Part shown: in pieces, positions 1 through 64,000 of the stretch
Position numbering within the stretch: the first letter of the stretch is position 1
Layout of the letters: every line of letters starts with the position of its first letter
NCBI RefSeq assembly: GCF_011089895.1
Contig: NZ_JAANAT010000001.1
Coordinates: 310,001-374,000, forward strand
Length of the DNA: 64,000 nucleotides
DNA from: Mucilaginibacter inviolabilis
GTDB lineage: Bacteria > Bacteroidota > Bacteroidia > Sphingobacteriales > Sphingobacteriaceae
Direction of reading: 5' to 3'
The notes under the pieces: generated by a model
What the model saw: only the letters and a program-made list of their open reading frames with translations
The model's database searches: none
What the model was told of the DNA's origin: nothing
Translations under genes and position numbers: made by a program

Positions 1-1
1 T

Positions 2-670
2 AAACGGGATGAGTATTATAAGGACGGAGGTAAAGCCAAAGCCGATTATCCTGGAGATATGTTGCAGTATCTACAGGACAAAGCAGTTCCGTTTGATACC
101 ATTGCGCAGATAGTAAAACTGGCTGGGATGGAAGAGACATTCCGCAAAACCGATTTTACCTTTTTTGCTCCTGATGATGATGTTATCAAAAGGACTATTG
201 GCAATAACAAAACAGATGGCTCATTAAATAAATTTTTGTTCGATGCCGGACGCGATACCGTGAAAAAATTGTCGGACATCGACTCCGCGATTTGGAAAAA
301 ATATTTACAGCGATATATGTTTAAAGGCATCAACAGGCTTAAAGATTACCCGCAGATAGATCTTACACTGCAAAACCAATACCCTGGAGCTTTATACTAC
401 TCTTATAGCGGAGATGTGGTGAATATTGGGGTGATATACGGCGATGCCAATAACGTAAAATATATTGGCCCCCGTACACTGGTAATAGGATTTATAAATG
501 ATATAAATAATGCAGAAAATGCAGTTTTCCGTACCCTCATATCTTCCTCGGATATTAAACCCAAAAACGGGGTAGTGCACACCCTGCAATATAACGGTGC
601 TTACTTTGGATTTAACCCCAGCGACTTTTACGAAGAGATTTATTTCGCGGGACTTCATCCATCCAATTAA
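2..670 (+). CDS. Fasciclin (FAS1) domain protein, 5' end outside window
   Basis: The reading frame is open to the left edge, so only the last 222 residues are visible and the start and any lipobox are missing. The visible part carries one FAS1-type domain: an FTFFAPDDDVIKR block near residues 53-65 and a C-terminal SSDIKPKNGVVHTL block, which match the two conserved FAS1 segments. FAS1 domains are extracellular adhesion or binding modules, and lipid-anchored fasciclin proteins are common in Sphingobacteriaceae PULs beside SusC/SusD. The next gene starts 40 bp downstream on the same strand, so this is probably an upstream member of the same surface-lipoprotein operon. A glycan-binding role is inferred from context only. 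Confidence 0.75.
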   Translation, partial: KRDEYYKDGGKAKADYPGDMLQYLQDKAVPFDTIAQIVKLAGMEETFRKTDFTFFAPDDDVIKRTIGNNKTDGSLNKFLFDAGRDTVKKLSDIDSAIWKKYLQRYMFKGINRLKDYPQIDLTLQNQYPGALYYSYSGDVVNIGVIYGDANNVKYIGPRTLVIGFINDINNAENAVFRTLISSSDIKPKNGVVHTLQYNGAYFGFNPSDFYEEIYFAGLHPSN

Positions 671-710
671 AATGTTATAAATGATTTTTTCAATGGTAAT
701 GAATTGAAAC

Positions 711-2321
711 ATGAGCAAAATTAACTACATCATAACGATTATCCTTGCTGTATTTACCCTGGAGGCATGTAAAAAGGATAAAACAGAGTTTTCGGATCCA
801 TATGGAGACGGAAAACCACCCTTGGGAGTTACGCTAAGCAGAGATGCTACGCCTACACCTGCAACGGGTTCGGTGGGTACAGAGGTAACTTTTAAGGCTA
901 CCGGGCTTATACCCTTTAAGGATAAAATAAAGTTTATGTTCAACGGCGAACCCGGTCAGGTTACTGAAGTCACGGAATCAACCATTAAAGTAAAAGTGCC
1001 TCCGTTTGGCAGCACAGGCATTACTTCTATTGCTATAGATGACCAGTTAGTGATTGGCCCAATATTTAAGGTGACCGGATTAATCAATATTGATCCTTCA
1101 TTCAGGGCCACGGCAGGGGCAAATAATTATGTAAATCAGGTATATCCGTTAGCCGATGGTCGAAATCTGATACTTGGTTGGTTTACCAATTATGATAATA
1201 AAGGGATTATTACCCCACTTAACAGACTTGTAAGAACATCGGCCGATGGCGAGTTTGACCGTACATTCAGAACCGGTAAAGCAGCAAACGGAGGTTTATC
1301 CAGAGTTATTGAACTCGGTGGGAAATATATTATTGCCGGTGGGTTTAGCGGTTACAATCAACGTACAGAAAATATCAGCAATATTACCAGTTTAAATATT
1401 GATGGCAGCATTGATACGATAGGTATAAAGACCTACAGAAGACCATCGCAAACGGATACAACTAAGTACTTCCCCAAATTCAACGGAGGAACCAATGATT
1501 TTATAGGCAAGATATATAAGCACCAGAATAAGATACTGGCAACAGGTAACTTCAGATATTATGTACGCCGGGTTTATACCGAGCATAATCATGATTTTAC
1601 CCGCGATACAGTAATATTGGATAGTACAGAAATACGGCAGGTGATTCGTTTTAATCTTGACGGGTCACTGGATAAAACTTATCGTTTTGACATGGGCGCT
1701 AACAAAGGTCGGCCCTCGGCAAATGGGCCAATTGATTCTTATATGCATACCGATGCAGACCAATTGGAAAAACTGGTGCTGTTTGGAAGTTTTACCACAT
1801 TTGATCAGAAAGCCGCTGGTCGTCTGATACGGTTAGGTGCCGATGGTAAAATTGACGCATCGTTTAAAACCGGTGTAGGTACTGATAATAGTATCTCATC
1901 TTTAACATACAATGCCGTAACCAAAAAATATCTTATAACGGGGATATTCAGGACATATGACGGCAAATCGGCTATTAGCATGGCTTTGCTCAATACGGAT
2001 GGTTCGCTTGACCAAACCTTTAACGCCAAATCATTTGAAGGAGGATATCCGGGCTTTGCCCGTCAACTCGATGATGGGCTGATTGTAGTTAGCGGCAGTT
2101 TCAAAAAATATGATAACGTTACGCGTAATGGCTTTATGGTATTAAACGCCAAAGGTGAATTGGCAGCGAATTATAATTCCACAGGGCCATTCTCGGGTAC
2201 TTTGAATGATATCATACAAACCAAGTCGGCTGACGGAAAAAGAGGATTGTTGCTAATTGGAGGGTTTGATCGCTTTGACAACGTACAGGTTAGTAATATC
2301 ATACGCGTAACCATTGAATAA
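711..2321 (+). CDS. DUF5008-type lipoprotein: IPT/TIG domain plus delta-60 (DUF5122) propeller repeats
   Basis: The protein has 536 residues. A signal peptide ends in a lipobox with Cys20 (LEAC), followed by KKDK, typical of an outer-surface lipoprotein. Residues about 38-125 look like an IPT/TIG immunoglobulin-like fold (VGTEVTFKATGL...). The rest is a series of delta-60/DUF5122 repeats, seen as recurring DPSF, DRTF, DKTY, DASF and DQTF motifs each followed by an LxxGxF strand, consistent with a beta-propeller. Such proteins occur in Sphingobacteriaceae PULs and are presumed surface glycan-binding proteins; no enzymatic motif is visible. It sits in a same-strand series of five lipoprotein genes with short gaps, 30 bp before the next one. 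Confidence 0.8.
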   Translation: MSKINYIITIILAVFTLEACKKDKTEFSDPYGDGKPPLGVTLSRDATPTPATGSVGTEVTFKATGLIPFKDKIKFMFNGEPGQVTEVTESTIKVKVPPFGSTGITSIAIDDQLVIGPIFKVTGLINIDPSFRATAGANNYVNQVYPLADGRNLILGWFTNYDNKGIITPLNRLVRTSADGEFDRTFRTGKAANGGLSRVIELGGKYIIAGGFSGYNQRTENISNITSLNIDGSIDTIGIKTYRRPSQTDTTKYFPKFNGGTNDFIGKIYKHQNKILATGNFRYYVRRVYTEHNHDFTRDTVILDSTEIRQVIRFNLDGSLDKTYRFDMGANKGRPSANGPIDSYMHTDADQLEKLVLFGSFTTFDQKAAGRLIRLGADGKIDASFKTGVGTDNSISSLTYNAVTKKYLITGIFRTYDGKSAISMALLNTDGSLDQTFNAKSFEGGYPGFARQLDDGLIVVSGSFKKYDNVTRNGFMVLNAKGELAANYNSTGPFSGTLNDIIQTKSADGKRGLLLIGGFDRFDNVQVSNIIRVTIE

Positions 2322-2351
2322 ATTTTAAGAGAACCTATAATTTATAAAGAG

Positions 2352-4052
2352 ATGCGGAACAGGAAAAAATATAAAGGAATAATTTTTTCGATCATTTGTG
2401 CATTGGCTGTAGCGGCTGTATCATGTAATAAGGATTTTGTGCGTGCACTGTCCGATAAAAATTATACGGATACGGCCAAAGCATCATTTGGCCAGCGCAA
2501 GGTGCTTTACCTTATTGTTGACGGAGCAAGGGGGGCGTCTGTAAGTAGTGCCAATGTACCCAATATTAAAGCCTTGTTGCCCAATTCAATTTACAGTTGG
2601 GTTGCACTGAGTGACCCGGATTCGACCCGCGATGTAAGTAATTGGGCCAATATGCTTACCGGTGTTAAAAAAGAAAAACACAAGGTTTTATCCGATGATC
2701 TTACAGGTAACAATCTGGCAACTTATCCTGTGTTTTTTGAACGGGTAAAAGAAGAAAAACCGAGTGCTAAGATTGTGTCTTTTTCGTCATCGGCTATTTT
2801 TAAGAACAAGCTGACGCAGAGCGCTGCAATAAATCAATTATTTGATACTGACGAACAGATCAAAACCGCTGTTGTAAATAATCTTAATGCCGATACGGCA
2901 CAATTGATCCTGGGTCATTTTAATGATATTGAAGAAGCCGGTGCCAAATATGGATATGATAATTCGCGGACTCAGTATAAAGCCGCTATTGAAAAGTTTG
3001 ATGGCTACGTTGGCGAAATAATTACTGCACTTAAAAATAGGAAGAATTATGCCAGCGAAGACTGGCTGGTGGTGATAGCTTCAAGCGGTGGCGGTAAGTT
3101 TGCTATTCCGGCTAATCAGGATGATAATACGGTTTTCAGTAATACAGCTGCAAATACCTTTACTATTTATTATAATCCAAGATATAAACAGAGGGTAATA
3201 GGTAAGCCGTTTACGGGTAACAGATATCTGGGCCGTACTGTGCGCTTAAAAGATACAGCTGTTAGGGCAGAGATAGATACTGCTGATATTTTTAATCTGG
3301 ATGATACCACCAAGTTTACCATTGAGCTAAAAGTCAAGAAAAACGAAGACAAGTTCTTTTGGCCAAGTATTCTGGGTAAAAGAAAAGAGTGGTCTGCTGG
3401 CCACCCCGGTGTGGGCTGGGTAATTTACCTGGAAGATGCTTACTGGTATTTTGAATTTCGGGGTACTAAGGATAATGATTACCATCAATGCCGGGGAGGC
3501 GATCTGCAAAAAGGTAGATGGCAAAATCTTACTGCCAAATGTGAAATACGTGCTGGTAAACGATATATCAGAACATACACCGATGGTGTTTTCAATAATG
3601 AATTGGAGGTAACTGCGTCTGGTAGCTTTAGTAATAATAGCCCGCTGAAATTAGGTTTTTTAAATGGTACGGGACATGGTACGCCTGATGTATATGTAAG
3701 CGATATCAGGTTCTTTAAAGTTGATGTGCCTGATGCTGTGATTGGTAATTATGCTTGTGAAACATCCATCAGTGAAGGTCACCCTTATTATTCTTTTCTT
3801 GCAGCCTACTGGCCAGGCACAGATGGACAGGGAGATAAAATCAGAGATGTTGGCCCGCAAGCCCGCGATTTTCAATTAAAGGGAAATTATAAATGGGAGG
3901 ATTTTAATGACCTCATTTGTCCACCACCTGCAGGAGCGCTTGCTGTATTTGTTCCGCAAACGGCAGATATCCCGGCACAAATAATAAACTGGTTCAGAAT
4001 ACCCAATAGGCAGGCATGGGGCCTTGATGGCCGTGTTTGGCTTGATCAATAA
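2352..4052 (+). CDS. DUF4983-type lipoprotein: degenerate alkaline-phosphatase-like domain plus LamG-like domain
   Basis: The protein has 566 residues with lipobox Cys25 (AVSC). Residues about 48-275 read as an alkaline-phosphatase/phosphodiesterase-like fold: a VLYLIVDGARG first metal-site strand (Asp57), an internal D-x-G motif and an SxxG motif near the end of the domain. The metal-binding His and Asp-His are absent: Ala198 stands where D-x-x-G-H is expected, and S244-S245-G246-G247 replaces S-D-H-G. From about residue 287 a LamG/concanavalin-like domain follows (FTIELKVKKNED, GRWQNLTAKCE, LKLGFLNGTG). The likely role is surface glycan binding rather than hydrolysis. It is in line with its lipoprotein neighbours, and the next gene starts 28 bp downstream. 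Confidence 0.75.
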   Translation: MRNRKKYKGIIFSIICALAVAAVSCNKDFVRALSDKNYTDTAKASFGQRKVLYLIVDGARGASVSSANVPNIKALLPNSIYSWVALSDPDSTRDVSNWANMLTGVKKEKHKVLSDDLTGNNLATYPVFFERVKEEKPSAKIVSFSSSAIFKNKLTQSAAINQLFDTDEQIKTAVVNNLNADTAQLILGHFNDIEEAGAKYGYDNSRTQYKAAIEKFDGYVGEIITALKNRKNYASEDWLVVIASSGGGKFAIPANQDDNTVFSNTAANTFTIYYNPRYKQRVIGKPFTGNRYLGRTVRLKDTAVRAEIDTADIFNLDDTTKFTIELKVKKNEDKFFWPSILGKRKEWSAGHPGVGWVIYLEDAYWYFEFRGTKDNDYHQCRGGDLQKGRWQNLTAKCEIRAGKRYIRTYTDGVFNNELEVTASGSFSNNSPLKLGFLNGTGHGTPDVYVSDIRFFKVDVPDAVIGNYACETSISEGHPYYSFLAAYWPGTDGQGDKIRDVGPQARDFQLKGNYKWEDFNDLICPPPAGALAVFVPQTADIPAQIINWFRIPNRQAWGLDGRVWLDQ

Positions 4053-4080
4053 AATTAACCACAATAAACTAAATTATTTG

Positions 4081-5517
4081 ATGATGAAAAAATATAAGTA
4101 TAGTTTGCTTATAGGATTGTTTATACTGCTGGCAGGAGCCTGCAGGCAAAATGATCTGAATGATTTAAGTCCGGTTAAAAACACAGATAGGGACATTTCT
4201 GGTGCAGGCACCAATAATGGTGGTATAACTGCAGACAATGAAACTGTTAAGGTCCCATTTAAAATATCATTGTCAGGGCCGGCAAGTAAAGCTTTTCAGG
4301 TGGGTATCACCCTTAATAATGATACCGTAAATAAGTTGATCGCCAATGGAACGCTAAAAAATACAATAGTATTACCAGCAGGAGCAATTGATTATTCAAG
4401 CGTAATTAATGTGTTATTTGGGGCTGATACTGCTATGTCGGTCGCTACCATCAGGTTATCGGCTATTGAGGCCAATTATGGCAAAAATGTAGCTTTTGCA
4501 TTTAAACTAACCGACCCGGGTAAGGGTAACCAAATCAAAGGCGGGCAATCAAATATATTGGTAGTGCTTGATACTAAAGCCATTGTTAAGGAAAGTGATA
4601 TTCACTACCTGTCACTTTTAAATGGTGGTGGTATTATGGATGTTGATTATCAGAAAAACTATACCACATCACCGGCTGGTATTACAATTCCTCTAACCAT
4701 AAACCTGGCGGGTGTTCCAGCTGGAGCATTCAATGTTAAAGTAAAATTAAACATGGATACCATAGCTACTCTTGTAAACAGCAAGGTGCTGCCTGATAAT
4801 ACCATCGCCCTCAAGCCAGATCAGTTTACAATTGACACATTGATAAGAGTAAACTCCAATGCAGCTACCGCGCAAATACGTTTATCAATAGGTTGGCCTA
4901 TTTTTGACGCCAACATAACAGCCAATAAACGCTTTGGCTTTGTGGTGAGTCTGGCCGGCCCAACAAAGCATATTTTACACCCTACAAACAGTAAATTGAT
5001 TGTTTTGGTACAGCCCGGTGTAAATCTCGATAATAACTCATATATAACCGGTAGTGGCACCGGTTTAAAAGCTGAATATTTTTCAAATAATCAACAGCTT
5101 GATTTTGATGGCAGAAAACCAGATCTGATACGAATAGAACCTACTATTGATTGGCCAAATGATGGGGTTTGGCAGCCTACAATACCAAACATAAGTCATG
5201 ATAATTGTTCGACCCGATGGACGGGTGAGTTTCTTGCCCCCGTGCGAGGGGAATATGTTTTTTGGCAAAACGAGTGGGACGACGGATCGAGATTATTTAT
5301 CGACGGCAAAGCCATTATCAATGATTTTACTACAGAGTGGGATAAAGACAGCCGTACCGCCAAGATATTCTTAGAACGCGGAAAACGTTATAAAATAGAA
5401 GCGGACCACCGTCAAAATGGTGGAGGAAAACGGGCGAGGCTAACTTTTGAAGTGCCATCAGCGGGCATTAATGGCCGAAGAATAGTACCGCAAAGCCAAT
5501 TATATCCGGCTCCGTAA
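4081..5517 (+). CDS. Lipoprotein with two DUF1735-like domains and a C-terminal PA14 domain
   Basis: An in-frame ATG at 4024 would overlap the previous gene and place 19 non-signal residues before the signal peptide, so the start is set at 4081 (or 4084), giving 478 residues with lipobox Cys21 (GAC). Two tandem domains of about 115 residues (roughly 55-170 and 200-315) share the pattern VPFKISLSGPASKAFQV / IPLTINLAGVPAGAFNV and end in a LIVLV strand, as in DUF1735. Residues about 335-475 form a PA14 domain (GLKAEYFSN, TRWTGEFLAP, DDGSRLFIDGK), a beta-barrel often found in sugar-binding proteins. This is probably a surface glycan-binding protein of the same PUL. No catalytic motif is visible. 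Confidence 0.78.
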   Translation: MMKKYKYSLLIGLFILLAGACRQNDLNDLSPVKNTDRDISGAGTNNGGITADNETVKVPFKISLSGPASKAFQVGITLNNDTVNKLIANGTLKNTIVLPAGAIDYSSVINVLFGADTAMSVATIRLSAIEANYGKNVAFAFKLTDPGKGNQIKGGQSNILVVLDTKAIVKESDIHYLSLLNGGGIMDVDYQKNYTTSPAGITIPLTINLAGVPAGAFNVKVKLNMDTIATLVNSKVLPDNTIALKPDQFTIDTLIRVNSNAATAQIRLSIGWPIFDANITANKRFGFVVSLAGPTKHILHPTNSKLIVLVQPGVNLDNNSYITGSGTGLKAEYFSNNQQLDFDGRKPDLIRIEPTIDWPNDGVWQPTIPNISHDNCSTRWTGEFLAPVRGEYVFWQNEWDDGSRLFIDGKAIINDFTTEWDKDSRTAKIFLERGKRYKIEADHRQNGGGKRARLTFEVPSAGINGRRIVPQSQLYPAP

Positions 5518-5553
5518 ACCAATTATGATGATTGCTAAATGAAAATTAAGGAC

Positions 5554-6366
5554 ATGAAAAAGGTATTAGATATTATATCTGTATTTTCAATAGCGGCAAT
5601 ATTATTTGCCGGATGTAAAAAAGATAAAGCAGCACCTAAGGTTGAGCCGGATGTGCCTAAGCCAACAGCAGGATTCACAGCTGCCCGCACAGATAGTGTT
5701 GACTTTTTAAGTTATCAGTTTACCAGCACCTCAACCAATTACACCGATATATTGTGGCAGTTTGGGGATGATAGCACGTCGGCAGAAAAAGCACCGAAAC
5801 ACAGGTATGCTTTTGATGGTTTGTATCACGTAGTATTAACCGCAAGAAACTCTCAGGGATATTCAGCTGCCAGGGAGATAATACTAAATGTAGCCGATCC
5901 AAACTTTGACCGGACCAAGGTTGGTGAAAGCTATTTTGCTACCATAGGAGGCACGTTAACGGTATCGCGCGATAATGGAGGCGGACCTACGGCTGGCGAA
6001 GGCTCATTAAAAGTTGTTGATGGCGATCCCAATACTAAGTTTTTCCAATCGGGTTTCTCCGGCGATCTGGTGATGAAATTTGAGCTTAAAACACCAGCAG
6101 TAGCAGGTGCCTACACTATGACATCTGCAAATGACTCGCCAGACCGTGACCCCAAAAGCTGGGTACTCCAGGGCTCTGAAGATGGTATACGCTGGATAAA
6201 TTTGCACAGCAAAAACAATGAGAGTTTCCCAAATCGTTTGCAACGGATTATATACCACTTTAACAACAATGTAGCATACAAATTTTACAGGATAAGCATT
6301 AAGGCCAATAATGGTGCCCGTGATTTTCAAATGGCTGAGTGGACGGTTAACAAAAAGCAACCATAA
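5554..6366 (+). CDS. PKD domain plus discoidin-like (F5/8 type C) lipoprotein
   Basis: The start is chosen at 5554 because an AAGGA lies just upstream and the signal peptide then begins MKK; an in-frame ATG at 5539 adds five residues. The product has 270 residues with lipobox Cys21 (FAGC). Residues about 35-110 are a PKD domain with the diagnostic WQFGDDSTS and HRYAFDGLYHVVLTA segments. Residues about 120-265 look like an F5/8 C or CBM32-type jelly roll (DGDPNTKFF, SWVLQGSEDGIRW, YKFYRISIKANNG). It closes the five-gene surface-lipoprotein run and most likely binds glycan outside the cell. A 164-bp gap with a regulatory array separates it from the next gene, which suggests a new transcription unit. 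Confidence 0.8.
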   Translation: MKKVLDIISVFSIAAILFAGCKKDKAAPKVEPDVPKPTAGFTAARTDSVDFLSYQFTSTSTNYTDILWQFGDDSTSAEKAPKHRYAFDGLYHVVLTARNSQGYSAAREIILNVADPNFDRTKVGESYFATIGGTLTVSRDNGGGPTAGEGSLKVVDGDPNTKFFQSGFSGDLVMKFELKTPAVAGAYTMTSANDSPDRDPKSWVLQGSEDGIRWINLHSKNNESFPNRLQRIIYHFNNNVAYKFYRISIKANNGARDFQMAEWTVNKKQP

Positions 6367-6419
6367 TCGTTAATAATTATTATTTTGAAATAAGGCCTTT
6401 ACTTGTATTAAACTTTCAC

Positions 6420-6464
6420 ATTAAGGGAATATTAACTTTTTTTTAATGGGCTGGCTGTTATTTG
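6420..6464 (+). promoter_or_regulatory. Triple heptamer array (11-bp period) plus TTATTTG box before the GH43 gene
   Basis: ATTAAGG starts at 6420, ATTAACT at 6431 and TTTAATG at 6442, exactly 11 bp apart. TTATTTG begins at 6458, 9 bp after the last heptamer, and the GH43 start codon is 67 bp further on. The same arrangement precedes the SusC genes at 7864 and 16961. I infer a SARP-type activator site overlapping a promoter. Confidence 0.65.
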
Positions 6465-6530
6465 CTCGTGAGTTGATGAGCTAAATCGGCTGAGCCTGAT
6501 AAATTAAATTCAAGTAATATTCTATATAAT

Positions 6531-7484
6531 ATGAAAATAAATACACAAACATTTGCGGGACTATCCCTAGTTATTTACCTCTTTTTTCCGTTGGCGGGTA
6601 AGGCACAAAACCCTATTATTCGAAATATTTATACAGCAGATCCATCTGCCCATGTTTGGAGTGATGGAAGGCTATATGTTTATCCATCTCATGATGTTGA
6701 CCCTCCGCGAGGATGCGACCTGATGGATAAATACCATGTGTTTTCTACGGATGATATGGTACACTGGAAAGACCACGGTGAGATACTTAACGCAAGCGAC
6801 GTAGCCTGGGGGCGGAAAGAGGGTGGTTTTATGTGGGCACCCGATTGTGCCTATAAAAATGGTAAGTATTATTTTTATTTCCCGCATCCTAGTGGAACGG
6901 ACTGGAATAAAACCTGGAAGGTTGGGATTGCTACCAGCACAAAACCTGCTAGTGGTTTTGTGTCACAAGGATATCTTGATCTGGGCGATGACAGTCGCTC
7001 TATGATTGACCCTTGTGTGTTCGTTGATGACGATGGTCAAGCTTATTTTTATTACGGCGGTGGTGGCAGATGTGTTGGTACAAAGTTAAAAAGTAATATG
7101 ACGGAAATAGCTGAACCATTGAAAACAATGGATGGCCTAAAGGATTTCCATGAGGCCACCTGGATATTCAAGAGAAATAATATTTATTACCTGACGTATG
7201 CAGATAACCATACCGAAAATGGCAAAGGAGCCAACAGGCTCAATTACGCCACAAGCAAAAGCCCTCTTGGGCCTTGGACTTATGGCGGTGTTTATCTGGA
7301 GCCAACAGGTTGTGATACCAGTCATGGCTCTGTGGTTGAGTATAAAGGTGAATGGTATGCTTTTTATCACAATAGCGTATTATCAGGTCGTGGAAATTTA
7401 CGGTCGGTTTGTGTCGATAAGTTGAATTTTAATGAAGACGGATCAATACAAAAGGTAATTCAAACGGGTATGCTAAGTCAGTAG
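6531..7484 (+). CDS. Secreted glycoside hydrolase family 43 enzyme
   Basis: The protein has 317 residues. A signal peptide ends at GKA before Gln26, so it is exported and not a lipoprotein. It shows the five-bladed propeller signature of GH43: catalytic base candidate Asp37 in YTADPSAHVW, the pKa-modulating Asp160 in MIDPCVFVDDDG, and general acid candidate Glu208 in FHEATW. GH43 enzymes act mostly as arabinofuranosidases, xylosidases or galactosidases; the exact specificity cannot be read here. It has its own heptamer array upstream and a strong terminator downstream, so it is probably a single-gene unit co-regulated with the PUL that follows rather than with the lipoproteins before it. Confidence 0.88.
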   Translation: MKINTQTFAGLSLVIYLFFPLAGKAQNPIIRNIYTADPSAHVWSDGRLYVYPSHDVDPPRGCDLMDKYHVFSTDDMVHWKDHGEILNASDVAWGRKEGGFMWAPDCAYKNGKYYFYFPHPSGTDWNKTWKVGIATSTKPASGFVSQGYLDLGDDSRSMIDPCVFVDDDGQAYFYYGGGGRCVGTKLKSNMTEIAEPLKTMDGLKDFHEATWIFKRNNIYYLTYADNHTENGKGANRLNYATSKSPLGPWTYGGVYLEPTGCDTSHGSVVEYKGEWYAFYHNSVLSGRGNLRSVCVDKLNFNEDGSIQKVIQTGMLSQ

Positions 7485-7529
7485 TAACATTTTATACTCC
7501 ATCAATTAGTTTAATCCGCGTTTTTATAA

Positions 7530-7571
7530 AAATGCCCCCTTTAATGTTTTTTAAAAGGGGGCATTTTTTAT
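7530..7571 (+). terminator. Rho-independent terminator after GH43 gene
   Basis: AAATGCCCCCTTT on the left pairs with AAAGGGGGCATTT on the right around a short AT-rich loop, followed by a T run. It lies about 45 bp after the GH43 stop codon. Confidence 0.88.
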
Positions 7572-7769
7572 ATGTGTATAAACAGTACCCGTAAGTGATT
7601 TTCGCAATCCCGCAGTTTATCTCTACTATAAAAGCAATATAATTTATAGGTGTTTCTCCCAAACTTAAGCTAATGATACGATGGTTTTTACATTAAACTC
7701 TGAATTTGTTACCGATATAAATATTTGAATTTAAGTGTGTTGTGTTTAGTGGCTCTCTGTTATTGCTAT

Positions 7770-7814
7770 ATTAATCTGTTATTAAGATTTTATTAATGCC
7801 CGAGAGGTTATTTA
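7770..7814 (+). promoter_or_regulatory. Triple heptamer array (11-bp period) plus TTATTTA box before SusC
   Basis: ATTAATC at 7770, ATTAAGA at 7781 and ATTAATG at 7792 are exactly 11 bp apart. TTATTTA begins at 7808, 9 bp after the last heptamer, and the SusC start codon is 50 bp downstream. Spacing is identical to the array before the GH43 gene. The rest of the 7572-7769 interval holds nothing else I recognise. Confidence 0.65.
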
Positions 7815-7863
7815 CTCCTAGTTAAATAAACCAATTTTTTATAACCCAAATTTTCAATAGAGC

Positions 7864-10800
7864 ATGAAAAGATTTTTATGTATACTGTTGGTATGCTGTA
7901 TAACATGGAGTAGTTACGCCGCAGCCACGCACTTAAAAGGCAAATATGCCTCGGCCGTTGCGCCTATAAATGGTAAAGTTAAGGATAGTAAAGGTGTGCC
8001 GCTGCCTGGCGTATCTATAAAAGTACAGGGAAGTAATACCATCGCCTTAACTGATGCTAATGGTGCGTTTAAAATAGATGCCCCGACAGGCGCCACACTG
8101 ATATTCACTTATGTTGGTTTCGAAGACCAGAAAGTAGTTTTTAACGGACAAGCTTCCCTGGACATTACCTTGATTGATAAAACCATTGGTTTAAATGAGG
8201 TGGTTGCTGTAGGTTATGGTATTCAACAGAAAAGGGATGTGACCGGAGCTACTAGTTCTGTTACCGCCAAAGAGATAGCCAAACGGCCATTGGTTAGGGT
8301 AGAGCAGGCCTTACAAGGTACCACAGCAGGGATAACTGTATCCAGTAATAGTGGTCAGCCAGGTGCAGGCTTAAGCGTAAAAATACGAGGAGCCAATTCA
8401 ATCACCGGGTCTACAGAGCCTTTATATGTTATAGATGGTTATATTGGTGGCAGTATCGAATCGATAAGTCCAAGCGATATCCAGTCACTGGAGATATTGA
8501 AGGATGCATCCGCAACAGCCATCTACGGTTCACGCGGTGCCAATGGTGTGGTACTCATCACCACCAGGAGCGGTAAATCAGGCAAACCTATCATCAATAT
8601 CAATACCTGGTTCAGTAAAGCAAGCGTACCTAAAGAGCTAAGTTTGATGAATGCTTATGATTTTGCCCGTACCTTAAATGCACAGTACGCCACAACCGGT
8701 AATCCACCCGCGTTTTCTGATGCTGATTTGGCCAATTTTAAAAATAACCCAGGTACCGATTGGCAAAAAGCCGTGCAGCAAAAGCCATGGATCAGAAGCT
8801 ATCAGGGTGATATATCAGGGGGCAGTGATAATGTGAATTACCTGGTATCATTCAACCATCTTGATCAGCCTGGTTTGATTCTTAACCAGTACTATAAAAG
8901 AACCACGCTGCGAGCCAACCTGGGTATTAAACTGAATGACCGGATGGATTTGAAAGTGAACCTTACCGCCCTACTACCACAAAGTCGTAATACAGGTTAT
9001 GCGGGTGATATCACCGATCCGTTTGCACAAGCCAGTCAATGGGATCCTACTTCACCTGTGCGTGATGCCAGTGGCAACTATATCTTAAGATCCCAGTATG
9101 CATCAAACCAAATAAATCCGGTGGCTCAGGCCAATAATCAACAGGTAGATGTAAGTACTACTAATATAACCGGTACCGGTGTATTTACCTACCGTATAAC
9201 TAATGATCTGACTTTGACATCCAATAATACCTATGAAAATCAATCACAATTAACCCAAACATTGTATGGTTTACAAACCAGTTTGGGTCTGGTAGGAGGT
9301 GATTATGCTGCTGCAGCTACCGGTAGGTATCGTGCTTATCAAACAAGCGATTTCTTAACGTATAAGAAAAAGTTGGGCGATCATGCATTAACGGTTACCG
9401 CATTATATGAGTTTCAAAACCATCAGAATACCAATATTAATGCACAATCAAAAAATTTGTCCACCTATGCTTTGGGCTATTATAACCTAGGCCTGGGTAC
9501 CACACAACTTACTACATCGGGGTATTATCAGGATGCCCTACAATCGTTCATGGGCAGGGTTAATTACGCCTATAAAGATAAGTACCTGTTGACAGCTAGT
9601 TTACGTTCTGACGGCTCGTCGCATTTGGTTCAAAAATACAGTACTTTTCCATCCCTAGCATTTGGCTGGAATGCTGCACGCGAAAGTTTTATTGAAAAAT
9701 GGAATGTTTTCTCTGACTTAAAATTACGTGCAAGTTGGGGTAAAACCGGTAACCAGGCTGTAGCTCCCTATGCTACTATCCCGCAATATGTAACTGGCGG
9801 GGCAGCTTATTACTTTGATGGTACAACGCCATCAATCAGTACCCCGTTGGGTACGCCGGTATCTAATACTTTGAAGTGGGAAACCACCACTACTACGGAT
9901 GCGGGTTTAGATATGTCGTTTTTTAAAGGCCGTTTAACATTAACCGTTGACGCTTATCAAAAAAAGATCAACAATTTATTATACGCTAAACAAGTGCCTG
10001 CTTATGACGGAGGAGGTACCTATTTAGCTAATATCGGTAGTTTGGAGAATAAAGGTATTGAGTTTGCTTTAGGCGGAACACCATTAGCCGGGAAGCTGCA
10101 TTGGTCTACCAATTTTACCATATCATTTAATAAAAACAGAATTACCAGTTTAGGCGGCGATGACAACATTGTGGTAAACAATATTGGTTCGGCACAAACC
10201 GGAGTATCCATATTAAAAGTAGGTATGCCATTGGGTGAGTTTTATGGTTATCAGTTTTTAGGTACCTGGAAAACGAGCGAAGCTGCACAGGCCGCACAAT
10301 TTGGTATGAAACCCGGTGATGCTAAATATACCGATGTAAACGGTGACCATAAATATACTGGTGCTGATTTGATGCCTATTGGTAATGGCACACCTAAATA
10401 TAGTTTCGGCTTTATTAACGATGTAAGCTATGGTAATTTTACCTTGAGTTTTATGTTCCAGGGGACACATGGCAACCAGATCTACAGCGGTACCATTCCT
10501 TATACTTTAGGTGGTTTGGGTGATGCTCGTAATGCTACATCCACAACCGCGCTCAATATTTGGACACCAACAAATCAAACCAATAACCCTACATTCAGTA
10601 GCACTAGTCAGAATTTTATCAATAGCAGTCGCTTTGTTTACAACGCAAGCTATATCAAGCTCAAAAACCTGTCATTGGGTTACACTATACCTACCAGCAT
10701 TTTAAATCGCGCAGGGTTTAAAAGTGTAGAAGTTTATGTGAGCGGGCAAAATATCTGGACGATTACCAAATACCCAGGCTATGATCCGGAAGTTTCTAAC

Positions 10801-10887
10801 TCAACTAATGCTATTACACAAGGTTTAGAAACAGGCGTTATACCTAATCCCAAAACCTATACATTGGGTTTAAGGGCCACATTATAA
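7864..10887 (+). CDS. SusC/RagA-type TonB-dependent outer-membrane transporter
   Basis: The protein has 1007 residues with a signal peptide of about 20 residues. An N-terminal CarboxypepD_reg-like domain (about 35-110, KVKDSKGVPLPGVSIKVQGS) is followed by a TonB-box-like EVVAVGYG near residue 115, a plug domain (IRGANSITGSTEPLYVIDG; GSRGANGVVLITT) and a long beta-barrel ending TLGLRATL. It has no STN domain, so it is not expected to signal through FecR. It imports oligosaccharides released at the cell surface in complex with the SusD encoded 39 bp downstream. The heptamer array upstream suggests control by the regulator at 13926-16532. Confidence 0.95.
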   Translation: MKRFLCILLVCCITWSSYAAATHLKGKYASAVAPINGKVKDSKGVPLPGVSIKVQGSNTIALTDANGAFKIDAPTGATLIFTYVGFEDQKVVFNGQASLDITLIDKTIGLNEVVAVGYGIQQKRDVTGATSSVTAKEIAKRPLVRVEQALQGTTAGITVSSNSGQPGAGLSVKIRGANSITGSTEPLYVIDGYIGGSIESISPSDIQSLEILKDASATAIYGSRGANGVVLITTRSGKSGKPIININTWFSKASVPKELSLMNAYDFARTLNAQYATTGNPPAFSDADLANFKNNPGTDWQKAVQQKPWIRSYQGDISGGSDNVNYLVSFNHLDQPGLILNQYYKRTTLRANLGIKLNDRMDLKVNLTALLPQSRNTGYAGDITDPFAQASQWDPTSPVRDASGNYILRSQYASNQINPVAQANNQQVDVSTTNITGTGVFTYRITNDLTLTSNNTYENQSQLTQTLYGLQTSLGLVGGDYAAAATGRYRAYQTSDFLTYKKKLGDHALTVTALYEFQNHQNTNINAQSKNLSTYALGYYNLGLGTTQLTTSGYYQDALQSFMGRVNYAYKDKYLLTASLRSDGSSHLVQKYSTFPSLAFGWNAARESFIEKWNVFSDLKLRASWGKTGNQAVAPYATIPQYVTGGAAYYFDGTTPSISTPLGTPVSNTLKWETTTTTDAGLDMSFFKGRLTLTVDAYQKKINNLLYAKQVPAYDGGGTYLANIGSLENKGIEFALGGTPLAGKLHWSTNFTISFNKNRITSLGGDDNIVVNNIGSAQTGVSILKVGMPLGEFYGYQFLGTWKTSEAAQAAQFGMKPGDAKYTDVNGDHKYTGADLMPIGNGTPKYSFGFINDVSYGNFTLSFMFQGTHGNQIYSGTIPYTLGGLGDARNATSTTALNIWTPTNQTNNPTFSSTSQNFINSSRFVYNASYIKLKNLSLGYTIPTSILNRAGFKSVEVYVSGQNIWTITKYPGYDPEVSNSTNAITQGLETGVIPNPKTYTLGLRATL

Positions 10888-10926
10888 TTCACTAACCTAA
10901 TAGCTTTCTATATAAATTATAAAAAG

Positions 10927-12471
10927 ATGAAAACAAGATATTCAATGATCGTAGCCTTATTTGGGGTTATATCTATATTCAGCTGCAAAAAACAGCTTAC
11001 AGAAAACCCAAAAGGTAACCTTACACCAGTTAACTACCTCAAAACACAGGCCGACCTGGATGCCGCGGTGGCATCTATTTATGCCAAATATGCAGTTGAT
11101 GGTGCTTATGCATTTACCAATAAAAGCACCTCTTATTTTGGTGCGGATGATTTAACTACTGATCCCGGACTTAATAAGGGAGATATGCGGGCTTTTGACG
11201 AATTAAACGGCAGTAGTACCAATTCCAGTATGCTGGCACAATGGAACGGCCCATGGACTGCCATTTACCAGGCCAATAACGTGATCACCAATTACGCGCA
11301 GGTAAATTCAACTGATGATTTAAAGCGTAAGGCAGCAGGGCAGGCTTACTTTTTACGTGCCTGGGGATATTATAACTTGGTGCGAACTTTTGGGGGCGTA
11401 CCCCTGGTTGATAAATTAATCTCGGTTAATGACAGGCCGCCCCGTGCCAGTGTTAGCGATATTTACAATTTGATCATCAGCGATCTGAAAATTGCTAAAA
11501 GCTGGTTGCCCGTTAGCTATAATGATCCTAAGCAAATAGGCAGAGCAAATCAAATGGCGGCAAGGGCCATGTTGGCCGATGTATATTTAACCATGGCCGG
11601 CTGGCCGTTAAAGCAAACCGCTAATTACGCCCTAGCTGCCTCAGAAGCCGATACTGTTATTAGATCTGGAAATTATAATCTGATGAGCAGTTATGCTTCT
11701 GTATTTACAACTAACAATAATTCTGAATCCATATTCGGCCTTCAATTTAATGTTAGTGGGGGCTCGCCAAATCGTACCTATGGATCATCAAGTGTACCTT
11801 TAGATGAAGTGGCGGCAGATGGGTCAGGTGGTTGGGATGATTATTATCCCGAAATAAACTTCTTTTTGAATGCACCCAAATGCGACCGTACCGATGCCAC
11901 TTTTTACACTACGCTTAAATTGAGGCAAGGGTCTGGTAACAACATCACTTTTAAACTGGTTCCCTGGAATTCACCCGAAACACATGCCGGCCATCCATAT
12001 TACAAAAAATTCAGAGCTGGTGTGGGCGATGGGGTAATTGAAACGGCAAATGCCATACAATCTATTAATCCAAGCACCAATAAAACTACAGATATTATCA
12101 GATACCCTTTGGTACTGCTGGATTATGCCGAAGCACAGGCCATGTCAGCAGGTGGGCCATCGGCTGCGGCTTATGCCGCTGTTAACCAGGTGAGAACGAG
12201 AGCCGGTTTGCCCAATTTGCAAACAGGATTGTCGGCCACTGATTTTCAAAAAGCCGTTGTGAATGAGCGCGCTTATGAATTTGCAGGCGAGTTTGGGATA
12301 CGCTGGTTTGATATTGTACGATTACAACTGCTGTCTGAAGTTATAGCAGCACGTGCCAGTAACGAAAACCCGATAAACTTTACCGGGGATATCACCCAGC
12401 GTTATCTGGCGCCAATACCTCAAAACGATATATATATTAACTCATCCTGGTCACAAAATCCAGGCTATTAA
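10927..12471 (+). CDS. RagB/SusD family nutrient-binding lipoprotein
   Basis: The protein has 514 residues with lipobox Cys20 (IFSC). The SusD pattern is clear: an N-terminal TPR-rich part (DLDAAVASIYAKY; AAGQAYFLRAWGYYNLVRTFGGVPLV), and the C-terminal NERAYEFAGEFGIRWFDIVRL and YLAPIPQNDIYIN motifs typical of RagB/SusD. It caps the SusC barrel and binds the glycan at the surface. It is paired with the preceding SusC gene. A hairpin with a weak T tract follows within 26 bp, so transcription into the downstream GH99-like gene may be reduced rather than stopped. Confidence 0.95.
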   Translation: MKTRYSMIVALFGVISIFSCKKQLTENPKGNLTPVNYLKTQADLDAAVASIYAKYAVDGAYAFTNKSTSYFGADDLTTDPGLNKGDMRAFDELNGSSTNSSMLAQWNGPWTAIYQANNVITNYAQVNSTDDLKRKAAGQAYFLRAWGYYNLVRTFGGVPLVDKLISVNDRPPRASVSDIYNLIISDLKIAKSWLPVSYNDPKQIGRANQMAARAMLADVYLTMAGWPLKQTANYALAASEADTVIRSGNYNLMSSYASVFTTNNNSESIFGLQFNVSGGSPNRTYGSSSVPLDEVAADGSGGWDDYYPEINFFLNAPKCDRTDATFYTTLKLRQGSGNNITFKLVPWNSPETHAGHPYYKKFRAGVGDGVIETANAIQSINPSTNKTTDIIRYPLVLLDYAEAQAMSAGGPSAAAYAAVNQVRTRAGLPNLQTGLSATDFQKAVVNERAYEFAGEFGIRWFDIVRLQLLSEVIAARASNENPINFTGDITQRYLAPIPQNDIYINSSWSQNPGY

Positions 12472-12496
12472 TCACCAGAATGTTGTCTCAGTAAAG

Positions 12497-12532
12497 AATG
12501 CTCATCCGTGTGTGAAATTGCGGATGGGCATT
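12497..12532 (+). terminator. Hairpin (attenuator or weak terminator) after SusD gene
   Basis: AATGCTCATCCG pairs with CGGATGGGCATT (one G-T pair) around a 12-nt loop, followed only by TTG. The 12-bp stem is strong but the T tract is poor, which fits partial termination or 3'-end stabilisation of susCD mRNA. Confidence 0.6.
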
Positions 12533-12573
12533 TTGAATGTAAACTAATAACCTAAATAAAACCTCATGCAATT

Positions 12574-13857
12574 ATGAAAAAGATACACTTTACAGTGGCG
12601 TATTTTTTAATGTTAAGTGTAGCTGTCTGCGCACAAACCAAACACTCAAAAATTACCCATTACCCCACTTATCATGGCCTGGTGATGGCTGGCTATCAGG
12701 GCTGGTTCAGGGCCGAGGGCGATGGTACAAAATCTGGCTTCAGTCATTACTTTGCTTCAGAAAGTCATTGCGGCGTTGATGCCTGGCCCGATGTAAGCGA
12801 GTACACCAATACTTATACTACCCCATTTAAACTGGCAGATGGAAGCAATGCCAAGCTATTCAGCTCGCACGATAAAAGTACGGTTGATCTGCATTTTAAG
12901 TGGATGCAGCAATACGGTGTTGATGGCGTTTTTATGCAGCGTTTCATGGGCTATGCCAAAAACGTAAGAGATCGCCATGAAACAGGTGTGGTAATTAAGA
13001 ACGCGTTGGATGCAGCCTCAAAATATAACAGGGCTATTGCCATCATGTATGACCTTTCAGGGCTTAATGCCACAGGTGAAGATTGTTCGGCCATTATAGC
13101 TGACTGGAAATATCTGGTTGATTCATTAAAAGTGACCAATCAGCCTGGTAATAAAACATATTTGAACAATAACGGTAAACCTGTAGTGGCCATCTGGGGG
13201 CTGGGTTTTCCGGATAGGCCTTATAACATCCGTAATATCGGTATCATGAAACTGATAGATTTTTTGAAGAACGATCCTGTTTACGGTGGCTGTGCAGTGA
13301 TGCTGGGAGTTCCCACTTTTTGGCGCGAGCTGAATGCTGATTGTTTGAATGATCCGTTTTTACATGAAGTGATCAAGCAGGCAGATATTGTTTTGCCTTG
13401 GACAGTGCAGCGATTTTCGCCCTTGCTGCACAATGATATGGATCGTTATCGCGATTTGATGATCGGTGACATGCAATGGTGCAAAGCCAATCATCTGGAA
13501 TACGTGCCTTGCGTTTATCCTGGCTTTAGCTGGCATAACCTGAGTACCTATGAATTTCCGGATGATGTAAAACCTGTAGCATCTATACCACGACAGGGTG
13601 GCCGTTTTTATTGGCAGCAGATATCTACCGCATTACAAGCAGGGGCCTCCATGCTTTATGTAGCCATGTTTGATGAGGTTAATGAAGGTACCGCTATATT
13701 TAAGGTGACTGATAAACCACCTGTGAGTAATAGCGCCAAATTCATTGATATGGATGGCAAACCCAGCGATCACTATTTATGGCTAACCGGCGAAGCCGCC
13801 AAAATGCTGCGTAATGAGAAGCCATTGAGCTATACCATGCCCGTACGTACTAATTAA
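12574..13857 (+). CDS. Secreted GH71/GH99-like glycoside hydrolase
   Basis: The protein has 427 residues with a signal peptide ending near VCA-Q. It begins its domain with HGLVMAGYQGWF, the hallmark of the Bacteroidota GH71/99-like family, continues with a TIM-barrel pattern (HFKWMQQYGVDGVFMQRFMG; PVVAIWGLGF; YVPCVYPGFSWHNL) and ends with MFDEVNEGTA. Glu368 and Glu371 in DEVNE have the E-x-x-E spacing of the catalytic pair in GH99 endo-alpha-mannosidases, so activity is plausible. The substrate is not proven: an alpha-mannoside or another alpha-glycan are options. It follows the first SusC/SusD pair and faces the regulator gene across a bidirectional terminator. Confidence 0.82.
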   Translation: MKKIHFTVAYFLMLSVAVCAQTKHSKITHYPTYHGLVMAGYQGWFRAEGDGTKSGFSHYFASESHCGVDAWPDVSEYTNTYTTPFKLADGSNAKLFSSHDKSTVDLHFKWMQQYGVDGVFMQRFMGYAKNVRDRHETGVVIKNALDAASKYNRAIAIMYDLSGLNATGEDCSAIIADWKYLVDSLKVTNQPGNKTYLNNNGKPVVAIWGLGFPDRPYNIRNIGIMKLIDFLKNDPVYGGCAVMLGVPTFWRELNADCLNDPFLHEVIKQADIVLPWTVQRFSPLLHNDMDRYRDLMIGDMQWCKANHLEYVPCVYPGFSWHNLSTYEFPDDVKPVASIPRQGGRFYWQQISTALQAGASMLYVAMFDEVNEGTAIFKVTDKPPVSNSAKFIDMDGKPSDHYLWLTGEAAKMLRNEKPLSYTMPVRTN

Positions 13858-13890
13858 TCATTACGCCCAAAAGCTTAATTAGTAATGTTG

Positions 13891-13924
13891 ACTAAATGAT
13901 ACTGCTTTGGCAGTATCATTTAGT
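13891..13924. terminator. Bidirectional hairpin between convergent genes
   Basis: ACTAAATGATACTGC and GCAGTATCATTTAGT form a perfect 15-bp stem with a TTTG loop. It sits between the stop codons of the GH99-like gene (+) and the regulator gene (-), so it can serve both strands. Neither side has a long T tract. Confidence 0.75.
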
Positions 13925-13925
13925 A

Positions 13926-16532
13926 TTATGCCACAATGGAATGAAAATCCTTTTTAAACTCTTCGCCGTATAACGCTAAGTATTCCTTGTTAAAAGCCTG
14001 GAAGGTAGATTTGGCCAGGGAGTGTTTGCCCAGGAATGATAAGGCCCGGCACTTCATGGTCATCGCTTCTTCATTCACCGGGTCAAAGTTAAATATGCAA
14101 TTAGCCAGTTTGATCAGCATTTCGGGGTCGTGCTCCAGGTTAATCTGGCTTGCATATTGCAGCAGGATATCAATAATTTCGTTAGATAGGTCAGATTTGA
14201 TCTGGTCAAGCCAGGGATAATCAGCACTGGGTAAAAAATCACCACGTTGAGTAATCTCTATCAGATCTGTTATTTTTTTCTCATTGATCTGTTTGTGGTT
14301 AGCCATTAACTCTAAATAATTATGATAATCTACATAGACCTCATTAAAATCAATCTCTATTTTCCAGTTGCCGGTTTCTTTTGACAGGTGCACATACTCC
14401 ATTTGGCTTAACAGGCTGCGAAGCTTGGATAAATTCGCCGAGCGGTTATTTTTAGCGCTATTTTCTGATTTATCAAACCAAAGTAGCTCAATGAGCTTCT
14501 CTGGACTTATACCCCGTCCGGATCTTAAACTGTAAATCAAAATAACCAAAAAAAGCTCTTTTATCAGAGAAGTAAACTGCCCGGTAATATCATCGCCTTT
14601 AACGGTATAAAGTTTTAGGTCACCAAACAACAGGATGGTTCTTTTTGGGGTAGGAGCGCCCGCCTCCGTAATTTTTTGCTGTTGTTCTTTAGCTAGTATG
14701 GGGGCTTGCGAAGTAACATTTTCAGTTGTTATGGCAACATTTGGTTGTAACGCAGATTTGCGTCGTTTATAATAAACAAAACCCGCCACAGAGATAAGAG
14801 CCAATAACAACCCTGTTATATAGTATTTGATGCCTGATGTGTTTGTTGGCAGAGTTATGGCCAAAGGTTCCGCATCAGGGGGGCTTGAGAGTGTAAAAAC
14901 GCTCACCGTTGACACATTATCGGTTGATCTGGATAATGTCACCGCTATAAACTGCTGGGTAACCTTACTATAATATAAATTGGCAAATGCGTGTGTATCA
15001 AAAAAACCGAAAGGTATTTTACTGCCGATAGTATGGTAGGAGGGCTGGTTTAATGAACCGATTATCAGTTGCAGGTAAGCGTTATATTTATGATTGGAAA
15101 AAGCCAGCGCAGTAAAGGTTTGCCGCTCTTTATCGATGATCATGGAATTGGCCAGGGCAAAGTCTTCATCGGGGGGGGTTAGCGTGTATATCTTTTTAAA
15201 TGTTTTGTTTTCTACATCGTATTTAACGAGGTCGTAAATGTTTTTTGGATTCAACATTTGCTGACCACTTGAACTGCCGTATCCACCTAAAAAGTAAGCA
15301 TAGCGGCCACTGTCTGTAGTACCGCAGGCAGCCAGATAACGTGGACAAAAGCTGTCGCCACGGGTAGTTACCTCCGTCCATTTACCGGAAGGGATATGAT
15401 AGCGGTGTACATTATTTTTATAAGTAAGCTGCCCATAACCGGCAACTACATATAAGGAAGTATCGGCTGCGCAGAAAAAGTTATTGGAGTGCCAGTAATC
15501 AATGATGGGAAAGTAGGATTCATCTTTGCTCCAGGTATGGGTATTAAAGTTATAGGTTGCTGCGGTGGCATTTTTATGGTCGATATAATAATTATATAAT
15601 CTATGGTCATATATGTTGTATATAGACTCATTACTGGGCTTAAGGTTAAACCTGTCATTGCCATAGGCAGATGCAGTTTGTTTGCCATTTTTAACAGATA
15701 TGCTCCATAAAGAATCGCTGCCTATTACATATACTTCGGCAGTTAGCGGGTTAAACGCCATACTAGCCATGCCCTGCGCCTTCACTGTTTTTATCTGCGC
15801 CCAATTGCGGTGCAGTGCCCTTACCCAAAGCGGGTGTTTTACAATGCCCCGTTGATTGCTTAATACATCATGTGCTACGTATCCTTCTGCCTCATTTAGG
15901 GGCCAGTGAAAACGGGGTTGGCCGCCAACATCAATCCTGATATCTCTGAGCTTAAACGGAGGAGCATCGTTAGTTTTAAAATTAGGGTAGTTGTTGATAC
16001 CAAAGCATAATTTATAAACACCTTTTTTACTGAGGTGTGCGCCTGGTTCGGTATATTTATGCCCGTTTACATAAAGTATTAACTGATCATGTTCAAGGTC
16101 AAATTCCAACGTTATTTTGCTCCATCCGCTTAGCAGTTGTTTTTGTGATATATCAAATCCAATTTTGGTAAAACGGTCACCTAATATCAGTTTAAAGTGA
16201 TTGTGATCTGCATCAGGGGCATCGGTAACCATATCTCTTTTGTTGTAAATAAGATCAATATTACGGTTACTGTTTTCAATGAGACGAAAGATGTAGCCGA
16301 AATAATCTATCTGATCTGGCAAAAAGAAGACCTCAAAAGAAAGCCGGAAATTTTGCGCTGGAGAGAAACCCTCTTCCGGGAAAAGATCAAGACTGGTACG
16401 TTGATCGGCTACTACCTCATGGCTGTAAAAACCTAGGCCATAAGACTGCTGTCCCCAACCTTTTAAGCAGCAAAGTATAATTATTAAGAAACAAAGAGAT
16501 ATAAATCTATAGCAATGAGAGGACAGTTTCAT
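13926..16532 (-). CDS. Membrane-spanning SARP-like transcriptional regulator with LamG/Kelch sensor
   Basis: The protein has 868 residues. In order: a signal peptide (about 1-27, ending WGQ), a LamG/concanavalin-like domain (about 28-215), a Kelch/galactose-oxidase-like propeller (about 240-560, e.g. YAYFLGGYGSSSG), one membrane helix at about 570-588 followed by KRRK, then a cytoplasmic part. That part has a winged helix (about 632-725; LFGDLKLYTVKG, SPEKLIELLWFD, ANLSKLRSLLSQ) and a BTAD/TPR domain (about 740-868; GDFLPSADYPWLDQIKSDLS), the pair that defines SARP activators. Topology is N-out, C-in, so it can sense periplasmic glycan and bind DNA directly. It sits inside the PUL it probably controls, divergent from the SusC at 16961. 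Automatic annotation would likely call it galactose oxidase, but no copper-enzyme motif is apparent. The regulatory role is inference from architecture and nearby repeat arrays. Confidence 0.8.
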   Translation of the reverse strand: MKLSSHCYRFISLCFLIIILCCLKGWGQQSYGLGFYSHEVVADQRTSLDLFPEEGFSPAQNFRLSFEVFFLPDQIDYFGYIFRLIENSNRNIDLIYNKRDMVTDAPDADHNHFKLILGDRFTKIGFDISQKQLLSGWSKITLEFDLEHDQLILYVNGHKYTEPGAHLSKKGVYKLCFGINNYPNFKTNDAPPFKLRDIRIDVGGQPRFHWPLNEAEGYVAHDVLSNQRGIVKHPLWVRALHRNWAQIKTVKAQGMASMAFNPLTAEVYVIGSDSLWSISVKNGKQTASAYGNDRFNLKPSNESIYNIYDHRLYNYYIDHKNATAATYNFNTHTWSKDESYFPIIDYWHSNNFFCAADTSLYVVAGYGQLTYKNNVHRYHIPSGKWTEVTTRGDSFCPRYLAACGTTDSGRYAYFLGGYGSSSGQQMLNPKNIYDLVKYDVENKTFKKIYTLTPPDEDFALANSMIIDKERQTFTALAFSNHKYNAYLQLIIGSLNQPSYHTIGSKIPFGFFDTHAFANLYYSKVTQQFIAVTLSRSTDNVSTVSVFTLSSPPDAEPLAITLPTNTSGIKYYITGLLLALISVAGFVYYKRRKSALQPNVAITTENVTSQAPILAKEQQQKITEAGAPTPKRTILLFGDLKLYTVKGDDITGQFTSLIKELFLVILIYSLRSGRGISPEKLIELLWFDKSENSAKNNRSANLSKLRSLLSQMEYVHLSKETGNWKIEIDFNEVYVDYHNYLELMANHKQINEKKITDLIEITQRGDFLPSADYPWLDQIKSDLSNEIIDILLQYASQINLEHDPEMLIKLANCIFNFDPVNEEAMTMKCRALSFLGKHSLAKSTFQAFNKEYLALYGEEFKKDFHSIVA

Positions 16533-16873
16533 TAATAACTATATTAACAATTTTAATTGGTTTATTAAATTTTTCCTTAAAGTTCCGGTCAAAGTAAATG
16601 CCCCCTGTCCCTGGTTTGGATATTGCCGGATTTATAATTACTCAAAATTAAAAGTATAAAAGCACAATCACAACGCAATCTTTAGGAATAGCTATCAGAA
16701 ACACATGTGCAATAAAGTTATTGCATCATGTTTAATACACTAACCTTGACTTGTTAACAGTCTGCCATTCTGCTCGATTGATCCCATTAAGGTTTAGTGT
16801 ATCGATTGGTTTTTGTTAACTAATTGATTGTCTTTTATTTAAAATAATTTAATATTCTCCTTTTTTTTTGCCA
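16533..16873. other. Divergent intergenic region between regulator and second SusC
   Basis: No gene is seen. On the minus strand three TTAA heptamers (TTTAAGG, TTTAATA, ATTAAAA at 16581-16551) precede the regulator on a 12-bp rather than 11-bp period, without a following TTATTT box. They may be a degenerate autoregulatory site or chance in AT-rich DNA. A run of ten T (16860-16869) lies just before the array serving the SusC gene. Confidence 0.4.
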
Positions 16874-16917
16874 GTTAAGGAATGTTTAAGGTTTCATTAA
16901 GGATTACGATTTATTTA
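16874..16917 (+). promoter_or_regulatory. Triple heptamer array (11-bp period) plus TTATTTA box before second SusC
   Basis: GTTAAGG at 16874, TTTAAGG at 16885 and ATTAAGG at 16896 are exactly 11 bp apart and agree in TTAAGG. TTATTTA begins at 16911, 8 bp after the last heptamer, and the SusC start is 44 bp downstream of the box. This is the most regular of the four arrays. Confidence 0.7.
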
Positions 16918-16960
16918 GCGACACCAATTAGTCCAATTTTAAACCAATTAAATCTTAAGC

Positions 16961-19900
16961 ATGAAGAAACTTTTATGTATTCTGTGTTTAACATGGATGG
17001 CGTTAAGCAGTTTTGCACAAAGCCATGTTATTAAAGGAAAGGTGATCGATGAAACCGGGGTGCCACTACCAGGGGTTACGGTCACTCTTAAACAAACTCA
17101 ACGCCGGACGGTATCCGACAAAGACGGCATTTATTCCCTTGATTTAGGAAACCTTAGTGGTAATGTGCTGGTGTTTTCATTTGTGGGTTACCAAGCCCAG
17201 GAAGTAAGTACCACCGGGAAAACAGTAATCGATATCAAACTATTGCCTGACTCTAAAGATCTCAGCGAGGTGGTGATCAGCGCGCTCAATATTCCCAGGG
17301 CAAAAAAATCGTTGGGTGTAGCGCAACAAAGTGTAAATGTAAACGAGATGACAGAAGCCCGCGCAGGCAATATTACCGATTTGCTTGATGGTAAGGTTTC
17401 TGGCCTGCAGATATCAACCAGCGGCCAGCCGACGGGGTCGACCAAGGTACAGATTCGTGGTGCTAATTCCATTACAGGCAATAACCAGCCATTATGGGTG
17501 GTTGACGGTGTACCTATTGATAATAACGACTCTAATGGGCAGGTAGGTAATCTTGACTATGGTAATAATGCCGCGGACCTTAACCCTGATGATATTGAAA
17601 GTATGGAGGTGCTGAAAGGCCCCAATGCAGCTGCTCTATATGGCTCAAAAGCTGCCAATGGTGCTATCCTGATCACTACAAAAAAAGGTAAGAAAAATGC
17701 AGGTATGGGCATTTCTGTAAATAGCAATTACATGGCATCCCGGGTACTACAGTTTCCTGAATTTCAGAACGTGTATGGTGAGGGTGGCAATGGCAGGCTG
17801 TCCGGTACACTGGTAGGGCCATTAGGTTCCGGCGTGATACAGGCGGGTACAGGAGGAGGTCGTAACTGGGGGGTACCTATGCTTGGGCAGCCATATTTAA
17901 CCTTTGATGGTAAACAAACTACCTACTCACCCAACCCTGAAACGGTTACCGGTTTGTATAAAGTAGGGGGGGCGTCGTCGCAAAATGTGGCTTTCAGCAA
18001 TGCTACCGATAATTCAGCTATTCGTTTTTCTTATACCCGGTATGATGCTAATGATGTGGTGCAAAAGCAAAATCAAGTGGCTAAGAATAACTTTCAACTA
18101 AATACCAGTAAGGATTTTACACCCTTTATCAAGATCGAGACGCGTTTGCAATATATACAGGAAAGGGTAACCAACCGTACTTATCGCAATGAAGATCCGG
18201 CAAATCCGCTTAACTATTTGATCAACGCGGTAACCAGTATACCATTGAGCAGCCTGATACCATGGAAAGATGCTAATGGAAATGCCTTTAACGGAGGGGG
18301 TAACGGCAGCATCGAAAATCCTTATTGGGATATCAACGAAAATGGTAACCAGGATATTCACAATACCATAATTGGCGGGGTTACCGCTACTATTAAGATT
18401 TTTAAAGATCTGCAGTTTCGCGCACAGGAATCGGGTAATTTATTGTGGGGCAACCGATACACTTTTATTCAAAAGGGTTCACTGTCCAATATCAACGGTT
18501 CCTACACTGAGTTTCAGCAAAATAACAAAATATGGAATACTGAGGGCTTGTTGATGTACAACAAACGAATCTCCGATTTCTCCATTGTAGCCAATGTGGG
18601 TGGAAATCTGCGTAAAACAGATTATTACAACACCAGCGCAGGCACATCGTCGCTGGCAGTTCATGATGTACGTAGCCTGGCAAATACTACCAGTATTATT
18701 ACGGCTAATGAGTCTTTTTTAAGATCGCAGGTAAATTCAGTTTACGGTACCGCCAATTTTGGATATAAAGATTTCCTTTATCTTGATTTGACCGGCAGAA
18801 ACGACTGGTCGTCAACGCTACCTCCTGCAAATGCATCGTTCTTTTACCCATCTGCAAGCGCCAGCTTTGTATTTACAGAGCTTTGGAAAAGCATATCGCC
18901 CAACTTTCTGAATTTTGGCAAGATCAGGGCGTCGATAGCCCGTGTGGGTAACGATACAAGTCCCTATAACCTGTACAACGCTTTTGTAAACTCAGGCAAC
19001 TTTAACGGCATTAATTATATGACGTTTGAGTCGCAGTTAAAAAATAAAAACCTGAAACCCGAGCTCACTACCTCAACTGAATTGGGTCTGGAGCTGCATT
19101 TTATGAATAACCGGCTAAGTATTGATGCGGATGTTTACAAATCAAAAACGGTGAATCAGTTACTTACTGGCAATACTCCTCCGGAGTTTGGTTTTACTAC
19201 ACAAATATTAAATGCCGGCGAAATTCAGAACAAAGGGGTGGAAGTTACGCTCACAGGCACCCCCATCCGTACCAAAAACTTTAGCTGGGATGCTACCTAT
19301 AACTTCTCACTCAATCGCAATTTGGTTAAATCTTTAACGCCGGGTATCCCATCTGTATACCTGGGCGGGGCGGTTACTGCAGGTGTTTACGCAGAAGTAG
19401 GCAAACCCATAGGTGTGATCAGGGCGCAGGATCAGGCTTACTCGTCCGATGGTCATGCCATTATTAATCCCACCACTGGGATACCTTATTTTACTACGGT
19501 AAACCCTATTGTAGGCTATGCAAGTCCACGCGCGCTGATGTCGTTTGGATCAAACTTTAGATATAAGAATTTTTCATTCAACTTCCTGGTATCAAGCCGT
19601 ATTGGTGGATCATTGTTTTCGGGTACGGGATATCGTTACTTTATATCAGGTGTGGCTACACAAACATTGGGCGGACGTGATGCATGGTTATTCAGCGATG
19701 GTGTACTCGGCGAAAATGCTAATGAGCAAAATGGAATAACGAGCATATATAACCTGCCGTATCCGGCAGCCGGTCGTGTGAAAGGATCCATTTACCAAGG
19801 CTACTATCCGGTGCTGGGCAGCAACGGGCAGCCTATTGTAGATGCTAACGGTAATTACGTGGCTAATTTGTCGGCGCCGAATACCAAATATATTTCGCCA

Positions 19901-20197
19901 CAAACCTATTGGCAGCAAACCAACCACATATCGCATTTATATACTTATGATGCCTCCTATGTAAAACTATCGCAGGTAATTATAGGCTATTCATTACCAT
20001 CAAGACTGCTGAGAGGTACGCCGTTCAGATTGGCTACGCTATCATTAGTGGGGCGTAACCTATGGACAATCTTTCAGAAAACGCCGCGTGGTATCGATCC
20101 TGAATCTGCTGCTTATTCGAGCAATGCCCAGGGACTTGAAGTGGGCGGATCGCTTCCTTATGCAACCTATGGTGTCGACTTAAAATTCTCGCTATAA
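16961..20197 (+). CDS. SusC/RagA-type TonB-dependent outer-membrane transporter
   Basis: The protein has 1078 residues with a signal peptide ending SSFA-Q at about 20. The CarboxypepD_reg-like domain (KVIDETGVPLPGVTVTLKQT) spans about 24-100, then a TonB-box-like EVVISAL, a plug (IRGANSITGNNQPLWVVDGVPID; NAAALYGSKAANGAILITTKKG) and the beta-barrel ending GVDLKFSL. There is no STN domain. This is a different subgroup from the SusC at 7864: a longer barrel and a SusD of the SusD-like_2 type. Only 4 bp separate its stop from the SusD start, which implies co-transcription and probable translational coupling. The upstream heptamer array links it to the SARP-like regulator. Confidence 0.95.
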   Translation: MKKLLCILCLTWMALSSFAQSHVIKGKVIDETGVPLPGVTVTLKQTQRRTVSDKDGIYSLDLGNLSGNVLVFSFVGYQAQEVSTTGKTVIDIKLLPDSKDLSEVVISALNIPRAKKSLGVAQQSVNVNEMTEARAGNITDLLDGKVSGLQISTSGQPTGSTKVQIRGANSITGNNQPLWVVDGVPIDNNDSNGQVGNLDYGNNAADLNPDDIESMEVLKGPNAAALYGSKAANGAILITTKKGKKNAGMGISVNSNYMASRVLQFPEFQNVYGEGGNGRLSGTLVGPLGSGVIQAGTGGGRNWGVPMLGQPYLTFDGKQTTYSPNPETVTGLYKVGGASSQNVAFSNATDNSAIRFSYTRYDANDVVQKQNQVAKNNFQLNTSKDFTPFIKIETRLQYIQERVTNRTYRNEDPANPLNYLINAVTSIPLSSLIPWKDANGNAFNGGGNGSIENPYWDINENGNQDIHNTIIGGVTATIKIFKDLQFRAQESGNLLWGNRYTFIQKGSLSNINGSYTEFQQNNKIWNTEGLLMYNKRISDFSIVANVGGNLRKTDYYNTSAGTSSLAVHDVRSLANTTSIITANESFLRSQVNSVYGTANFGYKDFLYLDLTGRNDWSSTLPPANASFFYPSASASFVFTELWKSISPNFLNFGKIRASIARVGNDTSPYNLYNAFVNSGNFNGINYMTFESQLKNKNLKPELTTSTELGLELHFMNNRLSIDADVYKSKTVNQLLTGNTPPEFGFTTQILNAGEIQNKGVEVTLTGTPIRTKNFSWDATYNFSLNRNLVKSLTPGIPSVYLGGAVTAGVYAEVGKPIGVIRAQDQAYSSDGHAIINPTTGIPYFTTVNPIVGYASPRALMSFGSNFRYKNFSFNFLVSSRIGGSLFSGTGYRYFISGVATQTLGGRDAWLFSDGVLGENANEQNGITSIYNLPYPAAGRVKGSIYQGYYPVLGSNGQPIVDANGNYVANLSAPNTKYISPQTYWQQTNHISHLYTYDASYVKLSQVIIGYSLPSRLLRGTPFRLATLSLVGRNLWTIFQKTPRGIDPESAAYSSNAQGLEVGGSLPYATYGVDLKFSL

Positions 20198-20201
20198 AAT
20201 C

Positions 20202-21926
20202 ATGAAAAAGATCATCATATATTCAACGGTATTGCTTATTGCTTTTGCCGTATCCTGTACTAAGGATTTTACCAATATCAATACGAATCCGGCCAGTTTC
20301 CCGTCGGCGGCGCCAGAGGCTGTATTAACGGGGGCCTTTGTAAATACCATTAACAAGTTTGAATCCAATAATGTGATTTTCCTATGGGAATACTCACATT
20401 TGATTGACCCAGCCGGGCGTTATCTTGGCGGTGACGACGGTGGTGGAGCCACTTGGACCTTGCTTTATGCCAATGTATTAGGGTCTACACGTCAGCTTAA
20501 AAAACTATACCTGGGCAATCCTGCTTATACTAACCGAATGGCTATTACCGATATATGGGAGTGTTATGTATATACTTACTTGGTAGGTTGTTATGGGCCC
20601 ATACCTTATGATAACGCAGGCAAAACAGATAACAGCGATGTAGAGTATAACGACGAGAATAGTATTTATACCTCATTACTTACCCGTCTGAAAGCTGATG
20701 CTGCCGCCATCAACCCTTCGGGTGATAAGTTTAACCCCGATGTGATATACAATGGCGATATGACCAAATGGGTAAAATTTGCCAATACCCTGCGACTGCG
20801 TATTGCTTTAACTGTGCAAAATAACCTGCCAGACCTGGCTGCTGCCAATATTCGTGAACTGATGACTAACGAAAACTCGTTAATTGGCTCAGACGCAGAT
20901 GATCCTAAACTAACCTATGGCACAGCTACAGGCAGTCAATCACCTTATAACGTGATGTTGGTACAGGGTACATCCTACCAGGGCACGGCCACACCTGTTA
21001 TGAGCGATTATGTGTTCACTTATTTCCGTTCCTATCATGATCCGCGCCTGGATGCCTATTTTAACAAGGCTGCAACGCCTTTTAATATTCAGGATACGCT
21101 GACAAGTAGAAAGGACAACCTTCATTATGTGGTCGTTTATCCTATTCCGCATTTGGGGCAACCCAAGTCACCGGCGCTTTTAAGTCAATGGGGACTTCAA
21201 AATCCACCCTTTGCCGGATCTACGGTACCGGTTAATTTTAGTACCCTGCCATCGGCGTTAACGGCTGCCACCAGGCCATTTTATATGATGACCTACGCAG
21301 AGGTGTGCTTTATGAAGGCTGAAGCGGCTCAGCGAGGCTATGGAGGGTCGCAAACAGCCGATCAATATTATTATGCAGGTATCAATGCAAATTTTGCTTT
21401 TTGGGGATTAACACCTGCCCAGGCTGCCGCCTACCAGGCACAGGGCGGCATTAAATGGGGTACTGCAGGTAAAGGGTTTAATTATGATCTGGGTTTTATC
21501 AATACCAGCACCCCGGCTGATAACCTAACCAAAATATGGATACAGGAGTGGATAAACTTTTTTGACGATGAAGCCTTTGAAGCCTGGGTATTACAACGCC
21601 GCACACGCAATTTAGTACTGCCACCGCATACCAACCCGGGTAGCGTTAACGTGCTCACTACTTACTCCAACCTTAATGACCGATGGATTTATCCTATCAA
21701 GAATGAGGTTCAAAACAATCCTATAGGTAATGCCAATGGAGTAAAACTATTGGGCGGCGGCGATTATGTATTTACCCCTCTAAAAATAGAACCCCAATAT
21801 ACCCCAACCGACTGGACAAAGGCACATGCTTTTGTGGACCTGAGCTTTGTCCAAAAGTGGTATGGTAATAACATTGAAGACCTTACCGCGGCAGGTATAA
21901 AGTATACCGTACTATCTACTTATTAA
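20202..21926 (+). CDS. SusD-like outer-membrane nutrient-binding lipoprotein (SusD-like_2 type)
   Basis: The protein has 574 residues with lipobox Cys19 (AVSC). It begins TKDFTNINTNPASFPSAAPEAVLTGAF and has TDIWECYVYTYLVGCYGPIPY, YMMTYAEVCFMKAEAA and IWIQEWINFFDDEAFEAW, which fit the SusD/RagB nutrient-binding family usually paired with the longer SusC subgroup. It forms the lid of the transporter encoded just upstream. It is followed after 14 bp by another lipoprotein gene, so the SusC-SusD-lipoprotein trio is probably one transcript. Confidence 0.93.
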   Translation: MKKIIIYSTVLLIAFAVSCTKDFTNINTNPASFPSAAPEAVLTGAFVNTINKFESNNVIFLWEYSHLIDPAGRYLGGDDGGGATWTLLYANVLGSTRQLKKLYLGNPAYTNRMAITDIWECYVYTYLVGCYGPIPYDNAGKTDNSDVEYNDENSIYTSLLTRLKADAAAINPSGDKFNPDVIYNGDMTKWVKFANTLRLRIALTVQNNLPDLAAANIRELMTNENSLIGSDADDPKLTYGTATGSQSPYNVMLVQGTSYQGTATPVMSDYVFTYFRSYHDPRLDAYFNKAATPFNIQDTLTSRKDNLHYVVVYPIPHLGQPKSPALLSQWGLQNPPFAGSTVPVNFSTLPSALTAATRPFYMMTYAEVCFMKAEAAQRGYGGSQTADQYYYAGINANFAFWGLTPAQAAAYQAQGGIKWGTAGKGFNYDLGFINTSTPADNLTKIWIQEWINFFDDEAFEAWVLQRRTRNLVLPPHTNPGSVNVLTTYSNLNDRWIYPIKNEVQNNPIGNANGVKLLGGGDYVFTPLKIEPQYTPTDWTKAHAFVDLSFVQKWYGNNIEDLTAAGIKYTVLSTY

Positions 21927-21940
21927 TCAATAACAGACAT

Positions 21941-23071
21941 ATGAAAAAGAAATATATATATCGTTACAGCCTGTTGATATTGTTAATGTCAGTAGAGCTA
22001 TTATCTTGTAAAAAAAACGATCCAAGTGTAAAAGATAATTTTTTGAATTACCAAATACCAGATGTCCCTGTAACATCCAACTATACGGTAGGGGCATTTT
22101 ATTATAGTTTTACTACCCTTAATGCCAATGTTGCACAAATACCAACTGTGGGTAAATATGGCTATACCAACGGCTTGCCTCCTGATGGAGTAATGCAGCA
22201 ACACATTGTCGACGCTGGCATTGCAAAAATTGATTACTTTATATTCTCGGTACGTTCACCCTCGCTTGATACCAAAAATTACCTGATCGATTCAACCACT
22301 GTAAATGCGTTTTTGACTGCGCCCAATAGCGCAGGTATAAAATTTGCGCTTTCCTATAATCTCAATACCGGTTTGTTAGGTATCACCAATTCGGGCGGTA
22401 CTACAGGTAATGGAGTAACCATTGAAACCTCCCCATCAAAACTAACGGCATTTTATAATGATTTTAAAAGGCTCGCTTTTTTTCTGGGTAAAGCCAATTA
22501 TCAAAAAGTTAACGGCAAATACCTGCTCATCATTAACAACGCGCAGGATTTGAACTCAAATGATAATGTAGCATTGTATAAACAGCTGCGAGCTAATTTA
22601 TCGGCTCTGGGTTTCGACCTGTATATTGTGGGGATGCAAAACCGTTGGTCGCCGCCAGAACGTTATTATTATCGTTTCCAAAACTGTACCGATGCCATGT
22701 ACGAAGCCAATATGGGCGATGTGGCCGGGGATAATGATCGTTATTGGAATTTTCCCCAATATACCGATCAGAATTGGGCTTACTGGAAAAAGACCATTGA
22801 GGCCTGGAACATGGAGTTTGTACCCTGCGTAATGGCTGGCTATAATTATCAAATCAATAATCCAACAACCAACCAACTCAGCGTTCAACGTACTGCTGAT
22901 GGCAGCTGGTACAAAACGTTTACTAATGTAGCCAAACGTAATGCGTCCAAAAGCAGGCTCATCTTTGTCGACTCTTTTAATAATTTTTCGGTCGATTCAC
23001 AAATTGAGCCTACACAAGCTTATGGCTATACTTACCTGGATATTACCCGACAAGCTTTTAAATTGAACTAA
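21941..23071 (+). CDS. GH99/WbsX-like lipoprotein lacking the acidic pair, probable surface glycan-binding protein
   Basis: The protein has 376 residues with lipobox Cys23 (LLSC). The fold reads like GH99/WbsX TIM-barrel proteins: VGAFYYSF near the start, IDYFIFSVRSPS, GKYLLIINNAQDL, FVPCVMAGYNY and a C-terminal segment SRLIFVDSFNNFSVDSQIEP then YGYTYLD. In the family this segment is N-E-W-x-E-G; here residues 347-352 are N-N-F-S-V-D, so both Glu are replaced (Asn348, Val351). A catalytically dead, glycan-binding role fits its place directly after SusC/SusD, where SusE/SusF-like proteins usually sit. Family assignment is by motif reading only. Confidence 0.65.
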   Translation: MKKKYIYRYSLLILLMSVELLSCKKNDPSVKDNFLNYQIPDVPVTSNYTVGAFYYSFTTLNANVAQIPTVGKYGYTNGLPPDGVMQQHIVDAGIAKIDYFIFSVRSPSLDTKNYLIDSTTVNAFLTAPNSAGIKFALSYNLNTGLLGITNSGGTTGNGVTIETSPSKLTAFYNDFKRLAFFLGKANYQKVNGKYLLIINNAQDLNSNDNVALYKQLRANLSALGFDLYIVGMQNRWSPPERYYYRFQNCTDAMYEANMGDVAGDNDRYWNFPQYTDQNWAYWKKTIEAWNMEFVPCVMAGYNYQINNPTTNQLSVQRTADGSWYKTFTNVAKRNASKSRLIFVDSFNNFSVDSQIEPTQAYGYTYLDITRQAFKLN

Positions 23072-23078
23072 ATAAAAC

Positions 23079-23111
23079 AGCAGCAGACGGGCAGATGGCG
23101 TGTCTGCTGCT
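23079..23111 (+). terminator. Hairpin after the GH99/WbsX-like gene
   Basis: AGCAGCAGAC at 23079-23088 pairs perfectly with GTCTGCTGCT at 23102-23111 (13-nt loop). No T run follows. It is a partial terminator or mRNA-stabilising hairpin between the susCD trio and the GH2 gene. Confidence 0.55.
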
Positions 23112-23153
23112 CATAGCATCCGGAGTGATGCAACATAACATTGATATCTACTA

Positions 23154-26100
23154 ATGAACGTACTTACAAAAGCTTTAAGCACACTGATACTGTTTGGTTT
23201 TACTGGCGGCAGTTTATACGCACAAGATAATAGCCTAACTGAAAATTTTGAAAATCCTGGTCACCAGTATGAAAAAACAGGTCGTGGCGAATGTCATGTT
23301 GCCAATGGGATATTAACTACCAAAGACGCATATATAAGTTTTGGCGATGCCGATTGGAAGAATTATGAGATCAGTTTCAAAGCGAGGGTGCCGGATACCG
23401 CCAAACAGGTTCAGATATGTGCCGGTTTTAGGGCCGGAAACCGCGATGACCGGTATATGCTGATGCTTAAAGGAGGAATCCAGCAGGATATTTACTTGGC
23501 CCGATTGGGGTATATGGGTAGTGATGATTTCCTGGCGCTGCGCCACTTGGATTTTCATCCAGAACCTGGTAAGTGGTATAATTTCAGGGTGCAGGTAAGC
23601 GACAAACGGATCAGGGTGTTTTTAAACAATGAAAGTTTACCTCGTATTGATATTGTTGACTCACTAGCATATCTGTCGCCACAGGGTAAGGTAACCCTGG
23701 GCGGTAGTTGGATCACTAACCAGTTTGATGATCTGGTTATTAAACCGATGCGGGAGGATCAACTGAAAAGCAACCGTATACAAGAATATGCTGTAACTGT
23801 AAAAGATAAGGAGGCTTTACGCAAACAGCAACGTGCTACTTATAAGCCGGTTTCTGTAGAACAATTAGCAGGTGGGCGTACTCTTGTTTCTCTTAATGGT
23901 AAATGGCTGTTTTCACCAGGGTATGAAATCACAGATCAGACGAAAGCGGTCTTACCCGAAGAGAACGATAAAAACTGGCATATATTAACCATTCCCAATT
24001 TTTGGAATCCCATACGTGTTTGGTTGCATGGCGAAAAGTACAACAACGACAGCAAGGGTGTGGCAGATAACTATTATCAGAAAGAAACTGAGCGTTGCGA
24101 GGCCTATACTTTTGATTACAAAAAAACAAGCGTAGGCTGGTATCGTCAATGGATCAATCTGCCAAACAACATTGGCGCCAAAAATCTGCAGCTTTCATTT
24201 GACGCCGTATCAAAAGTGGCCGAGGTGTATATCAATGGGCACAAGGCCGGGAGCCACATCGGTATGTTCGGCAATTTTGAAGTAGACGGTACAGGTCTGT
24301 TTAAATCCGGCAAAAATCTGGTTGCAGTAAAAGTGACCCGAGATTATGTAAAGGATATTAAAGATGCTGATAAAGTAATGGACGTTGCGGTCACTGTGCC
24401 TGTTACCCAGAAAATGATGAAGGACCTGGCGCATGGTTTTTTTGACGATGACCCGGCAGGCATCTGGCAGCCGGTATCGTTGATCATCACTGATCCGGTG
24501 CGCATACAGGATGTATTTATTAAGCCTAATCTCACGGGAGCTGATCTGGATATCACAGTAAAAAATTATACCGATAAAGGGGTGCCGTTTTCAATTGTCG
24601 CGGATATAAACGGTGTACAACCCAATGATGTATTGTATAATCATACGATACTTGATCAGCAGGAACTGAAACCAGGAGAGGAGCGAACCTTTACTGCGGC
24701 CATAACTGGTTTGCAACCCAGAATATGGTCGCCGGAACATCCCAATCTTTATGATTTTAATTTTAAGCTGACAACTACTAATAGGGATCTAACAGATTCG
24801 AAAATTATCCGTTCCGGTTTCCGGACCTTTAAGGCCGAAGGGGATTATCTGTATTTGAATGGCAAACGTTACTGGTTGCGGGGTGCCAATCAAACACCAC
24901 TTGGCTTGGCGCCTAATGATACCCTGCTGGCAGATACTTTTACTAAACTTATGAACAAGGGCAATATGATGGTTACCCGCACCCATACCGTTCCGGGTAC
25001 CGAAACCTGGATGGATGCCTTTGATAAAAACGGTATTGGTGTAAGTTATGAAGGCACCTGGTCGTGGTTGTTTCTGAGTAGCAGTATGCCCTCGCAAAAT
25101 CTCATCGATTTGTGGAAACAGGAATTTTATGATCTGTTAAAAAAATATCGCAATCATCCTTCATTATGGATCTGGACGGTAAATAACGAGATGAAGTTTT
25201 ATGATAACGACCCCGATACAGAGAGAGCAAAGATAAAAATGAAGATCATATCTGATGTGGTTAAACACATGCGGCTGATCGACCCTACACGCCCAATTGT
25301 GTTCGACTCCAACTATCGCCGCAATACCAAACGTTTCGGTGACGATTTTTATAAAGACATTGATGACGGGGATATCGACGATCAGCATGCTTACCTCAAC
25401 TGGTACGACTACTCTATATTTAGCTATTTTAAGGGAGAGTGGCAGCAAAGGTATAAAAATAATGGACGCCCGCTCATCAGCCAGGAAATGTCGACCGGTT
25501 ATACGGATGAAACAGGCCATGCCACCCGCTTCTATAATTATGTCCATCAAAACCCGGAGTCGCTGGCTGGTAAATTTACCTATGAATACAATGATCCTGC
25601 TTATTTTATGAAACCGCAGGCTTTTATTACCAAAGAGCTTGCCGAAGCCTTGCGTCGCAGCGATGATCGCTCGGCTGGGATATTACATTTTGCATTGATC
25701 ACCTGGTTTACCAATGTTTATCAACATGATCATATTAAGCCGTTCCCGGTATATTACGATATGCAAAAAGCCTTGCAGCCAGTGCTGGTATCAGCCGAAC
25801 TTTGGGGGCGGCACTTTTACACCGGTACCAAATTGCCCGTGCGTGTCTGTGTTATTAACGATCAGGAAAATGGCTCCGTATTACCCGCATCAACGCTGCA
25901 ATGGAAACTCACGGGAGATAAAGATATTGTACTGGCGAGCGGCAATATCGCCGTGCCACATGTTGATCATTACACCCGTCACTGGATAGAGCCGCAGATC
26001 AATATCCCCGAAAATCTACCCCGGCAAAAACAAGAGGCGCGGTTACAGTTGCAATTGATAGTCAATGGTAAAACTGTTTCTGAAAATAGTTATGAAGTAT

Positions 26101-26780
26101 TGTTGGCTACAAAACTTGGTCTGCGGACCGATAAGCTATCAGGTAAAAAGATAGCTGTATTTGACGTTAATGATCACATAACTACCGCGTTGAAATGTTT
26201 AGGCATTCAGTATACGGCTTCATCCACACTCACAAATGCGCTAAAACAAAAGGCAGATGTTTATTTGCTCTCAGGACTTGACTCTATAAACACCACAACT
26301 TCTGATCTTAAACAGATCAGGAAGCTGGTTCACGACGGAAGAAAAGTTTTGCTCTCTAGTTCTGGTGATATGGCACATGCTTTATATCCGGAATACATCA
26401 GGAGCGTACTTAAAGAAAGGAGTGAGATCGCTAATATCGATATCCCAGAATCCCCGGTATTTGATGGAATTGAACCTTTGGAAATGCGTTACCTAAATAA
26501 TAACCTGCGTGAAAGTCCATCGGTAGTATCGGGCGCTTACCGTATTAATCGTGATGCGCATGTGGAGGCACTGGCATCGTTTATAAAAATACATGGCTAT
26601 CTCTCTGGCAATGTTACCGAACGGATGCATGCACTTGATAAGATCAAAGGATTTCCCATTGTTAAAATAAACGATGATAGGGGAGCAGTATTGTTATCAG
26701 AAATCAGGCTCGATAAAGCAGTTACGGATCCTGTTGCAGGTAAATTATTGGTTAATATGCTGTTTGATTTAACCCGTTAA
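23154..26780 (+). CDS. Very large secreted GH2 enzyme with N-terminal LamG-like and C-terminal amidotransferase-like domains
   Basis: The protein has 1208 residues, longer than most GH2 enzymes, with a signal peptide ending LYA-Q at about 23. Residues about 25-200 form a LamG/DUF1080-like jelly roll (GNRDDRYMLMLKGG; WYNFRVQVSDKRIRVFLNNE). The GH2 core follows: sugar-binding domain from about 245 (SLNGKWLFSPG; VGWYRQWINLP), Ig-like domain, then TIM barrel. The acid/base candidate is Glu679 in WIWTVNNEM and the nucleophile candidate Glu778 in PLISQEMSTGY. Residues about 993-1208 look like a class I glutamine-amidotransferase-type flavodoxin fold without an evident Cys-His-Glu triad. GH2 specificities include beta-galactosidase, beta-mannosidase and glucuronidase; I cannot choose. 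It lies 3' of the second SusC/SusD group and is probably part of the same regulon. Confidence 0.82.
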   Translation: MNVLTKALSTLILFGFTGGSLYAQDNSLTENFENPGHQYEKTGRGECHVANGILTTKDAYISFGDADWKNYEISFKARVPDTAKQVQICAGFRAGNRDDRYMLMLKGGIQQDIYLARLGYMGSDDFLALRHLDFHPEPGKWYNFRVQVSDKRIRVFLNNESLPRIDIVDSLAYLSPQGKVTLGGSWITNQFDDLVIKPMREDQLKSNRIQEYAVTVKDKEALRKQQRATYKPVSVEQLAGGRTLVSLNGKWLFSPGYEITDQTKAVLPEENDKNWHILTIPNFWNPIRVWLHGEKYNNDSKGVADNYYQKETERCEAYTFDYKKTSVGWYRQWINLPNNIGAKNLQLSFDAVSKVAEVYINGHKAGSHIGMFGNFEVDGTGLFKSGKNLVAVKVTRDYVKDIKDADKVMDVAVTVPVTQKMMKDLAHGFFDDDPAGIWQPVSLIITDPVRIQDVFIKPNLTGADLDITVKNYTDKGVPFSIVADINGVQPNDVLYNHTILDQQELKPGEERTFTAAITGLQPRIWSPEHPNLYDFNFKLTTTNRDLTDSKIIRSGFRTFKAEGDYLYLNGKRYWLRGANQTPLGLAPNDTLLADTFTKLMNKGNMMVTRTHTVPGTETWMDAFDKNGIGVSYEGTWSWLFLSSSMPSQNLIDLWKQEFYDLLKKYRNHPSLWIWTVNNEMKFYDNDPDTERAKIKMKIISDVVKHMRLIDPTRPIVFDSNYRRNTKRFGDDFYKDIDDGDIDDQHAYLNWYDYSIFSYFKGEWQQRYKNNGRPLISQEMSTGYTDETGHATRFYNYVHQNPESLAGKFTYEYNDPAYFMKPQAFITKELAEALRRSDDRSAGILHFALITWFTNVYQHDHIKPFPVYYDMQKALQPVLVSAELWGRHFYTGTKLPVRVCVINDQENGSVLPASTLQWKLTGDKDIVLASGNIAVPHVDHYTRHWIEPQINIPENLPRQKQEARLQLQLIVNGKTVSENSYEVLLATKLGLRTDKLSGKKIAVFDVNDHITTALKCLGIQYTASSTLTNALKQKADVYLLSGLDSINTTTSDLKQIRKLVHDGRKVLLSSSGDMAHALYPEYIRSVLKERSEIANIDIPESPVFDGIEPLEMRYLNNNLRESPSVVSGAYRINRDAHVEALASFIKIHGYLSGNVTERMHALDKIKGFPIVKINDDRGAVLLSEIRLDKAVTDPVAGKLLVNMLFDLTR

Positions 26781-26866
26781 AGCGAATAATGGTTGTTTGC
26801 GAATAACTAATATGAGCCCTGGAATAAGTTATTTTAATATTAAAATACTATCAAAATATATAATCC

Positions 26867-26895
26867 ATTAAGCTTTTTTTAAGTATTGATTAATG
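26867..26895 (+). promoter_or_regulatory. Triple heptamer array (11-bp period) before the second GH99-like gene
   Basis: ATTAAGC at 26867, TTTAAGT at 26878 and ATTAATG at 26889 are exactly 11 bp apart. A clear TTATTT box is missing at the expected distance; AAATTAG stands at 26905. The gene it would serve starts 224 bp downstream, so the leader would be long. Confidence 0.5.
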
Positions 26896-27119
26896 TTTAA
26901 AAAGAAATTAGTGTTTATAACCAATTATTATCGTGCCTATTTAATACATTAACTATAGGTACTAGTCTTTAATGAATCGTGTTTGTTCTATTCCCCGTCG
27001 TGAGGATGGTGGTTTGCTATATGCTTGATTGGTAATGGCTTGTGTCTTTTAGGCGCTGCTGCAATTTTCATTGCCAATTGATAACCTTTTGCATTTACTA
27101 ACCTATAAATACAAACCAA
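26896..27119 (+). other. Long leader/intergenic region before second GH99-like gene
   Basis: No gene is seen in this stretch. ATTGGTAATG at 27028-27037 pairs with CATTGCCAAT at 27069-27078 (one T-G pair), a possible 5'-UTR stem ending 41 bp before the start codon. An alternative TATTTA at 26938 could be a second promoter box but has no heptamers at the right distance. Confidence 0.35.
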
Positions 27120-28853
27120 ATGAGAAAAATGAACATTTTATGCTTAGCGGCCATCATGGGACTATCCGTTAGCTGTACTAAAAAAAACATGCCTGTTGAT
27201 GCACCGAGCGCAGCCGGGAAGGGCAAACTGAATACGCAGGGTTCGCCTCCGGGTGATGTTGTGGGTAAGTTGGTAGTCGGTTATCAGGGCTGGTTTTCAG
27301 CAACAGGAGACGGATCTCCTAATAACCATTGGGTACACTGGGCCGGCAATGCTGGCGGTGCAGCACCATCGCCAGGACACCAAACATTTGAGCTCTGGCC
27401 AGATATGCGGGAGTATACCAACTCTTATCAAACAGGGTATGCCAATTTAGGTAATGGGCAGCCAGCCAAGCTGTTTTCGCCCTGGGATGTGCAAACCGTA
27501 AATACACACTTCTCTTGGATGCAGCAATATGGTATTGATTGTGCCGCCTTGCAGCGTTTTGGCAAAGGCAACGCGCAATTAGATGGCATTGCTACACGGG
27601 TAATGAATGCTGCTCAAACTTATGGACGTAAGTTTTATGTGATGTATGATATTTCTGGCTGGACTAATTTTCAATCGGAAATAAAAACTGACTGGACTAA
27701 CGATATTGTGGGTTCGCTCCATCTTACATCATCAGCTGCCTATGCCATGCAAAATGGCAAGCCGGTAATTTGTATATGGGGTTTTGGTGTATCCGGCCGC
27801 CCGGGCGATGTAAATTCTTATACAGATGTGATCAACTATTTTAAAAACCAGGGATGCTATGTGATCATCGGCGGCCCGCGCAATTGGCGATCGCAAACTG
27901 CTAATTTACCTGCTTTTAATTTGGCCAATATGATCATGCCCTGGGCTACTGGTACTTTTAGCGATGTTGCTGGTGCCGACTCCTATGTATCAACCCTTAG
28001 TGCAGATTTTGCCTATTGTAACTCAAACGGTATAGATTATCAGGCAGAGGTGTTTCCTGGTTTTTCGTGGTCAAACTGGAATGGCGGTGCACAAAATCAG
28101 ATTCCCCGCCAGCACGGCGATCTGATGTGGGAGCAATTTGCCAATGTACGCAACCAGGGTATAGGCAATGTGTACGTAGGCATGTTTGATGAATATGACG
28201 AGGCAACAGCCATCGCCAAAGCTGCCGAAGACGCCTCGATGATACCAACCAACCAATATTTTTTAACGCTTGATGCTGATGGTGTGCACGTATCGTCCGA
28301 TTATTATTTACGGCTTACCAATGATGGCGGCAAGATGATCAAAGGGCAGATTCCACTTACTTTCACGCACCCTACGCCATTTGTAGTGGGGGGAACTACA
28401 ACCACTGTATTTATTGATCATTGTGATACCACTACTGGTTGGACATCCAGTAACACGCTTTCGGTAAACACAACAGATAAGCAGGAGGGAACCGGAGCTT
28501 TACAGTCTGTTGGTAGCGGTACGGATGAGTTTAAGAAAAACTTTACCGCAGTTAATACAGGTGCGACGGTTGCTAACGGTTCCATCCAATTCTGGTATTA
28601 CGTGTCTGATGCCAGTAAGTTTGGCACCGACAACCAGATAGAGCTAGGTAGTGGGGGAGCCGCCGATGTAAATGAATACAGCTGGAACATCGGCACGCTG
28701 GTAAACGGCTGGAATCTGATCACCAAATCATTCAATACCGCAACTGTAACTGGAGGGACACCTAATTTGGCTGCTCTCAACTGGTTTCGTATTTATCATA
28801 CTAAAACAGCCAGTATTACTACCCGGGTTGATGCCATAACCGTTATACATTAA
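27120..28853 (+). CDS. GH71/GH99-like lipoprotein hydrolase with C-terminal 148-residue binding-type module
   Basis: The protein has 577 residues with lipobox Cys19 (SVSC). The catalytic domain (about 45-405) starts VGKLVVGYQGWF and ends VGMFDEYDEATA. Glu358 and Glu361 keep the E-x-x-E spacing of GH99, as in the paralogue at 12574. Other shared segments are HFSWMQQYGIDCAALQRF, PVICIWGFG and FPGFSWSNW. Residues 430-577 form a separate module that recurs at the C-terminus of the next gene product at about 65% identity. It is probably a surface-anchored endo-acting glycosidase; the substrate is unknown. The 74-bp gap to the next gene holds a small hairpin. Confidence 0.82.
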   Translation: MRKMNILCLAAIMGLSVSCTKKNMPVDAPSAAGKGKLNTQGSPPGDVVGKLVVGYQGWFSATGDGSPNNHWVHWAGNAGGAAPSPGHQTFELWPDMREYTNSYQTGYANLGNGQPAKLFSPWDVQTVNTHFSWMQQYGIDCAALQRFGKGNAQLDGIATRVMNAAQTYGRKFYVMYDISGWTNFQSEIKTDWTNDIVGSLHLTSSAAYAMQNGKPVICIWGFGVSGRPGDVNSYTDVINYFKNQGCYVIIGGPRNWRSQTANLPAFNLANMIMPWATGTFSDVAGADSYVSTLSADFAYCNSNGIDYQAEVFPGFSWSNWNGGAQNQIPRQHGDLMWEQFANVRNQGIGNVYVGMFDEYDEATAIAKAAEDASMIPTNQYFLTLDADGVHVSSDYYLRLTNDGGKMIKGQIPLTFTHPTPFVVGGTTTTVFIDHCDTTTGWTSSNTLSVNTTDKQEGTGALQSVGSGTDEFKKNFTAVNTGATVANGSIQFWYYVSDASKFGTDNQIELGSGGAADVNEYSWNIGTLVNGWNLITKSFNTATVTGGTPNLAALNWFRIYHTKTASITTRVDAITVIH

Positions 28854-28883
28854 TAGCTTACCAATACAAAATCTTTACGTAGG

Positions 28884-28903
28884 AAGAACCGGGAACGGTT
28901 CTT
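28884..28903 (+). terminator. Small hairpin with GGAA loop between GH99-like and esterase genes
   Basis: AAGAACCG and CGGTTCTT form an 8-bp stem closed by a GGAA tetraloop, followed by TCTGCTTGT. It is at best a weak terminator; an mRNA-processing or stability role is also possible. Confidence 0.4.
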
Positions 28904-28927
28904 TCTGCTTGTGAAAATCATTTAACA

Positions 28928-30475
28928 ATGAAAAAAATAACATTTACCTTATTGATAGTAATCGGTTACCTATGTATGAGTTGTGCGAAAAAGGAACTGC
29001 CCATATCAGCCAAATTATCTGCATCTGCAACAAAAAATATATCAGTTAATACCGCACCTGGCAATGGTGCTTTGGGCGATACTAATATTAAATATTTTGG
29101 TCGTTGGGATTTTAGCAGTACCACGCAATATTTAAGTTATTGGGGAGGCGCTTATATTAAAGTGAATTTTACAGGTACTACCGCTAAGCTCAAAGTAGGT
29201 AATACAACCAATTACTACGCCCGGATTGATAACGGACCCTGGGTAAGCTATATTGGAGCCAGCGGAACTATTGATTTAACGCCAACGCCCTTGTCTGCAG
29301 GGACGCACACACTAAGCGTGGCGCAGGGTAAAGATTATAGCTATGTGTTTAACTTTCAGGGTTTAATACTGGATGCGGGAGCAGTTACCAGCGCACCATC
29401 AACCGGTGCCGATCTGATAGAATATATCGGTGATTCTATTACTGCTGGTTATACCGATCCGCAGGCTAACGTATCCGATTATGCCTGGGTTTGTGCCGAA
29501 GCGCTGGGTGCCGAGCATACGCAAATTGCTTATCCCGGTATTGCTTTGGTAAATGGTTTTGGTCTCAATACGGATAAAACAGGCATGGACCTACAATATT
29601 TTAAGGCACGTTCACTGGCTAATGCAAATTCGCCCGTATGGGATTTCAGCGTGTATACGCCAAAGATAATCGTGATTAACCTAGGGCAGAATGATAACAG
29701 CACCAGCGTACCGGATGATACCTTTCAAACCGATTATATATCTTTTTTGACCAATATACGTGCAAAATTCCCCAATACCGAAATATTTGTAATGCGTACC
29801 TTAATGGGAGTTAAGACCAGCCCAACTCTGGCTGCAGTAAACGCGCGGATAGCCGCCGGCGATACTAAGCTCCATTATATTGACACCAATGGTTGGCTGA
29901 CTCCCAATAGTGCCGATTATACAGGAAACTCAGGTGTGCATCCCAGTGTGGATGGTCATATAAAGGTAGCCAACCTGTTAAAGCCTATTTTAGCCTCCTA
30001 TTTAACCGGCGGCATGCCACCGGCTCCATTGTATCTTGACCACTGCGACCTCACCAGCGGATGGACATCGGCGAATACTTTGAGTTTGAACACTTCGGAT
30101 AAAAAAGAAGGCAACGGTTCATTACAAACTGTTGGGAGTAATACACTTGATTTTCAAAAAGTATTTACTCCAATTAATATAGGTGCCTCTACAGTTAATG
30201 GATCTATACGATTTTGGTACTATGTATCCGACGCAAACCAATTAGGTACTAACAATCAGGTTGAGCTTGGCAGCGGAGGCACCAATGATGTTAATGAATA
30301 TAACTGGGATATTGGTCCGCTCAGCAATGGTTGGAATCTGATTACCAAAACATTCGCCAGTGCAGGTACAACAGGTGGTGCACCAAATTTGAATGCGATC
30401 AACTGGTTTCGTATCTATCACGCTAAAACAGGCAGTGTTACTACTAAAATAGATGCCATACAAATATTGCATTGA
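28928..30475 (+). CDS. CE2-like SGNH acetylesterase lipoprotein with the same C-terminal module
   Basis: The protein has 515 residues with a lipobox ending SCAKK. The N-terminal jelly roll (about 55-145, KYFGRWDFSS... GTTAKLKVG) and the following SGNH hydrolase domain (about 155-360) match carbohydrate esterase family 2. Ser170 is in GDSITAG, the block III Asn in NLGQND, and His338 in GVHPSVDGH. The Asp normally three residues before the His is Ser335, consistent with the Ser-His dyad described for CE2. Residues 368-515 repeat the module of the preceding protein. It probably removes acetyl groups from the glycan at the cell surface. Its place after the GH99-like gene suggests co-expression. 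Confidence 0.8.
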   Translation: MKKITFTLLIVIGYLCMSCAKKELPISAKLSASATKNISVNTAPGNGALGDTNIKYFGRWDFSSTTQYLSYWGGAYIKVNFTGTTAKLKVGNTTNYYARIDNGPWVSYIGASGTIDLTPTPLSAGTHTLSVAQGKDYSYVFNFQGLILDAGAVTSAPSTGADLIEYIGDSITAGYTDPQANVSDYAWVCAEALGAEHTQIAYPGIALVNGFGLNTDKTGMDLQYFKARSLANANSPVWDFSVYTPKIIVINLGQNDNSTSVPDDTFQTDYISFLTNIRAKFPNTEIFVMRTLMGVKTSPTLAAVNARIAAGDTKLHYIDTNGWLTPNSADYTGNSGVHPSVDGHIKVANLLKPILASYLTGGMPPAPLYLDHCDLTSGWTSANTLSLNTSDKKEGNGSLQTVGSNTLDFQKVFTPINIGASTVNGSIRFWYYVSDANQLGTNNQVELGSGGTNDVNEYNWDIGPLSNGWNLITKTFASAGTTGGAPNLNAINWFRIYHAKTGSVTTKIDAIQILH

Positions 30476-30583
30476 GTAATATTTTGTATGGCAACAAGAA
30501 TGTACTTTCATTAATATCTTCTTAGACTAGTGTTTTATTGTGGATTTTCGAATAAGGGGTTCAAATTATGCTGAAGCTCAAGA

Positions 30584-30621
30584 GCAAAATGACTTTAACG
30601 ATATTGTTAAGGTCATTTTGC
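30584..30621 (+). terminator. Rho-independent terminator at the end of the large PUL
   Basis: GCAAAATGACTTTAAC pairs with GTTAAGGTCATTTTGC (16 bp, one wobble) around a 6-nt loop, followed by ATTTT. It lies 108 bp after the esterase stop codon and closes the 6.4-30.5 kb cluster. Confidence 0.85.
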
Positions 30622-31033
30622 ATTTTCTACTAATTCTTAATCTGTATTTTTTGGATAAATTATTGTTTTTCAATTGCTTAGTAATTTAATCAAGGTTAAA
30701 ATCCATTCCCGAGTTTTTTGAACTTCTGAGGACATTATTATTTTTCCGTTAAGACCGCTGAAAGAACTGAAAATTATCTATCTTGTTGAAGACTTAACGG
30801 GATATTTAAAATTGGGATGTAGAAATCAAATATGTACTATTTATCTAGCCTCTTCGTTTTTTTTCAGTATCACTTTCCTTGTTCGTCTGAATATGCACAT
30901 TATCGATTTATTGAGATTCGCCGACAATTTTTCAGAAAATATTCAGAATTGAGGTTGAATTTCGACACCATTAAGTATTTACCAATCCCAATCAAATGAG
31001 GCTATAGCTACTTCACATTTTTCATATTCTTCC
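30622..31033. other. Intergenic region without recognisable gene
   Basis: This is AT-rich sequence between the PUL terminator and the DUF5686 gene. I see no coding frame, repeat array or RNA gene. Two TTAA boxes near 30690 are 10 bp apart and do not match the heptamer arrays. Confidence 0.5.
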
Positions 31034-33721
31034 TTGAAACAATTACAGTCAATAACCTTGTTCAGACAACTGATTTTAGTTTGCAGTATTGTTTTATGCA
31101 GTTTGCCCAAGCGATTTGTTAAGATGGCAGTCCTGATAGTCTTTTTGGGTATTTGCAATGGAGTAAGTGCTCAGCAAACCAGTGGAGATGGAGGGAAAAA
31201 AAACACAATACCCGCGGCCACAGATGTGAGTAAGGACGACGGTGTTTTTACAATTGTTAGAGGCAAAGTTATGGATGCCGACGGTCATCACCCGCTTCCT
31301 TTAATCAATGTGAAAATTAACGGAAGCAAATATGGTATAGTGACAGATCCACAGGGGGATTTTTATTTGTCTGCTCCCGGTAGTTATAATCGGGTTACAT
31401 TTTCATATGTGGGTTACCAATCAGTGACTAAAAGTATAGCACCCGGTAAGGATAATGTTTTGAATATATCTATGCGCAGGGGGCAAACCCAACTGAAAGA
31501 AGTTGCCATAACCTCCGGAAAGAAAAAGCGCTACAGGAACAAAGGCAACCCGGCTGTTGATTTGATTAGGGAAGTCATTAGTCATAAGGAGGAGAACAGG
31601 ATGACGAGTGCTGATTATCTTCAATATGAGCAATATGAGCGAATCAATCTCTCTTTTGTTGATATCCCCGCCGCTCTGATCAATAACCGTTTTTTCAAAA
31701 TGTATAAATTTATGCTGGACACTGTCCGGAATGGTGAAAAAAAACAAGCACTCTTGCCAGCTTATTTCAGTGAAAAAGTATTCAGGAATTATTACCGGAA
31801 ATCGCCGGAAAAGGCCATCAAAATTTTAGTAGCGCAGAAGGAGTCCAACATACTGAAGTTTATTGATACGGCTGGTGTAGATGTATATCTTAACCGTCTT
31901 TATGGTAATACGATTGATATCTACGCTAATAATATTTTTATTATCACCAACCAGTTCCTGAGCCCCATAGCAGATCATGCGCCCGATTTTTATAAATTTT
32001 TCATAACCGACACCATTCAGGTTGGGAAAAATAAATTGATCGAGATCAGTTTCACGCCAAGAAACCAGGGAGATCTCCTGTTTGAAGGTAAACTTCTGGT
32101 TACCCAGGATGGACATTTCGCAGTACAGTCTTGTGAACTTGATGTAAATAAGCATATCAACATTAACTTTATGCGTTCACTCAGGATACGGCTTGATTTT
32201 TTACCTTTTTCAAACGGTCGGTATTATCTGAGCAAAAGTGACGTTAAGGCAGACTTTGGTGTTTTTAAAAACAAGGGATTTGGTGTAAACGGTGAGCGTA
32301 CAGTAGTTTTTTCTAATTATTTATTGAACTCAGCACTTCCGGAGGTATTTTACAAAGGAAAAGATCTGCAAACTGCACCGGATGCGGATAAACCAGATAC
32401 TGCTTATTGGACTCAGCACCGTCCGGATACCTTGACAGCTCAACAAGCAAGGGTTTATCCCCGTATCAGCAGGTTGGAAAAGATGCCGCAATTTAAACGG
32501 GCTACCTGGGTGGCGGCGACGCTGACTGGTGGTTATGCCAGTTGGGGACCGGTACAACTTGGACCGGTGGGTTCGTTTTTTTCGTATGACAGCCAAGAAG
32601 GCCCACGTTTTCAGGTAGGAGGGCGCACGACGCCAGCACTGAGCAAGACTATATATTTTGAAGGTTATACAGCGTATGGTACAAAGGACAAACAAATGAA
32701 GTATGATCTGAGTGCTTATATTGCTACCAATAAAACGGCTTTTTATCGGTTTCCGAACGATTATTTCAAATTAACCTATCAATATGATATCGGAGTGCCG
32801 GGACAAAATTTTTCGATCATCAACCAACAGGCGGCATTGTCTTCTTTTCAATCAGGTACTACCGCCTATTGGATTTATAACCGGACATATAAAGTTGAAT
32901 ATGTTAAAGATTTTGAAAATCATTTCTCCTATAACCTGGCTTTCCGGAACTGGGATCAACAAGCGGCCGGGAGGCTTGTGTACCAACGTAATGCTCCGGA
33001 TGATCAAATTGTTGATCATCTAAGAACAAGTGAGCTTGACCTGGGGCTGCGCTATGCCCCACACGAGCAAATTTTGCAGGGTACTGTATATCGAAGAACC
33101 ATTTACAGTAAATATCCAATACTTTATTTACAAGTGAATCATGGCATTAAGGGTTTATTCAATGGTTCGTACAATTATACCACGCTAGGGCTTAATATTT
33201 TTAAGCGGTTTTATTTTTCTCAGCTCGGATTTGCGGATATTACGCTTTTAGGGGGCTATCTTGATGGTAAGGTTCCTTTTCCACTGCTTAGTATTAGTCC
33301 AGCAAATCAATCGATCGCCTATGATCCGGATGCTTATAATCAGATGACTTATCTTGAATTTGTAAGTGATCATTATGCTGGCCTTAATCTTACCCAAAGC
33401 TTTAATGGTTTTTTCCTGAATAAAATCCCTCTGATAGAACATTTGAAATGGCGAGAATATTTAACCGGAAAAATACTTTTTGGAGGACTTCGAGATGAAA
33501 ACAATCCGCTTTATTCTTCTGGGCTCTATAACTTTCCGGTTGCCGGAAACGGAGCAAACGGTACCTATGCACTTGGTAGCAAGCCCTATATTGAAGCAGG
33601 TGTGGGCATTGGGAATATATTTAAGTTTCTCCGGATAGACGGGATAAAACGCTTTAATTACCTTGATCATCCTGGCGCATCCCGTTATGGTATCAAATTA
33701 AGTTTCAACCCTGATTTCTGA
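31034..33721 (+). CDS. DUF5686 / CarboxypepD_reg-like outer-membrane protein
   Basis: The protein has 895 residues when started at the TTG at 31034. An ATG at 31124 would leave a minimal signal peptide (MAVLIVFLGICNGVSAQ) without basic residues, whereas the longer form supplies KRFVK before it, so I keep the TTG with moderate confidence. Residues about 75-155 are a CarboxypepD_reg-like domain (GKVMDADGHHPLPLINVKINGS). The rest matches the DUF5686 family, an outer-membrane beta-barrel of unknown function widespread in Bacteroidota. It ends in Phe (SFNPDF), as expected for a barrel. No TonB plug is visible. It is monocistronic and convergent with the FUSC gene. Confidence 0.85.
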   Translation: MKQLQSITLFRQLILVCSIVLCSLPKRFVKMAVLIVFLGICNGVSAQQTSGDGGKKNTIPAATDVSKDDGVFTIVRGKVMDADGHHPLPLINVKINGSKYGIVTDPQGDFYLSAPGSYNRVTFSYVGYQSVTKSIAPGKDNVLNISMRRGQTQLKEVAITSGKKKRYRNKGNPAVDLIREVISHKEENRMTSADYLQYEQYERINLSFVDIPAALINNRFFKMYKFMLDTVRNGEKKQALLPAYFSEKVFRNYYRKSPEKAIKILVAQKESNILKFIDTAGVDVYLNRLYGNTIDIYANNIFIITNQFLSPIADHAPDFYKFFITDTIQVGKNKLIEISFTPRNQGDLLFEGKLLVTQDGHFAVQSCELDVNKHININFMRSLRIRLDFLPFSNGRYYLSKSDVKADFGVFKNKGFGVNGERTVVFSNYLLNSALPEVFYKGKDLQTAPDADKPDTAYWTQHRPDTLTAQQARVYPRISRLEKMPQFKRATWVAATLTGGYASWGPVQLGPVGSFFSYDSQEGPRFQVGGRTTPALSKTIYFEGYTAYGTKDKQMKYDLSAYIATNKTAFYRFPNDYFKLTYQYDIGVPGQNFSIINQQAALSSFQSGTTAYWIYNRTYKVEYVKDFENHFSYNLAFRNWDQQAAGRLVYQRNAPDDQIVDHLRTSELDLGLRYAPHEQILQGTVYRRTIYSKYPILYLQVNHGIKGLFNGSYNYTTLGLNIFKRFYFSQLGFADITLLGGYLDGKVPFPLLSISPANQSIAYDPDAYNQMTYLEFVSDHYAGLNLTQSFNGFFLNKIPLIEHLKWREYLTGKILFGGLRDENNPLYSSGLYNFPVAGNGANGTYALGSKPYIEAGVGIGNIFKFLRIDGIKRFNYLDHPGASRYGIKLSFNPDF

Positions 33722-33820
33722 TCAGTTTTACTTCAGCCATAGCTAATAAACCCATCAGCGCCGCTTTCGAGGATAACTTTGGATAAGCGGTATTCTTTTC
33801 GGTTGCGACCATTCTTTTCT

Positions 33821-35812
33821 CTATATTTTCCTGGTAAAGGTTGCTAAAGTATAGGCCAATTCCTCTAAGAGCCCCTGTCCTTTTAATAAATGGTTGTCCT
33901 TTTCCGGTTCGGATATTCCTCGTGCGTATACAGTGCCAACCCAATCATGAGTTAAATAGTTTATTGTATGCTCAGCAGACTTGTGATTTAACTTTCGTCC
34001 TGATAAAAACAAGGAGATAATGACGGCATTGATCCGGTAGTTGAGCACCTGAATATGCTCTATCCTGGGTAGATCAACCTTGCCCGGTTCTACTCTCGCA
34101 TGACGAATCCCTTCAGATAATCTGGCCAATCGCAAATGAGCCTCTTTCCTTGCCAGCCAAATTTCCTGCTGTTCCAATCTATTTACCACCGCTTCTAAAA
34201 ACAAACGATTACCCTCCATAGCCAAGCGTCCAAGTTCTTCTAGTTCTATATTGATCCATACCGGAAAGATAAATATGCCGGCAAACGCTACTGCGCACCC
34301 TGCCAGAGAGTACCAAACCCTGGCCGATACAATCACCATTGGTTGTCCATGATATAAACTTAGGCAGATCACTACACAAATAGTAATACAGCAAACGCTC
34401 CACCCATATCTCGGGCGATTCCAGGCAAAAAAGCCCAATAGAGCAAAACTGGCAATAGCTAACAAAATAACAGCTGGTTTAATCAGGAAAATAAACAAGC
34501 TCGCGAGTACAACACCGGCAAATGTTCCAGATAATCGCTCCAGGTTCCGTTGCCAGGTTACTGCCAGCTTTGGCCGTGCTACAATAACGATGGTTAACAG
34601 TAACCAGTAACTATAATGGTCCTTAGTGAAAAATAGGGTAGCAAGATATCCAATACCGAATAATAGTGCCAACCGTAACGAAAACCGCAACACTGGTGAT
34701 TGAAAATGGAGTTGTAGTTTAAATTTCTGCCAGTAGTTATCGCCACGTGGTAAAAAAGCGTTAAAATTGGAATTTGCCACCGTATTATCCCTATCAAAGT
34801 GAATATCTTCCAATAGCTGGCGTATGGCGCCCACATTTGTCAAAATACCATTTACTACCGCCTTTTCCTCGGTTGGCAATCCGATGGCTATCCTGCCCAA
34901 TTCAATACTTAACTCTTGGTATCTTTCAAACTTTCTGGTTAGTATACGTTTTTTCGATTGGTCTGCCTCTTCCGCTAACAAATTGATGAGTTCTGTAATA
35001 ATTATCAGAGCACCGGTAGGAGCCAGGCGTCTTCGAACCACTTCGTAGTCATAATGCATCGCCGTTATTTGTTCATAAAGACCGATAACTTTTATAGAAG
35101 AGTTAAGCAGTCTTTTCACTTGCGGTCGTGATTTTCGCATTGCTGCGCGGTCGCTTAACAACAATTGCCTCACTAATTCTTGTTTTTCGGATACCCGTAA
35201 ATGCAATGTGATGATTTGCCGATAGCTTTCCTCCAGTGAAACATTAGGGTCATAACAATTAGCTTTGGCTTTCAAAAAGTCAGCCGTAGCTGATAAAGTC
35301 TCCCTTAGACCTTGATGTAAGGAACGGAAAGGCCATAAAAATACCTGTATCAAGCTTATCAGGTAAAACCAAATACAGCCTGCCAGCAGGTAAAAACTAA
35401 ATGTTAAAGGCTCATGTGGTTGCAGACCAAGAATAAAAACCATAAGTATGATACCCATAGTTCCAACTACAGTTGAACGTCCACCTAATGCTGCCAGCAT
35501 AGAAAGTAAAAATGTAAAGCCGACCAGCATCAGTCCGGTAATTACAGGTTTGGATAAGGCCGCCGAAAACAAAAGTGAGATCAATAAAAATACAGTGATG
35601 CTTTGCAAAGCAGTCAATGTCTTATTGCGTCGATTTCCGGGTAAATCAGTCAAGCTAATCAGTAATGCTCCTACAGCCATCGCAATTGCCATTTGCCGGT
35701 GGGTTGCATACAGCAATATTAAAGGCGCTAACACAACCAGTGTGTTTCGTAGTGCATCAATTACGCTTTCTTTTAAACGGAAAGCTAAAAAAAATGAAGG
35801 GCGGTTTAACAC
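33821..35812 (-). CDS. FUSC-family (YccS/YhfK-like) inner-membrane protein
   Basis: The protein has 663 residues. There are two blocks of hydrophobic helices (about 20-150 and 385-520), each followed by a long soluble helical segment. This is the tandem arrangement of FUSC/aromatic-acid-exporter-type proteins: GGRSTVVGTMG in the first block and RNLERLSGTFAGVVLASLF in the second, the latter being the conserved GTxxG motif. Members are linked to export of aromatic or phenolic compounds, but no function is established for this branch. The gene has no operon partner: it is convergent with the DUF5686 gene and divergent from the sigma factor gene at 36077. Confidence 0.85.
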   Translation of the reverse strand: MLNRPSFFLAFRLKESVIDALRNTLVVLAPLILLYATHRQMAIAMAVGALLISLTDLPGNRRNKTLTALQSITVFLLISLLFSAALSKPVITGLMLVGFTFLLSMLAALGGRSTVVGTMGIILMVFILGLQPHEPLTFSFYLLAGCIWFYLISLIQVFLWPFRSLHQGLRETLSATADFLKAKANCYDPNVSLEESYRQIITLHLRVSEKQELVRQLLLSDRAAMRKSRPQVKRLLNSSIKVIGLYEQITAMHYDYEVVRRRLAPTGALIIITELINLLAEEADQSKKRILTRKFERYQELSIELGRIAIGLPTEEKAVVNGILTNVGAIRQLLEDIHFDRDNTVANSNFNAFLPRGDNYWQKFKLQLHFQSPVLRFSLRLALLFGIGYLATLFFTKDHYSYWLLLTIVIVARPKLAVTWQRNLERLSGTFAGVVLASLFIFLIKPAVILLAIASFALLGFFAWNRPRYGWSVCCITICVVICLSLYHGQPMVIVSARVWYSLAGCAVAFAGIFIFPVWINIELEELGRLAMEGNRLFLEAVVNRLEQQEIWLARKEAHLRLARLSEGIRHARVEPGKVDLPRIEHIQVLNYRINAVIISLFLSGRKLNHKSAEHTINYLTHDWVGTVYARGISEPEKDNHLLKGQGLLEELAYTLATFTRKI

Positions 35813-36076
35813 GGGGCAAAAGTAAATATAATAATACCTATTACCGTACTATAATTCCCGGCAGAAGTTTCAGGCTAATAAATATCATATGATTAAGTTT
35901 ATCAGAATACCCTGTTAATAGATTAAAATGATTAAAGTACAATAGAATATTTGTATCTATTTTAGAAATCGATAAATTAAGATTTCATGTTATTAGCAAG
36001 TGACTTAAAAAGGTTAATATTATATTAACAAAATATTATTCTATTTAATTAAGTTTGTTTTAAGAGGTTAAAAATA

Positions 36077-36703
36077 TTGAAAAAAGGATCAGACTATATA
36101 AAAGAGTGGCACGAATTTGTTCATGAAGAGAACGAAGTGGCGTTTCATGAATTGTATTGTCACTATTTTAAATATCTTTCATTTATAGGGCTAAAAAAAG
36201 GTTTTTCAGTAAATAGGGTTAAGGATAATATTAACGATCTGTTCCTTAATTTATGGGAAAAGAAAGGGCAATTATACAGTGTAGTTAATTTTCACAATTA
36301 TATTGTATCATCCTTCTTACGAAAATTATACCGAAGAGACAACCTGGAAATTGATGAAAGCATGCTAATTGAAATGGTACCCGGCCTGCAGGCTTATCCT
36401 TCGGTAGAAAGTCAATATATATCTCAACACACGCAAGATGATCTTAGCCGGATACTGAAAGTTTTTGTGGAGAAACTTCCTTACAAACAAAAGCAAATGA
36501 TTTATCAAAAGTTTTATCTTGGATTATCATATAAAGAAATATCCGAAACTAACCACATCTCCATAAATACAGTATACAACACCGTTTACAAAGCCCTGGA
36601 AAAACTGAAAATAGAAATCGGCAAAGATAATCTTTCTGCCTTTTCGCTGGCATTAGCCTTGCTTTCTCTCCTTTGTTTAATTTATTTTCAAAAATTTTTA
36701 TAA
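36077..36703 (+). CDS. ECF (FecI-type) RNA polymerase sigma factor
   Basis: The protein has 208 residues from a TTG start at 36077; no in-frame ATG precedes the conserved region. Region 2 is seen as AFHELYCHYFKYL and DNINDLFLNLWEKK, region 4 as LPYKQKQMIYQKFYLGLSYKEISE followed by the HTH HISINTVYNTVYKALEKLK. The last about 20 residues are hydrophobic, as often in Bacteroidota FecI-like factors. It is followed 53 bp downstream by a FecR anti-sigma gene and then an STN-bearing SusC, the classic trans-envelope signalling set. It should drive the PUL starting near 38122. Confidence 0.92.
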   Translation: MKKGSDYIKEWHEFVHEENEVAFHELYCHYFKYLSFIGLKKGFSVNRVKDNINDLFLNLWEKKGQLYSVVNFHNYIVSSFLRKLYRRDNLEIDESMLIEMVPGLQAYPSVESQYISQHTQDDLSRILKVFVEKLPYKQKQMIYQKFYLGLSYKEISETNHISINTVYNTVYKALEKLKIEIGKDNLSAFSLALALLSLLCLIYFQKFL

Positions 36704-36756
36704 AAGAGTAGTGAAAAAATAAAATCCTGTACTCTATTGCTTATAAACACAATAAG

Positions 36757-37929
36757 ATGCAGGATAAAGATATTTTCAACCTTTTAACAGACGAAAGTTT
36801 TTGCAACTATTGCCTTAAAACCAATGTTGAAGATGAGGAATACTGGGAAAATTGGTTGAAAAGAAATCCTTCTGAACGCGAAAATATTGCATCACAAAAA
36901 GCATTAGTTATTTTATTAGCGCATGAGGCGGCAACGCAGGTAACACAAAATGAATACCGGAAATTACAGCGGAGAATAAGGCTATCTGAAAAAAATAATG
37001 GTAAACTATTTTTGTTGTTCAGGCGATGGGCGATAGCTGCTTCTTTAATACTTTCCATTTCTGTTGGATATTATTTTTATCATAAAGCACGGGTCAACCA
37101 ACAAATAAGTAGTATAGGTTCAAGTAAAATAGCGCCAGGTAATACTAAAACAATACTTATCCTGGCAAACGGCCAAAAAATAGAATTAAATGCCGCCACC
37201 GCAGGCACAGTAGCCAAACAAAGTAATACAACAATCCGAAAGACCAACGATGGCAGAATAATTTATGATGGCGACAGTAAAAATTTACTTTATAATACAG
37301 TCATAACGCCGCGGGGTGGAAAATTTGATCTGATACTTTCAGACGGCTCCAAAGCTACTCTTGATGCTGCATCATCCATAAAATATCCGGTTTCTTTTAC
37401 AGGGAATGAACGGACAGTAGAAGTTACCGGACAAGTGTATTTTGAAGTAACACATAATGCTGCCAAGCCTTTCAAGGTCTTAACCAAAGGCCAAACAATT
37501 GAAGTTTTAGGAACACACTTTAATGTTAATGCTTATGACGATGAGCCTGCTATCAAAACAACGTTGCTGGAAGGTAGCGTTAAAATTAATTATCAAGGTA
37601 AAAATGTACTGTTAAAACCAGGGCAGCAAGCATCGGTAAAAAATGGAATCAGTGATATACGGGTAAATGTTGTTGATCCGGAGCTGGTGATCGCCTGGAA
37701 GAACGGATTATTTCGATTTAACAAGACTGATTTACTATCAGTTATGAGACAAATAGCACGCTGGTATAATATGGAAGTTGTTTATCCTGCGACATTAAAA
37801 AATACCGACCTATTTGAAGGCAGCACCCCAAGATCAGCAAATGTTCAGCGTATTTTAAGGCAACTTGAAGTTACCGGTCATGTGCGGTTTGAGGTTGACG
37901 GGAATAAGATAATTGTTAGGAATAAATAG
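36757..37929 (+). CDS. FecR-type anti-sigma factor with DUF4974
   Basis: The protein has 390 residues. A cytoplasmic N-terminal region (1-88) precedes one membrane helix (about 90-108, WAIAASLILSISVGYYFY). A periplasmic FecR domain (about 180-275; TPRGGKFDLILSDGS, VTGQVYFEVTHNAAKPF, VLGTHFNVNAY, LLEGSVKI) and a C-terminal DUF4974 (about 320-390; FNKTDLLSVMRQIARWYNMEV) follow. It holds the ECF sigma factor until the cognate SusC N-terminal STN domain contacts it. The gene order sigma, anti-sigma, SusC supports this partnership. Confidence 0.93.
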   Translation: MQDKDIFNLLTDESFCNYCLKTNVEDEEYWENWLKRNPSERENIASQKALVILLAHEAATQVTQNEYRKLQRRIRLSEKNNGKLFLLFRRWAIAASLILSISVGYYFYHKARVNQQISSIGSSKIAPGNTKTILILANGQKIELNAATAGTVAKQSNTTIRKTNDGRIIYDGDSKNLLYNTVITPRGGKFDLILSDGSKATLDAASSIKYPVSFTGNERTVEVTGQVYFEVTHNAAKPFKVLTKGQTIEVLGTHFNVNAYDDEPAIKTTLLEGSVKINYQGKNVLLKPGQQASVKNGISDIRVNVVDPELVIAWKNGLFRFNKTDLLSVMRQIARWYNMEVVYPATLKNTDLFEGSTPRSANVQRILRQLEVTGHVRFEVDGNKIIVRNK

Positions 37930-38121
37930 ATTTTTAAGATACTGACAAAACAATAATTTAATTGCATTAATAGCCTATGATAAAATAAAACTTACTTAAA
38001 CCAATTCAGCCGGGTACAAAAAAGCGGAAGTGTTTGCAGCACCCCCGCCAATTTTTCCGGTTTGTTTGCCCCTGTTGGGAAATAATTCTTGTCAAAATAT
38101 TTACATAAAACCAGATTTCAA

Positions 38122-41100
38122 ATGTATAAAAAAATTATCCTATTTTTTTGTGTGCCATCGGGCTATCTCAGCAAATTCCTGTTTACAATGAAGCTAATAA
38201 CTCTTTTTATTTTAGTAAGCCTGATGCAGGTTAGTGCTTCAAGCAGGGCTCAAAATGTAACTTATTCTAATAATCTCGCGTCGTTAGACAAACTTTTCAA
38301 TGAAATCGAAAAGCAAACAAATTATCATGTGTTATGGTCATATGACAGGATAAAAAGCTTTCCTGCCTTTCGGGCCGATTTTAAGAAAACACCAGTTAAA
38401 GAGGTGCTTGATAAAGTATTTCAAGGTTCAAATTTGGAATACGTAATTGAAGAACAAACGATTCTGATTAAGGAAAAAGATTATAAAGCTGACCCTAAAA
38501 CCGAAAATCCGGCCGATTTTACCCGAATGATCACCGGACGTGTTGTTGACGATAATGACAAGCCGTTACCAGGTTTAACAATTACTAATAAGAGAACTAA
38601 AAAAATATCAGTTTCCAATAATCAGGGAGAATATCAAATTGCTGCAGACGATGGAGATGTATTGTCATTTAGATTCATTGGATTTAAAACGGTTGAATTC
38701 ATTGTAACAAACGGTAAGTCTACTTTTAATTTAAAAATGGAGTTAGTTACATCTTCGTTGGGTAATGTTGATGTTGTTGTAACAGGTTATAGTAATAAAA
38801 AGAAAAGTGAACTGACAAGCGCTATTTCGGTAGTCTCAGCCGAGAAGCTTAAAGATGTGACCACCAATGATCTCGGTTCAATGCTTCAAGGAAAGGTGGC
38901 TGGACTACAGGTGGTTGCCTCTTCCGGGGCTCCTGGGTCGGCTGCAGAGATCAGGTTGCGTGGAGTTTCATCTGTTAATGCATCGCAAAGTCCGCTTATT
39001 GTGGTTGATGGAATCATTGGCGGAAATTACGACCCTAATGATGTTGAAACAGTAACCGTATTGAAAGATGCTGGTGCAACCGCCATCTACGGTTCTCAAG
39101 CCAATGCTGGCGTTTTAATTATTACCACCAAAAAGGCAAAGGATAATCTGACACATTATGAAGTAAAGGCTACAACTGGTTTTCGTCAGGCCGATTTTGG
39201 GAAAATGCAAATGATGAACAGCAGTGAGCTCTATAACTATCAAAAACAACTATATAGAGATTACGTACCTGGGGCTCCTGACAATTCCTATGTAATTGAT
39301 ATTGTGAAATTTCAAAGTGAAAGGCCAGCATCTGTACTTAATAATAATACCAATTGGTTAAATACCATGTTCACCAGGGCCCCTGTTCAGAATTACTATT
39401 TTTCGGCCAGAGGTAAAACTGCCAAAAACGACTATTTTTTCGGAACAACTTTTTACGAGGAAAAAGGAACCTTTAATAATTCCAACTACAAACGGGTAAA
39501 CTTACGTGCCTCGTCAGTTTATCATTTTACAGATAAAATAAGCCTTACCAACAATATAAATATCAGCGGAACCCAGGGCAAAAGTTTTGATTATACTGAT
39601 ATGTACAATGCTTACCTTAATCTACCATGGGACAATCCTTATGATGCTAATCATAACCCCATATATGTAGATGGTAAGTCAACTTTTAAATGGTGGTCAA
39701 GAGATAAGACCAATCCTTTAAACACAATAGCGAACTCTAACCACCCTTACAAAAATTTTGATGTAAACTGGGATGCCACACTAAGTTTGCCCATCACTAA
39801 ATGGCTAACATTTTCCAGTGCCAACCGACTTTCTGCAAGTTATTTCACCAGTTCAAATTTTTATAGCCCCGAAGCTGCCGGAACCTATCATGGAACTGGT
39901 TATCTGAACCAGCAAAATACATTTAACTATGGAGGGATTTCAACAAACTTATTGCGATTCAATCTACAATATGGCGATCATGCCATCAGTGGTTTGGCAG
40001 GTGTCGAATTTGAAGGGAGCCAGAATAATTACTCGGGCGCCTCGGGCAAAGGGCTACCAACAGGTTTGAGTGTTTTAAATGTTGTTTCTAACAGTCAGGC
40101 TGTGAATGGTTATTATAATGACTATTCTATTATTTCTTATTTATCGCAGGCAAGCTATAGCTATAAAAACCGGTACTTTCTAACCGGTTCATACCGTGTT
40201 GATGGCTCTTCGGCTTTTCCCCCAGGAAATCGATATGCATCTTTTCCATCTGTTTCTGGTGCATGGCTAGCCAGTAATGAGGATTTCTTAAAAGAAAATA
40301 AAACTGTGAGTAGCCTGAAGCTAAGATTGAGCTATGGTGTTACCGGAAACCAAGATATAGGCGCTGCCAGGTATTTAGGACTTTATTCACTCAATAGCCA
40401 ATACAACGCTACCGTTGCTGCAACACCTCTACAACTGGCCAGCCCTAACCTGACCTGGGAAAGCAAATATCAAACGGATGCGGGTATCGACATCGATTTA
40501 TTCAAAAGGATTTCGCTTACCATCGATGTTTATCATAATGTAACCAAAAACCTGCTGCTTCAGGTTTCGCAGCCCCTGTCTGTTGGGTTTGAGACCAGGT
40601 GGGAAAACATTGGCCAGGTGGTTAATAACGGTTTGGAGTTTGGCATTTCATCAACCAATATTAAAACAAAGAATTTTCAATGGGTAACAGATTTTAATAT
40701 CAATTTTAATAATAATAAACTCAGAGATTTTCCTTCCGATATTATTAAGACCGATCAACTTTCTATATCACAGATCTACAGAAATAATGGGAACCTTTAT
40801 GAGTTTTATTTACCTAAATGGATGGGAGTCAATGCACAAACGGGGGCGCCGCAATGGGAAGTTATATCCAAGGATGGGGCCGGTAACATCACCAGATCTG
40901 TTACATCAGACTATGCATCAGCAACACCTCAAGAGTTAGGTTCTGCATTACCAAAATTTCAGGGAGGTTTTAACAATACTTTCAAATATAAGAACTTCTC
41001 GTTGGGGGTGAACCTTTACTTCCTGTCGGGTAATAAAATTTATAATAACAACCGATCGGTTACCATGAACGATGGTCACGAACCATACTACAATCAAATG

Positions 41101-41457
41101 GTAGCTCCTAAAGGGACGGTGTTATGGACTAAACCTGGAGATATGGCTACAGAGCCCAGTTATCAAAATGCCGCCAATTCAACCAGTCCATCTTCAAGAT
41201 ACCTGGAAAACGGTAGTTATATCAATATAAGGAATGTATCTTTTGGGTACACTTTACCCAAATCTTTTGTGCAGAGTTTAAAGCTTGATGAGGTCAGTTT
41301 ATCCGTAACGGCAGACAATCTGTATACATTTACCAAATTCACCGGCCAGGATCCGCAAACTACCATCACTCCGGGGATCTATATAACCCCGGGAGTATCT
41401 GACTTCAAATACCCGAATAACCACCAATATTTTTTCAATATCAATATCAAGTTTTAA
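38122..41457 (+). CDS. SusC/RagA-type TonB-dependent transducer with STN domain
   Basis: The start is set at the ATG at 38122 (MYKK), giving 1111 residues; an upstream TTG at 38089 is possible. After a long signal region (about 1-45, ending SRAQ) comes an STN domain (about 50-118; LASLDKLFNEIEKQTNYHVLWSYD is its signature region), then CarboxypepD_reg (RVVDDNDKPLPGLTITN), a TonB-box-like DVVVTGYS, the plug (LRGVSSVNASQSPLIVVDGI) and the barrel ending FNINIKF. The STN domain marks it as a signal-transducing transporter for the FecI/FecR pair upstream, unlike the SusC proteins at 7864 and 16961. Its SusD partner starts 11 bp downstream. Confidence 0.95.
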   Translation: MYKKIILFFCVPSGYLSKFLFTMKLITLFILVSLMQVSASSRAQNVTYSNNLASLDKLFNEIEKQTNYHVLWSYDRIKSFPAFRADFKKTPVKEVLDKVFQGSNLEYVIEEQTILIKEKDYKADPKTENPADFTRMITGRVVDDNDKPLPGLTITNKRTKKISVSNNQGEYQIAADDGDVLSFRFIGFKTVEFIVTNGKSTFNLKMELVTSSLGNVDVVVTGYSNKKKSELTSAISVVSAEKLKDVTTNDLGSMLQGKVAGLQVVASSGAPGSAAEIRLRGVSSVNASQSPLIVVDGIIGGNYDPNDVETVTVLKDAGATAIYGSQANAGVLIITTKKAKDNLTHYEVKATTGFRQADFGKMQMMNSSELYNYQKQLYRDYVPGAPDNSYVIDIVKFQSERPASVLNNNTNWLNTMFTRAPVQNYYFSARGKTAKNDYFFGTTFYEEKGTFNNSNYKRVNLRASSVYHFTDKISLTNNINISGTQGKSFDYTDMYNAYLNLPWDNPYDANHNPIYVDGKSTFKWWSRDKTNPLNTIANSNHPYKNFDVNWDATLSLPITKWLTFSSANRLSASYFTSSNFYSPEAAGTYHGTGYLNQQNTFNYGGISTNLLRFNLQYGDHAISGLAGVEFEGSQNNYSGASGKGLPTGLSVLNVVSNSQAVNGYYNDYSIISYLSQASYSYKNRYFLTGSYRVDGSSAFPPGNRYASFPSVSGAWLASNEDFLKENKTVSSLKLRLSYGVTGNQDIGAARYLGLYSLNSQYNATVAATPLQLASPNLTWESKYQTDAGIDIDLFKRISLTIDVYHNVTKNLLLQVSQPLSVGFETRWENIGQVVNNGLEFGISSTNIKTKNFQWVTDFNINFNNNKLRDFPSDIIKTDQLSISQIYRNNGNLYEFYLPKWMGVNAQTGAPQWEVISKDGAGNITRSVTSDYASATPQELGSALPKFQGGFNNTFKYKNFSLGVNLYFLSGNKIYNNNRSVTMNDGHEPYYNQMVAPKGTVLWTKPGDMATEPSYQNAANSTSPSSRYLENGSYINIRNVSFGYTLPKSFVQSLKLDEVSLSVTADNLYTFTKFTGQDPQTTITPGIYITPGVSDFKYPNNHQYFFNINIKF

Positions 41458-41468
41458 CAATTGCAGAG

Positions 41469-42983
41469 ATGAGAAATAAAGTAATTTTAATTGTATGCTT
41501 CTTAACTGTCGTATTGACAGGATGCAAGCTTGAATCGAATCCGAGCGATTCGATTACCACCGGATCCATCGCTAAAACTGCAGACGGTTTGACTAATGCG
41601 GTAAACGGGGCATATGCATTGTTTAAAGATCACCTGTCATTCAATGGTATTCAGAATGATAACCTGATGTATTTAAGGAACTTTTATCACTTAAGTGATT
41701 TTGCCTCTGATGATGTTGTTTGTGCCCAGGTAACAACAGATGAGTTGTTCTTAAGTTTCTCTCTTGATCATTCTCCTGCCCAAACTAATACCAGGTATTT
41801 CTGGTATATTTCTTATAAAATCATCAATACGGCCAACACCGTTATAGAGCAGGGCGAAAAGAGCGGTGATCAAAGTGCGCTTACCAAACAGCTAATAGGT
41901 GAGTGTTATTTTCTTAGAGCCTTTTGTCATTTTAACCTGGTTAGGTTATTTGCCAAACCTTACAGCATTGATCCTAATGCACCCGGCATTATTTTAAGAA
42001 CTTCGTCAACGGAAAGCCCTCAAAAAGCGAGAGCTACGGTAAGCGAGGTATATGCTTCTGTCACTCAGGATGCAATTAAAGGAGCCTCTTTGATGAACCA
42101 GGCCCGGGGAGTACAGTACGGTTCGAAAGAAGCCGCTGAAGCCTTACTTTCCAGGGTGGCCCTTTATCAGGGAGCGTATCAGGACGCTATTAATTATTCA
42201 AATCAGGTCATTAATTCCGGCAGATTCTCTGAGGCAACATCGGCAACCTACCTTTCCCTGTTCTCTAACGCCGTGAGCAATTCAGAAACAATTTTCTGCA
42301 TAGCTTTTACAGCTTTGGATGATTATGGGAAGTTTGGTTCAATAGCTTCACAGTATTATTCAAATGGTAACTCAGGATGGGGAGAAGAATTTGCATCAAA
42401 ACCATTGCGTGACTTGTATGCCCAGAATCCCAATGATATCAGGGCAAACTATATTGTACCTTTAAAAGACGAAAGTGGTAATATTCAGTTAAAAAATGGT
42501 ATACCGACTTATTATATTACGAAATTTTCCTTTCAGGGTGGAAGCCCTACATTAAGTTCGCCCATACTCTTCAGACTTTCTGAGATGTACCTTAATCGGG
42601 CCGAAGCGGAGGCAAATTTAAATCAGACGGTCGCGGCACTTAATGATATCGATGTAATTCGCAAAAACAGAGGACTGTCAAACGCGCTTTATAATGGTAC
42701 CGTACCTGCAAACAGCACCTTGCTGCAAACTGTATTGCTGGAAAGAAGATTAGAGCTCGCCTTTGAAGGGCACCGGGCTTATGATGTTTACAGAAATAAA
42801 CAAAGCATGAACCGTACTTACTGGGGATATCATCTGCCTGGCTTAAAAGAAAGCGACATTAACTTGAATGTAGATCCGGCTAATTACGCAGGAATGATCA
42901 TTCCTTACACCAGTACAAAGATCATCTACTATCTGCCGGTTGACGAAATATTGTCAAATAAATTAGCAACCCAAAATCCATAA
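41469..42983 (+). CDS. RagB/SusD family nutrient-binding lipoprotein
   Basis: The protein has 504 residues with a lipobox VLTGC at Cys19. SusD features are ADGLTNAVNGAYALFKD, IGECYFLRAFCHFNLVRLFAKPY, the C-terminal RLSEMYLNRAEAEANL, LLERRLELAFEGHRAYDVYRNK and YYLPVDEI. It partners the STN-SusC directly upstream and binds glycan on the cell surface. A PKD/CBM9-like lipoprotein follows after 28 bp, so SusC, SusD and this binding protein probably share a transcript. Confidence 0.95.
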   Translation: MRNKVILIVCFLTVVLTGCKLESNPSDSITTGSIAKTADGLTNAVNGAYALFKDHLSFNGIQNDNLMYLRNFYHLSDFASDDVVCAQVTTDELFLSFSLDHSPAQTNTRYFWYISYKIINTANTVIEQGEKSGDQSALTKQLIGECYFLRAFCHFNLVRLFAKPYSIDPNAPGIILRTSSTESPQKARATVSEVYASVTQDAIKGASLMNQARGVQYGSKEAAEALLSRVALYQGAYQDAINYSNQVINSGRFSEATSATYLSLFSNAVSNSETIFCIAFTALDDYGKFGSIASQYYSNGNSGWGEEFASKPLRDLYAQNPNDIRANYIVPLKDESGNIQLKNGIPTYYITKFSFQGGSPTLSSPILFRLSEMYLNRAEAEANLNQTVAALNDIDVIRKNRGLSNALYNGTVPANSTLLQTVLLERRLELAFEGHRAYDVYRNKQSMNRTYWGYHLPGLKESDINLNVDPANYAGMIIPYTSTKIIYYLPVDEILSNKLATQNP

Positions 42984-43011
42984 CCTTAATTAAAATTCAA
43001 GAAAATTAGTT

Positions 43012-43881
43012 ATGAAAATGATCAATAAGATTATACCCTATTTGTTGTTGCTATGTTTAGCTATAACCATAGACGCATGCAGAAAGAATGACAATGTAGA
43101 TACTACAGATGTAACTTTCACTATCAGCCAGTCTGGCTATTCAGTTACTTATAATAACACTACGGCGGATGCCAAATCTTTTACCTGGACTTTTGGCGAT
43201 GGCAGCACATCAACCGATAAAAGCCCTACACATATTTACAAAACCAAGGGCAAGTTTGTAACAAGTTTATCGGCAACCTTAAACAATGGTAAGGTGATTA
43301 GTGGTTCCACAATTATCAATGTGTCCAAAAGTTCGCCCATAAAATTAAATGATAACACCCTTGCTGATTGGGATACTATATCAAACCAGGTTACACCGAC
43401 GGCAGCTCTAGGCAAAATAGTTAAAACATCCAAGTTTGATTATGACAGCCAGAATGTATACATCTACATGGAAATACAAACCACTGTAGCAGCGGGCAAT
43501 ATCTTTGATTTTTATCTGGATACTGATAATGACTCAACTACCGGATTTATCACCGGGACAATCCCTGGCGGCGGCTATGATTATTTGTTAGAAGGGCCCT
43601 TGCTGTCTACACCAAATGGGTTAGTACAACTCCAGCATACAGGCGCCCAAAACTCATTTAGCTTTACTCCGCTTAGCATCGCCGAGTATTATACTTTAGG
43701 CACAGTACAACAATCAAACGGTATAGTAAAGTTTGAAATGGCCCTTAGCCGCGGCAAAATTAGCGGATTAACAGGCAAAGCTTTACGTTTTGGCATCATT
43801 GTAAGTGATGCCGGCTATAACGAGTTGGGTTATATGCCAGGGCTAAATCAGCCGGCCATTACCCTAAACATCAGTCAATAA
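43012..43881 (+). CDS. PKD plus CBM9-like surface lipoprotein (SusE/F position)
   Basis: The protein has 289 residues. A signal peptide runs to a probable lipobox Cys (DACRK, about residue 23). Residues about 30-105 are a PKD domain (FTWTFGDGSTSTDKSPTHIYKTKGKFVTSL). Residues about 110-289 resemble the CBM9/DOMON beta-sandwich (YDSQNVYIYMEIQ; FDFYLDTDNDSTTGF; VKFEMALSR; LRFGIIVSDAG). No catalytic residues are evident. Its location after SusC/SusD suggests it is the surface glycan-binding protein of this PUL. The DUF5009 acyltransferase gene follows after 28 bp. Confidence 0.78.
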   Translation: MKMINKIIPYLLLLCLAITIDACRKNDNVDTTDVTFTISQSGYSVTYNNTTADAKSFTWTFGDGSTSTDKSPTHIYKTKGKFVTSLSATLNNGKVISGSTIINVSKSSPIKLNDNTLADWDTISNQVTPTAALGKIVKTSKFDYDSQNVYIYMEIQTTVAAGNIFDFYLDTDNDSTTGFITGTIPGGGYDYLLEGPLLSTPNGLVQLQHTGAQNSFSFTPLSIAEYYTLGTVQQSNGIVKFEMALSRGKISGLTGKALRFGIIVSDAGYNELGYMPGLNQPAITLNISQ

Positions 43882-43909
43882 CGAATAATCAACCATAACT
43901 ATAAGCTTA

Positions 43910-45022
43910 ATGGAAAACATTATTCCCAAAAACTCAAACAGACTCATCTCATTGGATGTAATGCGTGGCCTTATTATGATATTATTGGCGGGTGAAAGTT
44001 GCCTGGTGTATGAGAATTTAAAAGCCTTGCATCTCGGGGGTATTGCCAATGGCTTTATCGGTCAGTTTTTTCACCATCCATGGCATGGCCTGCACTTTTG
44101 GGATTGCGTTCAGCCCGCATTTATGCTGATGGCTGGTTCGGCAATGTACATGTCATTTCAATCGAAAAAGGCAAATGGCATAACATGGGAGCAAAACTTT
44201 AAACACATAGTTATACGATCACTTAAACTATTTCTTTTGGGTACGGGATTACATTGTGTTGCTGCCGGTAAGCTTGTTTTTGAGCTTTGGAATGTGTTAA
44301 CACAACTCTCCGTAACCACTTTAATAGCTTATCTGATCATCAACAGATCTTTTTGGTTCCAATTAGGGGTATCGGCAATATTATTAGTGCTGACAGAAGT
44401 ATTATATCGCAATATATTGATGCCTGGCTATGATCAACCTTTTGTGGAGTCGCACAATTTTGGATCTTACATAGATGCCATATTGATGGGCAAGATTAAT
44501 ATGGACGGTTGGGTAACTATCAATTGTATTCCTACCGCAGCGCATACCATTTGGGGTGTGTTGGCTGGTCGACTGTTAATGACTAATAGGCCGGCTCCTC
44601 AAAAAATCAGGTATTTAATCATTGCGGGAGTAATTGGTTTGATATTAGGCTACGGACTTGATTTTGCAAACATTACCCCTATAATAAAAAGGATCAGCAC
44701 AAGTTCATTTGTTCTTGCTTCAGGCGGATGGGTGTTACTGATCATGGCCTTTTTTTATTGGCTTGTTGATATAAAGAAGGTCAATAAATATGCATGGGTT
44801 TGTGTAGTTGTAGGTATGAACTCCATATTTATTTACCTGTTTTTTGAAACGGTAGGAGCCCAATGGTTCAACGGGGCTGTAGGCATATTTGTAAAAGGGT
44901 TTATGGGATTTACAGGTGTATCTACAAATATTATTGCAGTGTTCTCGGCATTAGTTACCCTGTTTGTTGAGTGGTACTTGTGTTATTTTTTAAGTAAGCA
45001 TAAGGTGTTTGTTAAAATATAG
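43910..45022 (+). CDS. DUF5009/HGSNAT-type membrane acyltransferase
   Basis: The protein has 370 residues with about ten hydrophobic helices. The N-terminus RLISLDVMRGLIMILLAGES and HHPWHGLHFWDCVQPAFMLMAGSAMYMS match the heparan-alpha-glucosaminide N-acetyltransferase-like family, whose conserved His (here HGLHFWD) lies near the first loop. The family acetylates amino sugars across a membrane or modifies glycans. It ends the FecI/FecR PUL and is followed by a terminator. Together with the N-acetylhexosamine-kinase-like gene at 47221 it hints at an amino-sugar-containing glycan. The exact substrate is inference. Confidence 0.8.
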   Translation: MENIIPKNSNRLISLDVMRGLIMILLAGESCLVYENLKALHLGGIANGFIGQFFHHPWHGLHFWDCVQPAFMLMAGSAMYMSFQSKKANGITWEQNFKHIVIRSLKLFLLGTGLHCVAAGKLVFELWNVLTQLSVTTLIAYLIINRSFWFQLGVSAILLVLTEVLYRNILMPGYDQPFVESHNFGSYIDAILMGKINMDGWVTINCIPTAAHTIWGVLAGRLLMTNRPAPQKIRYLIIAGVIGLILGYGLDFANITPIIKRISTSSFVLASGGWVLLIMAFFYWLVDIKKVNKYAWVCVVVGMNSIFIYLFFETVGAQWFNGAVGIFVKGFMGFTGVSTNIIAVFSALVTLFVEWYLCYFLSKHKVFVKI

Positions 45023-45062
45023 GTTATCTGTGCGAACCCGACACAATGATAATAGCCATTCC

Positions 45063-45103
45063 TAAAGGAGCCGGTCGGTAAAATAGTTTACCAGGCTCTT
45101 TTA
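45063..45103 (+). terminator. Rho-independent terminator after DUF5009 gene
   Basis: TAAAGGAGCC pairs with GGCTCTTTTA (one wobble); the stem continues inward with GGT/ACC after a bulge, and the right arm ends in TTTTA. It closes the sigma-controlled PUL. Confidence 0.75.
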
Positions 45104-45158
45104 TACTGCAATTGTGATAGAAATTAGTTTTTACAAAATAGATTAATTAACCAAGTAT

Positions 45159-47153
45159 ATGATCAGATATATTCCCCTGACGATTCTTTTGCTGATGGCT
45201 ATAGCAGTAAAGTCTGTAGCACAAGTAACCTATCCGGGTACAGAGCCTGGCAAAGCTGTCTCTAGTTCAGGGAGTAGTATTGTTAGTTTAAGCAATCATG
45301 CCTTGGCTATAACATTCAAGGTGGTGGCAAATAAGCTGGTTTTGGAAAGCTTTACAGATAAAGAAGCCGACAATATACTGAATCTCCGAAGTAGTCCTTT
45401 GTTCAGGATCGATTTACCGCATCGCGGATTTATTACTTCCTCAGAATTTATAGTGATCGGAAAAGGAATTCAGGTACGGTCGGACACCGGCAAAAATGCA
45501 GGAAAAAGCCTGGTTGCCGTGCTTTATAACAAGCGTTGGAACCTGACTGTCGACTGGGAGGCCCGGCTTGATGATCACGCTAATTATATAAGGCAGATCG
45601 TCAGCATCAGCCCGGGTAGCCCTATTCAGATTGAAAGTGTAAGGCTGATTAATATCAATAATAATAGAGGCTTTTATAAAGGAGGGGAGGTGGATGGTTC
45701 GCCGTTAATTAAGGGTAACATGTTTTTTGCTTTGGAACACCCAATGAGTAGTATAAGTCTGGATAATGGGCTCGCAACCGCAAAAATTTCCAGGCTTGTT
45801 CCGCTGACTGCTGCTGCACCACTGACTCTTTCCGCGGTATGGGGGGTAACGCCTCCGAACCAATTGAGGCGAGGGTTTTTATATTATATTGAAAGGGAGC
45901 GGGCAGTGCCATACCATCAAATGTTGCATTATAATTCATGGTTTGATATCTCTTATGGCATTTTAAAGCTGAACGATTCGCTTTGCCTGGATAGGATAAA
46001 GGTGTTTGGAGACAGCCTTATGCACAAGAGAAATGTTAAAATGAGAGCGTTCCTTTTCGATGACGGATGGGACGATCCCCGTACACTTTGGAAATTTAAC
46101 TCCGGCTTTAAGGATGGGTTTAGTGAAATCCGCTCTGCAGCAGAAAAGCTAAATACAGGTATTGGTGTCTGGATCTCTCCATGGGGAGGTTATGATAAGC
46201 CGAAACTGCAGCGTATTGAATTTGGTAAAACACAAAAACCTCCCTTTGAAACCAATGATAATGGTTTTGCCCTGTCAGGTAAAGTTTACAAAAAACGCTT
46301 TACCTCTGTATCTACAGATTTTGTTAAGAAGTATAATGTGTCCATGTTCAAATTTGATGGCGTTGGTGCCGGAAACGGAGCCAGTGGGGCCAGTTTAAAA
46401 TATCAAAAGGATATCGAGGCCCTGTTACGGCTGATCACCAATCTCCGTGCAATAAAACCCAATTTATATTTCAGTTTAACAGTTGGTACCTGGCCATCGG
46501 TTTATTGGTTGAAATATGGGGATGTGATTTGGCGGGCTGGGGAAGACACCGGTTTGGATGGAGAAGGGCCTAAAAGACAGCGTTGGATCACTTACCGGGA
46601 TGGGCAGGTTTATAAAAACATTGTTAAGCGGGCGCCGCTGTATCCGCTAAATGCACTTATGAGCCACGGGATAGTCATCGCAGGTAATGGTCTGCCTGAC
46701 TCTTTAGAAATGGATAACAAGAATATCCAGGATGAAATATGGTCGTTTTTTGGAACCGGTACATCCCTGCAGGAACTGTATATAAATCCTCATTTGTTGA
46801 ATTCTGCAAACTGGGATTGTTTAAGTAAGGCTGCAAAATGGTCTGAAAGGAATGAATCTCTTTTTGATGATGTTCACTGGTGCGGGGGCGATCCGGCTAA
46901 AGGCGAGGTGTACGGTTATGCAGCATGGAAAGACGGCAAAGGAGTGCTTACATTAAGAAATCCAGGAACGGATAAAAGAAAATTTCAGGCTACAGTATCT
47001 CAATTATTGGACATCCCGCAAGGCGACGGTGACAATTACGCGTTTTGCGATACAAGATCCAATGATTATCATCAAATCAGTAAAGGAAGGTTATTAACTA
47101 TTGAACTGGCACCGTTTCAAACTCTGGTAATGGATGCTATAAAATTAAAATAA
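45159..47153 (+). CDS. Putative clan GH-D-like (GH36/GH27-type) secreted glycosidase
   Basis: The protein has 664 residues with a signal peptide ending SVAQ at about 22. An N-terminal beta-sandwich (about 35-270) precedes a TIM barrel with MRAFLFDDGWDDP, GIGVWISPWGGY, MFKFDGVG and DVIWRAGEDTG. Asp400 in KFDG is a nucleophile candidate and Asp463 in RAGED an acid/base candidate, by analogy with clan D alpha-galactosidases and alpha-N-acetylgalactosaminidases. The family is not certain from reading alone; a GH101/GH129-like endo-GalNAc-ase is an alternative. It lies 5' of an N-acetylhexosamine-1-kinase-like gene 67 bp downstream, which favours an N-acetylated galactoside as substrate. Confidence 0.6.
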   Translation: MIRYIPLTILLLMAIAVKSVAQVTYPGTEPGKAVSSSGSSIVSLSNHALAITFKVVANKLVLESFTDKEADNILNLRSSPLFRIDLPHRGFITSSEFIVIGKGIQVRSDTGKNAGKSLVAVLYNKRWNLTVDWEARLDDHANYIRQIVSISPGSPIQIESVRLININNNRGFYKGGEVDGSPLIKGNMFFALEHPMSSISLDNGLATAKISRLVPLTAAAPLTLSAVWGVTPPNQLRRGFLYYIERERAVPYHQMLHYNSWFDISYGILKLNDSLCLDRIKVFGDSLMHKRNVKMRAFLFDDGWDDPRTLWKFNSGFKDGFSEIRSAAEKLNTGIGVWISPWGGYDKPKLQRIEFGKTQKPPFETNDNGFALSGKVYKKRFTSVSTDFVKKYNVSMFKFDGVGAGNGASGASLKYQKDIEALLRLITNLRAIKPNLYFSLTVGTWPSVYWLKYGDVIWRAGEDTGLDGEGPKRQRWITYRDGQVYKNIVKRAPLYPLNALMSHGIVIAGNGLPDSLEMDNKNIQDEIWSFFGTGTSLQELYINPHLLNSANWDCLSKAAKWSERNESLFDDVHWCGGDPAKGEVYGYAAWKDGKGVLTLRNPGTDKRKFQATVSQLLDIPQGDGDNYAFCDTRSNDYHQISKGRLLTIELAPFQTLVMDAIKLK

Positions 47154-47220
47154 TGAATGTGTTTAGGCACTGGAATAAATCGCCTTTCTGTTAAGGCATT
47201 TTCCAAAACAGAATAATTAA

Positions 47221-48357
47221 ATGACAAATTTAGATTTATACAATATTATCAACGCGTTTAACATTCAGGGAAAGGTTAACGATGCAGGTGTTTATGGTTC
47301 GGGGCATATTAATGATACATATTTATTCAAAAACAATGAACCGGGGTTTCCTGATTATCTTCTTCAAAAAATTAATATCCATGTTTTTAAAGATGTAAAC
47401 GGCCTGATGTCTAACATCGATCAGGTGATCAGCCATCTTAAAAAGAAGGCCATCCTGACAGCTCCGCTTGATCCTGACCTTAACGTATTGACCCTGGTGA
47501 AATGTAAAAATGGTCAGCTATTTCTGGTTGACAATGATGGTGGTCACTGGCGTGTGTTTCATTTTATGAAAAATACTTCAAGTTATGATCAGGTCACCAC
47601 CGAAAATCAAGCTTTACAAGGCGGATTGGCCTTTGGTAGCTTTATGAGTGCACTCTCAGATCTTGACCCGTCGTTATTGATTCAAACGATCCCCAATTTC
47701 CTAAATATAGAAAGCAGACTTAAAGATCTCAACATCGCTATGCACGTTGATGCTGCTAAGCGATTATCATCACTCCGGGATGAGACTGCCTTTTTATTGG
47801 AAAGATCATCGGCTATGATGAACATTTTGCAATTAGGCAAGTCTGGAATGTTACCACTCCGGATAACGCATAATGATACAAAGTTTAATAATGTTCTGTT
47901 GGGAGAAGGAGACCGGTTTCAATGTGTGATCGATCTCGATACGGTAATGCCAGGATATGCTGCTTATGATTTTGGGGACGCGATCCGGACGATCATTAAC
48001 CAGGGTAGCGAAGATGAAAAGGATCTTTCGAAAATACAATTAAATCTGCCTTTATTCGCTGCTTTTACCCGCGGTTTCCTCTTTGCAACATCTTCATTCT
48101 TGCTGGAGTTGGAGATGTTGTCATTGGTTCAGGGCGTTTTACTTTTACCCTATATGCAGGCCGTTAGGTTCCTGACGGACTATCTCAATGGGGATGTTTA
48201 TTATAAAATAAATGCGGAGCAACATAACCTTCAGAGAACCAGGGCCCAGATTCAATTGATAAAGATGCTGGAAAAAAATGTAGAGGAACTAAACAGTATT
48301 GTACTAAAGGAATGGATCAAAATTAAAAATAACCATTCAGCAATTAATATATCCTGA
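47221..48357 (+). CDS. Phosphotransferase of the N-acetylhexosamine 1-kinase (NahK-like) type
   Basis: The protein has 378 residues, cytoplasmic, with no signal peptide. The kinase fold is APH-like: an N-terminal VYGSGHINDTYLF nucleotide-binding loop, the catalytic loop LRITHNDTKFNNVLL with Asp219, and the metal-binding IDLDTVMPGYAAYDFGDAIRT with Asp240. The THNDTKFNNVL form is typical of NahK-like kinases, which phosphorylate GlcNAc or GalNAc at C1 after glycan breakdown. Its place between a glycosidase and a LacI regulator supports a role in processing the released sugar. A homoserine or choline kinase role is less likely from the motif. Confidence 0.75.
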   Translation: MTNLDLYNIINAFNIQGKVNDAGVYGSGHINDTYLFKNNEPGFPDYLLQKINIHVFKDVNGLMSNIDQVISHLKKKAILTAPLDPDLNVLTLVKCKNGQLFLVDNDGGHWRVFHFMKNTSSYDQVTTENQALQGGLAFGSFMSALSDLDPSLLIQTIPNFLNIESRLKDLNIAMHVDAAKRLSSLRDETAFLLERSSAMMNILQLGKSGMLPLRITHNDTKFNNVLLGEGDRFQCVIDLDTVMPGYAAYDFGDAIRTIINQGSEDEKDLSKIQLNLPLFAAFTRGFLFATSSFLLELEMLSLVQGVLLLPYMQAVRFLTDYLNGDVYYKINAEQHNLQRTRAQIQLIKMLEKNVEELNSIVLKEWIKIKNNHSAINIS

Positions 48358-48393
48358 GGAAAAGCAAAGTCTGATTAATATGATGATTTTAGT

Positions 48394-49431
48394 ATGGAAC
48401 GGAAAAAAATTACAACCATCAAAGAGATAGCAAGGGTGCTTAATGTGGCTCCCTCAACGGTATCCAGAGCCCTTAATGGGCATCCGGGCATCAGTCCGGT
48501 AACTACAGATCGCGTGCGCAAAGTTGCTATGGCACAGGATTACTTTCCTAATCAGGCTGCCATATCCTTTCATAAAAAACGGTCATATACATTAGGGCTT
48601 ATCGTTCCTGAATTCTCAGAACCGTTTTTCTGTTCTGCACTTAATGCGATAGAAAACGTTGCATCGGATCATAATTATAATATCATGATTGGGCAATCCC
48701 ACGACGATATGGAAACGGAGACCAGGATCGTAAAGAAGTTTATGGATCGTCGTATCGACGGGCTGATCATTTCCATCGCAAAAAAGGGGAGTGATTATCA
48801 GCAATTATCAGCACTCGAAAAGCTCAATATTCCTGTGGTGTTTTTTGATTGCGTCTCGGATAGGAAAGACGTTCATTTTGTAGCCTCTAATCTGCAAACG
48901 GGTCTTTTAAAAGGTATTCGCGAGCTGGTAGGGGCGGGGCATCACAAGATTGCCCTGATAAACGGGCCAGCCACTCTTTCTGCGAGCCGGCAAAGGCTGG
49001 TTGCCTATGCCAAAGGACTTAAAGAACATGGTATCGAGCTAATGTCCGATTTCATTGTAACTACCGATCTTTCCAGGGAAGGGAATTTGTCGGCCTTAAA
49101 TAAATTGATTGGACTAAGCGATCCACCTACAGCGGTTATCGTTTTTAACGATTATGTTTTTCTGGATTGCTTAGGACTGTTAGAGTCAAAGGGAGTAAAA
49201 GGTCTTTTGAAATTTATCAGCTTTGGGAACCTGCCGGATTGGAGCTTCTTTGAGCATCGGCCATTAGGTTCCATAGAACAATTTCCGGCCGAACAGGGGC
49301 AGATCGCCGCCAATATGCTGATAGAATTGATGAATGAAATGGCTGTTGAAGAACAGGGTCCGGTAAAATCTTTTCAAAGATATATTGATTCAGATATTAT
49401 CTTCTTCGGCGATCGCGCAAAAGCAGATTAA
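48394..49431 (+). CDS. LacI-family transcriptional regulator
   Basis: The protein has 345 residues. The N-terminal HTH and hinge are canonical (TTIKEIARVLNVAPSTVSRALNG, then FPNQAAISFHKKRSYTLGLIVPE), followed by a periplasmic-binding-protein-type sensor domain (PVVFFDCVSD; ALINGPATLSASRQR; PTAVIVFNDYVFLDCL). It starts 36 bp after the kinase gene and ends directly before two palindromic boxes that look like LacI-type operators, upstream of the beta-helix gene. It probably responds to a sugar or sugar phosphate from this locus. Whether it represses or activates cannot be seen. Confidence 0.93.
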   Translation: MERKKITTIKEIARVLNVAPSTVSRALNGHPGISPVTTDRVRKVAMAQDYFPNQAAISFHKKRSYTLGLIVPEFSEPFFCSALNAIENVASDHNYNIMIGQSHDDMETETRIVKKFMDRRIDGLIISIAKKGSDYQQLSALEKLNIPVVFFDCVSDRKDVHFVASNLQTGLLKGIRELVGAGHHKIALINGPATLSASRQRLVAYAKGLKEHGIELMSDFIVTTDLSREGNLSALNKLIGLSDPPTAVIVFNDYVFLDCLGLLESKGVKGLLKFISFGNLPDWSFFEHRPLGSIEQFPAEQGQIAANMLIELMNEMAVEEQGPVKSFQRYIDSDIIFFGDRAKAD

Positions 49432-49465
49432 GCAACCGTTTGCATAAGATAAAACAACCGTTTGC
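49432..49465 (+). promoter_or_regulatory. Two LacI-type operators, 22 bp apart
   Basis: GCAACCGTTTGC at 49432-49443 and ACAACCGTTTGC at 49454-49465 share an identical 11-bp core and are centred on CG, as LacI-family sites are. Each is palindromic except at one symmetric position. The 22-bp offset puts both on the same DNA face. They lie between the LacI gene stop and the beta-helix gene. Confidence 0.7.
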
Positions 49466-49561
49466 GTGGCCTAATTGGGTTATTATCAGTAATGTGCCAT
49501 TTTTCTAATGCTTTGGCTAGTTGTAAATTGGTTCCTGAATTATAAACAAACCATCATAACT

Positions 49562-51124
49562 ATGAAACACTACCTTTTCGCGCTTTTATGCCTATCCGTT
49601 TGCGCCGGATGTTCAAAGCAATCCTCGTTAGAACCTGCATCAAAAACTTCGCTCAAGGCAAATCACCTTTCTGTTTCGGGACTCCCTAATTATTATGTCA
49701 ATGCCGCTACTGGCAATGATACTAATTCGGGGCTTTCTGCTACAAGCGCACTTAAAACTATCCAGGCCGGTCTGAACAAAACCACAGAAGGTGCAGGTGC
49801 AACCATCTATGTAGCGGCCGGAACCTATTATGAACGACTAAGCTGGCCACATTCCGGAGCTTCAGGAGCACCAATTACCCTTACCAGTTACAACGGTGGG
49901 GTTGTAAATGTGGATGGCAGTACGACCAGTTCTTCTTTGATTCCGTTATTAACTGTTTCCAGTAAAAGCTATATCCGGATTGATCATATCAATTTTACAA
50001 ATAATATACAGGCTTATGCCAAGGGTATATATATTGCCGGATCAGGAACTGATGTGCAGGTAACCTATTGTGAAATTACCAATGTTGGCTGGACCGCCTG
50101 GACCACAAATGCGAGTGATCCCACATCTCCTACAGATAATGCTAATCCTTTTATTGTAGTTGGCACAGGTTCAAATTCCTACAACCAGATATATGTTGGT
50201 AGTAACAAGGTTTACAATTGTAGTACAGGATACAGCGAAGGCCTTACACTGGCCGGAAACGTGGAGATTTTTCTGTTAGAAAACAATACTATCCATGATG
50301 TACCCAACATCGGTATGGACATGAACGGTCATTATTCTTGGACCGGTGCGCCAGCGGCGGTTAATTATGTGCGTTCAGGAAACGTAAAACATAACACCGT
50401 TTATAACTGCTTTTCGAAAGTTGCACCTTCCGGTGGAATTTATGTAGATGGCGGGGCTTACATTAATATTGAAGGCAATACCAGTTACGGTAATGGCGTA
50501 GGGATCAGTGTAGGATGTGAAAATAATAATAATACTGCCGATAATATTAATATTCGTGATAATTTTATTTACAACAATGTGCATGCGGGAATGGTTATAG
50601 GAGCAAATCCGTCTAACTCAAAAGTAACCAATTCAACAATCTCCAATAATTCCTTTTTCCAAAACGTGTCTAAATCAGACTATGACGGTGAGATAGATAT
50701 TCAAAACACAGACCATTTAAATATCATTAACAATATTGTTCAGTCAAGAAGCGATGTTGTGGTGGTCGCCCGGCAGGGTTATACATCTACCAATCTGACT
50801 ATGGATTATAATAATTATTATACGGCATCAGGCACTGCAAACACCATAATATTTGACTGGGGTGGAATCAACGGGCAGGGTTATTATTCATTGGCTTCTT
50901 TTCAATCTGCTTTGGGTTTGGATCTGCATTCTACCTATGCATTACCAGGATTCGTCACAGCCAGCCTGCCAACACCTGATCTTCATTTAACACGTTCGGC
51001 AACGGCATGTATCAATAAAGGTTTACCATCCTTTACAGCGGCACCATGTGAGTTAGATATTGACAACCAGGCAAGGGTGCAAAACTCCAGGGTTGATATC
51101 GGGGCTGATGAAACACCATATTAA
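49562..51124 (+). CDS. Right-handed parallel beta-helix lipoprotein (pectate-lyase-like fold)
   Basis: An ATG at 49508 is in frame but the signal peptide starts at 49562 (MKHYLFALLCLSVCAGC, lipobox Cys17), giving 520 residues. YYVNAATGNDTNSGLS...SALKTIQAGL and IYVAAGTYYERL are the standard start of parallel beta-helix polysaccharide lyase-like proteins. Asn-rich coils (NTVYN, NNTIHD, NNSFFQN) continue to about 430. The C-terminus LDIDNQARVQNSRVDIGADE is a choice-of-anchor-Q-type end. It could be a lyase (PL1/PL9-like) or hydrolase, but no catalytic set can be assigned by eye. It is preceded by paired LacI-type operators and followed by a strong terminator. Confidence 0.8.
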   Translation: MKHYLFALLCLSVCAGCSKQSSLEPASKTSLKANHLSVSGLPNYYVNAATGNDTNSGLSATSALKTIQAGLNKTTEGAGATIYVAAGTYYERLSWPHSGASGAPITLTSYNGGVVNVDGSTTSSSLIPLLTVSSKSYIRIDHINFTNNIQAYAKGIYIAGSGTDVQVTYCEITNVGWTAWTTNASDPTSPTDNANPFIVVGTGSNSYNQIYVGSNKVYNCSTGYSEGLTLAGNVEIFLLENNTIHDVPNIGMDMNGHYSWTGAPAAVNYVRSGNVKHNTVYNCFSKVAPSGGIYVDGGAYINIEGNTSYGNGVGISVGCENNNNTADNINIRDNFIYNNVHAGMVIGANPSNSKVTNSTISNNSFFQNVSKSDYDGEIDIQNTDHLNIINNIVQSRSDVVVVARQGYTSTNLTMDYNNYYTASGTANTIIFDWGGINGQGYYSLASFQSALGLDLHSTYALPGFVTASLPTPDLHLTRSATACINKGLPSFTAAPCELDIDNQARVQNSRVDIGADETPY

Positions 51125-51159
51125 ATACGCGATTAAGACTCTTTCTCAACCAATCATAA

Positions 51160-51190
51160 AAAGCCTCGTAAATCAATTTTACGAGGCTTT
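51160..51190 (+). terminator. Rho-independent terminator after beta-helix gene
   Basis: AAAGCCTCGTAAA (51160-51172) pairs perfectly with TTTACGAGGCTTT (51178-51190) around TCAAT, followed by GCGTTTT. The A run on the left would let it work on the minus strand too. Confidence 0.88.
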
Positions 51191-51408
51191 GCGTTTTCAG
51201 AGGAGAGGCGGGGACTCAATCTAACACCCTATACCATTTTTGGCCTTTTGAGAGACTTTGCAAATTTAACCGGCTTTAAAAGCCGTAATCAAGTCTTATT
51301 GATTTAAAGTGTGTTATTACTTTAACCTCAACCTTTACGAACAAATGGTTGGCTTAACTCGATGACATTGGAATCGGGGACCATGTAAGAGGCACTTTTT
51401 TTCCTCGG

Positions 51409-51849
51409 TTAAACTTGTTCTTTATAATTAGGGTCAAATTCCACAATCCATTCAATACCATATTTGTCTCTAAACATTCCGGCGTATGTACCCCAAGGAC
51501 TGTCGCCAATGGGGCCTTCAATATTTCCACCTGCCGATAAGCCATTAAATAGATGCGCTGCTTCATCACGGCTTTCTGCACTCACTGCTATTTTGGACCG
51601 GTTTTCGTTTTCGTTTACTCTTCCCATAAATTCCGGAACATCATTGGCTATTAATACATTGTGTTTTCCTATAGGCAAAGCTATGGTCATTATTTTATTT
51701 GCTTCCTTTTCTTCTACCGGGAATTCATCACTTGATAGATCTTTGAAACGAATGATCTTGGTAAACTCGCCTCCAAAAACTGATTTGTAAAAGGTAAAAG
51801 CTTCTTCGGCATTGCCATTGAAATTGATCCAGGGGTTAATTGTTCTCAT
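51409..51849 (-). CDS. VOC-family (PhnB-like) protein
   Basis: The protein has 146 residues. NPWINFNGNAEEAFTFYKSVFGGEF is the standard opening of PhnB/3-demethylubiquinone-methyltransferase-like VOC proteins, and WGTYAGMFRDKYGIEWIVEF the closing one. The fold is a beta-alpha-beta-beta-beta repeat; the substrate is unknown. It lies 77 bp downstream of the AHSA1 gene on the same strand. ArsR-SRPBCC-VOC groups are common in Bacteroidota, which suggests an operon under ArsR control. Confidence 0.88.
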   Translation of the reverse strand: MRTINPWINFNGNAEEAFTFYKSVFGGEFTKIIRFKDLSSDEFPVEEKEANKIMTIALPIGKHNVLIANDVPEFMGRVNENENRSKIAVSAESRDEAAHLFNGLSAGGNIEGPIGDSPWGTYAGMFRDKYGIEWIVEFDPNYKEQV

Positions 51850-51926
51850 GATTTTTATTATTAGATGATTGATTTTTATAGTTGAACATTGAGCCTTTCC
51901 GCATTCTCGATGTGAATATGTAATAT

Positions 51927-52418
51927 CTATGATAAGGTGGCCAACAGCTCCTCCAGGTTTTTCAAGGTCATGGTGAAACCTATTTTGAAGCCCTCCAATA
52001 ACTTTTCCAATCGTTCAAATGATTCATTATAAATCGTAATGTCGACCCTGGTGATGCCGTTCTGCTCACTGAAATTGTAATCCCACTCAGATCCGGGCAG
52101 CTCGCGGTTTTCGTCCTTATCGGCAAACGCATTGTACATCTTAAAATTGGTTTTCGGGGTAATAGACGTAAATTCCTGCACCGACCAGCGCTCCTGTCCA
52201 TCCGGGCTAATCATAGCGTAAAACCGGCGTCCTCCTACTTTGAAATCCATATACTTGGTTTGAGCGCGCATTGGCGCGGGCGCCCCCCATTGGTCCAATA
52301 ATTCGGCTTTGGTAAAAGCATCCCATACCAGCGACTGACTGGCATTAAACTCCCGGGTGATGTAAACCATTTTCGCTGCCTTGTCTACATTAAAATCAAA
52401 TAATAGATCCTTGTTCAT
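51927..52418 (-). CDS. SRPBCC/AHSA1-family protein
   Basis: The protein has 163 residues. The opening [30 protein letters not shown] and [20 protein letters not shown] are the diagnostic AHSA1/START-like motifs, with a C-terminal helix ([27 protein letters not shown]). The family binds hydrophobic ligands; the function here is unknown. The start codon overlaps the stop of the ArsR gene by one base (TAATG), which implies translational coupling. Confidence 0.9.
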
Positions 52419-52735
52419 TATTTCTGTGTTTTAATAGTTGTTAATAATTGGTCCAGTTGGTTAAATTGAGTTTCCCAGTTTTGCCTGAACTGGGCTAACC
52501 AATTGTCAAATTCCTGCATCTTTTTGGCGTTAAAGTGATAATAAATTTCCCGGCCGCTTTGCTTGGGTCTAACCAGATCGCATTCGTGCAACACCTTAAT
52601 ATGTTTTGATACCGCCTGCCGGGTCATATCAAATTTTTCGGCCATAACATTCGGCGTCAACGCTTGGATGGCCAGTAAAGTCAAAATAGCTCTGCGTGTA
52701 GGGTCGGCAATGGCTTGAAATATGTCCTGTTTCAT
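52418..52735 (-). CDS. ArsR-family winged-helix regulator
   Basis: An open frame extends to 52933, but the conserved ArsR start [18 protein letters not shown] lies at 52735, giving 105 residues. The upstream extension overlaps clear operator palindromes and reads like non-coding sequence. The HTH is [23 protein letters not shown], followed by the wing [12 protein letters not shown]. No metal-binding Cys cluster is present, so it is of the non-metal ArsR type usual beside AHSA1 genes. Two GCAAC-N6-GTTGC palindromes begin 20 bp upstream and probably mediate autoregulation. Confidence 0.9.
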
Positions 52736-52754
52736 GTTGTAATAACTAAAATAA

Positions 52755-52799
52755 GCAACCTTCAGGTTGCAAATATATGTGCAACTTTTGAGTTGCACA
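52755..52799 (-). promoter_or_regulatory. Twin GCAAC-N6-GTTGC operators before ArsR gene
   Basis: Site 1 (52755-52770) has GCAACCT and AGGTTGC around TC. Site 2 (52778-52799) has TGTGCAACT and AGTTGCACA around TTTG. Both share GCAAC-N6-GTTGC, with centres 26 bp apart. They lie 20-64 bp upstream of the ArsR start and are likely its own operator. Confidence 0.75.
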
Positions 52800-52890
52800 A
52801 GCGTATTGCGTTTTTTCGTGATATAATGATGGAAGTTTAGTGGTATTTGGTATTCGTTACTATAACTAACTAGCCCATGTTTTAATAAAC

Positions 52891-53007
52891 ATGAAGAAGG
52901 AACTAGAACATGAAAAACTTCATAATTATCCATTTTTTAATAATTATACTGAATTGATACAGATTATTTATAAACAGCAGAAAATTCAAAAAGAACTAGC
53001 TTGCTAA
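52891..53007 (+). CDS. Possible small ORF (38 residues) ending inside a hairpin
   Basis: From the ATG at 52891 a frame runs to TAA at 53005, encoding a charged peptide that starts MKKELEHEKLHNYPFF and ends KIQKELAC. I do not recognise it. Its stop codon lies in the left arm of a perfect 12-bp hairpin, which could be its terminator. There is no clear Shine-Dalgarno sequence, but these are weak in Bacteroidota. Chance is a real alternative at this length. Confidence 0.25.
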   Translation: MKKELEHEKLHNYPFFNNYTELIQIIYKQQKIQKELAC

Positions 53008-53029
53008 AAATTAATGCTTTAGCAAGCTA
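52997..53029. terminator. Hairpin in the ArsR-DeoR intergenic region
   Basis: TAGCTTGCTAAA and TTTAGCAAGCTA form a perfect 12-bp stem with a 9-nt loop, followed by TTGTATG. No annotated gene ends here, apart from the possible small ORF at 52891-53007. Confidence 0.55.
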
Positions 53030-53385
53030 TTGTATGCCAGGGCGGAAAAAATAGATTATTGAAAATGGTTCTGAGTAATTGAGTTTGTGTTTTAACTAAT
53101 TGATAATGAGGTGTATATTTTTAGTTGAAAAGAGATAAATAGATATGTTTATCTCCATAAGTGGAGCCGGATGATCCTGAAATTTGATGTGTAAATTGTA
53201 TTGCCGGATAGCAAAATGGCTAGTTTAGTGTGTAGATTCGGATATATAGGAAAAGAAAATGAGCTGTCGGAGAGTTGTCCTTGCTAATAGTTTTCCAACA
53301 GGACTCCAAAACGTTAAAAAAATTGAGAGAGGAGGCAATCTAAAGTATAGATTATTCTAAAAAGTATACTAAAGATTCGAATTAT
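53030..53385. other. Intergenic region without recognisable gene
   Basis: This is AT-rich DNA between the hairpin and the 3' end of the DeoR gene. I see no coding frame, clear repeat or terminator in it. Confidence 0.5.
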
Positions 53386-54135
53386 TTAAATCAATGTTAT
53401 TCCTATGTTTCGCAAATGATCCATCTTAGGATTATCTGCCGGAAGGTCGGTTAGCAATCCGCTTATATCGGTTAATTCACAGACTTTGTAATGTTCTGTC
53501 AAATTAATTTTGGCGCTGTTTACGAGGGCAAATGTTTTGATTGCGTTTTTAAGCATTCTTTGTTTAAGCTCGCCGTCTGGCTGAAATACAGCGGTGATAC
53601 CAAAATCTTTATGTAACGCACATGTACCCATAAAATAAACATCCGCAACAAAGTTGTTTACTTCTGAGCAGGCTTGTTCTCCGGTATTTATCTCCGTTTT
53701 TTTGTCATAGAGCCCCCCAAGAATAATTAATTCTATTCCTTTAAACTTCGATATGATTGGTACTAAAGCAAGATTATTGGTTATGAGGCGAAAGCTGGAA
53801 TTTGAGGGCAGGTTCTGAGCGATGGCACAAATTGTGGTCCCTCCATCCATAAATATGGTTTGACCACTTTTGATGAATTGCTGCGCTTTCAGACCGATCA
53901 GGTTCTTTTCTTCAGAAAAATAACCCGTTCTGTCCTGAAAAGTGAGCGGGTTTTTGGACTGGGAAATGGCACCTCCACGTACCTTTAATAATAATCCATT
54001 ATTATGTAAAGCATCTATATCTCTTCTGACCGTATCTTCAGAAACTTTCAATTCCGAGGATAAGGTATCGAATGCAACCTTTCCTTTTGTTTTTAAGGCG
54101 GCAAGAATATGACTAAATCTTTCTTCTTTTAACAT
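53386..54135 (-). CDS. DeoR/GlpR-family sugar-responsive regulator
   Basis: The start is set at 54135 (MLKEERFSHILAAL), giving 249 residues; a longer frame to 54180 would add 15 non-conserved residues overlapping the MFS gene. The N-terminal DeoR HTH is VAFDTLSSELKVSEDTVRRDIDALHNNGLLLKVRGGAI. The sensor domain has the sugar-phosphate-isomerase-like IFMDGGTTICAIAQNLP and DVYFMGTCALH. It lies 41 bp after the MFS transporter gene on the same strand. The 40-bp palindrome before the MFS gene is the best operator candidate. The ligand is probably a phosphorylated sugar. Confidence 0.9.
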   Translation of the reverse strand: MLKEERFSHILAALKTKGKVAFDTLSSELKVSEDTVRRDIDALHNNGLLLKVRGGAISQSKNPLTFQDRTGYFSEEKNLIGLKAQQFIKSGQTIFMDGGTTICAIAQNLPSNSSFRLITNNLALVPIISKFKGIELIILGGLYDKKTEINTGEQACSEVNNFVADVYFMGTCALHKDFGITAVFQPDGELKQRMLKNAIKTFALVNSAKINLTEHYKVCELTDISGLLTDLPADNPKMDHLRNIGITLI

Positions 54136-54176
54136 TTTGGAATAAACAACAAATATAGCATTAGCAATGATTGTAA

Positions 54177-55382
54177 TCAATTATCCGTTGTTCTCCTAAA
54201 CCAATAAGAAACACCGACTGCAAACAGGAGAAATCCAGTAAATCCGAGTGCGACTGGCAGGGAAGTATGATGGGCGATAAATCCCAATGTTGCGGGACCA
54301 GCCAATTGTCCTGAATAACCAAAAGTGGAAATAGCGGCAATTGCTGCAGTAGATGAAACATTTTTAAGCCGTCCTGCTTCGCTAAAAAACACAGGAACGA
54401 TGTTAGCTGCTCCAATGCCTAATAAAATAAACCCAAAAAGGGCGCTAAAAAGCCATGGAGTTAAGACCGCTATAAAAAGCCCGGTCGCTGCCGTTAAACT
54501 TCCGTAAACCACAACTTTTTTGCTGTTCAGCCGGGCTACAATATTGTCGCCCAGTAAACGCATGGTGGCCATCGCAACGGAAAAAGCGGCATAGCCAATA
54601 CCGGCAAAAGCCAGGTTAACACCCCTGTTTTCTTTTAAAAAAACCGCACTCCAGTCCAGCATTGCTCCTTCAGAAAGAAAAACCGCAAAAGCCATCAGTC
54701 CTAAATAGATAACACTACCTTTTAACCATTGCAGCCTGGCCCTGGGTTTATCGTCAGACTTTTTTTCGAAATGAAATTTGTCACTTATTTCTTTTTCACA
54801 CGGTGCTGTTAATAATGAGCGGTACTGTGTACCAACAATGAGTAAAAGCATAGCAGATATAGCAACTGTGGCAACAACCGGAGAAAGGCCTAACTTAATA
54901 AGAAAACCTAATCCAAGAGAGCCTAACAATCCTCCAACGCTGAATAGACCATGCAACGATGACATTATGGGTTTCCCGATGATGTTCTGGACCTGAACGC
55001 CATGGGCATTCATGGCTACGTCAACAGTGCCAATTGCTGAGCCGAATATAAAAAGGATTAAACCCATTGACACTATTGTATCCATCAATAATAATAATGG
55101 CAGGGTAATAGCAACAACTGTAGCGGATATCAAAATAATTATTCTACTCCCATACCTGGATATTAAAACACCTGTGATTGGCATCATAGAGACGGCTCCA
55201 GCCGCTAGCAATAATAACATTAATCCCAAATCACCGTCATTTAACGAAAGCCTGTCCTTTGCAAATGGCACCATGATCGCCCAACTCGAAATACCCAACC
55301 CGCAAATCAGAAAAATCGCCTTTGTTGCTATTGAGGATTTTGTAACAGCCACTTCGGAGGTAGGTTGTATATTTAAAAACAT
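54177..55382 (-). CDS. MFS transporter (YbjJ-like)
   Basis: The protein has 401 residues with about twelve membrane helices. FGSAIGTVDVAMNAHGVQVQ, SLHGLFSVGGLLGSLG and GIGAANIVPVFFSEAGRLKN match the YbjJ/fucose-permease-like branch of MFS. Between helices 6 and 7 a charged loop (EKKSDDKPRARLQW) is visible. It is transcribed with the DeoR gene, so a sugar or sugar-derivative substrate is likely. Its start codon touches the edge of a 40-bp palindrome shared with the divergent cytochrome gene. Confidence 0.88.
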   Translation of the reverse strand: MFLNIQPTSEVAVTKSSIATKAIFLICGLGISSWAIMVPFAKDRLSLNDGDLGLMLLLLAAGAVSMMPITGVLISRYGSRIIILISATVVAITLPLLLLMDTIVSMGLILFIFGSAIGTVDVAMNAHGVQVQNIIGKPIMSSLHGLFSVGGLLGSLGLGFLIKLGLSPVVATVAISAMLLLIVGTQYRSLLTAPCEKEISDKFHFEKKSDDKPRARLQWLKGSVIYLGLMAFAVFLSEGAMLDWSAVFLKENRGVNLAFAGIGYAAFSVAMATMRLLGDNIVARLNSKKVVVYGSLTAATGLFIAVLTPWLFSALFGFILLGIGAANIVPVFFSEAGRLKNVSSTAAIAAISTFGYSGQLAGPATLGFIAHHTSLPVALGFTGFLLFAVGVSYWFRRTTDN

Positions 55383-55420
55383 TTTGCAATTATATGCAAT
55401 ATTGCATATAATTGCAAAAT
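55381..55420. promoter_or_regulatory. 40-bp perfect palindrome between MFS and cytochrome c genes
   Basis: The left half, ATTTTGCAATTATATGCAAT, is the exact reverse complement of the right half. Inside, TGCAAT occurs at 55385 and 55395 and ATTGCA at 55401 and 55411, a 10-bp spacing. It overlaps the first bases of the MFS start codon and ends 19 bp before the cytochrome start. A DeoR-type operator is likely. Confidence 0.75.
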
Positions 55421-55439
55421 AAAATTTAAGTCAACAACC

Positions 55440-55865
55440 ATGTTAAAGAATTTTTTTTTCTTAATTACTCTATCTGCTGCAATCTCTTCCTGTGGTGAAA
55501 ATAGTGATCAAACACAAAATCATGCCGACAGCACTAATGCCGCACATTTTGAAAAGGATGTAAAAAAAACCGATAGTGTTGTATCACCCGCACCGGCTGT
55601 CTCCATTGCCACTTCATCAGACAAAGGAGCTCAACTGATTATTCAGAATGACTGTAGGAACTGTCATAAAGAGCAGGAAAAGTTGATTGGTCCGGCGTTT
55701 ACTGCTATCGCAAAGAAATATACACTTAAGGATATCGACGCGCTGGCTAGCAAAGTTATCAAAGGAGGTGCAGGTAACTGGGGCGATATTTCTATGAGCG
55801 CTCATCCATCTCTCCAAAAGAATGAGGCAAAAGAAATGGTTGCTTTCATCCTTAAAATGAAATAA
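55440..55865 (+). CDS. Lipid-anchored c-type cytochrome (class I)
   Basis: The protein has 141 residues with a lipobox ISSC at Cys18, then a flexible polar linker (19-60). The haem domain spans about 60-141: the CxxCH motif is CRNCH, and GDISMSAHP supplies the candidate distal Met, as in cytochrome c551/552-type proteins. It transfers electrons in the periplasm or at the outer membrane. Its gene starts a probable operon with the 3-keto-disaccharide hydrolase and TIM-barrel isomerase, so it may accept electrons from a sugar dehydrogenase; none is encoded in this window. Confidence 0.9.
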   Translation: MLKNFFFLITLSAAISSCGENSDQTQNHADSTNAAHFEKDVKKTDSVVSPAPAVSIATSSDKGAQLIIQNDCRNCHKEQEKLIGPAFTAIAKKYTLKDIDALASKVIKGGAGNWGDISMSAHPSLQKNEAKEMVAFILKMK

Positions 55866-55919
55866 CGACTTGCCAAAATCATTCATATAGACATAATCAT
55901 CAATTAAGGCACATTAAAC

Positions 55920-56645
55920 ATGAAGAAGAAAAACAAAATCGCAATGATCACAACAGCCATAGTAGCGTTGATGATTAATTGCTACGCAACGGTTAGTAAT
56001 GAAAATAATGTACTAACGGCAAGTGAAAAAGCCGCAGGATGGAAGCTTTTATTTGACGGATACTCTACATCCGGTTGGCATTTATATAATTCTAAAGAGC
56101 CATTTACCATATGGAAAGTTAAAAATGGTGAATTGTTTTGCGACCCTCAGGATAAATCCGGTGTAGGCGACCTGGTGAGCAATACCCAGTTCAAAGATTT
56201 TGACCTGAAGTTCGATTGGAAACTGCCAAAGGGTGGAAATAGCGGGGTTTTTATTAATGTATTGGAAAGGAAGGATATTCCGGCGGCCTGGGCCTCTGGG
56301 CCTGAATACCAGCTACTGGACAGTTCGCATCCTGATTTTGTGAGGCCAAAATTACGTTCAGGATGTTTATACAGCTTTTCGCCGCAGAAAAATCCTGTTA
56401 GAAGCAAACCCGCTGATACCTGGAACCACTCGGAGATAAGACAAAAGAATGGCCAAATAGAATTTTTCCTCAATGGAGTGCTCACTGCAAAAGAAGATCT
56501 GAGATCTGACACCTGGAAGAAAAAAATAGCTGCGTCTCATTTTAAATCGTTTCCTGAATTTGGAAAATATTACAGCGGCGGTATAGCGTTACAGGACTGG
56601 TCGACAGGGATTTCGTTCAGAAACATCAAGATAAAAGAACTTTAA
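55920..56645 (+). CDS. 3-keto-disaccharide hydrolase-like protein (DUF1080)
   Basis: The protein has 241 residues with a signal peptide of about 24-26 residues. GWKLLFDGYSTSGWHLY is the DUF1080 opening, followed by FKDFDLKFDWKLPKGGNSGVFI, PEYQLLDSSHPD, WNHSEIRQKNGQIEFFLNG and GGIALQDWSTGISFRNIKIKEL, all conserved in the 3-keto-disaccharide hydrolase family (concanavalin-like sandwich). It would split 3-keto-glycosides in the periplasm. The neighbours (cytochrome c, sugar isomerase/epimerase, MFS, DeoR) fit a keto-glycoside pathway, but the oxidoreductase that makes the keto sugar must lie elsewhere. Confidence 0.9.
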   Translation: MKKKNKIAMITTAIVALMINCYATVSNENNVLTASEKAAGWKLLFDGYSTSGWHLYNSKEPFTIWKVKNGELFCDPQDKSGVGDLVSNTQFKDFDLKFDWKLPKGGNSGVFINVLERKDIPAAWASGPEYQLLDSSHPDFVRPKLRSGCLYSFSPQKNPVRSKPADTWNHSEIRQKNGQIEFFLNGVLTAKEDLRSDTWKKKIAASHFKSFPEFGKYYSGGIALQDWSTGISFRNIKIKEL

Positions 56646-56696
56646 TTTCTAAATAACCTAAACAGCTTTTCAAATTTTAACCTTTCAATAAATTTT

Positions 56697-57563
56697 ATGA
56701 TAAACAGAAGATCTTTTTTGCAGCAAACGAGCATTATTTCTGCTGGAATGATGCTCATGCCGGATTTGTTAACGGCAAAAACAAACCGTCAATACGGTTT
56801 GCAGCTTTTCGCTTTCAGAGAAACCTTGCCTAAGGAAGTTAATAGCATCATACCCAAAATTGCCCAAGCTGGCTATAAACAGGTAGAACCATTCGGTTAT
56901 TCAAAAAAGAATGGCTTCTGGGGCCTTACTGCATCCGAATTTAAAAAGTTACTTGATGACAATGGATTAACTGTCCCCAGTGCTCATTACTCACTCGATT
57001 TATTCCTGTCGTCGGGAGATACGGCCCAGGTAGAGGAAGCGATTGAAGCAGCTAAGATCCTCGGGCAGAAATACATTGTTTTACCGTATCTTCCTGAGCA
57101 ATATCGTAACAGTGCGGATGCCATGAATGCCGTTGTTGATAAAATAAATATTGCTGCTGATAAGATACAACAAGCCGGGCTGAAGATGGCTTATCACAAT
57201 CATGATTTTGAGTTTAAAAATATAGGTGGGCAGCGTCTTTTTGACTTGTTGTTAAATAATACCAGTAGCAAGCAATTGGATTTTGAGATGGATATATACT
57301 GGGTCATCAGATCGGGAGAAGACCCTTTGAAATGGCTGCAGGATCATCCCAACCGTTTTAAGCTTGTACATATTAAAGATATGGAAAAAGCTAACCCTGC
57401 ACTGAACACAGAGATAGGGAGCGGAAATATCGATTATAAAACCATACTTAAAAAAATTCGCTCTGCGGGCGTGAAATATTACATAGTTGAGCAGGAAAAC
57501 TTTAAAATGGATCAGTTTTTAAGCATTGAAAAAAGCATTAATTATCTTAAACAAATAAGTTAA
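56697..57563 (+). CDS. Tat-exported sugar phosphate isomerase/epimerase (TIM barrel)
   Basis: The protein has 288 residues. The N-terminus INRRSFLQQTSIISAGMML is a twin-arginine signal (RRSFLQ). The AP-endonuclease-2-type TIM barrel follows (YGLQLFAFRETLPKEVN; AGYKQVEPFGYS; MAYHNHDFEF; LDFEMDIYWVIRSGEDP; RFKLVHIKDMEK; YYIVEQENF). The Glu, Asp and His residues in VEPF, HNHDFEF, EMDIYW and VHIKD are the usual metal ligands. It probably acts on a keto sugar or related product in the periplasm, next to the DUF1080 hydrolase 51 bp upstream. Confidence 0.88.
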   Translation: MINRRSFLQQTSIISAGMMLMPDLLTAKTNRQYGLQLFAFRETLPKEVNSIIPKIAQAGYKQVEPFGYSKKNGFWGLTASEFKKLLDDNGLTVPSAHYSLDLFLSSGDTAQVEEAIEAAKILGQKYIVLPYLPEQYRNSADAMNAVVDKINIAADKIQQAGLKMAYHNHDFEFKNIGGQRLFDLLLNNTSSKQLDFEMDIYWVIRSGEDPLKWLQDHPNRFKLVHIKDMEKANPALNTEIGSGNIDYKTILKKIRSAGVKYYIVEQENFKMDQFLSIEKSINYLKQIS

Positions 57564-57983
57564 ACGATTCGTTTTGATCTGGCCGTCTTTGGTTAACAAA
57601 GCTTTTTTGCTAATTTTTTATAGTAAATGCGAGGCGATTATATACTTGCTGCTTTTAACGGTAATATAAGCGGTAACGGGCGCATTAGTTCGCAATGTTC
57701 CATGACGATATTTTTTTGAGGCTCTTTATTTATCTTGACCTCATTAATTAGGATATTGTAACATGCTATTTTGATTTTTTTAGTAATGTTTGGATTCTCT
57801 TTTTTTGATTCGAGATCTTTTAACTGCTGGTTAGTTAAGTGGACAGATTCTTTGCGATCTCTAAATACGATAGGTCAAAGAGTCCTGGTTCGGACGGGAG
57901 TCTTGCAAATCTAATATATGCCGGAACATTTTCAGAGGAACAAGTAAGATCTCGAATGTACATAAAAGGGTAATTAACCATAA
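57564..57983. other. Intergenic region without clear gene
   Basis: I see no convincing coding frame. Around 57873-57906 the sequence looks faintly like the 3' half of a tRNA (CCTGGTTCGG), but the T-stem does not pair in register and no 5' half is found. No repeats or mobile-element traces are seen. Confidence 0.4.
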
Positions 57984-58061
57984 CTTAAGGCAAAACCGGG
58001 TTGTGGTAATTGATGAACAGCCATTGGTTGGAACGAACCTGTTTAATTTCTTTGCCTTAAG
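57984..58061 (+). promoter_or_regulatory. Structured leader candidate before aquaporin gene
   Basis: CTTAAGGCAAA (57984-57994) pairs perfectly with TTTGCCTTAAG (58051-58061). Inside, CGGGTT pairs with AACCTG (one wobble), giving a two-tier stem around a 30-40-nt loop, 37 bp upstream of the start codon. No T run follows, so it is not a simple terminator. It could be a cis-regulatory RNA or a protein operator. It matches no riboswitch class I can name. Confidence 0.4.
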
Positions 58062-58098
58062 CTAATGTTTAGGTAATATAATTACCATATACTACAAC

Positions 58099-58872
58099 AT
58101 GAAGTTAAACCGGAAGCTTTTTAGACTATTTATCGCAGAGTTTGTCGGTACGGCTTTACTTCTGGCAATCGGTTTAAGCGCGGTTATCCTCAATTGGGGT
58201 AAGGGATCCTGGACCGCCGCTTTGATTCCGTCAGTGCCATACCGACGTTTATTAACAGGCTTTCTTTTTGGCCTTACCGGGTGCATAATAAGCTTATCTC
58301 CGGTAGGTAAGGTTAGTGGGGCACATATCAATCCGGCAGTTAGTTTTGCATTTTGGCTAAGAGGAAAAATGAAAACAAAGGCTTTGGTTGGTTATATTAT
58401 TAGTCAAATGTTGGGGGCTGTAGTCGGATGCCTGCCTCTGTTGCTTTGGCATGAGCAGGGTAGAAGCGTGGGTTATGGAATTACAATACCAGGTAAGCCA
58501 GGCGTTATTTTAGCTTTTTGTGGAGAGGTCGCGACTACGGCAGCACTCGTCACCGTGGTGTTTATTTTTGTTGGTAGTAAAAAATTACGCAATTATACAC
58601 CTTTTACCATGCCATTTTTATTTGGTTTTATGGTATGGGCCGAAACTGCCCTTTCCGGATGCAGCACCAATCCTGCGCGGAGTTTTGGTCCTGCAGTAAT
58701 AAGCGGTGTATATACCGGATATTGGATATATGTCATTGCGCCGTTAACCGGTGCTGCGTTAACGGCAGCAATTTTTAAACATTTCCGTTTGCATCATTAC
58801 TACCATATCGAAGCGGCACGGATCAGTTACCATAACAGCCCCTCTCCGCAATCGCAGGATAAATGTAAATAA
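58099..58872 (+). CDS. MIP-family aquaporin/glycerol-type channel
   Basis: The protein has 257 residues with six membrane helices. The two NPA motifs are GAHINPAVS and STNPARS, the second followed by FGPAVISG. The N-terminus LFIAEFVGTALLLAIGLSAVIL is typical. The C-terminus is His-rich (HHYYHIE) and short. It passes water or small solutes through the inner membrane. The gene stands alone, with a structured leader upstream and a terminator downstream. Confidence 0.92.
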   Translation: MKLNRKLFRLFIAEFVGTALLLAIGLSAVILNWGKGSWTAALIPSVPYRRLLTGFLFGLTGCIISLSPVGKVSGAHINPAVSFAFWLRGKMKTKALVGYIISQMLGAVVGCLPLLLWHEQGRSVGYGITIPGKPGVILAFCGEVATTAALVTVVFIFVGSKKLRNYTPFTMPFLFGFMVWAETALSGCSTNPARSFGPAVISGVYTGYWIYVIAPLTGAALTAAIFKHFRLHHYYHIEAARISYHNSPSPQSQDKCK

Positions 58873-58892
58873 AACAACCATTAGCCGTCTTA

Positions 58893-58933
58893 AACAGAAA
58901 TAGCATTAGCTATGCGTCAATGATATTTCTGTT
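58893..58933 (+). terminator. Terminator after aquaporin gene
   Basis: AACAGAAATA pairs with TATTTCTGTT; an inner GCAT/ATGC stem sits in the loop, and GTTTCCTTTTTCTTT follows. It lies 21 bp after the stop codon. Confidence 0.75.
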
Positions 58934-59209
58934 GTTTCCTTTTTCTTTATTGCAGCATCGGTAATTATGGTGATGTAAAGCGTGTTAATATGATATAGAC
59001 GCTCAAAAAAAGCATTCATGGTTTCGTTCAAGACAGTTGCCACGAGACAGAAACGCAAATTTGTGATCGAAAGTAGATTACTCTTTACTGATTTTATACA
59101 GGATAGCTTTTGAACTATGAAATTAAAGTGTAGAAAACCCGGGTAATTCAACTTTCACTCAGAATCTGCCTATATGTTTGCTACATTAAGATATAGTTAT
59201 TGAATTGAT

Positions 59210-59467
59210 ATGATTAATTTGAATGACTATATCAATACCTGTTGCTTAACATTAACCTTTTTTCAAACTTTTTCTAATATTGTGGCTCATCCCGAATTCA
59301 GATTACCCAGATATGACATCAAAATTATAGGTATGATCTTTATCAAAAATAATTTATATCATGTTCATCATCTCTATCAATTACCTTTTGCCGGCTGCAA
59401 TTGCGGTGATGTGTTAAGCTCCCTGGATATACTCAAAGTCTCATTTCAAAAACCAGTACTTAAGTAA
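59210..59467 (+). CDS. Doubtful 85-residue ORF overlapping the next start codon
   Basis: The frame from 59210 starts MINLNDYINTCCLTLTFF, ends VSFQKPVLK and stops with TAATG, sharing bases with the next gene's ATG. I recognise no family and no signal peptide. The overlap would suit an operon, but composition and lack of motifs make a chance frame likely. The region 58934-59209 before it holds no feature I can see. Confidence 0.22.
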   Translation: MINLNDYINTCCLTLTFFQTFSNIVAHPEFRLPRYDIKIIGMIFIKNNLYHVHHLYQLPFAGCNCGDVLSSLDILKVSFQKPVLK

Positions 59468-60117
59468 TGATTCTTTGGTTTGGTTCATTACAGAGGAAAT
59501 TAGCCCGATTATTTATCCAAGGCGTCGTGCTATTGTTACTGTCAGGAGTCAGCAGCAGGAGTTACGCGCAGACTGAAAGTGTTACTTCCAGGATCTACTT
59601 TCCCGGATCCATTGGGTTGAACCTGCCGTTTGATGACTCCCGGCTCCACTTAAAAAACGGCACGATACTGACAACTGCACTAGAATACAGACCAGTTGAT
59701 GGGAATGCGATATTCATTCGCTTCAATTATGACGCTATTCACAATCATTATCAGCAGGTTTATTCCAATTCGCCCACCAATGTAAATACAGGAAAACTAT
59801 CCGCAGACATCTTTTCTCTTGGCTTAGGTTATCGCCGTAAAGCAGGAAGCATCAAACTGTTTGGTATTTTGCAACCCGGGTTAGCTATCAATAGTTATGA
59901 CCGGGTTAATTTTAATCCGGAAACCATAAGTATCGATCAGATCAGTCGCCACCATTTAAGTATAAAACTTACCTCCGGGATAGAGTATTACCTGGCAGAA
60001 CATTTTGCTTTAACACTTGAATCCTCTTATTTTTATCTCTCTCCACGTGGAAACTACAAATTACTTAACCCAAGTAGTTTAAATTTCAATATAGGTTTTA
60101 CAACTACTTTGTTTTAA
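59467..60117 (+). CDS. Small outer-membrane beta-barrel protein
   Basis: The protein has 216 residues. A signal peptide of about 34 residues ends SYAQ. The mature part shows alternating beta-strands with aromatic ends (SIGLNLPF; TALEYRPV; FIRFNYDAIH; FSLGLGYRRK; LKLFGILQPGLAIN-type strands; LTSGIEYYLA; FALTLESSYFYLS) and a C-terminal LNFNIGFTTTLF ending in Phe, as OMP barrels do. No known enzymatic motif is present. The function is unknown; it resembles the OMP_b-brl porin-like group. Confidence 0.78.
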   Translation: MILWFGSLQRKLARLFIQGVVLLLLSGVSSRSYAQTESVTSRIYFPGSIGLNLPFDDSRLHLKNGTILTTALEYRPVDGNAIFIRFNYDAIHNHYQQVYSNSPTNVNTGKLSADIFSLGLGYRRKAGSIKLFGILQPGLAINSYDRVNFNPETISIDQISRHHLSIKLTSGIEYYLAEHFALTLESSYFYLSPRGNYKLLNPSSLNFNIGFTTTLF

Positions 60118-60298
60118 GTTTTGCAGCCTATTTGCAAAATGTACTTAAGCGACCATACATATTCAAGGTATAGTGTAATAACACGATTGATTCACGATTG
60201 GTTATTAATTTAATAACAACCTGATTAATACATTTCCCTTGTTAAACACCTTAGAAAGGGAGCGTCGTTACTTATTTATGATTTAAGCACGAACTAAT

Positions 60299-60907
60299 TT
60301 ATAGCGTTAATTTGGAATTCAGGCCTAATATTTTAAACGCTTCAATTTTATATTTTTTTGCATGCTTTTCGTAGTCAACCTGGTCATCAAGCATACTCAA
60401 AAAATAATAGGCTCCATCCGAGATCACAAAAATCAAATCAGATGCAAGTTCTGCGTCGGCACATTCTATTAATTTCTTATCCATACACTCCTGGATTAAA
60501 TTTTTAAGCCATTCTCTTAGCAGGAGATGCATTTCTTTAAATTTAAACTTGATCAGCGGATTTCTGAATATGAGCGCAAAGCAATTATAAAATATGCTGT
60601 CATCTATATAATTATCCCATTTTCTTGAAAAGATGTTATTTAAAACTTCTACCAGCCGGTTCAAAGGATCGACATCCTCATTCTCAGGAATATATATTTT
60701 TTCGTAATTACTAATAATAAAATCGATCAATCCCAGCAGCATCTCCTCCTTAGTGGAAAAATAATGTACCACCAGGCTTGGATGCATATCCAATTCTTTT
60801 GCCACTTTACCAAATGAGGTGTTTTCAATTCCTTCGTTTTTAGCGATTTGATAAAAAGCTTCGATTATTCTTTTTTGCTGATCTTCTTTTAAACTTTTTC
60901 TACCCAT
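60299..60907 (-). CDS. TetR-family transcriptional regulator
   Basis: The start is set at 60907 (MGRKSLKEDQQKRIIEAFYQIAKNEG), 202 residues; an upstream in-frame ATG at 60937 adds ten residues. The HTH is NTSFGKVAKELDMHPSLVVHYFSTKEEMLLGLI, close to the TetR consensus. The C-terminal ligand domain is helical and not diagnostic. It is divergent from the small membrane protein gene at 61078 and may control it. No clear operator palindrome is seen in the gap. Confidence 0.9.
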   Translation of the reverse strand: MGRKSLKEDQQKRIIEAFYQIAKNEGIENTSFGKVAKELDMHPSLVVHYFSTKEEMLLGLIDFIISNYEKIYIPENEDVDPLNRLVEVLNNIFSRKWDNYIDDSIFYNCFALIFRNPLIKFKFKEMHLLLREWLKNLIQECMDKKLIECADAELASDLIFVISDGAYYFLSMLDDQVDYEKHAKKYKIEAFKILGLNSKLTL

Positions 60908-61077
60908 ACGTTCGGTAAAATTACCATAAAAGCACAAAAATATAATTGTAAAAATAAATTTACTGAATGTTCAGTTTATTTAATTTTATATTTACGAAAG
61001 CTTAACATGCGATGAGTTATTTTGATTGTTTTAAAAAAAGGCGTATGGATAAATTTTACAAAAGAATCTCTTAAACA

Positions 61078-61365
61078 ATGTGCTTCGGTAATATCGATAT
61101 GATCTACCAGGGCATGGGATGGCTCGGGACATTACTGTTCCTGATATCCTATTATTTGCTTGTTACCAAAAAGTGGAGGCTTTCATCCTATGCTTTTCAT
61201 ATTTCTAATCTGTTAGGCGGCATCCTGCTGGGCATAAATACTTACGTTGATCATTCTTATCCTGCTGCTTTCATCAACATTGCCTGGGCCCTTATCGCAT
61301 TTTATGGGATGTATAACGATAAATGGAGGAAACAAGGTAGACCTCACAGTACTGATAATCAATAA
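61078..61365 (+). CDS. Small CBU_0592-like membrane protein
   Basis: The product has 95 residues from the ATG at 61078; an ATG at 61099 (MIYQGMGWLG) is an equally good start. Three hydrophobic helices are evident (GWLGTLLFLISYYLL; HISNLLGGILLGIN; AFINIAWALIAFYGMY), in the pattern of the CBU_0592 family of small membrane proteins. The function is unknown. The gene is divergent from the TetR gene, a common regulator-target arrangement. The C-terminus is short and polar. Confidence 0.7.
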   Translation: MCFGNIDMIYQGMGWLGTLLFLISYYLLVTKKWRLSSYAFHISNLLGGILLGINTYVDHSYPAAFINIAWALIAFYGMYNDKWRKQGRPHSTDNQ

Positions 61366-61539
61366 GTAGATATTATTGATTGTCGCTATGCGAAAATAAA
61401 AGTGTAGAAAATCTTCATCTGAAGGTACTGAGAATACAGGCCTACCAAACAAAGATTTAAAAGTTAAACACAGTTATAAAAAGAAAAGAAATCAACAGAG
61501 TAAATGCTTTATCCCATTCCAGGTAATCGGGGTAAAATA

Positions 61540-61568
61540 TTAACCGGCATGTGCGAGATGCCGGTTAA
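61540..61568 (+). other. 11-bp perfect hairpin upstream of SusC
   Basis: TTAACCGGCAT and ATGCCGGTTAA form a perfect 11-bp stem with a GTGCGAG loop, 49 bp before the SusC start. There is no T run. It is either a terminator for the small membrane protein gene or a leader structure or operator for the SusC gene. Confidence 0.5.
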
Positions 61569-61617
61569 AAGAATCGCCATTAAACAGTACATCATTTAAT
61601 TAACGAATTGCCAATTT

Positions 61618-64000
61618 ATGCAAAAAAAAATTGACCCACGTTTTGAAATATCATGGATTTACAAAACATTTATTGTTGGCGTAGCCACAGTAGCCATTTG
61701 CGCTACTACGGCCAACGCTAATAATGCTCCTGCATCACTACCCCGACGCGGTAATCTAATGCGCAAAGATGCCATTGGAAATCAACAGGTATTAAATTTA
61801 AGCCACTCAATATCAGTGCCTGCTGAAATTATCAGGGGACATGTAACCGATCAAAAAAATCTTCCTCTTCCGGGTGTGTCTATCCTGGTAAAAGGAACTA
61901 ACACGGGTACCACAACCAACCAGGAGGGCGATTTTTCGATCAAGGCCAAAACTGGTGATATCCTGATCTTAAAATTCATGGGCTTCAAAAGCCAGGAAGT
62001 AACCGTAACAGATAACAAGAAATATCAGATCACGCTTCAGGATGATGCCAAAGGTTTATCAGAAGTAGTTGTTACAGCACTCGGTGTTAAAAAAGAAAAA
62101 GCAAAGCTTGGGTATGCCGTTCAGGAGGTAAAAGGCGAAGATCTGGTTAAAGCACGGGAACCTAACGTTTTTTCCAATTTAACAGGCCGCGTTGCCGGTT
62201 TAACCGTTCAAAGCTCTACAGATCTGTTCCAGAGCCCAACTATCACTCTTCGTGGCCGGCAACCATTGATCGTAATTGATGGTATTCCGGATCAATCGGC
62301 CGATATCTGGAAGGTTAATGCTGACGATATCGAAAATATGACCGTATTGAAAGGTGCCAACGCATCTGCCTTGTATGGCTCTATCGGTCAAAACGGCGCT
62401 ATCATGATCACAACCAAACGGGGTAAAGGTAAAGACCTGAGCATCGAGATCAATTCATCCACAGAACTGCAACCCAGCTTTATCAGAATACCCAAGGTGC
62501 AAACCGAGTATGGTGATGGCTTTAAAGGCCAATATAGCTATGTAGATGGCTCCGGTGGTGGTCCTGAAGGTGGTGGCTGGATCTGGGGTCCAAAATTGGA
62601 TCAGAAAGATCCATCAACCAAAAGCGGCTTTGTTGAATTACCGCAATATGATAGCCCTATCGATCCGCAAACAGGTAAAAGAATACCTACACCGTGGATA
62701 TCGAGAGGTAAAGATAATGTCCAGGACTTTTTCAGAACGGGCGTTATTTCATCCAATAACATCAGCATCACCAAAAGTTCAGATAAAGGAGCTTTCCGTG
62801 CTTCGGTTTCAAACGTTTACCAGGTTGGTATTGTGCCTAATACCGATTTGAATAATACATCCTTCAACCTGTCTGGCAATTATAACCTGTCTGACAACCT
62901 TACTGCAGACGCCCGTATAACCTTCAATAAACAATACACGAAGAACTTTCCCGAGGTTGGTTATGGTCCTACCAACTATTTATACAACCTCATCTTATGG
63001 ACCGGTGCAGATGTTAGCGTAAAGGATTTGCGTAATTACTGGGCTCCGGGACAGGTAGGCTTGCAACAGCGCAATTATAATAACTCTTATTACAATAACC
63101 CTTATTTCCAGGCATATGAGTACTTAAGAGGGTATGATAAAAACAATACCTACGGGTCATTGAACCTGAATTACAAGATCAGCCCTGACTTTAGTATTCA
63201 GTTCAGAAACGGGATGAATTCTTACGGACTGAACAGGACTTATGATGAACCAAAAAGCTACATCGGTTATGGTAATAAATCAAGGGGTAACTTCACGGTT
63301 TCGAATGACAATTTCTTTGATATTACTTCAGATCTGATAGCCGACTTTAACCATACCTTTTCAGAAAAATTCAAATTGCATGCGCAGGTAGGCGGTTCAA
63401 ATTATTATCGTAACGATAAATATGGCAGCGCGGCAACAGATGGTTTAACTATTCCCGGATTTTACAATTTAAGTAACTCAACCAACCCGGTTACTGCTAC
63501 AAATGCCCTGGAAGAAAGACGCACCAGCAGCGTTTACGGTGTTTTGGATCTGGAATATCTGAATGCTATTTACCTGACCGCAACCGGCCGTAATGACTTT
63601 ATTTCGACTTTACCTACTCAAAATAACAGCTTCTTTTATCCCTCATTTGGGTCGTCTGTAATAATTTCTCAGTTAACCAAACTACCAGATTGGTTTAGCC
63701 TGTTAAAAGCGCGTGGATCATGGTCGCAAGTTTCCAGTGCAACTTTAAATGATAACGCCTATACGTACAGCTATTTGCCAACCTATTCAAAAGGCTATAC
63801 CTGGAACAACATTCCTTCGCTTTCCTATGGTTCATCGATATTGAATGCGAATCTGCATCCCCAAACTTCCAACAGTTGGGAAGTTGGTGTTGATACCAAA
63901 TTTTTTAACAACCGTATCGGATTGGAAGCCACCTACTACCAGACCAGTGATTTTAACAATATTTTCTCCATTCCAATTTCCAACACCAGCGGTTTCAATT
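61618..64000 (+). CDS. SusC/RagA-type TonB-dependent transporter, 3' end outside window
   Basis: The start ATG at 61618 (MQKKIDPRF) gives 794 visible residues; the frame is open to the right edge. A membrane-spanning signal segment (about 17-36, KTFIVGVATVAICATTANA) precedes a CarboxypepD_reg-like domain (HVTDQKNLPLPGVSILVKGT), a TonB-box-like SEVVVTALGV, the plug (TLRGRQPLIVIDGIPD; NASALYGSIGQNGAIMITTKRG) and the early barrel. There is no STN domain. It probably heads another PUL continuing to the right. No heptamer array precedes it, so it is not part of the SARP-like regulon on present evidence. Confidence 0.93.
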   Translation, partial: MQKKIDPRFEISWIYKTFIVGVATVAICATTANANNAPASLPRRGNLMRKDAIGNQQVLNLSHSISVPAEIIRGHVTDQKNLPLPGVSILVKGTNTGTTTNQEGDFSIKAKTGDILILKFMGFKSQEVTVTDNKKYQITLQDDAKGLSEVVVTALGVKKEKAKLGYAVQEVKGEDLVKAREPNVFSNLTGRVAGLTVQSSTDLFQSPTITLRGRQPLIVIDGIPDQSADIWKVNADDIENMTVLKGANASALYGSIGQNGAIMITTKRGKGKDLSIEINSSTELQPSFIRIPKVQTEYGDGFKGQYSYVDGSGGGPEGGGWIWGPKLDQKDPSTKSGFVELPQYDSPIDPQTGKRIPTPWISRGKDNVQDFFRTGVISSNNISITKSSDKGAFRASVSNVYQVGIVPNTDLNNTSFNLSGNYNLSDNLTADARITFNKQYTKNFPEVGYGPTNYLYNLILWTGADVSVKDLRNYWAPGQVGLQQRNYNNSYYNNPYFQAYEYLRGYDKNNTYGSLNLNYKISPDFSIQFRNGMNSYGLNRTYDEPKSYIGYGNKSRGNFTVSNDNFFDITSDLIADFNHTFSEKFKLHAQVGGSNYYRNDKYGSAATDGLTIPGFYNLSNSTNPVTATNALEERRTSSVYGVLDLEYLNAIYLTATGRNDFISTLPTQNNSFFYPSFGSSVIISQLTKLPDWFSLLKARGSWSQVSSATLNDNAYTYSYLPTYSKGYTWNNIPSLSYGSSILNANLHPQTSNSWEVGVDTKFFNNRIGLEATYYQTSDFNNIFSIPISNTSGFN

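Follow-up and report, generated by a model that had tools for sequence, protein, structure and literature searches.

TTAA-centred heptamer arrays as probable activator sites of a membrane-anchored kelch-SARP regulator in a Mucilaginibacter PUL

The 64-kb window (the whole stretch of DNA analysed here) contains a PUL in which four gene starts are each preceded by three TTAA-centred heptamers, raising the question of which protein reads these arrays and whether it controls the locus. An earlier note had placed the heptamers precisely, and direct reading confirmed that its heptamer starts are exact in all four arrays, each lying one base 5′ of a TTAA, with a period of 11 bp throughout (Table 1). 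The TTATTTR box that it located 8–9 bp past the last heptamer is present for arrays 1–3 and ends in TTTA in the second and third. No clear −7 box could be read at the usual distance from array 4, whose direction is unsure because its counterpart in genome G033 (C24:257900), with a T-run TTTG, was detected on the other strand. Alpha-mannosides are the class of inducer suggested by the co-located GH92, GH99-like and related genes.

Table 1. Arrays, promoter-like boxes, genes and regulator domains in the window (positions are those of the window).
Feature	Position	Strand	Context or basis
Array 1, three TTAA heptamers, 11-bp period	6420..6448	+	upstream of GH43 gene; TTAA starts 6421/6432/6443; read from letters
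Array 1 −7-like box, gTTATTTG	6457..6464	+	TTATTTG start 6458; 9 bp past last heptamer, 10 bp past last TTAA
Array 2, three TTAA heptamers	7770..7798	+	upstream of first SusC; TTAA starts 7771/7782/7793; read from letters
Array 2 −7-like box, gTTATTTA	7807..7814	+	TTATTTA start 7808; 9 bp past last heptamer
Array 3, three TTAA heptamers	16874..16902	+	upstream of second SusC; TTAA starts 16875/16886/16897; read from letters
Array 3 −7-like box, TTTATTTA	16910..16917	+	TTATTTA start 16911; 8 bp past last heptamer, 9 bp past last TTAA
Array 4, three TTAA heptamers	26867..26895	+ (direction unsure)	upstream of gene at 27120; TTAA starts 26868/26879/26890; read from letters
GH43 gene	6531..7484	+	Pfam PF04616
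SusC, SusD, GH99-like genes	7864..13857	+	probable operon
SusC, SusD, WbsX/GH99-like, GH2 genes	16961..26780	+	probable operon
577-aa protein without Pfam match, GDSL/CE2 esterase genes	27120..30475	+	
Kelch-SARP regulator, 868 aa	13926..16532	−	
Signal helix, residues 2–26	16455..16529	−	predicted structure
Beta sandwich, residues about 33–235	15828..16436	−	LamG-like by reading of model strands
Kelch beta-propeller, residues about 245–549	14886..15800	−	Pfam and Foldseek kelch matches
Transmembrane helix, residues 565–590	14763..14840	−	helix in model; putative membrane role from sequence
SARP domain, OmpR-type winged helix and BTAD-like helices, residues 631–868	13929..14642	−	predicted fold

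The strict pattern TTAAN7TTAAN7TTAA matches four times in the window, at the four arrays only, against 0.14 expected from shuffles; with a downstream TTATTT there are three matches against 0.00 expected. Had the pattern been just as frequent in shuffled intergenic DNA of matched AT content, this would, as set beforehand, have counted against it; in the intergenic DNA of the window (6,001 bp, 68% AT), four arrays were observed against a mean of 0.03 and a maximum of 2 in 200 dinucleotide shuffles. The whole genome (7.15 Mb) holds 34 strict triples, of which 18 belong, by reading, to one other dispersed element, four lie in the window and 12 elsewhere. The probability of at least four triples within 24.1 kb is 4e-7 with a background of 17 and 7e-6 with all 34. 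TTAA is a frequent word in AT-rich DNA, but the whole-window and intergenic shuffles and the period controls speak against the arrays being a chance product of such DNA, an explanation that we regard as extremely improbable.

The protein encoded between the arrays had been called SARP-like, a label that agrees with the predicted fold of its C-terminal domain (pLDDT 89), for which AfsR is the first match. In a structure search, AfsR (8k60) ranked at the top (E 2.9e-7), and all six matches with E <0.001 were AfsR or EmbR chains. Structural comparison again placed AfsR best (Z 15.6, rmsd 4.7, 229 residues) and EmbR next, with a range of Z 14.3–15.6, rmsd 4.7–4.9 and 229–232 residues for the two. 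Pfam detected kelch-type models only: the beta sandwich has no Pfam LamG match, and neither BTAD nor Trans_reg_C matches the window regulator; among 32 members, four weakly match BTAD (best E 0.16) and two Trans_reg_C (best E 0.064), short of the Pfam cut-offs. A search of the regulator against NCBIfam and a profile search of PDB sequences gave no match. SARP membership rests on the predicted fold and the site geometry.

The geometry can be compared with the rule described for SARP sites in passages of PMC10936776 and PMC5930380, namely two or three heptamers separated by 4 bp, as direct repeats with a period of 11 or 22 bp whose last copy lies 8 bp from the −10 element (the last two points in PMC10936776). 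The earlier note had recognised this geometry, and the 11-bp repeats and the box distance of 8–9 bp in the window indeed match the rule as published in those passages of PMC10936776. Window arrays and those of relatives agree with this promoter rule; regulator clades E and F deviate in spacing.

The pairing of switch and repeats recurs in many other Bacteroidota, with a spacing that varies with the type of switch. The survey covered stretches of clades A–E, all chosen prior to any array inspection, and clade F, which consists of 10 g16 matches. The 40 clade-A stretches, from relatives in the genus, were hand-picked, with high scores favoured, from the 72 matches at 42% or more that lie in other genomes, and the 12 clade-E stretches from 54 such genomes in the same match list; clades B, C and D came from a separate list. 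Some stretches overlap or share one genome (L028 and L054). Sequence-identical arrays were kept in the period and spacing-by-clade counts and removed for the box-offset and promoter-position counts (from 53 to 52 in clade A). The 40 clade-A loci contain 53 arrays at period 11 and at most five at any other period from 6 to 19. Other TTAA combinations near clade-A arrays number 16 at 15+11, 12 at 11+12, 11 at 11+7 and five at 12+12. In Cytophagales, 36 arrays were found and 24 of 24 loci were positive; these rows are new and independent of the clade-A and clade-B period counts. The Mucilaginibacter and other-Sphingobacteriales rows of the same survey are not independent, since the stretches from L104 onward repeat many of clades A and B. 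By our own placement, three ‘Bacteroidetes bacterium’ MAGs (L111, L122 and L127) were grouped with Mucilaginibacter and one (L153) with other Sphingobacteriales. The earlier note had asked for array enrichment near SARP-like regulator genes, and co-occurrence of the two was found in both Sphingobacteriales and Cytophagales.

These arrays have the position of promoter elements: none of the 122 distinct arrays lies inside a long ORF (early start calls allowed for), and 112 have a start codon no more than 300 bp away, often that of a SusC, GH92 or GH99-like gene. Among 51 clade-A arrays oriented by their genes, 30 show NTTG/TTCG exactly 14 bp past the last TTAA, the next best offset having five. 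Strict 11+11 arrays are absent from eight of the 40 clade-A, three of the 19 clade-B, all five clade-C, two of the four clade-D and all three Chitinophagales loci. One-mismatch arrays in the strict-negative loci give a clear signal in clade A (17 at period 11 versus 1–9 at others), an unclear one in clade B (three at 11, but also three at 7 and 12) and a mixed one in clade C (seven at 11, nine at 8). Genus-wide, arrays followed by TTTR occur at 59.5 per 100 Mb in the 54 genomes with a relative of at least 42% versus 18.0 in the 95 genomes without (Mann-Whitney p about 1e-12, uncorrected for shared ancestry), the latter value standing against 8.6 for the reversed control.

The main spacing goes with the regulator clade: besides 11+11, it is 12+12 in 13 of 13 clade-E loci and 11+12 in 9 of 10 clade-F loci. 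Clade F has no array at 11+11 or 12+12, and its 11+12 spacing was recognised on reading its promoters, so this count is descriptive rather than blind. The clade-E count at the chosen loci is equally descriptive; the rule was, however, already in place before the genus-wide 12-bp scan, in which 53 of 55 genomes with a clade-E regulator had such an array versus 14 of 94 without (Fisher p about 1e-24, uncorrected for shared ancestry). Clades with 12+12 or 11+12 spacing also have a distinct box, TTAACCC. In a tree built by a quick method and showing long branches, the spacing-by-clade rule rests on few independent evolutionary changes.

In front of a −7 box, TTAA recurring about once per helical turn could in itself bend DNA, and the arrays might thus be phased A/T kinks, in the manner of curved or UP-element-like DNA, that boost promoters without a dedicated factor. 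This is highly improbable, given that strict triples number only 34 in 7.15 Mb and that arrays are linked to regulator presence; the 12-bp or mixed spacing and the different box of other clades further weigh against phasing. Somewhat less remote, but still improbable, is that the arrays are sites of an unrelated DNA-binding protein and merely adjoin the kelch-SARP gene. The link between arrays and regulator does rest on association, but the main spacing shifts from one regulator clade to another, the occurrence of arrays in a genome correlates with that of the regulator, and the sites have the geometry of SARP sites. Moreover, the array is kept where the clade-E regulator is unlinked (on another contig or more than 100 kb away): it was present at the orthologous SusC in all six genomes examined out of the 16 whose regulator has no array within 2 kb.

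The strongest competitor is a paralogue in the same genome (G000:C5, adjoining pheS), which could read the arrays alone or together with the window protein, the latter then being one of two regulators sharing a regulon. Both proteins belong to the period-11 group and are 48% identical, and arrays elsewhere in the genome, at GH92 (C1:1.27 Mb), GH99-like (C3) and DUF5703 (C5) genes, resemble those of the window. The paralogue has no array in its own 20-kb stretch (L019), the nearest strict one being about 22 kb off. Against this possibility, which we consider real but rather unlikely, the window regulator is kept within the same array-bearing PUL in two relatives at 84–85%, which argues for at least local control.

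The predicted fold and architecture, the SARP site geometry, the clade-wide co-occurrence and the clade-dependent spacing, all demonstrated here, support the earlier claim that the protein encoded at 13926–16532 reads the arrays and controls the PUL. On these grounds, the arrays are very probably activator sites of this kelch-SARP protein, a putative one-component membrane regulator. Its regulon probably reaches beyond the window to the GH92, GH99-like and DUF5703 genes elsewhere in the genome, and the paralogue may also use the same sites. Its putative topology is a periplasmic sandwich-plus-kelch sensor, a single membrane-spanning helix and a SARP domain at the cytoplasmic C terminus. Binding of a ligand, probably a product of mannoside breakdown, would align SARP domains side by side on the three heptamers, one helical turn apart. 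The last two heptamers would take about the position of the two AfsR repeats, over the −33 region between −40 and −19, and a bridge from the protein to sigma and RNA polymerase would let a weak promoter fire. We lean slightly towards the wider view that membrane SARP one-component sensors of inverted topology control PULs in at least two Bacteroidota orders, and that the site spacings of their clades diverged, the interface of adjacent SARP protomers being, in addition to base recognition, an evolvable specificity code that separates co-resident regulators.

The window regulator appears to have in common with the SARPs AfsR and PimR of Streptomyces a predicted winged helix plus BTAD fold. In contrast to these, its SARP domain forms the C-terminal end of a Bacteroidota protein that is anchored in the membrane, has a kelch sensor and has PUL targets, and its sites are TTAA-centred heptamers with a TTATTTR/TAnnTTTG-type box and include 12+12 and 11+12 clades. 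HTCS of Bacteroides PULs are likewise one-piece membrane regulators of PULs, and they have propeller sensors. They combine histidine kinase, receiver and AraC-type domains in a single protein, which ends in the AraC-type helix-turn-helix. Passages of PMC3878776 give their predicted sites as a pair of repeats with a mean distance of 21 bp; this identity was rejected on site spacing and domains (kelch-type Pfam matches only and a SARP-like C-terminal fold). SusR-like regulators also act on PULs through direct-repeat sites, in their case a pair of operators at a distance of 67 or 77 bp in the same passages (PMC3878776), and were rejected since the window has three sites 11 bp apart. Structural matches of the SARP domain include TcpP (Z 8.0 over 93 residues) and CadC (7.1 over 92). 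ToxR, TcpP and CadC carry a membrane-anchored OmpR-type winged helix, with the DNA-binding domain N-terminal, cytoplasmic and ahead of the membrane helix. The models of the window regulator give the reverse topology, with helices at 2–26 and 565–590 and a C-terminal winged helix from residue 631, followed by a BTAD-like part, and do not correspond to the ToxR/CadC order.

Among the open-licence papers listed, judged by titles and abstract openings, none dealt with SARPs in Bacteroidota or in PULs, in agreement with the earlier statement that no described Bacteroidota PUL regulator was known to have such sites; the word SARP is absent from the main text of PMC9723704 and PMC3878776. The published site rules that we found concern gut Bacteroides (passages of PMC3878776), and for environmental Bacteroidota the arrays provide a cis-regulatory code of PULs, from which regulons, unlinked members included, become predictable from DNA alone. 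They would extend the SARP mode of activation, from antibiotic clusters of actinomycetes, to another phylum and to probable sugar sensing, and the different site spacings, each with its matching regulators, form a natural series for asking how SARP protomers pack on DNA.

Regulation by ECF sigma/anti-sigma pairs likewise carries a membrane signal to a PUL promoter; the array-bearing genes scanned at 6.4–30.5 kb included neither a sigma nor a FecR gene. An ECF sigma/anti-sigma pair is encoded farther along the window, at 36077–37929.

The four arrays of three TTAA-centred heptamers that the earlier note had located in the window were read directly in the sequence, where their positions proved exact and the 11-bp period is present in all four; a pattern scan likewise bore out a TTATTT at a fixed distance from three of them. 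These arrays are the sole window matches of TTAAN7TTAAN7TTAA, for an expectation of 0.14 from shuffles. The comparison with shuffled intergenic DNA that the earlier note had proposed, made on the 6,001 intergenic bp of the window (68% AT), gave 4 observed matches; 200 shuffles averaged 0.03 and never exceeded 2.

Arrays, regulator genes and neighbouring features in the Mucilaginibacter inviolabilis genome (G000; C, contig; L, extracted DNA stretch; the window is C1:310001-374000)
Feature	Coordinates	Genes and context
Array 1	window 6420/6431/6442 (heptamer starts)	downstream: GH43
Array 2	window 7770/7781/7792	downstream: SusC-SusD-GH99-like
Array 3	window 16874/16885/16896	downstream: SusC-SusD-WbsX/GH99-like-GH2
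Array 4	window 26867/26878/26889	downstream: 577-aa protein of no assigned family, GDSL/CE2 esterase
Array with correctly placed box	C1:1271927	precedes GH92
Array with correctly placed box	C3:627626	precedes GH99-like, then GH3
Array with correctly placed box	C5:30509	precedes DUF5703
Kelch-SARP regulator (868 aa)	window 13926-16532 (-)	
48% identical paralogue	G000:C5:5799-8330 (L019)	near phenylalanyl-tRNA synthetase and CreD
12+12 TTAA triple	window 16553-16580	~20 bp upstream of the regulator's start codon
Four TTAA boxes, 12-bp period	G000:C4:230553-230592 (L206:4554-4593)	between 442-aa and 477-aa ORFs
Separate SusC/SusD locus, without strict array	window 36077-42983	sigma-70 region 4 protein, FecR protein
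Upstream SusC/SusD genes, without strict array	window 59-6366 and L023	phosphodiesterase/DUF4983, PA14 and PKD/F5-F8 proteins

The arrays sit in promoter positions: no long ORF contains any of the 122 distinct arrays (allowing for early start calls), and a start codon is present within 300 bp of 112 of them. Among 51 clade-A arrays (loci of the genus encoding relatives at least 42% identical to the regulator) oriented by gene and not by box, 30 carry NTTG or TTCG exactly 14 bp past the last TTAA, the runner-up offset reaching 5; the box-oriented consensus is aTTAATnaaTtnTTAAtnnTTtaTTAAt-n9-tTtaTTTg. With this -7 box set at -12 to -5 after the flavobacterial TAnnTTTG box, as described in an excerpt of PMC9723704, our arithmetic puts heptamers 2 and 3 at about -38 to -32 and -27 to -21. 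The repeats of AfsR lie at -40 to -30 and -29 to -19; by the published rule, SARP repeats have a spacing of 11 or 22 bp, the final one being 8 bp from the -10 element (excerpt of PMC10936776); PimR has three heptamers with 4-bp spacers (excerpt of PMC5930380).

Arrays and regulator occur together well beyond this genome. The 40 clade-A stretches (720,535 bp) contain 53 TTAA triples at period 11 versus 0-5 for every alternative period in the range 6-19. Clade B, with 19 stretches that belong to other genera of the family, contains 22, and no alternative period between 6 and 23 exceeds 3. In Cytophagales (24 stretches, one without assignment and the others from Dyadobacter, Larkinella and Spirosoma), all 24 loci have arrays, 36 in total, with 0-2 at other periods. 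Fourteen more stretches (13 Sphingobacteriales and one without assignment, overlapping partly with the 19) gave 19 arrays in 10 loci, and three Chitinophagales stretches gave no strict array. Among loci without strict arrays, the one-mismatch evidence is mixed: period 11 leads in eight clade-A loci (17 versus 1-9 at other periods, 7-16) and the three Chitinophagales loci (3 versus 0-1), as it does in four clade-D loci (5 versus 0-3), two of which also have strict arrays; three clade-B loci have 3 at period 11 and the same count at 7 and 12, and five clade-C loci have 7, fewer than the 9 at period 8, an array with TTAT as third box being common to all five. In a comparison of 149 genomes within the genus, the 54 with the regulator have array plus TTTR 59.5 times per 100 Mb and the 95 without it 18.0 times; a reversed control gives 5.5 and 8.6, respectively.

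The dominant spacing follows the regulator clade. Period-12 arrays of TTAACCC-type boxes, 13 in total, occur in all 13 loci of clade E (25-27% identity), with no period-11 array and with the -7 box 2 bp more distant from the array. TTAACCN6TTAACCN6TTAA is present in 53 of 55 genus genomes with a clade-E regulator versus 14 of 94 without, and in 39 of the 55 an array lies within 2 kb of the regulator gene. From the 16 others, we took six cases in which the regulator gene either is on a different contig or lies over 100 kb off; in each of them the array is upstream of a SusC gene whose product is 66-70% identical to clade-E SusC (in one, L200, an early start called by the ORF finder overlaps the array), and the site therefore tracks the target gene, not merely the neighbourhood. 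Clade F (10 loci of genus g16, 30-34% identical to clade E) has 11+12 spacing, with 14 arrays in nine loci and every other spacing at most once. Five of its stretches (L190-L193 and L196) each have a further 11+12 triple, built of TTAATC-type boxes, in L190 upstream of a 174-aa ORF. Surplus TTAA combinations exist in clade A (16 at 15+11, 12 at 11+12, 11 at 11+7 and 5 at 12+12, versus 53 at 11+11), Cytophagales (10 at 15+11 and 8 at 11+12, versus 36) and clade E (7 at 12+14, 6 at 11+9 and 6 at 9+12, versus 13), so that it is the dominant spacing to which the rule applies. A tree built from the C-terminal domain separates E, and likewise F, from all other loci by a single branch (SH-aLRT 96 and 95). 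The remaining tree loci with a strict array of the three kinds all have 11+11 except L091, which has 12+12 and 11+12 only; L090 has no strict array, and L090 and L091 each have a one-mismatch 11+11 array.

Domain searches and structure prediction divide the regulator into an N-terminal signal-peptide-like helix, a beta sandwich that we read as LamG-like, a kelch propeller and a membrane-type helix (565-590), followed by a C-terminal domain that starts at residue 631. In the full-length model (mean pLDDT 78.5, pTM 0.58) the propeller matches kelch proteins in a structure search. The C-terminal part does not reach Pfam cut-offs; its model from a 32-sequence alignment (mean pLDDT 89.3) has only six PDB matches with E below 0.001, all AfsR or EmbR chains (AfsR: Z 15.6, rmsd 4.7, 229 residues), and single winged-helix proteins score lower (e.g., TcpP, 8.0 over 93 residues). 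The closest named relatives are from Mucilaginibacter sp. SG564 (85%) and M. lappiensis (84%), own-genome records being possibly left out. The genome encodes two further such proteins, 48% and 25% identical, and a domain-profile search revealed no additional copies at E up to 1. No PUL adjoins the 48% paralogue, the nearest strict array being ~22 kb off, upstream of the DUF5703 gene.

We are highly confident that the kelch-SARP family reads the arrays, and less so that the window protein alone reads those of the window, because of the C5 paralogue. Most likely, a glycan fragment would be bound by the periplasmic sensor part, the cytoplasmic SARP domains would then line up next to one another along the heptamer triple, over the -33 region, and the assembled domains would recruit RNA polymerase in the manner of AfsR; we infer the ligand, activation rather than repression, the membrane topology and the protomer number.

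The first genes behind the arrays received their labels from BLAST searches against a small set of reference genes. In clade A (51) these are SusC (16), GH92 (12), GH99-like (8), DUF5703/GH95-like (3), GH43, GH2 and unk577 (2 each), GDSL and regulator (1 each) and unlabelled genes (4), and GH99-like and GH92 genes are present in 31 and 25 of the 40 loci, respectively. Since GH92 and GH99 act on alpha-mannosides, we propose mannan or a mannose-rich glycan as the clade-A inducer. The other sets comprise, in clade B (22), 8 unlabelled, 4 GH92, 3 GH99-like, 2 SusC and 5 others; in Cytophagales (35), 11 GH92, 11 SusC, 7 unlabelled, 3 regulator, 1 GH99-like and 2 with none within 500 bp; in clade E (13), 12 SusC and 1 GH92; and in clade F (14), 13 unlabelled and 1 with none.

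The regulator resembles SARPs in predicted fold and in site geometry, and ToxR/CadC have a sensor topology opposite to the one proposed here. Among the entries listed by literature searches, nothing relevant was found on SARPs in Bacteroidota or in PULs. Its target genes put the regulator in the same job as HTCS and SusR, whose predicted sites consist of two repeats, on average 21 bp apart for HTCS and 67/77 bp apart for SusR (excerpt of PMC3878776).

Other TTAA patterns were also observed. By our count, a dispersed intergenic element accounts for 18 of the 34 strict triples in the 7.15-Mb genome. Its TTAA words are spaced 10-11-11 bp, around TTAAAATGGCGTTAAAATTTAGTTAA; it is present in both orientations (e.g., L001:1501, L009:1501 and L213:3121) and may be either the site of another regulator or a small repeat element. 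The 12+12 triple upstream of the regulator gene may be due to chance, because 6 of 100 shuffles contain one, or may be a point of autoregulation or cross-regulation. Overlapping 12-bp triples, as in the four-box element on C4, are present in another genome (G124) and in stretch L205 too.
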